Origin: Polytrichum commune
Lineage: Eukaryota; Streptophyta; Polytrichopsida; Polytrichales; Polytrichaceae
NCBI GenBank assembly: GCA_950295325.1
Contig: OX485803.1
Span: forward strand, 57,739,554-57,803,553
Direction of reading: 5' to 3'
DNA: 64,000 nucleotides
Made by a program: the position numbers and the translations under genes. Shown piece after piece: positions 1-64,000 of the stretch. How positions within the stretch are numbered: position 1 is the first letter of the stretch; each line of letters begins with the position of its first letter. The notes below the pieces were generated by a model. It worked only from the letters and a program-made list of their open reading frames with translations. It was not told the DNA's origin and searched no databases.

Positions 1-633
1 TTTACCACAACATCTTCAAATACTTCACCTATTCAACGTTCCTCGTATTCTACGAAAAAAGGACACACACGGATCGACCACAAAGAACTCAAAAGATATA
101 GATTGTTTGCGAACGTATATTATCTGCGAAGCAGTTTTCAGCAACTTAAGGGCAAAACATGAGTGTATTTAAGTTACACCTTCGACATGGACAGAAAGCA
201 TTCGGACGACGGTCGTTGAATGCGTGTCCATCACAAGTCATCACGTGCGCAATAGAATCCAGCTAAAAAGGTCATGATAGGTAATCATTGCCCTGAATGC
301 CGCTTGAAGCCTGGATAGGTCTGATGTCTATATGTGGTGCTCAGGTCTTTGTTATATCACGAGTTCTTGCTAGTTACTCAGAAACTGGACATCCGACGGT
401 CATTTCAAGCTCAACTGTAGAGCATAGATTCGGCAGGAAAAGATTTAAGCTGCCGATGATTGGCGCCGTAACCCCTTCATGTACCAAGCTGAAGATTCCT
501 GTCAACGTTGCCAAAGCATGCGATGTAGTAGGGGAAGTAGTAGAATTCTGTATGGCATGTATCTACATATCCTCCGAAGCGCTACTAAGTGACAAGAAGA
601 TGGTTATCTACCTATAATAGTGGTGTCAGGTAC
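1..633 (-). other. Intron 1 (partial) of the patatin-like gene
   Basis: This stretch lies downstream of the donor site of patatin-like exon 1. I looked on minus for the GTSTGG nucleophile-elbow exon expected next and did not find it, so intron 1 probably runs off the left edge. The open frame on plus at 297-617 has no recognisable domain and I do not treat it as a gene. Confidence 0.4.
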
Positions 634-771
634 CTGCAGTTCGCTCTCGAGGCTCTCGAGGATGACGGTGGCCATGATGCCCCGCACTCCCCCGCCGTCT
701 ATGCTCAGCACACATTGCTTCTTCCCGGGGATCCCCTTGGGGCGACAACCACACGACTCTGGCAACTCCAT
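634..771 (-). CDS. Patatin-like phospholipase, first exon only
   Basis: The exon encodes 46 residues from an ATG at 771-769, ending in a clean donor (CTGCAG followed by GTACCT). The peptide contains VLSIDGGGVRGIMATVILE then LESELQ, the hallmark start of plant patatin-like lipid acyl hydrolases. The DGGGxRG loop forms the oxyanion hole; the catalytic Ser (GxSxG) and Asp would be in later exons outside the window. Family members hydrolyse membrane glycerolipids and galactolipids and act in lipid turnover, defence and stress. The start is supported because an N-terminus about 20 residues before the SIDGGG motif is usual in this family, and because the sequence just upstream on minus is a purine-rich leader. 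The motif is seen; which patatin subgroup it is cannot be told. Confidence 0.85.
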
Positions 772-1983
772 CTATCGAATCTCCTCTCTTTCCTCTCTCC
801 TCTCTGCTAACTTAGTAGATCCCAAGCCGCTTCGAAAGGTTTTATTTGTCACTCCACCTCGTGAATCACGAATGTCCTCGATCTCTCCGTCAGGCTCTCG
901 ATCAACTTCTTCAGTACCGCTGCAACATCAACCGATCATCCCCAGCCGATACTTGTAAGCACACTATAAAAAGCTGAGCAGCTGCATCAACCTGAGCTTA
1001 TTACTAACCTGCAACCATGCATGTGACCTTCTAAATTTCTTCCTCCACATTTACGACAACCAGAAGTCCAGACATAACTTACTCTTCTCCCCTCACTCAG
1101 GATAAGCTAGCCATGAGCATGTGAAGCATCATCACCAGCTGACCATGCCACTTATACCCAAAACCTTACTATAGGTAGTTAACCCTGCAATCTTAGCCCT
1201 CGAGAATGCAGTACTTACACACCTTACTTGTAACTGCCAACTGTCGATGGATATGAAGCTGTGACAGCATGCACCAGGACATGATACAGTACCAGACTAG
1301 TGTCAGATCAATCGCGCGCACTGTCAGATGTCAGTAAGTAGCTAGGAATGTTGCACTTCCCGCTGCAAGGACGCACAGATTTCTACAAAGGATAATCTCA
1401 ATATGGCCAGGTGAGAATTGGTGCATTGATTATAACTTATAACCTGAGTACTACGCATGAGCTCATCCCAATATGATCCCTTGCCATGCACTCATGTGAT
1501 CGCATGTCACACTTGTGCCCAGCTTACGAATTACACGGTGATGGCTGTGTAGCTGCCGAATGAGACAATGATTTGACAAGGAGGCTGGATTTCTGGCACA
1601 CCAAGTTTCCTTTTGCTTCAAGATTCCAACGTCGCTTGCAAGTGAAACATATCCTGCACCAGGGTCCAGGGAAGAAAAAGGAAAGGGGAGGTAAAAATTA
1701 TGGTTTCAGTAACGAGTTACATAACGGCCGGCGACGGAGGTTTATTAGAAGTTGGGCGGTGACGAAATCAAAGTTGAAGCCGAGTCCTTGAAAAGCTTCA
1801 TTATGAACTGAGTCGTCGTCCTCGGCCATCGATCGATCGCCGCTTGACATTCTGCACACACTTACCGATGTCAGAGATTTTGACAGGCGTCGCACGACAC
1901 ATCGCAATCTCATATTTATTAGTATCATCAGGTGTTTGATGTCACTCTTGTACCTTTTTGGATGACACTTCTTATGAATAGGT

Positions 1984-2217
1984 TTACAAATACTGCCATG
2001 GATGATGGATGATGGATGAGTTCATCCATTGGCCAAAACCCTACCTTCTCTTGTCACCAACTTGTGATGAAATTTGGTCATGGATGGTTGAAATATGGAT
2101 GAAAATTTACTTGGTAAGTGACAGTAATTGCAACCTATCAATCTATAATCCCCCCCAAAAAAATTACAAGGATGACAAATAATGTTGGGCTAACATTGAG
2201 TGTTGGTGACACTACAC
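1984..2217 (+). repeat. MITE-like repeat, family B, copy 1
   Basis: About 230 bp that recurs inverted at 5605-5822. Shared blocks include GATGAGTTCATCCATTGG, the CCCCCCCAAAA / ATTACAAG segment, and the end GTGTTGGTGACACTA. A more diverged copy is visible at 34250-34600. The family type is unknown; short size and lack of coding potential fit a nonautonomous DNA element. Confidence 0.6.
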
Positions 2218-5039
2218 TAGGGTTTCGGGATATAAGAGAAGAAGTAACATTAAGGAGGTTGAGGTTATGGAGTTTAGAGTGTATTTAATTTCTAATCTCA
2301 ATAAAGTTTTTGTAAGAAAAACATGAGAACCGTTCAAAAGAGTATCAAGGACGGTGGAAAAAAGGGGCACGTGACACAATTTTGGTACAACTTATTGTCG
2401 TTGGTCCATCACACTACATTCCTTAATGGATATGTGTGCTTTACCATCACCAACCAATACCTATTGCAACGAGGCAAATTACTAGGTGTCTACTGGAACT
2501 ATAAAAACCCTTGGCATGTTTCCAAACATCCATAGAGGGCGTTATATTTCATCTAGTCGAGGAGGAGGCTTATAGCCTCTTCCTGAAATGTCGCCCTCTG
2601 GGGCGGCCACGTCACTGCTACGATTTAGGGTTAGGGTTCGTCAGCGGAGTGGTAGATTCTCCTCCACGTTGTGGATCTGTTTCGGAACATCTCTACTGTC
2701 TGCAAGCATTCGGTGATTGCAAGAGTCTCAGGTGATTACACCTCCACTGTTGTCCTCTTTGGATCTCAATCTTGTGGTCCTTTGAGAAGATAACTTACTT
2801 GGCACTCTCCAATTGTTGCCTTTTGGCTCGGAATTGACCGGGTTAGGCTCTTCGAGATTCAGCTAAGCCCACCTCTTTCGAGAACATGTGAGAGGCTGTG
2901 ATGTTTGTTTAGTGCTCTTAGAGTGTACACTAAATTGTCCTATTAGTGTGTGTGGAAAGTTAATGTCGGAACAAGATGTGCAATTTGTTTTTGTGCATTT
3001 TGAACTCCATATATATTAGATTTCTTTACTTTTCATATTGTTGGAAAGCTCTTGTAATTTCACTTCTTTTAGTGCTAGTGTTGTCCAATTCCGAGTTATA
3101 TTGACATACTCATGAGTATTTGAAGCCAGGTCACGTTTTTATAGTTGATTTCTACACAACAATCTACTTTTGCAAAATCTAAGGTGAATTCTAATCCGAT
3201 CTTTCTCATCGATCGACACATTGTTGAAAAGTGCTTGAAATTGTGCTTCTTTTGGTGGTAGGTTTGTTCTATTTTAAGTTGTAGTGGTAGAGTTATGACC
3301 ATTTGAAGGCTCGGGGGGGTAGTCATTGGTTGGAGTAGCAATATACGTGCGAACAAATGATAGGGTATTTTAAAAACATGGGGGCTAAAAATTATAAATG
3401 GAGTTAAGAGTAATATAGGGTATCAAAAATGGCACTGGACATCTTTAAAGTACTATAGGGTATGGAATAATAGGTAATTTGGAATTATAAGTAATGCAAG
3501 CCATTTTTCTATTAACCCAAAGTAGAAATTTACATAATGATAGCATGTGAAAAAAGAAGAAGAATTGAAAGTAATACCCCCCTATAAAATAGTGGTTGTT
3601 CGCACCTATATCCTTAACTTTTTAACACATTGCCCCCCCCCCCCCCGAGTTTGAAGGTTGGTTGAGTTTTAGAAGTTGGTTTCAAGACAATAATCTATTT
3701 TTGCACATTTTGAGGTCAATTTCGATTTGATATTTATAATCTGTATATTTTTGGAAAGCTATTGAAATAAAGCATCATTTGATGATAGTTTTTCTTCTCA
3801 ATTTTGAGTTTACTCCTACATACGTAATGAAATTGCAAGCCATATCGGAGAAGCTCAACAAAATATATGTTGCTAATATGAAGTGGCAACATCAATAGAC
3901 TATTTATTCTTCCAATCCACATAGATTTCAAGAGAAAAAATTGCATATTTGTAAAGACATTTGAAAGAATTTTTATTTTGTATATGTGGCAAGATTTCTA
4001 ATGTGTGTTTTCATGAAGTAGCTCATTGTTATGACAAACAGGTCCAATTTATCATACTATTGAATATGTGACACCTCGATAATACGACGGATTTCTCGTT
4101 TCCAAAATGTGTCATATTGAAGAAGTAGGATGGTATGCAATCGTACTAACCAATGCAGGTGCGACACGTGGCAGGGTTTGAGGGGAAAGCGCTTATTATT
4201 AATGGAAATCAAGAGGTGTCTATGTACTAGTATAGTAGGATGATGTCCAGTTCAGATTTCTATTTTAATTTTTTTATGTTTTGGATGAAATTTGCTGCAT
4301 GTAATAATTTAATTCTACTTTGGTCAATATCATATTGAATCCCACATCGAAATTACATCTGGCACTCGAAGTGCATGACATTACTAGGCTGATGAGCTGT
4401 GTTTAGTTGCCCTGACTTCAAATTTGATTTAAAACAGTGGGATTCCGGCATCTAGAGTCTTTATTCTAAATTCTACTGTTGGGCCCATGAACAAATCTCA
4501 TCAACCGAGTCATGCTATATGTTGAACCCCACAACACTCACACCCACTTCATAGTATCTATATTTGCAATAGATTAATTACTTTGGATAGATATTCTCAA
4601 GTTTGGAAGGTGATAGAGTACAATATGTTTTTACTACATAAACAAAGCCCACATAGCTTAGATTCCAAAACATTCTAGAACCAATAATATACTATGTTGG
4701 TTATCCCAACTATTCAGAGTTATGCAGTGCTATAATTATTTAATGGGAATGTAATATTTACCAAGCAAATTATTTATGTTCTATAATGTCCGTACAACTT
4801 ATTGAACTTTTCTTAGTAAAATTGAACTCTTGAGTAAGATGTTATTGCAATGGGCAACTCCGAATGGGAACACGCACTAATTGGAATAATCCATGTAGCT
4901 CCTCCACACCCATCAAGGAAGAAAATCAAATAAAAGAACCATGATATCAAGATCATTATGTTGGTGAAGTTGAGGCCACGCTTGTCCTAGAGCTTATCGA
5001 GTGAGTTTACCCTACTCAAGTTTGTAATAGGGATATACC

Positions 5040-5479
5040 CTAGAGTAGACAGACCCATTTCCGATGTCCCCCCCCCCCAATCTTATTATATACAATCCCC
5101 TAAAGTTGTGGAGTTCCACACATGTAGCTATCAGTTTCTAATGTGATGAAAAAAGTTGTGTAGCCTTCATATTTGACATGATGACAAATGTAAGTTAAGA
5201 GGACACAATTTTGGGTTCCTTGAAAAGGACACTAATTATACTCAAGTCTTTGTCTCCCAATTTTCGGAAAAAAATCGACCTAAGTAATCAATATGGATTG
5301 GGATATATTCTTGCCTTTGAAAATCTACAGTAATTTCAAAACTTGGAAATAAATTATGTTTTTCTTGTTAAACGTTGTAATATCAGTTTCCAAACATGTG
5401 AAAAATCACCCCAATATTACACTGTACTACACTTACGCAAAATTCCTTAAGTTATCTTAAATAGGTTTGTCTACTCTAC
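5040..5479 (+). mobile_element. MITE family A, copy 1 (440 bp)
   Basis: The ends are inverted: left CTAGAGTAGACAGACCCATTT-like (20 bases matched from 5041), right its reverse complement GTAGAGTAGACAAACC ending at 5479. Inside is a poly-C run near 5069, the block GAGTTCCACACATGTAG and a block with AAAAATCAC. Two further copies lie at 10645-11106 (same orientation) and 12947-13393 (opposite). No coding sequence, so it is a nonautonomous element. Confidence 0.65.
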
Positions 5480-5552
5480 TTGACAATAGGAGGGCTCTAT
5501 AGCATAATACATTATATTGTAGCAACATTATTGCTTTGCTTATCTACATACC

Positions 5553-5575
5553 ACACTAAATATGATATTTAGTGT
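5553..5575. repeat. Palindrome ACACTAAATAT-G-ATATTTAGTGT
   Basis: A 23-bp palindrome with one central base. Close relatives occur near 34257 (ACACTAAATATTTTATTTAGTGT) and 53487 (ACACTAAATAAGATATTTAGTGT), so it is a recurring terminus or junction of a repeat family and not a chance palindrome. Confidence 0.55.
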
Positions 5576-5604
5576 CACCCATTCTAATCGTCTTGCTCGA
5601 TACT

Positions 5605-5822
5605 GCTTGTAAACCGAGGTATAGTGTCACCAACACTAAATGTTAACCCAACAGTATTTGCCATCATCTTGTAATATTTTGGGGGGGACTACAAATTTAC
5701 AAGTGTTTTTTTCATCCAAATCTCAATCATCCATGACAATATTTCATCCCAAGTTGCTGACTCGGAGAAGGTCGGGTTTTGGCCAATGGATGAACTCATC
5801 CATCACTAATGACAATATTTGT
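5605..5822 (-). repeat. MITE-like repeat, family B, copy 2 (inverted)
   Basis: Reverse-complement counterpart of 1984-2217, about 3.4 kb away. Matching blocks are the GTGTCACCAACACTAAATG end and the CCAATGGATGAACTCATCC block. Confidence 0.6.
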
Positions 5823-6944
5823 TCACTTACTCATAAGACAGGTCACCAAAAGATTCTGTGAGTTCGGAAGCGTTTAAAAATGTCATTCATAGCACTCTCG
5901 GTATTTGTACTTCATCATACCTAGTAGTCTACTTTATTTTTTAACGGAATCTCATATGAAAGGTATTATAGGTGTATATATATATATATAGTTGGTTCAT
6001 ATGGGCCAAAGAAGATTCTAAAGTCCATGGCTGCCTATCCTATTTCATTCTCACGTCAATCAACGGTTTATTTTAGTGTGAGGCTATGTTCGGGGAAAAC
6101 CGACGGCCTAGTTCATTATCAGCCGATGGATTTTCCCTCATGGCCGGCCCAAATTTCCAACCATCGGATGGCAATCCAACTGTAATTTCAATCCTCCGGC
6201 AATCAACCGATGGACCAGAAAATGTCTCGGAAATGTAGCCGATTCTTCTTGTGAGCTACTGGATTTCAACCGGAAGCATCCAGAGCGCTATTTGTCTGGG
6301 GCATCTGATGATGCACTTGAGGAAGTACCCTAAACCTTAAACGTTTTGGATTATGCAACCTTTCCATGACCAAATCCAATTGCTTCTATGAAGAATTGGG
6401 GGACCCTTGGCCTTCAAGCGGTGAAGGCATTGCTAGGTTCAATTCCTGCCAAGGATATTAACTCTTCAAATTTAAAGTTTTGAGCATGCCTTTCTTTTCA
6501 CTTATTCAAGATTTTGTACTAAGAAATGATTTCTAATAACTTTTCATACATTTTTTAAACAATTAGTGCTGATATGAATTCCATTTAATCGGATATTGGC
6601 CAATGAAAATATGAAAATATAGGCAATTGACCGATTGATTTTACAAAAGACCGGCTCTTGCCGATGTAAATTGGAAAAAATCCGACCCTTCGTAGCAACC
6701 ACCGGCAATTATAGCCACTAAGGCTTCAAAAACTTCCCGAACTCTGGTGTGAGGTTGTTGATCTTGGCCATGACCCGATTGAATTAACACTCCAAAGGTG
6801 GAGTAAGTTTCATCCGCACTTTCATGTTTTTTGTGATAAAAGTATGGATATCATTCCCGAATACTTTTGTAATACATTCCCCCCCCCCCCCCCCACACCC
6901 CCAAGTATCCAACACCAACAACAAAAATCACGTCCTTTCGGGTG

Positions 6945-7035
6945 CCAAAGACGAATGGGGAAAAGGGTCAAAAAAACAACATGCCTTCAAAGAAGAATGG
7001 GGAAAAAGGGTCAAAAAACAACATGCCTTCAAACA
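6945..7035 (+). repeat. Two-copy tandem repeat, about 41 bp
   Basis: The unit GAATGGGGAAAA...GGGTCAAAAAACAACATGCCTTCAAA occurs twice in direct tandem with small indels. Both units lie in an open frame, but there is no other sign of coding. Confidence 0.6.
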
Positions 7036-7924
7036 CAATAAACAAATACTAATCATCACATGCGGCCGGGTGGCCGGCCGGCCGGCCGGCCTTTGTGTGC
7101 GTCCAATGTTAGGAATAGAGAGATCGAGGTTGCCCTTTTCACAAGCGAGGCTTATTGGTGGACCATTGATTGCTTTCCGAAGAGCAAGGATGGTTGGATC
7201 CTCCACTTGCTAAGTTTACACCTCCATAGCCGCAATGTTGTTGGTTGCGGTTGTGTGTGCTATTGTTTTGAGGGAAGAAAGAGTAGCATGCTCTCATACC
7301 TCGTGTTCAAGCAAACGTTGGACTTCTTTCCAAAATCTAAGCGTTTTTGGTTATCTCGTTTCCATGTGCCAGTTCGGCAAGTTGTTTTTGACACATCTCA
7401 ATGTTAGGGGAGTTATGACGGTGATAACTTAGACGTAATGATATCCAAAGATGAAGAAGAAGAAAAATCTCAAGATGTACTCTGTAAAGTCTTGGCATCA
7501 AACTCCTATTGAGTTGGTTGAAACATGAGTTTGAGAGCTTATACATAGAGTCACCCAAGTTTTCGTGATGTTGAAATTACCATACTCAAAGAGTGGCGAT
7601 GGATTGTCAAAAATCGGTTTTCTAGTTTGTCCTACTAGGATTGGGTGGGCAAGCTAGTGTTGTATAGGTCAATTATGTATTTAGGATGGCAGGGTCCACA
7701 TGCATACCATTTCTTAGATCCTAAAGTCCTCTCAGTTTTTGGGATGGCAAGTGGAGGTCCAAAGAGTCCCACCCAAATTTCAAAATAGGCTCCTAAACAC
7801 GACGAGCTAACAACTCTTAATAGGTTTGTTTGCAACGAAGGATCAAACCCATGGTTTTGTCCCTCTTTAATGATCTTCATAGATAACTCTATTATTAATT
7901 AATAAAATTTATTGAATGTATGTA

Positions 7925-9243
7925 CAGTCTAACCTTTATAATGTCACACCATCCGTTCCACCAAAAAGAGTGATATAAACAAGGTGTGACATATTTGATA
8001 ATGTCACATTTTGAAGATTTGTGCATAATGTGATATAATTAAAAAAGATAGGTAGAAAATCAAAATAAAATTACAATGTAAAAAAGAAAATAACACATAT
8101 GAGACTTCAATGTTTTTGAATGTAAAATCTAATTCAAAATTGTGAATAACAACAAGAGCACATCATAATGTGTCATTGAGATCAAGTAAAGACCTCTCAC
8201 TAGAGACAAAGAAGCTTCTAATGTCACATTGTTTTGTTGATGTTAAATGTGCAACACCAATTCTAATGAGTTTGTCATGGGATTTTTCCATTCCTAACAA
8301 CTCTAGAGTGTTGAAAATTTGAGAACCTTGGCTAGCCATAAAATTCAAAACATCTTTAGCAATTTTTTGTGCATCGCTTAGCTTCACTACTTTAGACTCA
8401 TCATCACTGCTATCAACAATCAATGGGTCTACTTCCATGGAATCAAGAACTTGTTCGCCATCTTGCAGTAATTGCACAAGCTCCTCAGTAGAATATTCCA
8501 CCTCAAAATCATCTTCACCTTCCATGTTTATGTACTCCAAAGGACAAAGCTTTTCTACAAGCTTGCCTTCGACATCCAAACCCAAATTCAATGCGGAGAT
8601 GAGATTGCCCAATTCCAAAGCTGCTTCCTCCATTTTGGACTTCATACGTTCATCAAAATTATCAATATCTGCATTCCACTCTGTAGGCAATATGACGGAC
8701 TTTCTCCAACAATTTCTAATGGTTTGGTCATCTAATTCATGCCATGCCGCCACACACCATAGCATAGCTTGAAACATATCAACATTCACTTTCCCCAAAT
8801 CTTCATTTGAGTTGTTATCAATTTGTTGCAAAGTCAGGCAACAAGCTTGCGCTTATAGCACATTTTGAATGCTGCAATCACTCCTTGATCCAAAGGCTGA
8901 ACAACTGAAGTCACATTCGGTGGAAGGAACAAGATAGTGATATGGGAGAGTACAAAAGCATTAAACCCATCTATAACTTTCTTGACCTCACCATGAATAT
9001 CAAGGTTAGACTGTATCACAGGGGCAGCTACTACAATCTGTCCATCCAACCATCACATACAATCCATCCATACTTGGTATTATCACATTTACACTACGGA
9101 TTTTGGGAAAAAAATAATGACATTACCAAGGGTGATAGGGATAATAACGAGGGAGTTTTACACTATGAAAATCGGTTTCAAACTTTTAGGTGACAATATC
9201 AAGGTGTTCTATTAACAAGGGTGACATTATCAAGGTTAGACTG
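7925..9243 (-). mobile_element. pogo/Tigger-like (Tc1/mariner) element relic
   Basis: Terminal inverted repeats CAGTCTAACCTT...ATAATGTCAC start at 7925 and end at 9243, each flanked by TA (7923-7924 and 9244-9245), the target duplication of Tc1/mariner elements. It encloses the tail of a DDE_1 (Tigger/jerky-type) transposase on minus. A second end-like sequence, AAGGTTAGACTG, sits internally at 9002-9013, so the right part may hold a nested or duplicated terminus. At about 1.3 kb with a truncated, frameshifted transposase the element cannot be autonomous. Confidence 0.75.
8163..9049 (-). pseudogene. Truncated Tigger/pogo-like DDE_1 transposase
   Basis: The upstream part (8834-9049) carries FLPPNVTSVVQPLDQGVIAA followed by FKMCYKRKL, the conserved stretch of DDE_1 transposases around the last catalytic acidic residue region. 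The downstream part (8163-8831) continues with the helical tail, including AWHELDDQTIRNCWRKS, and an acidic region. The two lie in different frames, so there is an indel near 8832. The DNA-binding (CENP-B/HTH) half and the first catalytic Asp are absent. The N-terminal residues of the upper frame are partly read from a terminal-repeat sequence (9002-9013), showing the start is not native. A dead transposase. Confidence 0.8.
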
Positions 9244-10644
9244 TACAAATTTCATACACTAATGTACCATGCTCCAAATTATCAACTAGATAACCAATAA
9301 GAGGAGAGTGGATGACAAGCCATGAAAGTGGTGAATCGTCCACTTGCTCAAGTTGGTTATCAGTCATAACGGACAAGCTCATAAAAAAGTAAGAAATATG
9401 GATGATGTTGCGCCTGTATGGATGAAAAAAACCATGACAAGTTTTGATAAACCTTCTACTCTTGGATAAGCAATCGGTCAATGAAAATCCTCCGGGGCCC
9501 TCACCCGTATTATCATGTCTCAATTGGTTCAATCAGAGTGTTGTGGTAGGTAGAACTTAATGAGGGTTGGTGCATTGTTGTAATCTAGTGGAGCCAAAAT
9601 TAGAGGGTTCTCGCTTTGGGCCTAAAAAGTCACACATAATAGAGGTAGTGGGTAAGGTAATGAATTCGAATGGATGGATTGAAGGCCGAAGGTGTGGGAT
9701 ATCGATGGTCTCATCCACTCAATTTATCGTAACAAGGTTACTTATATAATATGTAGAGTTCATTGCACTTATTGTCCTAATTAGTGTAGAGAGTCAATAG
9801 TGCGTGTGGGAAATTAGTGAAGGTGATATAGAATTTATTTTTCTTATGAAATTATTGTCACCAAAAGATCTAGGAAGTAATGTTCATCCCAACATTGTTC
9901 ATTGAAAACACTACTCATAGCAACATCATTCACTGAAAGTACTGCACTATACACTAAAAATATTATTTATAGCAACACTATTCACTTAAAGCATTAACAC
10001 TATTCACAATATTCATACGATTCATGCTAGCGTTACTTTCTTCTAATAATCTAAGTTTCTTTCCATAAAGGTAAGACGGCAAAGGCCTTTGTCAGATGCT
10101 ACATATAGACACATAACTCAACCATACGGCTTGGTTATGTTATGTTGACAAGCAAGTGTTTCCATACAAATGTTTTTTTATCACTCTACAAACACTATTA
10201 GAGCATGCACTAAATTTCTTGAAATCTATGACAAATGAGCATGTATTCATGAATTTAGTATCACTTAGTAAAAATTTCACCCCTCACTTATTTTGAGGAT
10301 TGGCCAAACAGTGTGTGTGTTTGGGACTTAATGCCATTTGCACTAATTGAGATAATCACTTGAGGAAGTGGACCCATTCCCTTGTCTGTTAAGCAATTTA
10401 GCATATTTGCGGTTTGGGTGTAATCAAAGAAAAAATTTCCCCATGTAAAAGATAGAATCAAGAAGCAATTCGTAGTTTATTCATAATGTTTCTCACAATT
10501 ACGAAAACTATTATGAAGTTTTCTAAGTGGATTTTCTCTTCAATCTATACTCGTGATATAGACTACCCTTGATCCAATCATCGATTGGTTACAAATATGA
10601 GTTCTATGCTTGATTCCAATCATCGATAATTGCGGCACCTATGC

Positions 10645-11106
10645 TACATGGAAAAACCCATTTCCAATCCCCCCCCCCCCCCATAAATCTTAATATGGAG
10701 TCGTGAAGTTCCACACATGTAGATGTCATTCTCTGATGTGATGGAAAACCCATAAAGTTTCACACATGTTGTTTTCACATTCGATGTGATTGAAAATGTA
10801 AGTTAAAAGGGCACGGCTTTGGGTTTCTTGAAAAGTGCACAAATTTGGGATTCTTTGAAAAGGGCCCTGAGTGTACTCAAGATTATACCTCCCAGTTATC
10901 GGAAATAGGTCGACTTATATATGGGTCAGGAGAGAATGACGCCTTTGAAAATTTACGATAACTTCAAAACTTGCTAGTAAATTGTGATTTTGTTGTTAAA
11001 CGTTGTGATATCAATTGCCAAACACGTGAAAAATCACGTTAGTATCACACTTGTACAAAACTTATGCAAAATTGTTTACGATCAATAGAAATGGGTATGT
11101 TTACCT
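10645..11106 (+). mobile_element. MITE family A, copy 2
   Basis: Same order of blocks as 5040-5479: AACCCATTTCC, a poly-C run at about 10671, GAAGTTCCACACATGTAGA, AAAAATCAC, and the right end GAAATGGGTATGTTTACC. The left end is more diverged than in copies 1 and 3. Confidence 0.6.
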
Positions 11107-11812
11107 TAAATATGCTTGTAATCTAAACCCAGTTGTCAACTTAGCCAATGACATTTCACTAAGTTGGATTTCAACCACGACATGTCAACACTGATCAAAG
11201 ATTGATATTGTGTTGCACGGAAATTAGGTTTGACCTAAGCTACGAAACCGGGGTGGTGGTCGAGAAAGGGTCGGGTACCTTATAGGGGCCCAAGTGTGTT
11301 ATGTTGGGTGGATGAGAGGTACGCTTGCATGTGAGATGGTAACTTAGCTTAATTCCATCCCTCCAAGGACGAAATACTCTTTTCGGAGGGGTACATGTGG
11401 GTAGGTTGAAACTCTAAAATGAGTTTTGGTACAAGTGGTGCTAAAATCAATGCCGAAAGATTAGTAGCATGGACCCCAAATTAGGGGCCAAGTCGATGGC
11501 TGCCAAAGCTTCCCATGCCAAATACATAACCTCAAGCTCATTTAGACTACATAGGTTACCAACATAATGTTTGAACGATGACATCGAGGATTTTTTCGGA
11601 CGTCGTGAGCTCTGAGGTGGACCTTTGAACTGCGTGTAAGGTGATGCCACTTGGCGTCCCTTCAAATAGTCCACCTGTCGCATCCACATGTATTCCCATA
11701 GACAACAAGCTCTCCGTGTCCACTATAACGTACCCTATGTGTCATGTGTAATAAGTGCCTGGGGAGATTTTTGGGCATAAGGTATGTGGGTGTTATTTGG
11801 TTCATCTTTCAT

Positions 11813-12060
11813 CTTCTCTAACTCCTACCGATTAGATGTACACAACAAAACTCGTGTTGCATTAGCAAATCTACGATTGCAGCATCCGTCAAAAATCGGA
11901 TTGAACATCGGACCTCCCTTGATTTAGTTATGATGGTTACTGGATGTGCGTGTTTGTTGGTTTTATCTCAACTGGATGCATTCACTATTGAGTGTAGAGT
12001 AGTTATTAATATTTGAAGATGTAGTCCAATCTCTCTTACCCATGTTTCTTCATGGCCTTA
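11813..12060 (+). repeat. Dispersed repeat shared with 29935-30188
   Basis: The two copies share long blocks such as ACACAACAAAACTCGTGTTG and CACTATTGAGTGTAGAGTAG. No coding sequence is visible. It may be part of a larger nonautonomous element whose borders I could not fix. Confidence 0.6.
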
Positions 12061-12946
12061 TCAACTAAAATGAGCCAATTGGGTCATTATGAGACAATCC
12101 GTACCTTGGGAACGTGCATTGGGAACGTAGTTCACGAGCAAAATCCCGTGAAAATAACTTCATTTACAATGTTACTACTGTCACTCACTAAGTGTTCTTT
12201 CACCCAAATTTCAATCATCCATATCAACATTTCATTACATACTTGTCAAGATGTAGAATATACCAAGTCGTGTGTCAACACTAGCCATGAATTCCATTCA
12301 AATAATCCATGACAGTGCTTGTAAAGTTATGCATAAGAAGTGTCATTGGGAAAGTTACCACAGTGACATAAAATACCATATGACACTAAATACAATACTT
12401 GGTGTAGGAGCCCATCTCTTTGAGTTGGACCCCTACCATTATTACGCGAGGTGAAGTGCATACAATTCTATTACAACATATATTAATTTGTGTTGGGAAA
12501 TTTGGCCCTGAGGTGAGTATGAAGATCCCCAAAATTAGTCTAGAGGGATCCACTTGAGGGTCGAGATATATAAAGCACGAGCCTACTGGGGTCATTTTTG
12601 ACAAGAAGTCCCTTGCAATACATGACATTCTTGCAATCTAAGCATGTGAGGAGCTTTGGGATATAGTAACCGGACCTATTCCAGACGCTTGCATTTCGAA
12701 GGAAGTTTGGAACCTTTACATACAATGTAGGATTTCCAATTTATAGAAAGAAATATTAACCTCTTGAAAATCCATTCTAATTGGCACCTCAACTCCACCT
12801 AATAGTGGAAGCGCATCAAATATTGCATCTCCATTAATATAGAAAGTGAATGAAAACCCCATAGTTAACAATGTTATGCAATGTTATCAAGGAGTTGAGG
12901 TTGCAAAGTGATTGTTAGGAGGTCTCATCTCACACTACTACATGTT

Positions 12947-13393
12947 AAGGTAGACAAACCCATTTCCATCACCCTTTACGAAACTTCACACAAGTGTAGT
13001 ACAAGTGTGATACTGGAGAGATTTTTCACAAGTTTGGAAATAGAAATCACAACGTTTAACAACAAAATCATAATTTATCTCCAAGTCTTATAATACCGTA
13101 AATTTTCAAAGGTAAGATTCTCTCCTACCCCATATTCATAACAGAGGATGACTTGTTTTCGAAAACTAGGAGACGTGAACTTAAGTACAATTAGTGTCAT
13201 TTCAAGGAACCCAAATCCATGCCCTTTTAGCTTACATTTTCCAACACACCGAATGTGACAATGACATGTGCGATTCTTCAAGGCTTTTTCCATCCCGTTA
13301 GAAAATGATGGCTGCATGTGTGGAACTTAACGGCTTTAGGGACTCTATGTAATAAGATTGGGGGGGGGTATCGGAAATGGGTATGTCTACCAT
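12947..13393 (-). mobile_element. MITE family A, copy 3 (inverted)
   Basis: Ends AAGGTAGACAAACCCATTTCC-like at left (first 20 bases matched) and GAAATGGGTATGTCTACC at right form the inverted ends. The poly-C tract of copies 1 and 2 appears here as a G run near 13361, confirming opposite orientation. Confidence 0.65.
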
Positions 13394-15270
13394 ATCCTTG
13401 CCATAGAGGTTTATCTTTATCCATTTGTTGCCATGAAGCGTATATAATACCACCTACTAATTTATACTAACACACTCATCATGTGTTTTGAAACTAACTC
13501 ATGATCGAGCTAATTCAAATTTTTTTTTGACAATAACCAGTGAAAGCAAGGAAATGGCACAGATACACAAATTTGTCCCTTGAAACATTTGCACCTTGCC
13601 ATAATCAGATAGATCTCTTGACATTCGCAATGATGCTACCTCTACTAGGATTCTGGGGCCTAGAACATTGGCTACAACACACTTGATGTTTAGCATGGGT
13701 CATCATTGCGATATGACCCCATTTACATGTGTCAAGTCCAATCTACAATGGTCAAATATTGGACTCGATGCATGTAAATGGGATCATGTTGCAACGATCG
13801 CCTATGTCAAATGGGAAGTGTTCGAGGACCATGTTTTCACAATTTAACATCATTTGACATGTCTTATTTGGTAAATGGTAGAATCATCGAACACCAATAC
13901 CCCCCCCCCCCTTCACCACCTTGCACGCTTTTCTCTCATGGGAACCCTTCTATAGTATCCTATTATTGAACTTGGTCCCTAGAGTTTGGCACAAAGTTTA
14001 TATGTAACTTAAACTAAACCTTGGTCTAGTCCAAAACCACGCCACACTGACTTGCATGATAGGATGCTCTGATAGAATGTACAAAGTCAATCATATTAAT
14101 ATACAAAACAAATTTCATCAAATTTTCATTACTCTAATGTACATTAGAGTACATTAGAGTACACTAGTGTGCACTTGTTGAACTTCTGTGCTTGTTGTAG
14201 GATGTCGGTTCACAACACCTACTAGGGGGAGGGGGCAAGAGGGAATTATCACATGAGCATTCCTCACATTCATCCAACATGACAGCCATGAAATGGCATG
14301 CAAACCATAGGTTTTCTTTTTAAAAATCACCAAAATTAGTGCCATAGACCCTAAATTAGTCTAGTCCATGTCAATTGAGATGGAACAGCCACAAACCTAC
14401 AGGGGGTCAAGTTTTTTTTTATGATGGATGGATGAGAGGTACATTGTGTATGTGATAATTCCCTTTCATTGGGAGAAGGGGGGGGGGCGGTAGGAAACAT
14501 GTCCCTCCCAATGGTGTTGTGAATTCATTAGAATGGAATTCCAGTAGACTACCATAGAGGGCTCTCTATTTCGATATTAATTAAATACTTTTCCCCCAAA
14601 TTTTGCCACATGTCAATGCTACACTAGTTGAGATCCTCTTGAACCCCACATGGAAAATACATTTTGACACAAACAAAGATGAAATAGAGAGTCTCTCACA
14701 CTGGACCGAGGGTCTCTTTGTCTGAACTAGAAAACATGGAGACATACAATGTTTCTTTGTAATGTTGTTCACCCTAAGGAATTCCGGGTGTGGGGTGTAA
14801 CCTCTTCTCAATGGAAACTTGACAAAGGAATTCAATGACTCTTGAAACGAGTATAGTGTGGCCTTCTAATGAAGCGAATGTGTGCACGTAAAATACTACT
14901 ATTTTGGAATTTTCTTGGTATCCTTATCACGGTGACTAAGTATTTGAGATACCACCTACTTTGAGTGGGATGTCCTTGAAGAATGAGAGTGATGGTGCAT
15001 GGTAGTGTGGTACAACATTTGATAGTCCATGGAAAGGGTCAAAACACACACATAGCCCTCATATGACAAAGCAATGTCCGGAGAGATTTTTAGGCTTAAT
15101 TGGTTGAGATCCAAGTGTTTCCAAGTAAACCGGTCACATCTTGACATCTTTTGATTTTTCTTTATTGATTTGAGGTATATTCTCTAAGTTTCTCTAAAAT
15201 AGTCCGCAATTCTCATGTAGTCTAGAACTTCAACCGGTTATTTCTCAAACTCAATCAATGCATCTTCAAT

Positions 15271-15640
15271 TAGGGTAGAGGCACCCATAACTGATCATCT
15301 AAGAGATTATGTGCCAAGTTTGGAGAAGTATAAGGCGGTGTAAAACTTTTTTACGTAGGAGGATAGAATTTTTTTGAATAGGAGCACCGCAAATTTTTCA
15401 GTACTTTTATTCCTTGGATTGAAATTACTATGGATTTTGGAAGTCAAAAGTTGGCCCAAACATATTACCAATGTTTAGAGTCTACCATAACCGCTCATTT
15501 AAACCACTCATTCCTCCTCACTTTAGCACTCAAAATCAGGACATGTATCATGGCATAATTGGTCCTAGCTTGATTGAAATTTACACTACCCTAAAGATTG
15601 CCGATGGGACCCTAGTCAAGAATAGGTGCCTCTACTATAG
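15271..15640 (+). repeat. Direct repeat copy 1 (partner 17247-17641)
   Basis: About 370 bp conserved in order with 17247-17641: GAAGTATAAGGCGGTG, AAAGTTGGCCC.AACATA, CATAACCGCTCATTT and GACATGT.TCATGGC blocks. Next to it, 15712-15765 is related in inverted orientation to 17185-17240 (blocks around GGTGGAGAAGT and ACCGGTC), suggesting two copies of one larger element with inverted ends. Confidence 0.65.
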
Positions 15641-15900
15641 TGATCAATTCTTGCCATTCATAGTGATAAAGGTTTCCTCCCATGCTTGAGGTAAGCACAT
15701 GTGACACTTAGGGCCACTTTACACTATGGTGGAGAAGTCTACCGGTCATGAATTCTAGGGGAATTCTGAAGTTTGATTGGCCGAGAGTGACACTCTTGTC
15801 CGGTGGTGGTTTACACTATAACAAAGACTCCTTTGGTGAAGAACTTTGTACATGGATGAAAATATGACACGGTTGCCAATGTGGGGACATTTTTTTAAAA

Positions 15901-15980
15901 GGGGAGTCCTCCGGAGGTCAAGTTTCTTGGGCAACCTCAAAGCCTCGGACAAGAAACTTGGCCTCCGGAGAACTCCAACT
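15901..15980. repeat. Foldback (hairpin) repeat
   Basis: Arms GGAGTCCTCCGGAGGTCAAG / TTTCTTG and CAAGAAACTTGGCCTCCGGA / GAACTCC are near-perfect reverse complements around a loop of about 20 bp. This explains mirrored open frames on the two strands here. Likely a foldback MITE core. Confidence 0.65.
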
Positions 15981-17246
15981 TCAATAAAATATTTTTTCCT
16001 TAGAGAGATCTTTGCACTATTGTTCTCCCTCTTTAGTATGACAATTTTGGGAAACACAAAAAATCGTATTATCAAGGTGTCGTCTTCTCATTAATATGGC
16101 AAGTGGCGTAAAGTTGTCATGTTATTGAGGAAATTCGAAAACATAAGTAATGTGAGCTTAAAAATATTTACAACGAGTTTAAGCAATATAGATGGTATGA
16201 AATAATAACTTATAACTACAAAAAAATACAGATATTCTTAAAAACTCTTGAAATAAGAGTTCAAAGATATTTGGTGTTGCCTACCCAAGTTAACAATTGT
16301 CATCTTATCTAAATTCCCAACTAACTTTTGGAAACTTATAATTTCATTAACACCAAAATATAAAGAGCTCTCTAATAAGAAACTAGACAACAATGATGCA
16401 TGACATTTAGTATCAAAAAACTGGTGATACTATATCACCCATGTACAAGGCAACATACTAGGTAGGAGGCCATTCTCACCCTAACCATGTCCATTCTACA
16501 CTAGTAAGTTAAACCCTAATTATCGTTAAGTTCCCAACAACGAGTGAAGTTCCCAAGTAGTTCCCAAGTGAAAATGGATGTATTTTAGATGCCCATAATA
16601 TAGATGAAAGGAATTCTAGCATTAACTACCTATTTAATATGACAAAACAGAGATTCTAGATGTCACATTATCCAGTGTTGTAGTCATATAAAAGAGGAAG
16701 TTTTGAACTAAAAATTTTGGTCTTGCAAAAATCTGTTGTAATATCGAGGGTGTCATATAAATGAGTGTTGTGTTAAGGAGGTTAGACTGTACCAACATGT
16801 AATTTCTTTTTAAATAAATAAGAAAATAATGTTACCTACTTATTTAATGTAATTTGGATGTATTATAGAGGTGGAACATTTTCAAATAAATTCCTGTCAT
16901 GAAAGGATTTCTAAATTATTTCCATATATATATATATATGTAATTATATATATATAATTTAATATAATTTAAAAAAAATCAATACATTGGTCATTTAGGG
17001 TGTAAGGTTTCTACTATGGCAATGACCATTTTGTGAAGTAGTCCGGTGGAATTATGCTCTTGATGAAGTTGTCCAATACACTTCTCCTCTAGGTGGTTCC
17101 ACTACAGCCAGTCAAGACTTACTAAGGCATTTTTTGGTTGTCTTTTCATCTTCTCCGGTATACCATCCCTCACCTCAAATAACTATGTCTTGGGCTAGAA
17201 TTCTTGACCGACCGGTGCACTTCTCCACCGTAGTGTAAAGCAACCC

Positions 17247-17641
17247 TTAGAGTAGAGGCACATATAGCCAATCACTTAATAAATTATGTGCCAAACCTTG
17301 AGAAGTATAAGGCGGTGCAAATTTTTCCCATGTAGGAAGATAGAAATCAAGAGGATTGCAAATTTTTTGTAATTTTATTGCTCAAATTGAAATTAATATG
17401 AATTTCCGAAGCCAAAGTTGGCCCGAACATACCACCAATGTCCAAAGTTTGCCTTAACCGCTCATTTTCACGGCTCATTCCTTCTCACGTTAGCACTCAA
17501 AACTAAGACATGTGTCATGGCCACCATTGGTTTCGACTTGATCAAAATTCAATCCCAACCTGGTTAAAATGAAATCCCAGCCTTATCAAAATTCCAGTAC
17601 CCTATAAATTGCGGATGGGATCCTAATCAGAATAGACGCTC
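17247..17641 (+). repeat. Direct repeat copy 2 (partner 15271-15640)
   Basis: Second copy of the 370-bp repeat, diverged by substitutions and small indels, about 2 kb downstream of the first in the same orientation. Confidence 0.65.
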
Positions 17642-19209
17642 CTATAAAAAGATGGCTTGGGATTTGTAGCAACCATGTTAGTGGGGTTCAGTAAACACTT
17701 GGCTTCTTGTTTGTGGGTGATTCATCCCAACTTGATTTCATTGCTCTAGACTAGTTTGGGGTCATCACAAACTGCTAAGAACAAAAACTATTATGCAAAT
17801 TGTTTGTTGGAAATAGATCATAATTTATTGATCATTGTTGAGGCGATTGTATTATTAGCTCCTAAGTAGTGCCAGATTAGACTTTTATGAATTCATTTAG
17901 TACATCAAATCATGAAATCAATTACATTATAGTACACCACTAGATGTCATTTATGGTAATGCTTACAATTTACCAACCTTTTGGAATTTGTGATGCTAAT
18001 TTTCGGGTCATATCCACTATAAAAGGGAAATCACATACCTAGTCATGCTCAGTATGGTAAGATATACTACTTATCAACTGACACTAAGGTAGAGGGTGCT
18101 TAAACCAACCCTTGGTTGATTTAACCTAGTTATGAAGTCTACGTGAATTAGTGGTATGCATGATTGGCTTAGACATGGTAGGAAAAGAAATTCAAAGAAA
18201 TTGCACATTCTATGAATATGCTACAATTTTTTGAATTCATTTACCTCTACCTCCTCAACTTTATAGACTCACATATTTTCCATTGCAAATGGCTCCTAGT
18301 CCATCCTGACACTCGCTCAAAACTACCTAGTTTTTCGTCCAAAACTTTCTCCACACTAAAACTAACACTCCACCCAATAAACAATTGATCCCGTTATAGA
18401 TTTTCCATTCTTAATTCAAATAAAACACTAAAGTTACACACATGTAGCTATGCCTACACCAACATCACAGTCTCTTAAATATCACACCATGCTTTGCGCC
18501 AAAGACAGTTGGAACAATAAAGGTGTGGTCCAATTACAAGGATTAGGAGGCATGCATAGGATAGGATGAGCTTTACAAAGATAGCACCCTTTGCCTCAAT
18601 GGCAATATTTGGTGTAGGGCAACATGAGGATGAGTTTAGGGAGCCTTTGCAACATCATTGACATTTTCCACTCCTTGCTTGCCACAACATTTGCTAAGGT
18701 AGGTACACCCTAAAACCGACACACAAGGTATGCATGTGTTAATTGGCTACTTTTTTGAATTGAGTACCCATATTGGTTGGTGTGTAGATAGGTGGGGATC
18801 AAAGAACAAACACGATAAAAACACATGTTCAAAAAAAAAAAATTGGACTTTGTCTTCAAACTTTAATAATCACTTGACATTCAATAGTGAACACAATCGG
18901 GAGGACCTATATATTCAATTAAGGAATAAACAAACATACACTTTTGATAACCATAAGTTGATCAAGAGATATCCGATTTCCAATCTGATTGTTGCTAATG
19001 CAATACAAGTTTCATCGTGTAAACCTAACCAGTAGAATAAGTTTGAAGAACATGAAAAACAAATTGAATGACAGCCACATACCTTAACCTAAAACCAAAA
19101 CTATGGACCACGATCATACATTTGAATCCCAGAAATGTAAAATTGCGGTGCATGGCATGGGCTTTTGGATTGATGTCGGTTTTGGGTAATTGACTTCCAC
19201 TGTTTAACT

Positions 19210-20060
19210 TTGATTGGTATTTATCAAGCTACCAATGATACAGATGGCTTCCTTAGAAGAGAGACTGATATCCCAATTTCAGAGAGTATGAGGGTCCTCA
19301 AATTGTCCTACAATCCTGATGTAAGACCCATACATAAGTTATACTTGGTGTACTTTTGCTGCTTCATGGAGAAGAGGGGTATAGACAAGACAGTACTGTT
19401 ACAAATCACTTTCACGATTTTCCCTTTATAGGCCAACTAAGAAAGTCACAATAGTGTTGTTTTACAAAGTAAGGAAGAGTCTAGAGATGCCATTTTGAAT
19501 GTACCAACTTCGAATCTGGCCACTGCGAAAGGACTGAAGAATCCCTCAAAGTTAGGAAACCTAACTTGAACTTCAGAAGATTATCATGTGAGTATAACCA
19601 CATAGTTTAATTTCATAATACAAACTTCTAACCATCAAGAGCATCCAGGGGGACAGGTTATTAAAGATAGTCATATTTTTGTTTCACAGGTCAATGAATG
19701 TGACAACAGTGACTGAGAAACCTGTGCACCCTTTGGATTTGGTGCCACTCTTTCAGTTTTCAAAAATAAGCATCAGCCATGAACAGATCGTCATGAATTG
19801 CTTTTGGTGTCAGGCCTTATCTTTATTCAATCTCAAACCAAGTGTACACAGTGGCCTCCCACTCAGATTGTATGCATTGCTGTAGTCATATACCCTTTCA
19901 AAGACTGAACAGCAACAGGTCTCTTGATTCCTCCATGGCCCTTCGGCTTCAAGAAATCGAATAGTACAAAGTCCCTTGAGTTGCCTCAATGAGCTAACGC
20001 TTCTTCAAAATTGCTTCGCAACTAGAGGTTTCCCACTGAAAACTCTGCCAAAATATGGTA
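19210..20060 (+). pseudogene. Possible decayed NLR (NB-ARC/LRR) fragment
   Basis: Two separated pieces recall plant NLR immune receptors. Around 19285-19400 the frame reads SMRVLKLSYNP then KLYLVYFCCF, resembling the L.LSY.......CF.YC motif of the ARC2 region. Around 19975-20050 another frame reads LNELTLLQNC then GFPLKTLPKYG, leucine-rich-repeat-like. The pieces are in different frames with stops between them, so no intact protein is encoded. Motif resemblance is weak and judged by eye. Confidence 0.3.
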
Positions 20061-20269
20061 TAGAGATTCACATCCACTTTGAGATGACAATACTGCCTAA
20101 CCCTGCCATGTCCATGAGGTCGTAATTTGGAGATATTTAGTTCCTAAACGCCCAATCATAAGGACACTCGAGGTCACCCATCTGCTGGTGACATTGTAAA
20201 ACACAACCTTGCTCTAGGTCTTTTGTAGCGAATTGTCAGAAAAGGCAGAGATATGGTGAACAGAGGACC

Positions 20270-25237
<4,968 letters not shown>

Positions 25238-25248
25238 CACAACAATCT

Positions 25249-25965
25249 GCACAACCAAAAGATTGGGGTTTAAAATACCAAAACTTGAAGCAATCGAGTT
25301 CCCTCAGCCCTAAAACACTGGAATTCAGTAATCCTCAGAAATATAAGCAAGTAACATTGCAATTCTCAATGCTCTGGCCTAGGGTCTTGGCAGCCAGACT
25401 TTCATTTATATCCCTAACGTTGAGTATTCGAGTTCCCTCGACCTAGATCAGTAATCCTTACAGTGTGAGAAAATAACAAAGCAATCCTCAATGCTCCGGC
25501 CTAGGGTTTGGGTTTTAGGCAGTCCGCGAGGACGCTGACCACCATGCAGCTATGCATTTCTTAAAGATATTACTCACATTCTACCACTTTCCTGTCACCA
25601 GAAAAATATCACAATCTCACAAACAGAACTGCAATATGAATTACTCTGAGCTTGGCAACCGCAGACTCCCGTTTAGTAATATCAAACCTTGAGTATTCAA
25701 GTTCCCTCGACCTAAAAACACTGGAATGCAGTAATCTCCAAAATGTAGAAAAATAACAAAAGCAATTCTTATTGCTCCGGCGTGGGGTTTAGGGTTTAAG
25801 GCAGTCCAACATGCAGCAATAATGTTCTTGAAGAAATCACTCGCATTCTTCCACTTTCCTGTCACCAGAAGAAAATGGCAATCACGCTAAACAGAACCGC
25901 AATACGAATTACTATGAGCTTGGCATCCGCAAGCTTCCATCACGGATTTCATTGCGGAGCTCACC
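25249..25965 (-). other. Probable 5'-UTR intron of ADSL with tandem repeats
   Basis: The acceptor TTGGTTGTGCAG (ending at 25247-25249) precedes the lyase ATG, and a matching donor CCAG/GTGAGC is found near 25965. An alternative donor TTTT/GTAAGC lies near 26207. Inside are three diverged direct copies (starting about 25288, 25421 and 25690) with TCGAGTTCCCTCGACCTA, CACTGGAATTCAGTAATC and CAATGCTCCGGCCTAGGGTT blocks; copy 1 is shorter than the others. Confidence 0.5.
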
Positions 25966-26198
25966 TGGATTGCGATGATTGCGAGAATCAACGAACACCT
26001 TCCCGATAAAAAGCTAAAAGCCAAAACAATTCCCTTCTCGCAGCCTTAGAGATACAATTTCTCACTCCGCCGCGTATACCGAAATGCGAAAATGCGACAC
26101 AGAATAGACACAGGAGGCAGCTGCGCCCATTCAGCACAGAAAGGATCTGCGAAAGACAGAAATGAAAGCAGGGAAATTACACAGTAGGGAGGTGGAGC

Positions 26199-26351
26199 TT
26201 ACAAAAGCTGGGTTTTGTAGGTGATAGAATTTGCGAGCTCAGCAATCGAGACGGCGATAGCGATAGCGGCGCCGATGGCGGCAACTCGGAAGACAAAAAA
26301 GGATTCAGTGCAATCCTCCAAGGTGGAGAAGGCTACCCCTGTGAGTTTCAT
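26199..26351 (-). other. Small hydrophobic ORF upstream of ADSL
   Basis: A minus frame of 50 residues with a helix VFRVAAIGAAIAIAVSIAEL. Codons such as GCC, ATC and GGC favour the minus reading over the plus reading of the same DNA. It ends at TAA overlapping a possible donor (GTAAGC), so it may be a leader exon or upstream ORF of the lyase transcript rather than its own gene. No family recognised. Confidence 0.25.
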
Positions 26352-26451
26352 CGATTGGATGGATGAATTTCTAGAGGCCGGGCCAATTCGTTGTGTAAGA
26401 GGCTTCAAATTCTCACTTGTGATTGGTCAAAAGGCTGAAATCGGTCCCAAC

Positions 26452-26886
26452 TCCTTTACACCTAGAGGCTGGGTCGATTTGGTGGTATGATTTTTTTAAT
26501 CAAAAAATGCATGGTCTGACACGGTCCGAGCTCATTGAATTGGGTGCACCCAAAATGACAGGCCAATTCTTGGCCTCGGGACCAATGTCACATTTCAATT
26601 AAAAAACTTATTTCACTAAAATACGATTTTTTTAGCGAACCATATCCATTGGATTATGTGGAAATATGAACGGCTCTATGCTAGATTATGGTGCATCCGT
26701 TGGATTATGCTAGATTTATTGAATCGGCCTAGCTTCTTGGTCCTAAGGCCTTTACATATGGGAAATTTGGCCCCCATTATAATCTTATTATAATGTGTAG
26801 TTGAGGCATGCCTCCAACCCAAAAGGGGTTGTAATTTCATGCAATCGGCCTCAAGGGGAATTGGCCGGGCCTCTAGGTGTAAAGCG
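26452..26886. mobile_element. MITE, about 435 bp
   Basis: The left end CCTTTACACCTAGAGGCTGG and the right end, read in reverse complement as CTTTACACCTAGAGGCCCGG, are matching inverted repeats, followed by CCAATT/CGATTT-type sequence. A third related block GAGGCCGGGCCAATTC lies just outside at 26371. No coding sequence. Confidence 0.55.
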
Positions 26887-28259
26887 GCCCTTAAAGGTAG
26901 GTGGGCACTTTTAGCTCAGCACTAACTTCTTGTAAGGGGCGAAACATTGAATTAGTGTGAGATGATTAGCAAATCCAAATCATGCTTGTAGCCAATTCTC
27001 TCATAGTTTTTGGAGCTCATATGAATGTATGATTCATTGTCAAAACAAAGAATCTATTTTTAATGAGATGATCATATAGGTCTTTTCCAATGAAGGACGC
27101 ATAACCAACAAGAGGAGAATGGTAGTTGCAAGAGTTGCGAGTCATCCACCTACTCAAGCTAGTCATAATTGATCAGTTCATGAACATAATATGAGAATTG
27201 TGTCTACGCGAATGCAACATTGCAATGAGTTCTAGAAACCCTTAAGCTTTTGGACAGGTTAATACTTGTGTTGATTATTGAGCTTAGAGTGACTACTTTT
27301 TTGAGCTCGTCATCCTAATTCTTTTGACACACATGTCTTTTTTGGTGTCCGTTAGATCCAAACCTAACCACACATCACTCAAATACAAGTGTTCGTTTAA
27401 GATAATAATAATTGACAGGCCTTCGTTAGTAGATATTTATGTGGTCCGAGCCATATTTCTATACGCTTTTGATATAAGATGGTTTGGTATAGAAACCAAA
27501 GAGGAAGAACAAAAAACGTAACTTAGTATAGTTACAAATTAAGACTATATTACAAGGATAATATCACAAAGAAAGCAAGAAGAAAAACAAACATTGAGGA
27601 TTTGGCCAACATGAATCTGACCCCGTTGGCTCTACTTTGTTCAAGAATCCCCTTGGTAACGAGTAGAGTTACTGCCTACTTTGTGATAGGTGGGCCATGC
27701 TTTTAAGTAATAAGTATTGGTAGGGAGTCATGGGGATTTTATCCCTATGGGGAAGTACATGTATTTGTTTGGTGTCTAATATTCATTTGTTTAAGACAAG
27801 GCACATAAGGTATTCTATAGTTATCTTGGTGTATATTACTCATGGCTTGTTTGATTAAAAACTTGAGTATGTGTGGGCTTTTGAGTTCTTCGAGGTTTTT
27901 GGTATGGATGGCTCCTCTTGCTCCCACAATTACTCCTTTGGTAAGATGAATTCATAGAAGTGCAAACTCAATTTCATGATTTTACAAACCAATTTAGCAA
28001 TAGGTTCTACCAATTTCATTAGAAACACTGAAACCAAGTTCATTATGAAGACCACCAATTCAACTTGAACTTCAACTAATTTCACTACATGTTGTGAACA
28101 ACTTCATGATTTGGTACCCATATTCGCAACTTCACAAAATCAATTTCTTGAACCATATAACTTTATTTTACAAAGCAGAGTACATCATGTATAAAATTCT
28201 CCTAATCGCTCCCTACGACTAGCTCTACCAAAATTACTATTGACCTCTATCATCCAACG
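26887..28259. other. Gene-free AT-rich spacer
   Basis: No gene or clear element. A block at 27100-27190 resembles 9290-9370 (both with ATAACCAA.AAGAGGAGA and TCATCCAC-type sequence), so a diverged dispersed repeat is probably present. Confidence 0.5.
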
Positions 28260-28680
28260 CCATCATTAATGTGACCTAATAATGTTCGATGATTTTGGAG
28301 ATCATTCCCTTGGACACGGCTTTTGATGTGTCCAAATATCCATTGCATCATTGAGAAATGGACTATATGATGGCAATCAGAAGTAGATAAGTCCAACATC
28401 TTCAATGTATTTCATGAGATATGTGAAATGGGACAGTGTCCATGAGGACGAACCTTTGTCTATCAAGGCTAGGAATGACCTTGGTCTAAATGAATTCCAA
28501 GAATTTGTTTGTATTGTAGGCACCAAGTGTGATATTGTATGCAATGACTCTTTCACGACCAATTGCAACCACCAAAGATAAATATTCAACCTCTTTGAAT
28601 TGGACAAATCTGTTGGCATTTTTGTCCTTGACAAGCCCTTCCAAATCAATGTGTCAGATGTGAATTGAAACCGACCTCAT
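28260..28680 (-). pseudogene. Decayed Tc1/mariner-like (DDE_3) transposase fragment
   Basis: A minus frame reads VVAIGRERVIAYNITLGAYN, then KFLEF, a stop, TKVIPSLDRQRFVLMDTVPF, HISHEI, further stops, and IYSPFLNDAMDIW. This order (beta strands, VLMDN.PFH, YSPFLNPIE) is typical of DDE_3 (Tc1/IS630-type) transposases: the Asp of LMD is the second catalytic residue, and SPFLN(P)xE would carry the third acid. Here PIE has become DAM and several stops interrupt the frame, so it is dead. Only the middle and end of the catalytic domain remain. Confidence 0.6.
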
Positions 28681-28777
28681 CCCCATATAAATCAATCATA
28701 CTGCAGGGCCACTTTGCATGCTCTTTAATGCATTCTTCATCGTTAATCATTTGGTTTGTAGCGCATCAACTTGAGGG

Positions 28778-28948
28778 TAAATGTAGCTTGACTTCAAATG
28801 GGTTTTGAAACACAACTAATAGGTACAAGGTGAGGGAATTGAAAAGCCTCTCTATTAACCAATGTCAACTAAATGAAGCTTTTCAATTCCCTCACCTTGT
28901 ACCTATTAGTTGTGTTTCAAAATCCATTTTGAAGTCAAGCTACATTTA
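28778..28948. repeat. Long near-perfect hairpin, 70-bp arms
   Basis: The left arm 28778-28847 and right arm 28878-28948 are reverse complements with only two or three differences, separated by a 30-bp loop. Arms contain GGTACAAGGTGAGGGAATTG. It could be a foldback MITE or, if transcribed, a precursor of small RNAs. No promoter is evident. Confidence 0.8.
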
Positions 28949-30959
28949 ATTACATTTAAAGTGTAATTATTGAATGTATTTATTTCATGAATGTAGTTGA
29001 TTAATTCCAGTAATTATTTTTTATAATGAATTAGTCTTACTTAATTTGGTAAGCATACTTTTTTTATTTAATTGGACTTAATTAGGATTAATCAAGATTA
29101 ATTAGAGTTAATTACATCCAATCACACGTAATTAGTTTGAATTCATATGAATACTTGTGAAAGTAGATGGCATTACCCAAAATATTATAAAATGTACATG
29201 CTAAATCAGCACACTAATTTAAGTGTCATTTTAGAATGACAAGGACAATTTCAAACGGTAAATCACAAAAATTATAACCTTGATGTTAATGATAATTTTG
29301 TAATTCTTTTGACCTCCAAATTAATTACGTGCTTCATTGATGATTTCACTTTTGGAATGAAATCCCAGTTAATTTTACTAATTAGAAGTGCACATCTATA
29401 TATATATATTGGATTTTAGACCTCGAAGGTGATGTGCACTTATTATGGGATTTGTAGTCAAGCGACCTTCAAGATTGCAAGGGCAATGTTTTTCTCGAAG
29501 TTGGGTGGGGTGGACAACAATTTTCAGTTGGGTTCAGAATTTTCCTTGGAGGGTTGCCCCAACCCAAATTTGACACCCCCGAAAGTTCGTGCGGGGTTAT
29601 TTATTGTCCGCCGAATAAAAGGGATCATGGAATAGAAGAGGACTTATTGTTGCCTGATACACATGTCCTATGGTATATCACCCAACTAATTAGTAATGTT
29701 TTGTCTTTTTGCAATGAAATAAGTATTGTTTGGGATTAACTCCACAAATCTTCATCGTAGTCTCATCCCGTATGTATAGCCACCCATAGAGCAAAGTTCC
29801 ATATATATTTAGAACGTGGAACTTGGACATGCAACATTCTAAAGTCCCTTGTGCAAGACAAGTTCATCAACTCGCATGGACATTCATTCAATAACAAAGT
29901 GAAGGTATGTGGAAGTTATTGGGTTTGTTTTTCGTGTTCTCCAACTTCTACCAATTAGATTTACACAACAAAACTCGTGTTGCATTAGCAAATCTATAAT
30001 GAAACATGTGCAAAATCCCAATTGAAAACTGAACCTCCCCTTATTTAGTCATGGTTATCAAAAGTCCATGTTTATTGATTTCTCAATTGGATACATAGGT
30101 CCTCTCAATTGTGTTCACTATTGAGTGTAGAGTAGTTATTAACATTTGAAGACGTAGTCCAATCTCTTTTAAACATGTGTCTTTATGATGTTTGCTCTTT
30201 GATCCTCATTGAACCACATACCAATCAAATATAGCGTCCGATTAAGAAACAAGCCACTCTAGGCCCATATACCTTATGAGTGTTAGGTGCCCATGAAGCA
30301 CAAGCTATGTTCCAACCTAGAGCCAATAAAAGTGTAGAAATGCAACCTGATAGTTTCAAAAGGCCAGAGGGCAACTACTACATACAACATACAAGTGTAC
30401 TCTTCGTTCGTCCATGTTACCACCGTGAAATAGTATATAGATCAAAGTTTACTTATTCTAGATGATCAACACCATAATTAGGTTTAAAAACCCCAAATTA
30501 GTGTAGTGAGTCGCATTTGAAATGATACAACCACTAACCTATATTGGATAGGTTCCTAACATGGATGCATTAGAGGTATGCTTATATGAAATACTTTTTC
30601 TCTCGCAGCTTCAAAGGCCAGGGTGACCTGGACGATCTAATGGATTCCTAATCTCCATCTATTTGGGTTGCAGATGCCAAGGTGGACTGATTATGTGATT
30701 TGATCCTAAATTAAGCAATACCAAAGGATTAATTGTGACTTGCATAGCACAGGATGGTTTCTGTATTTATATTGCAATTGGTGGAAAGTCAATCCTCATT
30801 GTTTACGTGCAAACTGCAACTAGCTTCTCATGACAAAACACTCCAATCAGGTTCTTCAACTCAAGAAGATGTATATTGACAATCTCAACTTCTTTCTAAT
30901 ATAAACAGAGTAAACATCTTGCTCCTTTTGTGAGGTGAGCTAACCATTTGATACTAACT
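28949..30959. other. Gene-free spacer with repeats
   Basis: AT-rich. The block 29290-29500 (GTGCACAT...TATATTGGA..., then TATGGGATTTGTAG) resembles 37490-37640, so a dispersed repeat is shared with the left flank of the giant element. The stretch 29935-30188 repeats 11813-12060. No gene seen. Confidence 0.5.
29935..30188 (+). repeat. Dispersed repeat shared with 11813-12060
   Basis: Second copy, same orientation, about 80-85 percent similar by eye in shared blocks; it contains CTATTGAGTGTAGAGTAGTT. Confidence 0.6.
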
Positions 30960-30979
30960 GATCTGACACAAACACAAAC

Positions 30980-33951
30980 ATAGGTTGAAGGGCTGGGCAC
31001 ATGGAAGACCAGGCGGCCCTTGAAGACCTGGACCGCAACAGTAAAAAGTAAAAAAAGTTGAACACGAATGTATAATTTTACAGGTAACACATAAAAAACC
31101 TTTGGGTAAAACACAGGCAGTGTGTTTATTGCGCTGGGGTAAAACGCAGGCTGCATTTCAGATTACTGAAAAATGGAAACGAGTTGACAAGGCAATCTGG
31201 CAAAGAGTGCACATGCAGCAGTAGCTCAAAACATGTAAAGTACGCCACAGATGTAACACTTGTTTGAGGTATGTAAAACAGGAAAAACATGTTACATTAT
31301 TGTGCGATACAATTGCATACCAGAGTTGCCTCCATCCTACTAGCATCTGCATCAGCTTCTACATCACCCATCTTGATTTGATTCTCTGGAAAACTTCACA
31401 AGTTCGCCGTTCTACATGAAAACCTTGACCAATGGAACGTAATACCTTTCACCTCAACATTCCTTGAGTTGACAAAAGATTATGCAGATCTTGCTCTTCA
31501 ACCAACTTTGGTTGAGAACACGAAAAAAAAATCTTATTCACAAGGATCTACTGATACATGGGGTCTTATGCAAACACGAAATTATGAACCCTGGTTTTTG
31601 TGGCACTTTTGTATCCTCCAGTTTCAGGCACCAGTGCCAGTAAGGGACTACTTTACAAAAGAATGCTTCCTAGAGGGGGTTGTCACCCAAGGGTCACTTT
31701 CAAATTTGTGACAAAATCTTTCTATCTAGCATTTCTAGCAATCCCAACTATGATGACTACTCGGGTGCTTCTTTTCCTGAAAGTACAAGAGAAGAATGAA
31801 AGGTCAATAGTGTTGGTGCCTGTTATTCTTTCAGTAATTAGTTGAATGAGATTTTCGACCTGAGTGTCATTCCATGATTTCATGGAGAACTTCCTCTGGT
31901 ATTATCTTACACTTCAATCACAAAGCTCTTTTTTCCTATGCTGATTGGTCTTGCCACTCCCTTTATGACCATCATGGTAGCTGTACACCTGACACATCAC
32001 AAGGATGCCCCATGTCAGCATATTGGAATCCCAAAAGCTGTCCTCAAACAAAACACTCAATAGCTGTATGCCAGTCTTGCCAAGTGCCAATTTCAAGCTC
32101 AGGCCATGAATAATGAAGATGAAGGGACAAATACGTTTGTATTAAGTTATGTGGCCCTATTGTGGCCACTTCGAACTCATTGGCATTATCGCCTGTTGGA
32201 TCAGATCAGGAATTGACTCATCCAATTGGCAATTGCAATAAATCGCGAAAGATTGTCATTTCAAGTTTCAGAATCAGAGTTGAGAATTATAGGAGGTTGA
32301 AGTGAAGATTCACGTTCTCTTTAAACAATCGCATAGGCCCATCCAATTGGGTTAACTACTAGACCTAAAATAATGTCTTATGTTTTGAGCACATAATCTA
32401 ATCTCATTACAACATGTGTATTCTTGGTGTCCATTCTTGACTCCTAACCACCAAACACCACTTGAATATCAACATCCACTTAAGAAAAGTGACCATATAA
32501 GGTCTACGTATTTTACACTCTAAATGTAAGAAAAGAAACATACAATACACAATATAGTTGCACCAACCTGAACCAAAAATGAGAACCAGATAGATATAGG
32601 AACTCACTGATTGGGGTGCCATTCTTAAAATCATGTCGCCGTAGTGATAAACTGCCCATCATCGATGCCAGCAATATCACAATGATTATAAAAGCTGCAA
32701 AACCAACACTTGTATTCTCAGTCAGTCCACAATCTACGAGTATTAAATCCACTTCCACAAAACATATTAACACATGGCTACATACATAGACTACCAAAAC
32801 AGACAGCACAAAAAGATTATCAAGAGATCTCCATTTCAACCAATTAGACAAATAAAACTAGATGCAATATAATCCAGGCTCGTGATCATTCCCTCCACAT
32901 TGATGAACCTTTCTTATTATCCTTCATCAATCGATTACCGATTTAGTGGTCACACAATCTTGCACTAAAGCTCGCCCCTCTATGGAATATATGATTCCCT
33001 AAGAGACCAAAGGCTTGCATGTTCTTGAGATTAAAAGATGATCAAGCCGGCCGTGACTTCACAGAGCAGCCATTCATCAACCATAAAAGCCACCAGGAAG
33101 CAAGCCCTTAATTATTCCACAGCCAAACTCAGTGACCTTTGGGAAGAGAGAGATGATTCTGATGGCAGAATTATGGTCTTGCTTCATCTTCAAGTTAGTC
33201 TAATTCTACATGTAATTCCGAAACTGACACTACCAGAATTAGATGGACCTTCAAAAACTTCTGCCGGCTTTCAAGGATGAGCACCTTGAACGGACAATTG
33301 AAGCCGGCAATCGTGGTTAGTTGAAAATATCTCGTTCACCCGGATACTCCCACTACGATTGGGTGGTCCATACTGATAGGGTGCACCCATCCGAGCTCTA
33401 TTCCAGCCTTAGGCAGCTAAACCTTGAATAGGTGTTCCCATGGGATCCTGGTTTAAGCCACCCCGACCTTAAGGATTATCCAATGGCCGATCTAAAACCC
33501 TTCTAAAGAACATACCGATAACTCCAAGAAATTAAAAAGAGATCCTTAAATTTAACCAAATTTCTGGCCTACCTGATCAGGTGCAGCCACAAACGGAATT
33601 TAAAACCAATCAATCGTATTTTGATCCATATGCCACACCGGCCATCCATCACAACACTTAAAGAATGATGATAACCACAAGTGACCCGAACCATGACCAA
33701 AGAACAATTCTTACATCCGATTCAATTCAGAAACTCTTGAAGACTTCCAACCGCATAAGACTACATCTGTGGGAGGTTGCAGAGATTTTGAACTGACCGA
33801 AGAGAACAAGCAACGGTGCAAGTCGGCTCTGGGGTTTGGTTCCGACCGACGCCAACAGCGGAGCTTCCAAGTCAGGCTCGAATTCGATGGCCATAGCTGA
33901 AACGGGGCGCGATGGTCTGGACTCCAGGTCATAATCGTCTTCCTCTGCCAT
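30980..33951 (-). CDS. Unrecognised single-pass membrane protein gene
   Basis: Five exons fit together on minus: 33798-33951 (ATG at 33951), 32608-32694, 31321-31385, 31100-31150, and one starting at 31027 whose end (near 30980) is unsure. Phases agree at each join (1, 1, 0, 0). Exon 1 gives an acidic N-terminus MAEEDDYDLESRPSRP. Joining exons 1 and 2 across the intron creates one continuous hydrophobic helix, LAPLLVLFAFIIIVILLASM (about residues 44-63), followed by a basic LRRHDFKNG. This rebuilt helix is the best evidence for the gene. Later exons read MGDVEADADASRMEATL, then PAFYPSAINTLPVFYPK and VFKGRLVFHVPSPS. The first donor is the less usual GTCAGT. The topology suggests an anchored membrane protein; no family recognised. 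Later exons are less certain. Confidence 0.5.
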
Positions 33952-36900
33952 CTTTTGTTCGAGTTTCTTCCCCCAGCAAGCTCTCCCTCTCTCTGCAGCA
34001 CCTTCAATCTTGCGTTCCGAAGAACGAAGCTTCCAAGTCTAAGTTACTGCCACACCAGCTTCCTCTCTCGTCTCGTCCCCTCTTCTCTCTCTCTCTCCCT
34101 CCCTCCCTCCCTCCCTCCCGGTCAACAAACCCTAAAATATGGGGCTTCAACGAAGGTGACTCACCACTTACTAACGAGCAGTAAGAAATGTGACGTGGAC
34201 CCCTACTTTTGGGGGCATGAAATGAAAACCTTACTGCGACCATGTAAAAGGTACTACACTAAATATTTTATTTAGTGTCATTTCTATTTTAAGTCACTGT
34301 GGTAACGTCTTTAATGACACTTTTAATAAATAAATTTACAAGTATTGTCATCCCAACTTTTTTTTTAGTTCATTCAAATGTTAATTATTGAAACAAAGTT
34401 TGGTATGTTCAACATTTTAATGATTGCTATGACAGCAATGTAGACCCAACTCTCCAATTTTTTAATTTAAAAAAATGACAAATAATGTTAGGTTTACTTT
34501 TAGTGTTGGTGACACTACATGGGCAATTTACAATTAGTATTGAGAACAAGACATATAGAATTGGTGACACTAAATAGAGTAGTATTATTGTAGTAGCCAG
34601 GGAGGGCATAGGACATGACAATACTCAATTCCACTTCACATGCGAGCCAAGAGCTGTGACCATGAAATTGTGAGAGTCCAAAGGCCGTTCCAAGACACCT
34701 CCAAAATCACGTAGTGTGAAGTCATATGTGACCGGTCCCTCAACCAAATGCTATTCCAATGATTTTTTATTCATGAATAAATCAATGGTTGTGTACGTTT
34801 GGAGTGCCATGATCTCCCGGTTTTGTGTTGGGCTGACCTCCACGAGGTGGTTTTTGAAAATAGTCCAAGTGACCATGAAACATGATCCATTCGATGCCGT
34901 GTAGGAATCCATGTAGACTTTACATCCATCTTGCATTCACATACTCAGTTGATCCTTCAAGCGTAGTGTGAAGCAAACTTAGACCAGCTCCGCCTTTTCC
35001 ACCAATGAGAGTGCTGGAAGTGTAATGGTCACGGGCTCTCAGTCTCGTGTGTGAAGGGGGCCCTGAGCCCTCCTGACCCTTGTACCCTCCATTGTGCTCG
35101 GAAAGAAGTAGTGTATTTGAGATTGTTATTTGGAGATACTCATCGTTGGGGTCCACACTTTATACATGATACCATATACTTACAAACTAACGTGAATGTT
35201 ATAAGGGGTATAATTTGAGGATAGTTGTTGAATGTAAAGGGCCATGGCTTAGCAATCTTACGAGGTCGGCCATGTATGATGTCGCAAATCCGAGATCGAA
35301 GCTTAGTGTAAATAGATCGAAGCTTGGCAAAAGTGGAGGGAAGTTTAGGGAGAGGAAATTCAAATTTAGTATGAACAGATCGAAGCGTGGAGAGAGCAGA
35401 TCAAGGCCATCGAACGCTCTCTGCGAATCAACAGACACCCACTATGTGCAGATCGAGGGGTGAGTTTCAAAATCCGGAAGACTTGTGAGCTCCGAAGTTG
35501 TCAGTTTTGACGAGGGAGTTTCAAACATCTAAACAAAATCACTTGCAAGACCCAAGACTCACATGCATCAGTGAGCTTTGAAGTTGTGATTGTCAATGTT
35601 GGAATGGTCGCTGTGAGTTTCGAAGTTGCGAGATCCGGAAGCTCTAAGCTCCAAAGATGAGGTTTCAAATATTTGAACGATCGAGATCACTCCACTTACA
35701 AGACCCAAGATCGTCCTCACATCGATATCGATTAGTGCGTTTCGAAGTTAAGGAAGTTAGCTGTGAGTTTCAAAGTTGGAACGCTAGAGGTGAATTTTGA
35801 AATCAGATAATCTGGAAGAGCTACAGATCAGACCCGGAATAACTGCAATGCAGATCCAGAAGACTTCTGAGATTTGAAGCTGTTTAATCTCGAAGATGCA
35901 TGTGAGTTTCGAAGTTGTGAGATTCGGGAAGTTGTGAGATAGATTCGAAGAGGGAGTCTCAAAGATTTGAACAACACCATTTCACTGAGACCCAAGACTC
36001 GTCCTCACGTCAACTTGAAGGTGTATATTGAGAAGCTCAAGCAAGAGCATGATGCGGAGCTCCGCCCTCTTCGACCTCGGAACCAAATCTAAACATCCCG
36101 AAGGTTCGAGAGCAACGTATAACACAAGGAGCCCCGGAGGCCTTCCCCATGTGCGGAAGTGCAAAAATGGGGAATTTTAGGTCTTCTTCATATGGTCAAG
36201 AAGAGAAGCTCCCCACATGGGAAAAGTCGGTTTTTCGAGAGGATGAGGTTTAGGGCTACATTGCAATAGAATGCTTATGTTTTTGTGGGGAAATTTTATC
36301 TCGATGAAGCCCGATAGATAGAAGGCAAATTTGGAACGAAGCCATGATATCCAAACCTCATGTGGTAATTCTATCAAAATCCCTAAAGATCAAAATTGGT
36401 GGCATGAGTGTACACGGAGGTAATGTTATTTATTGCAATTGTTCTTTTTTGGTAACAAAAATCTAAGAGCATTGCGATTCGCTTGCCTAAATTTTTTAAT
36501 AGTAGTATTAAAAAAACAAAAATTAAAAAAAAACAAAAATTAAAAACAACAAAAACACATAGACAGAAAAGAGGGGTAGTGGTGAAGACCACTATTTATC
36601 TCTTTATGTCGTTAGCTCGATGTAAACACTTCTCTCAAGAAGATAGGATGGGGCTAGTTGGTTGTTACAATTTTCTTGTCATGATAACTCATTAGCAGCA
36701 ACAAATCATGTATATCACACTGTTGCTCAAACGGACCCAACGGGAATTGAATTTGGATCACATAATTGTGATACATTGACCTTCACCAACCAACTGCAAA
36801 ACTCATAACTTGGCGATCTTTCAGCATACCAAAATTCAACTTTTATTTAAGCAATTATCCAACGAACATTTTATGCGTGTTTTTATTGGTCACTAGTCAC

Positions 36901-37717
36901 TAAAGTGTGTATTCTCAACATGGGAGAGTAGTTTTGTTCCAATGGCCCTTTGTCTAGTGGGCACTAGGTCATTCACATTACGAACATACACTTTATTCAT
37001 ACCGACCTTCAAAGAGGTCTAGAGTTTCTACCTCTACGAATACTTGTCATAACTTCTATTTTTTTTTTAATATCATTGTAATGAAAACCTTCTCATTTCC
37101 TGAATATTCTACATTTTCTTTCATCTTGTCAATTTTAATGTGAGTCTTTTATGAGAAATTTAAGCAATAAACAAAAGGACATTCCTTAAAAACTTAACCT
37201 TCAATTGAGGGTCCTAAACCTTGAACTAAAGTGCAAACCGTAAACCTTAAACCCATAACCTTTAATCAAGGGCCCTATATTCTTAAACCCCAAACGTTCG
37301 ACTGGTTTGAACTAACTTACTTGAGCATTGATCATGATATTATCAACCAAAATTAGTAAAAAATTCACATATACTCAAAAGAACCACGCAAGACAATTCA
37401 CATACGAAAGGTGAATTGGCCTAAGATTTTAGGTTGAATTTCATAATGACATAAGCCCTTCCAAAGGATAAAAGTCACAAAAACTCTAATGCCATTACTA
37501 ATGAGAAATTATTTTCATGCAAATTCCATGTTTTATTGTTTTTGATAATGAAATCCCTATCAATTACTTGTAAACTAAGTTGGAGTGCACATATGCATAT
37601 ATTGGACCTTTGAAGAGTGGTGCATTCAATATGGGATTTGTGGCCAACGATTTCCTGAAGTCAGGCAAGGTGGGGGCGGACAGAGGTGATGCCCCTCTTT
37701 AGAGGGCCATTAACGCG
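33952..37717. other. Spacer left of the giant element
   Basis: It begins with the presumed leader of the membrane-protein gene, which on plus is a pyrimidine tract with (TCCC)n at about 34081-34120. A family B MITE-like copy lies at 34250-34600. From 35270 to 36010 there is a degenerate tandem array (TGAGTTTCGAAGTTG, GACCCAAGACTC, AGATCGAAGC motifs) with irregular period. The stretch 37490-37717 is the dispersed repeat also seen at 29290-29500. No gene seen. Confidence 0.5.
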
Positions 37718-37739
37718 ATATTAAACATTATGGGACTTT
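37718..37739 (+). repeat. Left terminal inverted repeat of giant element
   Basis: 22 bp identical to the reverse complement of 59556-59577. After it the left end continues with TTGGGACTTCTGGG, similar but not identical to the right end. Confidence 0.85.
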
Positions 37740-37771
37740 AGGTTGATTTTGGGACTTCTGGGATGTATGTG

Positions 37772-37823
37772 GGGAACTCATGGGGAACTCATTGGGAACT
37801 CATTGGGAACTCATTGGGAACTC
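37772..37823 (+). repeat. Left subterminal GGGAACTC array, 11-bp period
   Basis: GGGAACTC starts at 37772, 37783, 37794, 37805 and 37816, exactly 11 bp apart, roughly one DNA turn. The motif GGGAAC is also the repeated unit inside the right end in inverted orientation. Such subterminal repeats are typically transposase-binding sites; here that is inference. Confidence 0.8.
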
Positions 37824-38014
37824 GTGGACACTTTGGATGGACCTGCCCATGCGAGACAAATACTCTTTGCTTCCAATGGGCTTTTGCATAGACTGTCACA
37901 CAACAGGAGGTTTGCACCCACAATCCTCTTCATTGAAACACCAATTCTATGCTAGGAGGCGTCCACTCGATTGAATATTGTGCTATAAATGCCTGTAACA
38001 TGCCATAACTTAAA

Positions 38015-39003
38015 TTACTCTACATTTGTGCCTTGGCTTTCGCAAATTGTGGAGTCCTGTTTGGCCATGGACTCAAAGATGTTTGGCAAGTGAGGTTTGA
38101 TTTCCCGAGATTGCTCCCATGTAACTTTCTCCATGTAAGCCAAGTCCGGTATTTTGCTCCCAAGATAGGCTTTTTGCTGAGAGTCAAAGCCAATGTGTTC
38201 TGCCGCTAACACCAACATACAAAGGCGGTGTATGCGATCGCCGAGCAAAAGAGTGCCCGTATATCTCTGTAGAGCAGTTGTCATGGTCCTCTGTAGTCCC
38301 ATAAACTCGCGCGTTACGTCATGGATCTGCGATGCTAAGTAGTAAAACTCGTAATCAACGTTACGCTCCCCCATTGTGGGTTCCACTGGGTCTCCTTCAT
38401 CATTCTGTGGATCGGCAATATGACAGGCTTCCAACAATGGTGTGATTGGGAGGTTCTCATCCGTGATGTCATAGACATGGTTCAACATGTCTTCTGAATC
38501 ACGGCGGAGTAAGTCATCTAAATGGGGCTCGATTGCTTGCGTAGCTTCCCACATATCGTTCTTATTAAGTGCAACTCTGGGAGACGTTGTTGGAGTGCCT
38601 CCACTTGTGGGATGGTGAGCCCTATATCGGCACTGTATACCACCAATCTCCCAAGCATGTGTGCATCCATTCCAACCAAGCGGCATCCTTTATATCTATC
38701 TAAAGCAGTGGTCATAAATGATTGTAGTTGCATGAACCGTTCCATGCACACATCAATATCTGAAGCTAAGTTGTTAAACTCGTCGTCCATACTCCTCCTT
38801 TCCATTGGGAGGCCTAACGGGCGTTCCAGTTCAGTTGTTTGCATTCTCGCAATGACCTCCCCGAACCCAGTTGGCTGGGGAGCTGGGGGGGGAATTGGCC
38901 GGGTTGGGAGGGGCATCCTGACACGGCATTGAATAGTACGAACAAGTGTGAATAACGCTTCAACATGTGAGGTACAGATACCTATAACCAAAAACTTAAG
39001 CAT
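38015..39003 (-). pseudogene. Element cargo: protein with duplicated helical domain
   Basis: Two consecutive blocks of about 75 residues are alike. Block one (38518-39003 frame) has DEFNNLASDIDVCMERFMQL, FMTTALDRYKG and YSADIG. Block two (38015-38686 frame) has YEFYYLASQIHDVTREFMGL, TMTTALQRYTG and AAEHIG. Both end in a LPEL/IPDL helix, and both are mainly helical. The blocks lie in different frames; judged from the pattern of block two, the natural reading switches near 38577, so there is a single-base indel. A Pro-rich segment precedes block one. No family recognised. It is the most distal gene on the minus strand of the element and could be a separate transcript. Confidence 0.5.
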
Positions 39004-39772
39004 TTCAGCATAGCATATCTTGGAATATCAAGGAGGAGTTATTTTTTGTGTGTAGGAAAATAAGGTTCATGAATAATGACCCTTTTTTCAAAATTGATTG
39101 TGTAAAATTTCTTTGTGCGAAAGTCGGTCAGAGCCCATAACCAACACATGTCTTCACACATGACCGACAATATCTATGGGAAACAACTTCCCCTCCACAG
39201 TCATATTGTCCTCGCGTTTTATATATATTCATAACGACTTCTAGTAAAGCCATGCGCGTTTATGAGCTACTCTACTTGTCGGTGATGGGATCGTTATCGG
39301 TTATAGGGTGTCTATACCTTAAGGGCGGATTTACATGGTGCACACATGGGTTGTTCCTCTGGGAGTGTGCATTCAAGACAAAGGCGCCCTACGCGTTGTG
39401 TCCAGTCACAGAAGAGTTTGGGCAGGACAAATAGGTTACATGAAGGGGCAACTTCCCATGAAGCAGTTATGCAAGACAGAACGAAAACATTCACATGGAG
39501 CTTCCGCCGTATCGTTTATGCACTACATGTTCCACCCATACATGGGGGAGTGTTCGATGATGGATTTACGAAGGACAAGCAAGAACCATACATTGGGTGC
39601 AAACAAGCATGTGGATATGGTAAGCAAAATGAGAGCATGGTTGACATGTGAACCGACTTGATATAAGACAATGCGTTGGGTATTGGGAGTGTCTGGCCAC
39701 TTTTATATATTGAGTGTTGCACTAAATATTGTGTGCACATATGAATGCCCGCACAATTGGTCACGGGATTGT

Positions 39773-40246
39773 TTAACTTCTAGCATATTTAGGGTACAGA
39801 CAAATCATCTGTCCATCACATTGATTGTGGTGTTTTGGGCCTTCCAAGGGGAGGCTAACCGTTTCCGGACCGTGCTCTGTGTGTGTCGCGAGGTCAGCCA
39901 ACCCCGCATGCAATAGATTGACGCCTCTTGAATTAGGACCTCTTGACTCAATAAGCTCTATTTGATGCTCGCGGGTGGAAGGTGGTCCCAATGGTTTCAT
40001 ATTGAAGTCAGCACTTTGCGCGTTCAAAAGAATCGTTGGCACTGTGGTCGTGATAGGTTGTGGGTCATAAGTTTTACCAATGCTCGCCAATCCCGCACGT
40101 AACATGTGAACACCCCTTGAGTTAGGGCCTCTTGATTCAATGAGGGAGATTTGGTGGTCGCGTGTAGAGATAGAGCGCAGGACGGGCAATGTTTCACAAG
40201 GGGATGCACAATCTTCCACTGCGGGTTCCATATTGAGATCAACACC
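39773..40246 (-). CDS. Element cargo: exon with tandem repeat and DLNxxP motif
   Basis: An acceptor (GTGCAG) at 40247-40249 starts an exon reading GVDLNMEP. A block with STRDHQISLIESRGPNSRGV and HMLRAGLA is repeated about 65 residues later as STREHQIELIESRGPNSRGV and NLLHAGLA, each preceded by DLNMEP or DFNMKP. The near-identity of ESRGPNSRGV in both copies points to a recent duplication or constraint. DLNxxP is one form of the EAR motif that recruits TOPLESS co-repressors in plants; whether it works so here is unknown. The open frame runs to a stop at 39773, but the true exon end may be earlier. It may be a downstream exon of the FCP1-like gene. Confidence 0.45.
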   Translation of the reverse strand, partial: GVDLNMEPAVEDCASPCETLPVLRSISTRDHQISLIESRGPNSRGVHMLRAGLASIGKTYDPQPITTTVPTILLNAQSADFNMKPLGPPSTREHQIELIESRGPNSRGVNLLHAGLADLATHTEHGPETVSLPLEGPKHHNQCDGQMICLYPKYARS

Positions 40247-40289
40247 CTGCACGGTGACAAAGTGACACGCATTTATTTGGCTTACTAAT

Positions 40290-40400
40290 TTACATACACT
40301 CGTGCATACATATACACTCATACACTCATAGACACATATACACCCATACACATATACACCCATACACATATACACATATACACCCATACATATATATGTT
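40290..40400. repeat. TACACA/CCCATA microsatellite
   Basis: Simple repeat of ATACACCCATACACAT and ACACTCAT units inside the giant element, in the presumed intron before the exon starting at 40246. It generates a spurious Met/Tyr/Val/Cys-rich frame. Confidence 0.8.
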
Positions 40401-40838
40401 TGCAACTTATCATAACTCGCATATGCGGTAGCAACTGAACCAAAATTGCGTACACATGCACGTTCAAGCGAGTCTGGATTTATACAGATTCAAGTATACT
40501 TATGCTAATGACCCTGAATTGGTAATGAAATGTGTGTTTGATATTACAATAACCTTTACACAATAAGGTTGTCAAAACAATAAATGACATTATAATAATA
40601 AATGACACAATAATAAATTACTAGAGTTGATCCATTGCACATGGTGCAAGTTGTTCTTCACTGGTGAAACCTCCATTGGGTTGTGCGACTCTGAAACTTG
40701 TTTCGCCTCTATTGGACCGCGTGAGAACCCCGAAGTGGGGCACGCAAAAGCTGATGGCGTGGAACTGAATGGTGTGTACCCAGCAGGAGGAAGCTGAAGA
40801 TACCATAAAATACAATGTTACTAGACATACAATCCTAC

Positions 40839-41651
40839 TTATTTCTTTGCTACTTCTATTCGATCGATTTGCAACTTTTCTACAATTTCCGAGTCGGTTT
40901 CTTCAAGCCCGTTGGATTTCAAAACTGCCACCTTGATTGCATCGTTATGCCGTACATGTTGTTGCCCAAACCTACGGCTGACCATAAATTCGCGTGCGTC
41001 GGACATTGGTGAGTAGAACAATGACTGAAAGTAAGGAAGGAGGACCTTTGTCATGTCTGCGTCTTGCACCCGATTGGATGTGAATGGGTTGGGAAAGATA
41101 CCACACTCGTCCGGATTGCAAACAGATTTGTAAGGGCAATCGTCTACTAGAATGGTGTTGGAGGGTGCAGCTGTGATCCTTCCATAATCGAAGGATATAG
41201 GCGGCCACCAAAACTTGTTGAGTAAACTTTTCAAAAACAAAGGAGCTTCTGGCTTCAAAGGGTTCATGACGACATTGTTCCACATGTCCTTGAACAAGGT
41301 GCAATCCTCTTGGCCAAGTACTAATGCGGGTTTTGGGCCCCCGGCAAATAGATACTCCACCACAAGGTCTACAGTGGATTTTTTCATGGATGACCATATG
41401 CAAACATGGAACATGGAGGACATCCGCAACCAAAACACCTTGTATCCCAGTCTAGGTAGGACAACCTTGGGCCCTACCAAGGCCGGAGGTTTGTCCGGTG
41501 CTTTATCGTAAGTTATCCAAGTGGGCACAGTCACCATACCCGGGTTACGTCGGGAACAATGGCAAAATATGCCGTTTAAATCGAACACCACAATGAACCT
41601 TCGACTGGGTGTAGCAGCAGGCGCCTGCCGACATGAACCCACTGTGAGCTT
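40839..41651 (-). CDS. Element cargo: FCP1/NIF-like HAD phosphatase domain
   Basis: One exon from a CAG acceptor (exon starts at 41651) to a stop at 40839. It carries the three landmarks of the FCP1/SCP (NLI-interacting factor) branch of HAD phosphatases: FIVVFDLNGIFCH (motif I, nucleophile Asp at about residue 21 of the frame from 41642), VFWLRMSSMFHVCIWSSMKK (motif II, IWS), and ILVDDCPYKSVCNP (motif III, paired Asp near 167-168). GQEDCTLF corresponds to the segment between motifs. Motif I is DLNGI where classical FCP1 has DxDxT, so the acid/base Asp is Asn; this variant also occurs in some plant NIF-like proteins as I recall. Phosphatase activity is therefore uncertain. The exon has no internal stop, unlike its upstream neighbours. 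The gene start lies in upstream exons. Confidence 0.75.
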   Translation of the reverse strand, partial: KLTVGSCRQAPAATPSRRFIVVFDLNGIFCHCSRRNPGMVTVPTWITYDKAPDKPPALVGPKVVLPRLGYKVFWLRMSSMFHVCIWSSMKKSTVDLVVEYLFAGGPKPALVLGQEDCTLFKDMWNNVVMNPLKPEAPLFLKSLLNKFWWPPISFDYGRITAAPSNTILVDDCPYKSVCNPDECGIFPNPFTSNRVQDADMTKVLLPYFQSLFYSPMSDAREFMVSRRFGQQHVRHNDAIKVAVLKSNGLEETDSEIVEKLQIDRIEVAKK

Positions 41652-41711
41652 CTGACATGTGCTACATATAAATTAAACATAGAATGACCTCGCAAACCTA
41701 GGCATGATGGA

Positions 41712-42029
41712 CTAGACCATTAAGTAGTTCATTGTGTAGTCCTCCAAACCACGTGTGGTATGGGCGAACTCGAACGACAGGGAGAAATGGGCCACGATCA
41801 ATACCTCGTACTGTATTGGATTGAATTCCCATCGCTCAGAGTACCCTAGGGAAGGATCTTCGGGATACTTAGACATTAGTCTTTTAGCACACGCGATTCC
41901 CATCTCCCTTGTGAAAACTTGGCAAGGTCTATTGATCTTTGGGTATGTGTCATCGTAAACAAATAGCTTATCATAGACGACGTCTTTTGGTAGAGGCGCA
42001 TCCAAAGGCGCTATCGAATGTTGTGGAGC
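41712..42029 (-). CDS. Element cargo: exon of unknown function before FCP1 exon
   Basis: Starts after a clean acceptor (GGGTTCAG) with APQHSIAPLDAPLPKDVVYD and contains RPCQVFTREMGIACAKRLMS, then WEFNPIQYEVLIV. Phase 0 entry. The frame reaches TAG at 41712; the real donor may lie shortly before it. It sits directly upstream of the FCP1-like exon and downstream of 42146-42811, so it is probably an internal exon of one long minus-strand gene. No family recognised. Confidence 0.45.
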   Translation of the reverse strand, partial: APQHSIAPLDAPLPKDVVYDKLFVYDDTYPKINRPCQVFTREMGIACAKRLMSKYPEDPSLGYSERWEFNPIQYEVLIVAHFSLSFEFAHTTRGLEDYTMNYLMV

Positions 42030-42145
42030 CTGAACCCAAAACTACGCGAATTTAAATAAATGGGGAGGTGAAAAGGTCGAAATACACATATGTCAATCGA
42101 AACTAACATGCCTTTTAACGAATGCATTAGATGGAATAAACTTAC

Positions 42146-45100
42146 TTTGACATGTGAAGGCACCACTTTTAGAAGCTCGGCACGCCGTCTCTGATCGTCT
42201 TGGTTGTTGTGCGTCGTCCGAAAATCTTGGCAACTAACGTTGTTGAATACTGGATGGGGAGCCTTCTCGCCTTATGGCCAACGTGTCAAATACCTCCTAA
42301 CTGCTTGTGGAGCATTTATGGTGGCTTCTGGATTCGACGAGTCCAATGGGATAACATTGACAACACTCGTCGATGCCGTCGCATACGACTGTGGCTTTGT
42401 TTGAGGGCATTCCACGGCTCGAGTTGAAGCCTCTTCGTTGGCAACATCATCATCCACACCTTGCGGCGATAGCTCGACAATCTCCAAAGGTGAGGGCTCA
42501 AGTGGAGGCTGCGCAGAATGTGGCACTTGGATAACTTCTTGAATGATGTCACTAATTGTAGAATTTGCCACTTGTTTGATGCCAGTCGGCGAGAGTGCCA
42601 TACGCGGCGATGGAACCTGAGCTTGCACATGTTCTGGCGGTGAAGGGGCCGTGGGTGGAGCGCGGGTGACCACCGCTGCATCCGAAGTGTGTATGGGAAC
42701 CACAATATGCAAGGGGTTGATGTGCTCGTCGTCGATTGGGGTAAGTGACGTTTGAATAGACAAAATTGCAGTGTGTGATGCATCCACTCGTTCTGGGTTG
42801 TGCAGGCAAGCCTGTGAATTGCAAGACATCATTAAGGACAATTGAATGCAAACTAGAAAGTACATGTGCTAGACAAAAGAATCCACTTTATTTATAATAA
42901 ATGGTCGAACATATTGCATCTCCTCCCCACAAAGGAGGAGTTCCGGGTAATCAACACCCCTAACTCTATTTATTCTACTTGTCCTAGTCCATTTTTAGCT
43001 TCAAGATGCCGTGCCATCACCGACCTGGATCAAACATCCAGATGGAGATTCAGTCACTTAAACAGAAAAACTTGCATACTGAAATGTTCACGGGGATCGA
43101 ATATTTACACTGACCTCGGCCTTGTCGGAGGTGTCCATGGTTGTCGGTGCTGCATCCACGCAGGAGACATCCACTGCTTGCACGCCAATTGGGAGCGATG
43201 CGCCCACCTGATCGTTCACCCTTTCGGGCTCGGCTGCACCGACTGCAACATCCACTGTGGGTGTTGGTGTCGGCACTTGCTGAGGGGGGGTATTTTTTGC
43301 CAGGCCCAACGCTTCTTGGAGCAAGCCCGACAGCATGTTGGGCAGTGTGCTTCTCAAGATCCCCACAATCTTGTCTTCCAATACAGACTCCGCTATCACA
43401 GGCTCTGGAACCCGAGAACTATGTCTTTTCGTATGCCGGTCCTTGTGCTTGCCTCGCTTGGAGGCCTTGGATTTTGGGGCACTGGGCGGTGGCAGTTCTT
43501 CTTCGCTCTCAGACACAATTGACGCCGTGGAAGGCCGGGAGGTGGTTGCCACTTCGGGTGTGAGCTCAGCCGCATCACCTTCGGCCTCCTCTTGAACACG
43601 AGCCTGCTCATGTTCTCCTTGAGCCACCTCTCATTCTTCTTGTGCTCCCTCGCAAGCCCCTTCTTGTGCGTCGTCAAGGCCCCCCTCGAGCTCCCCCTGG
43701 AGCGTTCCCTCAAACTCCTCCTCACGGTCCGAGTACTCGGCATCTTGCTCTTCATTGGCATCTCCCTCGTGATCCTCGTCGCGATACTGGTCTTCGGCCG
43801 GGTCACCTTCCGCTAGAGAGGTGACATGCTTGTCCTCTTCAAATTCCAGGACCCTGCCGCGCATAGGTGAAGCCGCAGACTGTGGTTGTGGCGATTGTGT
43901 GTGAATGGATTCGCATTCATCCGATTGCGTATCCATATGGGCGCTTTCCCCTCTACTGGAGGCCTCCTCTGTATCCTGTTCACTAGGCGCCTCTTTGTCA
44001 TCATCGTCATATTCGGGCTCCTCATACTCGCCCTCGGATTCGTCTCTATCAACGTCCATGGTGTCGATGTCCAAACCGGGTGACGGATCTCGCGAGACAT
44101 CCTCCAGCAACAGTGCAGGGGGTGCTTCTTGCTGAGGTTGAGGGTGGTCATCTCTGTCACCTGCAGCTTCATGGTCTTCTTGGTCATCTTGAAAGTCCAC
44201 AGCCCGAAGTCGCCGAACGTGATCTATCTTCTCAGGAAGCGAGTGCATGAAACTAGAGTCCATGCACGAGAACACATGCTGTTCGTTCATCTGCATACAT
44301 GAACAATATCATAATAGATAAACAAGCCTGCGAATAAAAGCAAGGTTGCTGATGTTGTATGGACTCACCAATGCGGCAACAATAGGCTTCAATCCGCCGA
44401 ATAGATTTATCATAACTCCTCCCAAGCTTCCAAGGTTGCTGAGAAACGAGTTGTAAACCTCCATTCGCAACTCGCCTCTGTTCGCTTCGTATGAAAGCTC
44501 CGACCACTCCTTCGGGTTCACATTGTAACGCCGAGTTACAGGCGCTATCATGGGACATTGAAACTACTTGTGGCGCGGGAGGATACTTCGGCAAGTGAGG
44601 AAGTCCACATAAAAAGAGGGGTAGTTCTCAGCCAATCTACTTCCTTGTTGAAGGTTTGATCCTCAGCGTGACAAGGTAGATAAACTGACGGAACGTTCAG
44701 AAACGTCCCCGGGTGCTTGCGAATCAAGGTGGAGATGAACTCTTCAGCCGCGGGGTGGTTGCGCAAATCGGACACAATCATCCAAGCGGGAATTTTCTTG
44801 AGGCCCGGGACCCAAACCGGGTCCGCAACATACTTCACCAAAGACTCGACCACCGAAGATGACACTGGCTGATCGACACACCCCGAGATGAATCTAAAGT
44901 CGATGAAGCCCCCTGTAATGGTGAACTTCGAGAGCCAATCAGTGTCGACCTTGTCCTAGTTAGGGATCACCAACTTCCGCTTCAGAGGATTATAATCTAC
45001 ATATCTAGTGATCACTTGTCCTTGACTCTCTTCTACCGGTGTTTGCAGCCACTCTTGCAACAAACGCAAACATGCCGGGGTAGGGTCCAGTTTCTTGTAG

Positions 45101-45756
45101 TTCGGCAAACGCTTCTTATTTAGCCAACCATCACCTGCAACCTGATAAAGCTTCACCCATTTGGCCTTCGTGATGCCATGGTCCCTCTTAAATTTGTCCC
45201 AAACAGATCTATTAAGGCATTCATTGTCCTCCGAGTCCTTTCTCCAAATGCCAAGATCGTTTGGGTCGTGTGCTGACAACTCTTGCAGAAGAATATTCTT
45301 TCACTTCCTAAAATTACACCACGACTTCAAGGTCGTGACATCATGGTTATTCGTGGCTTGGAGAGAGACTCTAGGAACCTCTTCGCCAGGCCTCACCTCG
45401 AGAATACGTCTCGCACACAGAAGATAGTCGGGCCGTGTTAGGCCTGTCATCACCCTGAAAGTTTCCCTGGTCAATGGCTTACAAACATACGGCTTCTCCT
45501 CGAATGGTGTTGCCGATTTTTTCTTCTCGTGGCGGGCTCGTTGTTTCTGCTGCGCGTCCAGGTATTCTTCTAAGTAGGTGGAGCCTAGTTTGTCCGGGTT
45601 AATAAGGGTCCCTTTCTCGTGACCTTGAAATACCTTCTTCCACATCCTCGAGGTCTCATCATTTGCCATGATGAGTGCCAACTCGGCATTAAGGTCGTTG
45701 TGGATGATCCCTCTAGCAATGGCGGTAAATGAAGCCTCCATGCTTGTCGTGAAATT
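42146..45756 (-). pseudogene. Element cargo: middle of the long minus-strand gene, decayed
   Basis: Three exons with GT-AG borders: 44369-45756, 43115-44290 and 42146-42811. The first, entered in phase 0 from the ParB-like exon, has helical sequence of no known family (NPDKLGSTYLEEYLDAQQKQ, IPAWMIVSDLRNHPAAEEFI). The second is very acidic (EYEEPEYDDDDKE) with a basic stretch KRGKHKDRHTKRHSS that could be a nuclear signal. The third is Pro/Ser/Thr-rich. The reading frame continues across in-frame stops at 45301-45303 (TGA), 44956-44958 (TAG), 44564-44566 (TAG), 43631-43633 (TGA) and 42272-42274 (TAA), and a frameshift near 44640. All could be single C-to-T or G-to-A changes. The protein is therefore broken here. 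Confidence 0.6.
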
Positions 45757-45817
45757 CTGCAATGGAAAAGTGTTAGAACACAAGTTGAAGTAACTTTGAA
45801 TGGAGGATAGAGGCGAG

Positions 45818-46087
45818 GGAACTTCCTCTCGGCCGAGAAGAAGTTCCATCAATCCTCCCATCCCTCAATCAAGGATCAAGGGCTTGAGGGAGTTGAGGGA
45901 ACTTCCTCTCGGCCGAGAGGAAGTTCCATCAATCCTCTCATCTCTCAATCAAGGATGAAGGGCTTGAGGGACTTAAGGGAACTTCCTCTCGGCCGAGAGG
46001 AAGTTCCATCAATCCTCCCATCCCTCAATCAAGGATGAAGGGCTTGAGGGAGGTGAGGGAACTTCCTCTCGGCCGAGAGGAAGTTCC
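45818..46087. repeat. Palindrome array A: four 80-bp units in an intron
   Basis: Four copies of a 30-bp palindrome (core TTCCTCTCGGCCGAGAGGAA, flanked by GGAAC/GTTCC) start at 45818, 45898, 45978 and 46058, exactly 80 bp apart. The first has one mismatch. The units also share CAATCAAGGATGAAGGGCTT. The array fills most of the 440-bp intron 45757-46196. Confidence 0.95.
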
Positions 46088-46130
46088 CTCACCTCCCTCA
46101 AGCCCTTCATCCTTGATTGAGGGATGGGAG
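46015..46130. repeat. Perfect 116-bp palindrome
   Basis: The last unit of array A is extended: bases 46015-46072 and 46073-46130 are exact reverse complements with no spacer. The same peptide can be read from both strands here, an independent check of the symmetry. Perfect palindromes this long are usually unstable in replication or cloning. Confidence 0.95.
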
Positions 46131-46196
46131 AGTGAAGTCTGCATGTGGGAGTGCAAAAATAAAAGTTGGAATGGGAGTGGATATATGAAAACTTAC

Positions 46197-48359
46197 TCTC
46201 CATGCCTCCTTCATTTTGGGGTCTATAGTTGTCCCCACAACGTTGATCCGTTGTTTTGAGGGCCTCCCCAGTTTCACCCACACCCTACGACAGTACATAA
46301 TCTGTGTTGTCCAAGTAGGAGTGAACTTGTTGAAAGAATTAGAGTTGTTTAGAATATAGGAGAGACGAACTGTCATGCTTGGATCATTGGTCCAAACAAT
46401 CGTACAAGGCCAAATCTTCAATTTATCCTTCAGTGCTTGATCTGTATCCTTGTGCCCTATAATCTGCCTTGATGCAGCCACGCTGTGTTGACCGTTGATG
46501 ATCACAAAATTGCCGTCCTTGATGTCGTCCCAGGTCATTCCTTCTCTCCATGTCTCACCCTTATTGAGTTTCGGCATGAGACATAGATTGTGATGGGGCC
46601 AAGCTGGTGGGGTCTGTATAAGGTAGTTCTTCATGAGAGCTACTCCGGCATCATCCAATGGGCGAGTAACCTGATACGACTTTGCGCTCAACATCTTCTT
46701 TATGTGGACATAAAAAACTTTCTCGATGCCGAAAGGATATAGGTGTCCAAATAATTGGACGAATTTCTTGCGGTCCGCTGCAGCTTCCTCGAGACTTGGT
46801 TCCTCGCCATGCCCGATGACTCTGCCCCTCTCTGTTGCGGTGAGCACTAGTGGAGTTTCTTCCGATGCATCCGCAGCCTTCGCCTTCTTGGGTTTTGTCT
46901 TCCGCTCCTCATCAGTAGTCATCTTTGAGGCCGGAGGTTTCCTTGCACCTGATGTCTCTTGGGGATGGCTCTGCATAATTGGCGTCGCGTTTGTAGGCGT
47001 CGCCAAAGGAATGAGTTCACTAGAAGCCTTCTTGGGCTTCTTTGCCACTTTTCTTGTTCCTTCAACATCTTGATCGCCGGGTTTCTGCTTCTTGTGTTTC
47101 TTCTTCTTACTCCCCTCATCATCAGTCCTAGATTTCAGAAGTGTCTCAGCTTGTTTCTTCTTTTGCTTCCTCAGAGCCTCCCTTTCGTTCGCCTCTCTCG
47201 AATTGATATCACCTATTTCTTCAAGAAGGAAGTTAATTGCCTTCTTCGATACACCAGAGACCATCACTCTCTCCATCTCTTCTTTATCCGCAGGAGGAAG
47301 CATTTCGATTGATTGGGTAAATGGCTCCAGGTGAAATCTATGCCTTTTGCAGTCGATGGACAAAGTGCGTTCTTCGAGTCCTTCGAGCACCGATACATTA
47401 AGCTGGTCGCGATCGTTGACCAATGCCAGGGTTATTGCGTTTCCTGGGTTTGGAATCCAACTTTTTTCTATCATGTATGCGAAGGTTAGTTTTAACGGAG
47501 ATTCCTTGTCCCTCCTGTGTACCTGAATTGACTAGTGTCTCAAGTGAGTGTCTTTTAATTTCCAATAGACACCCTTTTGCCCTATTTCCATTGTCCCAAC
47601 AAGGTCTGTCCATAGCACTTCCTTGTCCATGTCACCTACAAGACAAATTGAAATGGTTAGTATTTGTGGAATAAAGCAAGCTTGAGAGAGCTTGCACCTT
47701 GAGGCTGTCGCATACGTTGATAGAAGGGGTTTACATAATGTGAGGGATGACTGCAAGGGAAAACTTCCTCTCGGTCGAGAGAAAGTTTTTCCTTTCCTGC
47801 TGTATGTTGATAGGGGTGGATTGAAGGCTAGGGAGTGAGGGTTAGGAGAGGGCTAATAAGATGAGTGTGCAAGGGAAAACTTCCTCTCGGTCGAGAGGAA
47901 GTTTTCCCTTTCCTGCTGTCATGTTGATAGGGGTTTGTCATCGAATACCTAACCCACAACATTCTAAATTGAAGGAAACCAGAAAAAATATAGAAGACAT
48001 GCATCCATTCCTCCATATTGGATTTACTAACATAATATAAACTAATGAAACATTAAACCAGCCCCCACGCTCCCCATGAGTAGGGATTGATTAACAAACA
48101 TCACATATCAGTTGTAAAAAACAATGACACTCTTTTTCTGTATCATTTTTTTGAAGTCGAACTTGTACCTTGCAAAGAGGGTTGAATTCAAGGCAAGGGA
48201 GTCGCAACTCGCGAAACTGTCTGAGATAACGAACCTGCCATTTTCCAACCATAGATCACCAAAATCGATTAATAATGTATGAAGACGTTTGCTTACCGCA
48301 GTAATTTTAGTCGCAAGCTCCATCAAAAACTTCTCTATTAAGCATTCACTACAGCACAT
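46197..48359 (-). pseudogene. Element cargo: ParB/sulfiredoxin-like domain protein (5' part of long gene)
   Basis: Exons 48297-48359 (ATG), 48169-48234 and 46197-47635 on minus. The large exon has an N-terminal part ending LKLTFAYMIEKSWIPNPGNA, then a Lys-rich tract with KKKKHKKQK (likely nuclear signal), then a domain resembling ParB/Srx: RPLDDAGVALMKNYLIQTPP (the helix before), NFVIINGQHSVAASRQIIGH (about residues 318-337 of the frame from 47474; compare the G-E/H-R-R-x-x-A motif of ParB and sulfiredoxin) and IWPCTIVW. In ParB this motif binds CTP and closes the clamp; in sulfiredoxin it binds ATP. The change from HR to HS leaves chemistry open. An in-frame TAG at 47532-47534 interrupts the exon, and the join of the 48169 and 47635 ends is out of phase, so this copy is damaged or my small exons are wrong. 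Confidence 0.55.
47758..47910. repeat. Palindrome group B: two copies in an intron
   Basis: Copies near 47758-47792 and at 47871-47910. The second is a 40-bp palindrome with 19-bp arms and a two-base centre (CTCTCG-GT-CGAGAG). Both lie in the intron between the 48169 and 47635 exon ends of the ParB-like gene. Confidence 0.85.
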
Positions 48360-48586
48360 ACTCAAGATTGTCGGTAATTAGACATCTTGGTTCCAAGATT
48401 CCAGTTCTTTGTAATGTGATCATCAATGAGCTTGATTTGAAACGTGCTTCTGCCTGGTGCAAGGATGACGATATTGACAAAGAAATGACTCGAATAATTG
48501 ACATCTTTGAATATTTAAAAAATGATTCTAGGCTAGGGAGACGTCAGTGTGTGTGAGGGTGGGGAGGGCTCTTAAAATGAAAGCCC

Positions 48587-48974
48587 AGGGAAAACTTCCT
48601 CTCGAGCGAGAGGAAGTTTTCCCTCTTCTCAAGTGTGAGTTTCAGGGTTGGGGGCTCTTAAAATGAGAGCCCAGGGAGAACTTCCTCTCGAGCGAGAGGA
48701 AGTTTTCCCTCTTGTCAAGTGTGAGTTTGAGGGTGGGGGGGCTTTTAAAATGAGAGCCCAAGGAAAACTTCCTCTCGAGCGAGAGGAAGTTTTCCCTCTT
48801 GTCAAGTGTGAGTTTGAGGGTGGGGAGGCCTCTTAAAATGAGAGCCTAGGGAAAACTTCCTCTCGAGCGAGAGGAAGTTTTCCCTCTTGTCAAGTGTGAG
48901 TTTCAGGGTGGGGAGGGCTCTTAAAATGCGAACCACCAGGGAGAACTTCCTCTCGCCCGAGAGGAAGTTTTCCC
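48587..48974. repeat. Palindrome array C: five tandem units of 86-90 bp
   Basis: Five palindromes of 34-38 bp start near 48587, 48673, 48760, 48848 and 48938, core TTCCTCTCG-AG-CGAGAGGAA (last copy centre CC), extended by GGGAAAAC/GTTTTCCC. Spacer units share CAAGTGTGAGTTTGAGGGTG and CTTAAAATGAGAGCC. The arms stay paired while spacers drift slightly. Confidence 0.95.
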
Positions 48975-49810
48975 TCCCATCCTGGTGCTTGTGAGGGAGG
49001 GTTTGTGTGAGGGATAAGTTATCCACACTATTTTGTGACACTATTTTGAGTTTTGAAAGATTGACTTGAATCAAGCATTAAATACCGACTGTGAATTCAT
49101 GCATTTGATATCAATGCACATGCCAAAACATAACTGTGTCAATGGCACTATCACACTGCAATGGCTCAATTTCTTGCAATAAGATGTGATTTTTCAATGA
49201 GACTGCATGATTATCACACAAACAATTAACGCAGAAGAAAGACAAACTTTGGAATTAGTTCGGCAACAACAAATACAATATAATCACTGGAGATTGAAAA
49301 GAAGAACATTTGCTTAGTTTAGTTTCTAGGGTTTAGTGTTTACATTGATGAATGCCACTACAACTACAATTGCTTCATTGATATTCAGCTAGATCCACCA
49401 TTATTTGAGGAAGTTGAGGAACAAAACATTGAAGATACTATGTTTACTTATTCCGATATGAGGGAGTAAGATGCATTCAAACGTAACTAAATAACCACCT
49501 TATATCCGAGTTCTCACTGTATCTGCAGAAACTGCATTCTCACTATTGCAAGCAGACTATGCAATCAGCATCGCCTCCCAAAGTTTAGAGAAACCACCTA
49601 CCACCCAAGAAAATCTTTTACTAAGGACAGAGGGTTAGTGTGAAAATAGTCATTGGCACAAAAGAACAGTTGTGGTCAACACATCTCATTGCAGCTTACT
49701 TGAGTTCAGCTGATTCAAAAGATCAAATTAGCAATCACACATCTTTCAATCCTAGACATTCAACCCTGACATTTCAGGAACCAAGCACATTGAACCCAAC
49801 ACAATGAACC

Positions 49811-50055
49811 CAACACATTCAAGCCAGAAATCTCAGCAACCTAAAGCATTCAACCCAACACATTCAAGCTAGAAATTTCAGCAATCTAAAGCATTCAACT
49901 CAACACATTCAAGCAAGAAATCTCAGCAACCTAAAGCATTCAACCCAACACATTCAAGCCAGAAATTTCAGCAATCTAAAGCATTCAACTCAACACATTC
50001 AACCCTGAAATTTCTGCACCCCAACCAACAACTCAACACATTCAACCCTGATAGA
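49811..50055 (+). repeat. 45-bp tandem repeat, about 4.5 copies
   Basis: ACATTC recurs at 49815, 49860, 49905, 49950 and 49995, exactly 45 bp apart. Units contain AAGCCAGAAATCTCAGCAAC and CTAAAGCATTCAACCCAACA. No open frame runs through all copies. Confidence 0.9.
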
Positions 50056-50275
50056 TAACTCAAACACATATTCTAAGTGGAGAGAGCACAAATCTGACTT
50101 GAGAGATGCACACCGGTTATTTTCAGATGTTCATAGAAATCGCACAAGACCAACAGATTCAAAGCACATACAAACATACTCATAATGACTAAAAGAATGT
50201 GCATCAAATCGCTCCATACCAACATTCAAACATGAAGTTTTTAGCAAAATCTGGTGTAGTGGTGGAATACTCACC

Positions 50276-50711
50276 AGAAGTTGTGAGGCGTGCCGAAGAT
50301 TTCCGAAGCCGCTGGATATGCACCTCCGCGCCCAAACCTGGAGTAGTGGGAGATTGCGCGGAAATGCAATGAGGCGAGGAAATGTGAGGCAATGCGAGGA
50401 AATGTGAGGAAATGCGAGGAAAAGAGAGGGAGAGAGTTGGAGTGAGGGAGGGAGGGAGGAGGGGAGGGAGGAGGTGCGGCCACAAATGAAAAGGCGCAAT
50501 GATTCCGAAGGGACTCCACCCGGGGGCCTTGGATAGTGGCCCGCATCGACGGCCTACATTGAGCTGTCATTATAAACGGCCAAGATCGTCTCACCTACCC
50601 ATGATGACCCTCTATACCGACTAATAGCCCATGTAGGGGAGCTCCAATCGACATGTGTCGATAGAGTACGTTTGGACCGGGGGGGGGGCACGTAGGCAAA
50701 CCTATATATAT
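50276..50711 (-). promoter_or_regulatory. Putative promoter and first non-coding exon of minus cargo gene
   Basis: On minus, a TATA-like TAAATATATATAGG lies at about 50700-50711. About 200 bases downstream is a pyrimidine-rich leader (minus strand CTCCCTCCC) from about 50475 to 50400, and it ends at a strong donor CTTCTG/GTGAGT near 50275. This fits a transcribed leader exon spliced to the ATG exon at 48359. All inference from sequence signals. Confidence 0.35.
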
Positions 50712-53700
50712 TTATGTAAAGGCGGGCTTCATACCTCAAAAGAGACCCCTGAACATGGATCTTGTCTTACAATTTTATTTTCTTGCGCTTTGGCAATTCC
50801 TCGTCTGTTAAGTGATAGATAAATTATTATGCAAGTACCATGATATAAAGCAGGACAAAAATTGAATGGCTATTACCCTTTTCTTGGGGTCCAGAACTTC
50901 ACACTCCCTTCAAAAAAATTTTGCAACCCTTCAAAAAAGAAGGGGTGATTTTTATTAAACCCTTCAAAATGGAGTATGGCGAAGATTCCTATGGAGTCTC
51001 TTGATTTTAAAGATATTTGGAAGAGGTGCATGAATGATTCATAAAAGATTTCAAACGTGATTTAGATTGTGAGTTTCTTACATCTTTATACTACTGCTTT
51101 CTTGTTGTCCTCGAGATTATCATTGATATCAATATGTTGAGATGTCATTACCGTTTTATTGTACTCAAACATCCATGTTTCATTAATGAAATAGTTCTAT
51201 CTTTTAACCATGTGTGTTCTTTGGTCTTACTTGTTTTATAGTTTTCAACGTCGCTTAAATGATAAACATGGTAATGTGCACTTTCAACAAAAACTTCAAT
51301 ACATACATGAAAGGCAGTTTTTGAGGTAACCCTTCATTTTGAAAGGGAAAATTTAGAGTTACCCTTCCCTATGAAATACAAGCAACCCTTCAAATTATTG
51401 CCTTTATACAACATGAGCAATTCATTCAAATTATCTCAACCCATCTTTATAAAATATCAGTATTTCATTCAAATAAGAAGCATTACTAGTGATGAGTAAA
51501 TCTTCCATATACGTGCCAAACTGTTTCATGAAATTTGACTATAATAAACACACAAAACATATTTGCTTTAAGAACATATGATAAATATGGAAGAGAAGGT
51601 ACTTGAAATACATTAAGTTGTAACACATAGTTTTATTTCGCACACAAAACCTTGACCTTACAACACTTTGATTAGGATGAGATGACCTCCAAGTTCGGCA
51701 CATGTCTCTTTTAAAATCCATGCCATGCAACTCATAATATTTAGGCCAAAGTTCACGTTGTGAGTGGAAAAATCACATCTACAAAATGGTAATGGCAAAA
51801 TGTTGAACCGACTTTGATCATTAATGCATCTATGTGTCTATAATCATGGTGTAATGTTGTAACGTTGTAAATATAGCCTCACCTGTTACATGGAGGCTGT
51901 TACATGGAGGCTGGACTTGGTTTTGAAGAATTCATTAAATCGGATGTGATGCTTGAAATTATGCCTTCTGAACATTGCCTACTGGGAATAGTTTTATATC
52001 AACCCCTCATTTTTTTGAAGACCAAATTAAATTAAATGAGATGAGAAAAAAACTGCCTACACATAGTTTTAAAAATCCACCCGAATAGTTGCCTCCAATT
52101 AGAATTATAAACCACGACTAGTTGCCTGCCATGAAAATTATAAGTCGTTCACAATGTTGAAATTTTATCAAAAATTCCCAAAAGTTGGGTAGTTTGACCT
52201 ATGGTACATGTATCAAAAAAACCAAATAATCAGGTTTTCAATGCAATCATATGCTTCAAAACATATTTGTTTCCTACATATAATTACATTTTTGGATCCT
52301 TTGTTAGAAGGGCCACAAGGGGTTCCTACATTAAAACAAATTGCATCACTCAATATTAGAATAAAACGCATTGTAAGTGATTATAATCAGGGCCACATAA
52401 TACGGGAGTTGCGTACCCGGTAAACGCACGCGATAACGAAATGGAAGGGGGGTGTGATTGCCCCGAGCCCTACTATTATTATAACGGAACACTCAATAAC
52501 AACTAAATAATGTTATGGAGACCATCATCTAGTTCGTTAGTAATGATTCCCATTGCTTGGGTCCACATCCTCTTTTCTTTTTAGTACTTAAAATGTGGCT
52601 GTGCATTAAACATTTTCCCATTTTCATGCATCTCATTTAAATCTTGCCCTTTCCACTATTTCACACATATATTGTGGGCCCATTGTGGTGTTATACTGGA
52701 TTAGATACACTCACATTTCAAGGTCAAAGGCATAAAGGAGGCATACTTAATCATGTCAATTATGAGATCATAGCTACCGAAAAAACTAATAAAGTCAATA
52801 AGTAAGTGAGCTAAGTTAAGCATTTCTTATATGGACATTTTTTACCTCTGCACCCACTTATCGTTGGATATGAAACAAGTGGTTACCTTATCCAAGTCAT
52901 GATATAGCCATTTCTTAATCATTTTTGGAGACCATATTATGATCTTGACCGTTGTCCCTATTTTAGATCATAGTACTCTCAAGTCTTTTTCCGAGTGGAT
53001 CATAAAGTTGATATCAGCCGCTATCTCGTAGACGCCCTTGTGCTTTATTACTCCACGCAATTAGCCTTTTTGACAACATGTACCTCTAGTCCCATCGCGA
53101 GCTTTTTGGCTCCTCATACTTTTTATTATCCATTCTTGGAGCCACATCAAACCACATATCACTGACATATACTAGGTGTTTGATTAAGATAAGAAACCAA
53201 AATTGGACATAGCTATCTTATAATAATACGAAGACTCATTCTAAAACTCCACATACATCTTTGAATTCACAAATACATGCTCATTTTGAGAAAATTAGTG
53301 CGTGCTCTAAGGTGCTAGTAGTGTGATTAAACATTTTGTATGCAAACACATTGCTTGTCAACGAGTAGTGCCAATACTTTAAATGAATAATGATATTATA
53401 AATATTACTCACGATGACCAATGCTTCCTAGGTCTTTTGCTGCCACTAAATCCCTAGCATAAAGAACTTTAGTATCACCTTCACTACACTAAATAAGATA
53501 TTTAGTGTTTGAATATATTTGGGGTTTGCTACCACCACCCTACCTTGCTCAAAACTAATTTTCAATTCTTTAACCATTAGTGTTGGACATAAATGTACCG
53601 CTTTCTTCCCGACTACCACATCCCTTATTATATCCCAATTTCTCCCATATCTTTACTAACACTAATGGTTATTGATATTGAGTGTATTCGTTCTCATTTA

Positions 53701-54500
53701 GTGTATTAAACACTCAACATCCTATTTAGTGTACTTTCCCAACAACACTATTAACCATCCCTCACCAATTTGGGTAATCAATGTAGTGATTGTTTTCATA
53801 ATTTTAACAAACAAAGAACTTAACATGGAAGCATCTACGAAATGGCAATTGACCCCAGAATTTTTGAATTCGCCACAAGTCACCCACTGGATCATGTTTG
53901 CTACAGACAAGTGTGACATGATATTAAGTTACAACAATGTTTAGTTTCACACTCCAAGACGGTTTAGGGTTTAGGGTTTGGGGTTAGCCTTTTTTTCCAC
54001 TCTACCTTTTAATGTCTTAAATTCATATATCAATGGCACATTGTTTTGAGTGCAATTATATAGTGGGCCCATGGATATTAATGATGGTTCATCTTGCCGT
54101 TTTTTTGGTTAAGGGTTTAGGGTAAATTTTTTGACATTTACTAAATATTGCATGCTGCCACCATGGCCCACTAGTCGGTGCGTGGTTCGGTGATTGTGAA
54201 AGAACAAATACCATAATGACACATGTTTATAGGAGATTGGACTACAATGGGATTGAGAGTTCATCACACTAGACCACGATCAACAATCAATGAACACATT
54301 GGAGAGGATATATGTACACTAAATTCGAAATTTTGAGATCAGTGGCATTCAATGGAAGGTAGTGTAGAATGTACATTATATGTACTATCAACTAGAAAGC
54401 ACATCTACTCGCCAAACAATCATTCTCTCTACACCTCCTCAACTGCTGATTCTCCGTACAAGAGAGGATCCCGTCTATTTCAAAACCACCAATCTCCCAT
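50712..54500. other. AT-rich middle of the giant element, no gene seen
   Basis: About 3.8 kb between the two presumed divergent promoters. It holds a copy of the ACACTAAATA/TATTTAGTGT palindrome near 53487, a short telomere-like tract near 53961, and short frames only. It may contain nested insertions. Confidence 0.5.
53961..53986 (+). repeat. Short interstitial telomere-like tract
   Basis: GGTTTAGGGTTTAGGGTTTG, about three units of the plant TTTAGGG repeat. Single units occur elsewhere; too short to be a relic telomere. Confidence 0.7.
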
Positions 54501-54504
54501 CTAC

Positions 54505-54511
54505 TATATAA
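54505..54511 (+). promoter_or_regulatory. TATA box-like TATATAA
   Basis: CTACTATATAAGGCCC on plus is a good TATA box match, with transcription expected near 54540. It could serve the DUF7869 gene, whose first ATG follows a splice acceptor at 55730, or only the open frame at 54637-55029. Unproven. Confidence 0.35.
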
Positions 54512-54760
54512 GGCCCATACCCACAACCGTCTCCGACTCTCACTCTTGAGGCATTTCCATACCTCTCATTGTCGACACTACACGCATTCAGACCCCAACA
54601 CATGCTCTCTTTTACAGGTGCCGGTCCAAGTAGTGTATGTTTTCTGTTGCCGTTGATCCTACGATCAGTTGTCCGTACAACTTCATCCACGTGGCAGCCG
54701 TACAGTTGTACGGCCCAACTGACATAGCCCTGTTTCCCTCTCATATTCACTGGCACCAAG

Positions 54761-54882
54761 TTTCCTCTCGGCCGAGAGGAAAACTGGCACCCTTCACATT
54801 CGCACTAAGTTTTTCTCTCGGCCGAGAGGAAAACTCACACCCTTCACCCTGGCACCAAGTTTCCTCTCGGCCGAGAGGAAAC
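54761..54882. repeat. Palindrome group D: three copies
   Basis: Palindromes at 54761-54782, 54808-54835 (one mismatch) and 54859-54882, core CCTCTCGGCCGAGAGG flanked by GTTT/AAAC. Spacers share GGCACC and CCCTTCAC blocks. They lie upstream of the DUF7869 gene. Confidence 0.95.
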
Positions 54883-55120
54883 CCGACACCCTGTACCCTG
54901 GCACCGAATGAGAGCTCCAATTGGGCCAATTTTTGTTATCAGAACTGGCGACGCGGGATGAACCGAAAGCGGAGTTACGGTGCCAAACTGCGCTCCAATC
55001 TAAATCCAAATGAGAACTTTGAAGACTGAAGTGGAGAATGGTTCCATGTGATTAGCAATTGGACATGGTCCGCTAGTCCCAATCACGCGCCCGCGGGGTG
55101 TAAAGACCATGGAGAGAAGT

Positions 55121-55161
55121 TTCCTCTCGGCCGAGAGGAATCTCCACGGCCGAGAGGAAAT
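55121..55161. repeat. Palindrome group E: one and a half copies
   Basis: TTCCTCTCGGCCGAGAGGAA at 55121-55140, followed by a half copy GGCCGAGAGGAAA at 55148-55160. It lies just after the stop of the small minus gene 55165-55516. Confidence 0.9.
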
Positions 55162-55164
55162 CAT

Positions 55165-55516
55165 TTAATCCATTAATAGGTGTAGGTGTAGCTCATCCTT
55201 TAACATAATGAAGTGTTGTGAAGGGCGGCCACCGGTATTTACATCCTCGAACACATCTTCAATCTACAAGACGGATAAACGCATAATTGTCATAACCCTA
55301 TAATCGGTGCTCTGAATAGGTTCCAATGATACTAACCTCCGCGTATAGCATAGTGTCTAATATCCTTGTATTCAATTGGGCTCCTTTAATTGCTTCTGTC
55401 AATGTCGCAGTGTAATCAGTATTGATAAAGCCCCATTGAATTCCGAAAACAGGCACATAATTTCGTGGGGACCCCTCTATAAATGTTACCCACTTGAACA
55501 ACGAAAGTGTCATCAT
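55165..55516 (-). CDS. Small two-exon gene inside the giant element
   Basis: Exon 1 55337-55516 (ATG ATG start, 60 codons) ends at GAG/GTTAGT. Exon 2 55165-55263 begins after TTGTAG and ends at a stop, giving 92 residues with a phase 0 join. The peptide includes FIEGSPRNYVPVFGIQWGFI, then LTEAIKGAQLNTRIL and FEDVNTGGRPSQHFIMLKDE. No family recognised, no membrane segment. It is divergent to the DUF7869 gene, whose start is about 210 bp away. The open phase and matching splice sites support it, but it is short and could be an exon of something larger. Confidence 0.4.
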
Positions 55517-55729
55517 TATCTTTGTTCCATGATGAAGGCATACTGAAATATGATGTGTATTTGTTATTGTTGATCAATGTTCGCCTAAACTACTGAATGT
55601 CCACGCCCAGTGTTGTGCTTTAATATTTGGGTATGGGTTTCCATATTCTTGTATACTTCTCATGTAATAGAGCTTTATGTAGGCGGCACAATAATATGGT
55701 TAATGAAGTTATGTGTTGTTATCAGGGCA

Positions 55730-58700
55730 ATGGAGCAACCTGAAGTAGAGCATTTGAGCTCCGAGGAGGTCAGTTACTGCCCCACTTTGCAATGTGATGT
55801 AACTTCATATTGTGGTATCTGACACGAGTACGGACAAACATACTTATCTGATAATACGATGCAGGGATCTTCACTATCTGAAGCGGTGTTCACGGAAGAT
55901 GACACTGATGATGGCATAGAGGATATTGATGTAGACTGCAGCGGGCTGAGAAGGGAGGAATGGTTGCATAGTCCTGTGATGCTTGTAAATGTGAGTGGAC
56001 AAAATGTGGCAAAATGAATCTGCTGGAACGTCAATCCAATGGATTGTGTGGAAGACAAATGTCTAGGAATAGACAATGTTGGTGTGCTTATTATGGAGCC
56101 ATTAGAGGGAATGATGGACATGGGATGGATGTTCTCCTTGCGAATATGGCCTCTTGATCGGGTTTTCCAACAGAGGTATACACTTGCATACCACCTCCTA
56201 GTGAGCACACGCAGGTTGCGTGTGCAAAACACGTTGCTAGAAAGACGGAAGAAAGAGGGGAAAAGGGCATATGTAACATCACGCACGACGCCGCAGAACA
56301 GACCGACAAAGAAATCACAAATTCTCAATAATAATAGCATCCACCAACTATTTGCTAGCGTGTGTTGTGATAGGGAGGGCACTAGATATTTTCCCAGGGA
56401 AAAGGCACTTGCGCTACGAACGGAGTTCTACACTTGTTCGCCACGGATGAAACATGCTAAGCAACTCGAAGTCCATGGCCAATTACATGTACTACCTGTA
56501 AGTTCAACGAAGGTCGTTACCTTGAGTGGGCGCAATGTCTACGAAAAGGCATGGAGACACATATTTGCCGTCTCCAAAATGACGTTCTACAGAAACCGGT
56601 CGGAATTCAAGAATGGTATGCGTCCACGCGATCATGGAAACCTAAATAAGAAAAGGAATCGAACATCCACCCAACAAGCTACAGCCACACTTTTGACACT
56701 ACTGGAAGACAAAGCAGATATGATGCCTCACAAGGCTCGCACATTGCCAAATGGTACACGAGTTGTAGAAATGGTCTTGCCTCGCGGAACCAAATGGAAG
56801 AAGTTCTTGGTTACAATCAATGAGGTACGCAATTGGTATAGTCCAATTACCCGCATTAACAGTGGAGATCAAACATTCAATCGAGTTGGGTTTGTGTATA
56901 ATTAATAGACACGAGGGGGCAATTATGAACGTATTTCATACACTTTGGTTCATGGTTCATGTGAAGTATTATTAATGTTATACTAATACTATATGGGCAG
57001 GTGAATGACAAATGCGGAGTGCTCCCAATATCTATTTCAATTCTGAGCAAAATTCGAAATACCTACTTTAAGCACTACATAAAAAAGAGGGTTGGTGACA
57101 ATTTTGCGCGTTGTGGGAAGTGTGATTCGTTGTCCGCAATTATACTTCAACATGTGAAAGGTTCAGCCGCACACACAGGGTTTTCAAAACAATTGGAAAA
57201 ACACCTAGCACAACAAGAATCGGCTCGCAACGCTTACCGATGCATGAGGGTTCTTTCAATTGAGCATCTCCAAAAGGTGTTGACGATTATCCACGACAAA
57301 ATGGACCATGGCAAAACCGCATCGCCTTGCTTTGCTTCCAAGAACAAAGACACCGATATGTTTACAAAGCTACCACTTTCTGTAACAGGCATGATGGCCC
57401 ATGGACATGGAGATGAGAGATATGCCCACTATGCACTGGACATGTACCCTGGAAATTGCAACCATACTGTGGGCTCATTCGCGAGACTTTTACGCGATTT
57501 GGAGGAACCTCTCATATCATCATCCCAACGTCTTTTTCATGGTTCCGGGCGTGCACCTCTGTATTGTGTTGTTCTCAATGGGAGCGAAGTATGTTTGGGA
57601 GGATTACGACCCCCACCCACGGAGCCCACACCTGCAGTTCCTCTTCCACCCATTCTGCATGTTCAGCTTGATAATTGTTGGAAGGACAACAAGTGTAGGT
57701 TTGTAAAGGCATTTTGGTCTATGCTCACGGCGAAAGCAATATTCACGGAGGTACATGTATCTTATCTATTGGTTGGCCACACCCATGATGACATCGATGC
57801 ATCATTTGGAAGGTGGAGTATGGACCTGCGTGAACACGACTATCCCACTATACTCCTTCTTATGAAATCATACATGGACATAGAAAAGGTTCCTATCATT
57901 CCACACATGATAGAGGAACTTCCAGATTGGAGAACATTCGTCAGCGAGCATATCCCAAATGGTAAGGAGAAACTCATTGGCCACACCAAGGCTCAACAGT
58001 TCAAATTCTATGTCCGAGATGATGGTTGGCCAGTTATGCAATACAAAGTGCTAAGCACGCATGGGGAGTGGTTGCCCAAAGACGGTGTGAAGATGTGGAA
58101 ATCAAATATAAAAGGGGAGCCATGTATTCCATCCGGGGACCCCTTTCCTGCACCACCGCGAGGTATGGCCAAGCTGGAGGAGGTTCTTGTGGGATTGCAA
58201 GGGTTCATTGACTATTGGCAATCAATATGTGACCATGACACGACAGGAGCATATATGGGTTCACACATGCATATTTTGCAACATTGGATAGGGGTGAAGG
58301 AAGCATTAGATGCACCCCTCAGAAACGTATACACTGTTGGGCTGCCATTATGCGAGGGATTCTGGCCACGAAGTAGAGTCGAAGCAGATGCACATCCCTT
58401 CTTGCAGAACGGAGAGCTTCGGGAAGAGCACCAACCGGACGACCATTATGTTGGTCCAGCAAACCTTCGTCCTGCAACAGCTTTCCGCATCGCAAAGAAT
58501 GTGCATGAGGGGCATATGCTAATATTGCGTCCCCAAGAACAAGATATAGGTAGACCCATTTGGGTATGCCGGGTTGTGTCTGTACCGAACTTGGCGGTCA
58601 CGGGAGATCATCCACGTCAAATGCTTGTACAGTGGTTCACTCCCACTTCAACCGCGAGGGACCTTTCAAAGAAATGGAATGGTTGGGACTCAAACCCAAA

Positions 58701-58983
58701 CTTCAAGTGGAAACGAGATTTGAAATACTCCGTTTCCGACTGGCAGCCGATCGATTGCATTTTGGCAGCCTGGCCTCTGCCAGCACAGGAAGATGTGGAG
58801 CCATTAAAGGTTACTATCCCAGCAGAGAAAATTGGTTTTGCCAAAGATAATCTTCGACGGTGTTCAACAGCCGAGCGTGGGAACAGGGAGGGTGGGTGGG
58901 ACGACGAGGAGTCTAGTGGGCAACGAGGGGGCCGTGGACATGGAGGTGGTAGACCTAAATCTGGGGGACGCGCATCCCGGTGA
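55730..58983 (+). CDS. DUF7869-type putative transposase of the giant element
   Basis: Exons 55730-55768, 55865-56824 and 57001-58983, all joins phase 0, about 993 codons. Exon 2 holds RNVYEKAWRHIFAVSKMTFY and a HGNLNKKR segment, a helical region usual before the catalytic part. Exon 3 has CGKC (38-41), DKMDHGKT (99-106), LHVQLDNCW (D at 224) and LLVGHTHDDIDASFG (HTHDDID at 260-266), the conserved core of DUF7869 proteins. I read D99 or D102, D224 and D263/D264/D266 as an RNase-H-fold D-D-D/E triad; this is inference. A C-terminal segment with IWVCRVVSV and MLVQWFTP precedes a Gly/Arg-rich tail that could bind nucleic acid. One in-frame TGA lies upstream of the Met at 56039, and could be removed by a short intron (donor GTGAGT near 55993) or bypassed by starting at 56039. 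Otherwise intact. Confidence 0.7.
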
Positions 58984-59362
58984 TCAAAGACACTGGAATT
59001 GAAGGTGATACGGGATTAGATGAGCCAGTGTCAAGACCCTAGTGATCTGCGGTAGGTGATAGGGCAGTACGTTTGGAACCAAACATCTCATTTTTTTGTC
59101 GATACGACCTTAATTGCTATATGTGCAAATTTCAACCAATGTCATATCATCATGCATGGTGTGGTCCCATTAATGTATGGATTTTCAGACCTCAATGTAG
59201 GGACCCTAAACCCTAACTTCCCCGCAATTTCAAACATGTGCGGTGGGACACTGTACGTATGTGCTGTGAAAATTCGTACGCAGGCAACTATTTATGAATA
59301 TCACGAATATCGTGTGTAAGTGGTGTACATTGGCGAACGTTATGGCCCAGCCATGTGCCATG

Positions 59363-59505
59363 GTTCCCATAGAAGTTCCCCAATCTCGTCCATACTCCTC
59401 GTATTGACGTTCCCAATTGAGTGCCCCCCCCCCCTGTTCCTACGTTCCCATACACACGCACATAATCTTTGGCAAGTTCCCATGCACGTTCCCATTCACG
59501 TTCCC
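59363..59505 (-). repeat. Right subterminal GGGAAC cluster
   Basis: GTTCCC on plus (GGGAAC on minus) starts at 59363, 59375, 59409, 59444, 59476, 59488 and 59500; the last three are 12 bp apart. It mirrors the left array at 37772-37823 in inverted orientation. A poly-C run lies at about 59424-59434. Confidence 0.8.
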
Positions 59506-59555
59506 ACATAGAATTTTGGTCAAAATGTACATGTTTTGCAATTTTGGGACTCCCA

Positions 59556-59577
59556 AAAGTCCCATAATGTTTAATAT
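59556..59577 (-). repeat. Right terminal inverted repeat of giant element
   Basis: 22 bp identical to the reverse complement of 37718-37739. Just inside is TTTTGGGA-C-TCCCAAAA, a small palindrome at about 59543-59558. Confidence 0.85.
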
Positions 59578-61886
59578 GATGTTCATTGCTAACCAAGATC
59601 GACCTGTATTACCATGAAGCCATGTCCCAAGAGCCTTGTCAAGGATATCCCCTTGGAGCATATTATGAACTGTCAAATGCGGAGGAAGATTGATGGTGGT
59701 TATCCACTTGAATGCCATGTCATGGATCATGACATAAAATTACACCATGTAAGAATCATGCCTTTAACAAAGCATAATGTATTGAAGGTTTTGTGTTGTG
59801 GATTCCATGTCAATGGATCCCAAAAGTAACAAAAAAATATATCAGAAGAAATTCAATATGTGGTTGTAATAGAGAGCCCACCTTGTAATAAAAGAGAAGT
59901 GTAATGCAATAAAATTTATAAATTCAAGAAGCAACCTTCTTCAAGGGAAAATTCCATTTTTGTAATACTTTGCAAATATAAGTTTGCACTTGAGCCATGT
60001 GTTCACAAAATTCTTTGTTCTTTGTCATGAAGTGGATTCCTTTTTAAAATAATTTTTTTAGGTCTTTTTAGCATGGACGGTGCATAATAATGATGATCAA
60101 AGGGCCAAATTAAAGCACACTCAATTCAACAAAGAATGTTCCTTGCTACTAACAGTGTAAGTAGAGGTGTAGTAAATCATTCCTTAATTATTGGTGCCTG
60201 AGCATGGGGTGGACTCTTCATACCACGTACAAGCTAATGTTAGTGTAAAGTGGGGTATTGTTAGAGGCATTAGCGTACATACTATACATTGTTTTTCCTC
60301 TAATGTGTATAATTAGAAGAATTTTAAGAATTTTAATCAAATTAGATAGATATACCATAGGGTCCCTTAAGGATTAGAGAAAAAATGACAATTAATGTGC
60401 TATTTTCATCCAATTCATGCTTTTCATCCAATTTGTGCTAATCATTTAAATGACGTCAAATTATTTTTGAGTTACATCATGTTGGTGAAAAATTGTTTAG
60501 TGAAATGGGAAGGTGGAAGTGGGTTTAGGTTTCCAATGAAGAGTCCACCCCTTGGTACCTAACAAGGTTTATGGCTTTAATTAAGCGTTTAAGGTTAAGG
60601 CATCTATAAGTTATGAAATAAGAGAGTTTGCATATGTTTAGAGGAGTAATAATGGGGATTTTCTTTTATTTGTGAAGAGAAATAATTCTAAGGAGAATAC
60701 AATTATTTATATAAAAAATTCACAACTGTGGAAATTGCTACAAATTGCGAAGTGTAAATGTTTTGGGTTACACATAGTGGATCTATATGTTAACCCATAA
60801 CTCCTCATAATAATTTTACGCCTTGGCTATTATAATTGTTAAAACTCTTATGAGGGTAATAAATCACAAGCCACCACTACAAAAACTTTAACTTTCTTCA
60901 CCTAAAAAATATTGATCTCATCTAGGTCAGCATTACATGATCCTAGTGCACAATTAAATGGACATGATCAACTATGGATGCCTCAACCTTACATGCCATG
61001 TTCCCGCGTAAGCATGCAACAACGCCCTGGGCTCAAAGCCTCTGCACAATGGCAAACCCCAACAGTTGCATATCACCAATCAACCCCCAACCCACCAACC
61101 ACCCCCATTGAATCCACTATTGACTAGATTCCATACATGCATGTAGCTTAGGTCAAAATATTTCATTATTCCCACTTGATATGACAACCATCATTTGCAT
61201 TACATTCACAATAGAAGAAAACTTATCCTTCGCAACCATCTTTTGCAACTTGGCCATTACAACTTATGGCGAGAAAATGCATAAATAAATCATTTTGGTT
61301 GTCAACCGGAAGTTTTTGATTGCAGTTTTGGACAATTGACAACCACAAACCTCAATGTTGACAACTAGAATTTATTTATGCATCTTCTTGCCATCAGGTG
61401 AGTACTATGCCTATGCAAGACGTTCAACTGTCATGCAGAAAGATGAGTAAAAACTGATATCAAGTACATGCATCATTACAAGCTCTTCATTGTGAAGATG
61501 AAGTTCTATAATATACCATTATTTATATGACCAGCAAAAACCTCGGCGATTCCACAAACAATTGAGCACTAAGTTATATGCTGTCATATTGGCATGAAAT
61601 ATGGAAAGCAATATATTATATTTGATACACTTCTTCCAGGCTTGATCAGATACATTTGACAATGAAAGAAGATGTGAAGGGTTTGCACTAACTCCGCAAC
61701 AAATGATATCTTCACATTTGTCTAAAAACTCTTCCACTCTTGCTAGCTTATGCCTTACAATTCCACATTGATGTTATGTACAGTTTTCACATTTTGTATA
61801 GCTACACACAGACAATCACCAAATTACAAAAACTTAGTGTCTCATAGAATTGTTCCTTCAGCCCCCTGCAAAATGAAATTTAAGTT
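59578..61886. other. AT-rich spacer right of the giant element
   Basis: No gene or clear repeat recognised. Around 61290-61400 there is an imperfect inverted repeat (GGTTGTCAA... / ...TTGACAACC) with TTTATGCAT-type ends, perhaps a small foldback. The part next to 61886 is the 3' side of the dehydrogenase gene. Confidence 0.5.
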
Positions 61887-63984
61887 CTATGCCCGCATTT
61901 TTGAGCCCACAAAATCTTCACAGTACTTCATAACCTTCGCACCAAGCTCATCGCTACTTGCATCTCTGCTGGGCTCAATTACTTTGCAGTCCGAAAAATA
62001 TTTTCCTGACACACCTTTTAGGTCTGGACTGGTGATGACGTAGCAAAGATTTGCTGCGCCCTACACATCAAAGCAACCATCAAAATCCACTACATCAGTT
62101 ACTCATGATTAAAATAGAAACTGTCCTAGCTATATATAGGAAGTAAGAGCTGACTTAGTTGCATGCCCAATCACTCAATGCAATATTCATCCTCTACTAC
62201 AGCACACTTTATTACAAGCCAATTCACCCATAACACACATTATACTTATTCACAGTGATTTCACCATCAGGCAGTAAAATTCATCAAGTTAGCTATATGT
62301 GAGTGAGATATTTGCTATGTTACATTCAAATCTGAATCATCCATCAATCACACACTACCTCCCATAATTTTAATTTTGTTAAGTTTATTCAGAAATTTTG
62401 AATTTACCTGTTCAGGAGACTTGATGAAAGGCTTTGAAACCTCATATCCAACATCTGCATACACAGACAACCCACACGCACACAGGAACGGATCATTACC
62501 TAAATACAAAACTGAAGATGCAAATGCATGCAAACATACATACTTCAGAGTTGAGAGCTTGAATATCTTGATGATTGGCAAAAAGGTCCAACATATCCAA
62601 GTTATTTGACACCAGTAATAATGAACTTAGAGATATTAAATTGCGAGTAGAGAAAGGATTTAATGTGCATTGTAGAATATGATTCATACCAGTAACACCT
62701 CTGTTGAAAAAGTTCCTCCCAAGCTCTGTCTTCACAGCTCCCGGGTGAGCTGCATTCGCAGTCACATTCACTCCTTCCCTCTGCACAGAAGGTTTTGCTT
62801 AATGAAGACGAGAGGATGTAAAGTGAGAGAGAGAGATGATTCCAACTGTACTTTGACAAGAATGAGGGATGCTTCATCCTTCATCATAGATTTAGACTCA
62901 TATGTAAACCTGGGACATGTTTACGGACTGAAAAATACCTTAAGTTGCTGCCCAATCATCCTTGCAAGAAGAATATCACCAACTTTCGATTGTCCGTACG
63001 CTTGGTATGATTCATAACTATTGCACACAATTTCCAAATAATTAGCACCAGGAGACACAAATAAGGACAACAACAGAATGAGTGAACCTAGAATAGAATG
63101 TATATTGACGAAAGGGTCAAGTCGTATATACCCATCCAACCCATCCACCGGCCAGGGAACTAAACAAAAGGTGATGTCTTGAATTTTGATCATTAACACC
63201 ACCCATTCTTGGGGAAATGCCTCCATGTCCAACCAATTTTTCTTTGGCTATTACTTGAATAAGCATCGATGAGGAAACATATGTCATCACGGTCACCAGT
63301 CCTCATTGATACACATATTGGTCAAGAGAATATTGCGACCTAGAGTTGTGGGCGATGATATCGTTGGAACTTTGGACCGGCACCCATTGATTTCCACCCC
63401 TTCTTGGGTCCCATTTATGTGGTACTCCAAAAAGACCTGTCCAACCTTACCGTTTTTTTGACCCGCCGGTTCATTAAGAGAGTGGACAGGTACCTTGATG
63501 GGTACATGGGACTTGACCGTAATACGTGCCAAAGTGACTTGTGGGAGTCAACACAAAATCAAACCCTTTTTAATGGCCTTACCCGTCTGAATTGGTCATG
63601 GTCAATGTGTCAAAATCCACACCGCCTGGATAGGTAACTCGGTGAGCTTCCGAGCCTGTGAACATAATGCGCCCCTCAATGCCACTTTCTTTCGCAGTGT
63701 TCTTCAATTTGTCCATGAGCAACATTGTCAAAAGGTAATGGCCTGCAACCAAAAACTTGAGATTAGCAAACACGGTCAACAGAAATAGATTACAGGCAGG
63801 ATGACGTTAAGGAGGGATCTTAAGGACTTGCATACTACTCATGATCTAAAGAATCTATTGCACAACACAAATTGATAGTTCATTTCAAAGGCTGTTCAAC
63901 ATACCAAGAACGTGTGTAGCCCACATGATTTCGACACCGTCATCGGATTTTTTGAACTCTTTTGAAAACAATCCGGCATTGTTT
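61887..63984 (-). CDS. TIC32/WWOX-like short-chain dehydrogenase, last six exons
   Basis: Exons on minus: 63905-63984, 63583-63742, 62939-63017, 62690-62780, 62408-62454 and 61887-62060 (stop). All are GT-AG and phases fit, giving about 209 C-terminal residues; the N-terminal Rossmann TGxxxGIG motif lies off the right edge. Seen: NNAGLFSKEFKKSDDGVEI, ATHVLGHYLLTMLL, GRIMFTGSEAHRVTYP (active-site Ser), YQAYGQSK (YxxxK catalytic pair), then NAAHPGAVKTELGR, all typical of the TIC32/retinol dehydrogenase-like SDR group that uses NADP(H). The exact substrate is unknown; TIC32 itself is linked to chloroplast import regulation. Notable: relatives I recall read ATNHLGHF where this has ATHVLGHY, so the tetrad Asn is replaced. 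The intron 63018-63582 holds an unrelated open frame. Otherwise intact. Confidence 0.9.
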
Positions 63985-64000
63985 CTGTCCCAATGACACC

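Follow-up and report, generated by a model that had tools for sequence, protein, structure and literature searches.

Two 22-bp inverted repeats lying 21.9 kb apart raise the question of whether the DNA between them is one transposon, of which kind, and how its interior is used. They are located in a stretch of 64,000 nucleotides of Polytrichum commune, here called the window (C1:57739554-57803553 of a 407.8-Mb assembly, 406.07 Mb of which is in seven contigs). A sequence-only reading had proposed a single mobile unit of a giant, poorly described family, with a DUF7869 protein as transposase.

Termini and target-site duplications

The perfect inverted ends, ATATTAAACATTATGGGACTTT, are present at 37718-37739 (+) and 59556-59577 (-), and their occurrence is beyond chance: with up to three mismatches allowed, two matches were found in the window against 0.01 expected, and 0 of 100 shuffles reached two. 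The flanks of sister copies set the termini 6 bp further out on each side (left AACGCG-ATATTAAAC..., right ...GTTTAATAT-GATGTT), delimiting a complete transposon of 21,872 bp (Table 1). The resulting 28-bp termini differ by three mismatches, and the 22-bp repeat is their perfect part. The clusters of inward GGGAAC described earlier were recovered as well, with five motifs in the first 110 bp from the left end and seven in the 221 bp from the right end. The outward orientation is absent from the terminal 300 bp on both sides, and the flanking DNA has a background of 0.05 motifs per 300 bp on each strand. Such clusters are found at both ends of all five elements checked for them.

A duplication of TTAA, ATAT or TA had been anticipated. 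Instead, the element is flanked by 4 bp of varying sequence, identical on both sides in 25 of the 25 host-genome elements with both ends read: CATT for the window element, CCTT, CTCT, TGGT and ATAA, with 20 of 20 further elements also identical. As a control for chance, only 6 of 380 mismatched combinations agree. Because the duplications are identical for each element yet vary in sequence, the three anticipated targets are ruled out.

The GC content of the element is 0.443. In 2-kb steps, it amounts to 0.44-0.51 but drops to 0.36-0.41 between 48 and 54 kb; the flanks have 0.34-0.42, apart from the initial 2 kb of the window at 0.46. Outside the element, several long diverged inverted repeats (75-84%, 50-108 nt) are located at window positions 5333-13335.

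Table 1. Features of the transposon and its flanks (window coordinates).
Feature	Position	Strand	Remarks
Left target-site duplication, CATT	37708..37711	+	flank reading
Complete transposon	37712..59583	.	ends and 4-bp duplications; collinear with other genomic copies
Left terminal inverted repeat, 28 bp (22 perfect)	37712..37739	+	
Subterminal repeats, 5 inward GGGAAC	37772..37821	+	motif count
Gene of unknown function	38015..39027	-	frame broken here; open over at least 314 codons in 4/4 other aligned copies
Small repeat protein	39773..40270	-	165-codon frame open in 7/7 aligned copies, window copy included
FCP1/NIF-like phosphatase-domain gene	40839..41672	-	PF03031, E 2.9e-9; relatives in sub-families
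Probable exon 4 of accessory gene	42272..42868	-	open here and in 2/3 other aligned copies; counterpart in sister sub-family
Probable exon 3, acidic, low complexity	43088..44308	-	one in-frame stop here; open in 1/2 other aligned copies
Probable exon 2	44400..45759	-	two in-frame stops here; 403-codon open frame in sister copy
Palindrome array a, 4 sites within the putative intron separating exons 1 and 2	45818..46130	.	
Exon 1, ParB-like (GQHS motif)	46197..47633	-	frame interrupted by one stop near 47533
Palindrome array b1, 2 sites upstream of ParB-like gene	47760..47912	.	
Palindrome array b2, 5 sites in 88-bp tandem repeat	48587..48975	.	
Palindrome array c, 4 sites upstream of DUF7869 gene	54762..55143	.	
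DUF7869 gene, N-terminal exon region	55868..56824	+	one in-frame stop at 56015-56017 in window copy
DUF7869 exon: predicted RNase H core with candidate DDD triad; C-terminal SH3/BAH-like domain	57001..58983	+	
Subterminal repeats, 7 inward GGGAAC	59363..59505	-	motif count
Right terminal inverted repeat, 28 bp (22 perfect)	59556..59583	-	
Right target-site duplication, CATT	59584..59587	+	flank reading

Recurrence in the host genome

The left end of the window element is matched at 42 places in the host genome. A total of 201 end motifs was counted, of which 100 were listed and used, and the pair counts cover about half. Among these 100, 35 adjacent inward end pairs lie less than 80 kb apart; DUF7869 is present in 29 of them, the ParB-like gene in 29 and both in 28. 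The two genes are on opposite strands in all of those 28 pairs, and an FCP1-like gene is also located inside each of them (28/28). This typing used all 67 scored DUF7869 matches (a lower bound, retained from 2313 first-pass candidates), 64 of the 96 ParB-like matches (gene fragments and a distant group of ~30% identity were left out) and 36 of the 140 FCP1-like matches.

Many end pairs span 20-26 kb, and the longest reach 73 kb; these longer ones probably carry nested insertions. Six other copies were read at length, three of which are without a right end in the 30 kb read. Two of the six contain inserts of about 4 and 27 kb, and a third contains inserts of about 1 and 1.6 kb. On C5 and C6, three long copies follow the window element collinearly, interrupted by insertions and deletions; DNA identity outside the palindrome arrays is mostly 94-98%, and some of the arrays align at 87-92%. 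In a 4.5-kb copy, flanked by a 4-bp duplication of its own, the right end remains along with the left part. A 772-bp end pair on C1, which also has its own duplication, looks like a miniature derivative.

The same ends thus recur together with the same gene set in 28 of 35 pairs, and the window element is one copy of a high-copy giant transposon family with dozens of members in this genome. Both the single mobile unit and the giant family proposed beforehand are borne out by this search. As an alternative, the two ends could belong to separate elements, with unrelated host DNA between them. That explanation is ruled out by the shared gene set, and the collinear copies and the matching duplications (25/25) are also against it; no supporting point was found, and its probability is negligible.

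About 10-30 kb before the window, C1:57709465-57729693 holds another element with DUF7869, ParB-like and FCP1-like genes (86%, 69% and 74%, respectively). At C2:23.19-23.29 Mb, copies of one sub-family have identical scores on opposite strands for all three genes, which suggests a large inverted duplication.

The candidate transposase

A Pfam scan identified DUF7869 (PF25273, E 9.2e-39) inside the element. Of the 216 relatives found for this protein, the best 120 were considered, and 53 of these were used in the alignment. The structure model contains an RNase H core, nearest to Mos1 and integrases, with a candidate DDD triad. The predicted fold thereby backs the earlier proposal that DUF7869 is the transposase of the element. 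Residues 494-601 of the model form a C-terminal domain like the BAH, SH3 and MazF folds, which could be a chromatin-reading module of the transposase. No relative was found in a scan of a viral collection with the DUF7869 exon, no credible match in PDB sequence searches with this exon and the ParB-like exon, and no match to the term DUF7869 in the literature searched.

In the genome matches, six copies of another sub-family share one score in the DUF7869 exon and are without stops; therefore, open-frame copies exist in the genome. Judged from these sequences, this sub-family appears to have been recently active.

Superfamily and published relatives

Sola elements are described as having a DDD transposase and 4-bp duplications, with a size of mostly 2-9 kb and sometimes more than 15 kb, and they are present in Physcomitrella (PMC10741241, PMC9033089). 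The moss element fits this superfamily by its 4-bp duplications and candidate DDD triad, a comparison made with named Solas by description only. The DDD transposase on an RNase H fold, a Sola feature, is found in the DUF7869 model as a candidate triad, and the short inverted repeats and the presence in mosses are further likenesses to the elements described in those sources. Unlike most Solas in these descriptions, the window element is larger and carries several passenger genes.

Placement in another superfamily, such as a piggyBac-like TTAA element or KDZ/EnSpm, is improbable. A TTAA lies inside the inverted repeat, and giant KDZ and EnSpm elements have been reported (PMC12477816); against this, the TTAA duplication of piggyBac is absent, the duplications being 4 bp of varying sequence (e.g., CATT, CCTT, CTCT, TGGT), and the candidate triad of the model is DDD.

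Among published elements, the nearest relative is Sola1-1_Ec32 of the brown alga Ectocarpus, which is 21.5 kb long and has a ParB-like accessory gene on the strand opposite to the transposase (PMC12477816). The moss element shares this length and this arrangement, a giant Sola-1 trait observed here in 28 of 28 end pairs with the ParB label at motif level. Transposases of the giant Ectocarpus families are described as frequently pseudogenized, and it is proposed there that a transposon carrying a ParB-methyltransferase accessory gene may be bound and modified by the encoded protein (PMC12477816). The accessory protein of Sola1-1_Ec32 has a recognised DNA methyltransferase domain, whereas none was found here by Pfam; conversely, the available portion of that text has no mention of palindrome arrays or of an FCP1-like gene (PMC12477816).

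Because a giant Sola-1 element with a ParB-like gene has been published for a brown alga, this kind of element is already known (PMC12477816). No description of the family in a moss, or of such palindrome arrays, was found in the titles and abstract openings of open-licence PMC articles. The palindrome arrays seem to be what is new.

Accessory genes and decay of the window copy

Exons 1-4 of the accessory gene would form one gene, as suggested by their strand, order and splice-like borders. Exon 1 has 33 relatives in the protein set in addition to its genome matches. Its ParB-like name is given at motif level, for the GQHS motif, which occurs as IIDGQHSLEAS in a distant family. The earlier ParB-like label is thus retained for the motif, but it is without Pfam or NCBIfam support: no domain of either collection was found above chance, no ParB domain was found by profile, and one weak match, to GmrSD_N, came from a distant relative (E 0.071). 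With a mean pLDDT of 48.6, the structure modelled for the exon was too poor for a fold search. Exon 2 of one sister copy with an open frame contains no Pfam match to a DNA methyltransferase domain; an LNLFGG stretch was noted in it by eye. The distant ParB-like family (about 30% identity; C2:24368409, 24422437, 24467367 and others, L045-L052) includes several nearly identical copies whose open frames are about 480 aa long, and it may be part of another giant element.

The FCP1-like gene, also enclosed as had been claimed, is found in the sub-families with 58-98% identity. The protein has kept VDDxPYK, and it has FDLNG at the place where FCP1-type enzymes have DxDx(T/V). Several dozen further FCP1/NIF-like matches of ~33% identity, mostly open frames of about 260 codons, are found on all seven chromosome-scale contigs; they probably represent another young mobile family with the same type of cargo. 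The repeat proteins of the earlier reading are present as open frames.

The window copy is a decaying member of the family, with one in-frame stop in the transposase gene and several in the accessory gene; other copies are broken at other places. The pN/pS values among copies are mixed, from 0.29 to 1.45 over ten pieces. Because of these mixed values, and because copies decay independently, no current selection is claimed for each gene.

Palindrome arrays

With up to three mismatches, 15 sites of the palindromic core TTCCTCTCG-NN-CGAGAGGAA were identified in the element and none in the rest of the window. The last site of array a is the middle of a loop-less 116-bp inverted repeat (46015-46130), whose 58-nt arms are 100% complementary. 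Three sister copies that have retained the interior contain 16, 9 and 14 sites, giving a range of 9-16 over the four long copies counted, and the 4.5-kb copy contains none. Another sub-family includes a 22.4-kb element of identical gene order; its arrays occupy the same three places, with the core TTTCACTCG-AT-CGAGTGAAA.

Eight representative elements were compared: A (the window element), B, C, C', D, E, F and G. Arrays lie beside the ParB-like gene in all eight, and upstream of DUF7869 in seven (not in L044). Three main forms of the core are distinguished: A and B have TCCTCTCG..CGAGAGGA, C, C' and D have TCCACTCG..CGAGTGGA, and E, F and G have TTCACTCG..CGAGTGAA. This split is unclean, as C' has five first-form sites, D has four asymmetric mixed sites and B has one second-form site. 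Between sub-families, the sequence varies mostly on both arms together; the centre, CTCG-CGAG, is near-invariant, and a loop is absent at most sites.

The paired change of the arms was quantified on 45 distinct sequences, from 100 sites picked for near-symmetry in the eight elements. In this set, 92.0% of cells pair, against 78.6% in shuffles; 85 cells are changed on both sides, against 35.2; and covariation is 0.356, against 0.141 when shuffled and at most 0.110 with partners slid. No clear excess was seen for doubly changed pairs or for further pair types, whose numbers were equalled or exceeded in 394 and 63 of 500 shuffles, respectively. Since tandem duplication relates the sites within one array, its cells are not independent events. 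Because these 45 sites had been picked for near-symmetry, an unselected count was also made, in which sites were anchored on CTCG..CGAG alone and symmetry was not required. Among the 101 such sites in element stretches, the next five pairs are all complementary in 78 and four of the five in 21, and the three more distal pairs show complementarity in 91, 81 and 84 of the sites.

Two exact palindrome patterns occur 284 and 236 times genome-wide, and their reversed controls 0 and 0 times. Among the matches listed, 50 of 50 of the first pattern are inside seven end-bounded elements on C1, and 50 of 50 of the second are at most 2,036 bases from a DUF7869 or ParB-like match.

Folding of the palindromes as RNA or as extruded DNA hairpins, serving as small-RNA sources or transposase sites and selected for self-complementarity, is unlikely. 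Very long loop-less inverted repeats, the one of 116 bp above and another of 112 bp in L039, would agree with it. However, most sites are loop-less with a near-invariant CTCG-CGAG centre, which better suits a two-fold symmetric DNA site, and the RNA hairpin was set aside as the main reading on this ground; the palindromes also lie away from the element ends. Alternatively, the palindromes might be bound by a host factor or be promoter or enhancer repeats, with another role for the ParB-like protein. This carries somewhat more weight but is still rather doubtful. The arrays lie upstream of two divergent genes, where promoter elements are expected, and two palindrome forms occur together in some elements. 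A shared host factor is disfavoured because sub-families within a single genome differ in both arms of the site, and the 50 of 50 sites of either form in or beside elements, among the matches listed, are also against it.

Like bacterial ParB-parS, the moss element encodes a protein with a ParB-like motif beside palindromic sites; unlike in that system, no ParB domain was recognised in the protein by profile, and the setting is a eukaryotic transposon. The possibility of a comparable self-identity system is put forward tentatively, at somewhat less than even weight. A dimeric ParB-like protein and its array of 18-26-bp palindromes would co-evolve by lineage, and the related sub-families sharing one nucleus would each mark mainly copies of their own kind, so that these escape silencing or are expressed.

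The nearest experimental parallel to the arrays, by analogy, is VANC21 of the Arabidopsis VANDALs, which are Mutator-like. VANC21 motifs are found in the introns of VANC21 and VANB21 and upstream of VANA21, as tandem repeats that diverge between related elements (PMC5735166). The moss arrays resemble those of the VANDAL/VANC anti-silencing system (PMC5735166, PMC10398659) in being element-specific and often tandem motifs in accessory-gene introns and upstream of the transposase: the clusters vary between related elements and occupy the accessory-gene intron and the region upstream of DUF7869, and some elements mix forms. The VANC motif YAGTATTAC/T is non-palindromic in the description available (PMC5735166), whereas the moss motif is palindromic. 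VANC proteins carry DUF1985 and DUF287, and no such Pfam match was found among the moss-element proteins scanned. The palindromes are regarded as a putative self-recognition system, convergent with VANC.

Proposed mechanism and significance

Taken as a whole, the element is probably a giant cut-and-paste transposon of Sola type, with DUF7869 as transposase, long-term passenger genes and an element protein that marks its own element at sub-family palindromes. The binding sites of DUF7869 would be the inward GGGAAC repeats together with the 28-bp ends, and its DDD chemistry would cut and paste the element with a 4-bp stagger; the 4-bp duplication itself is observed. The passengers would be the ParB-like gene, divergent from the transposase gene, the FCP1-like phosphatase-domain protein and the smaller genes. 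The arrays of the sub-family-specific palindrome would be bound by a dimeric protein that the element encodes, most likely the ParB-like protein; they lie in an intron and the 5' region of the ParB-like gene and upstream of DUF7869. By this binding, the element might mark itself for relief from silencing or for transcriptional control. The arrays could be natural sites for a protein of the ParB-methyltransferase type, as suggested for Ectocarpus (PMC12477816).

A function-level reading, as a predicted transposase, is given to DUF7869, which Pfam classes as a domain of unknown function and which has moss relatives. The findings also suggest that algae are not the only hosts of giant Sola-type elements that have a divergent ParB-like accessory gene. 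If the palindromes are self-recognition sites, they would represent a second, independently evolved plant system like VANC, and its specificity would be directly testable, because natural variants of the protein and of the site are available within one genome.
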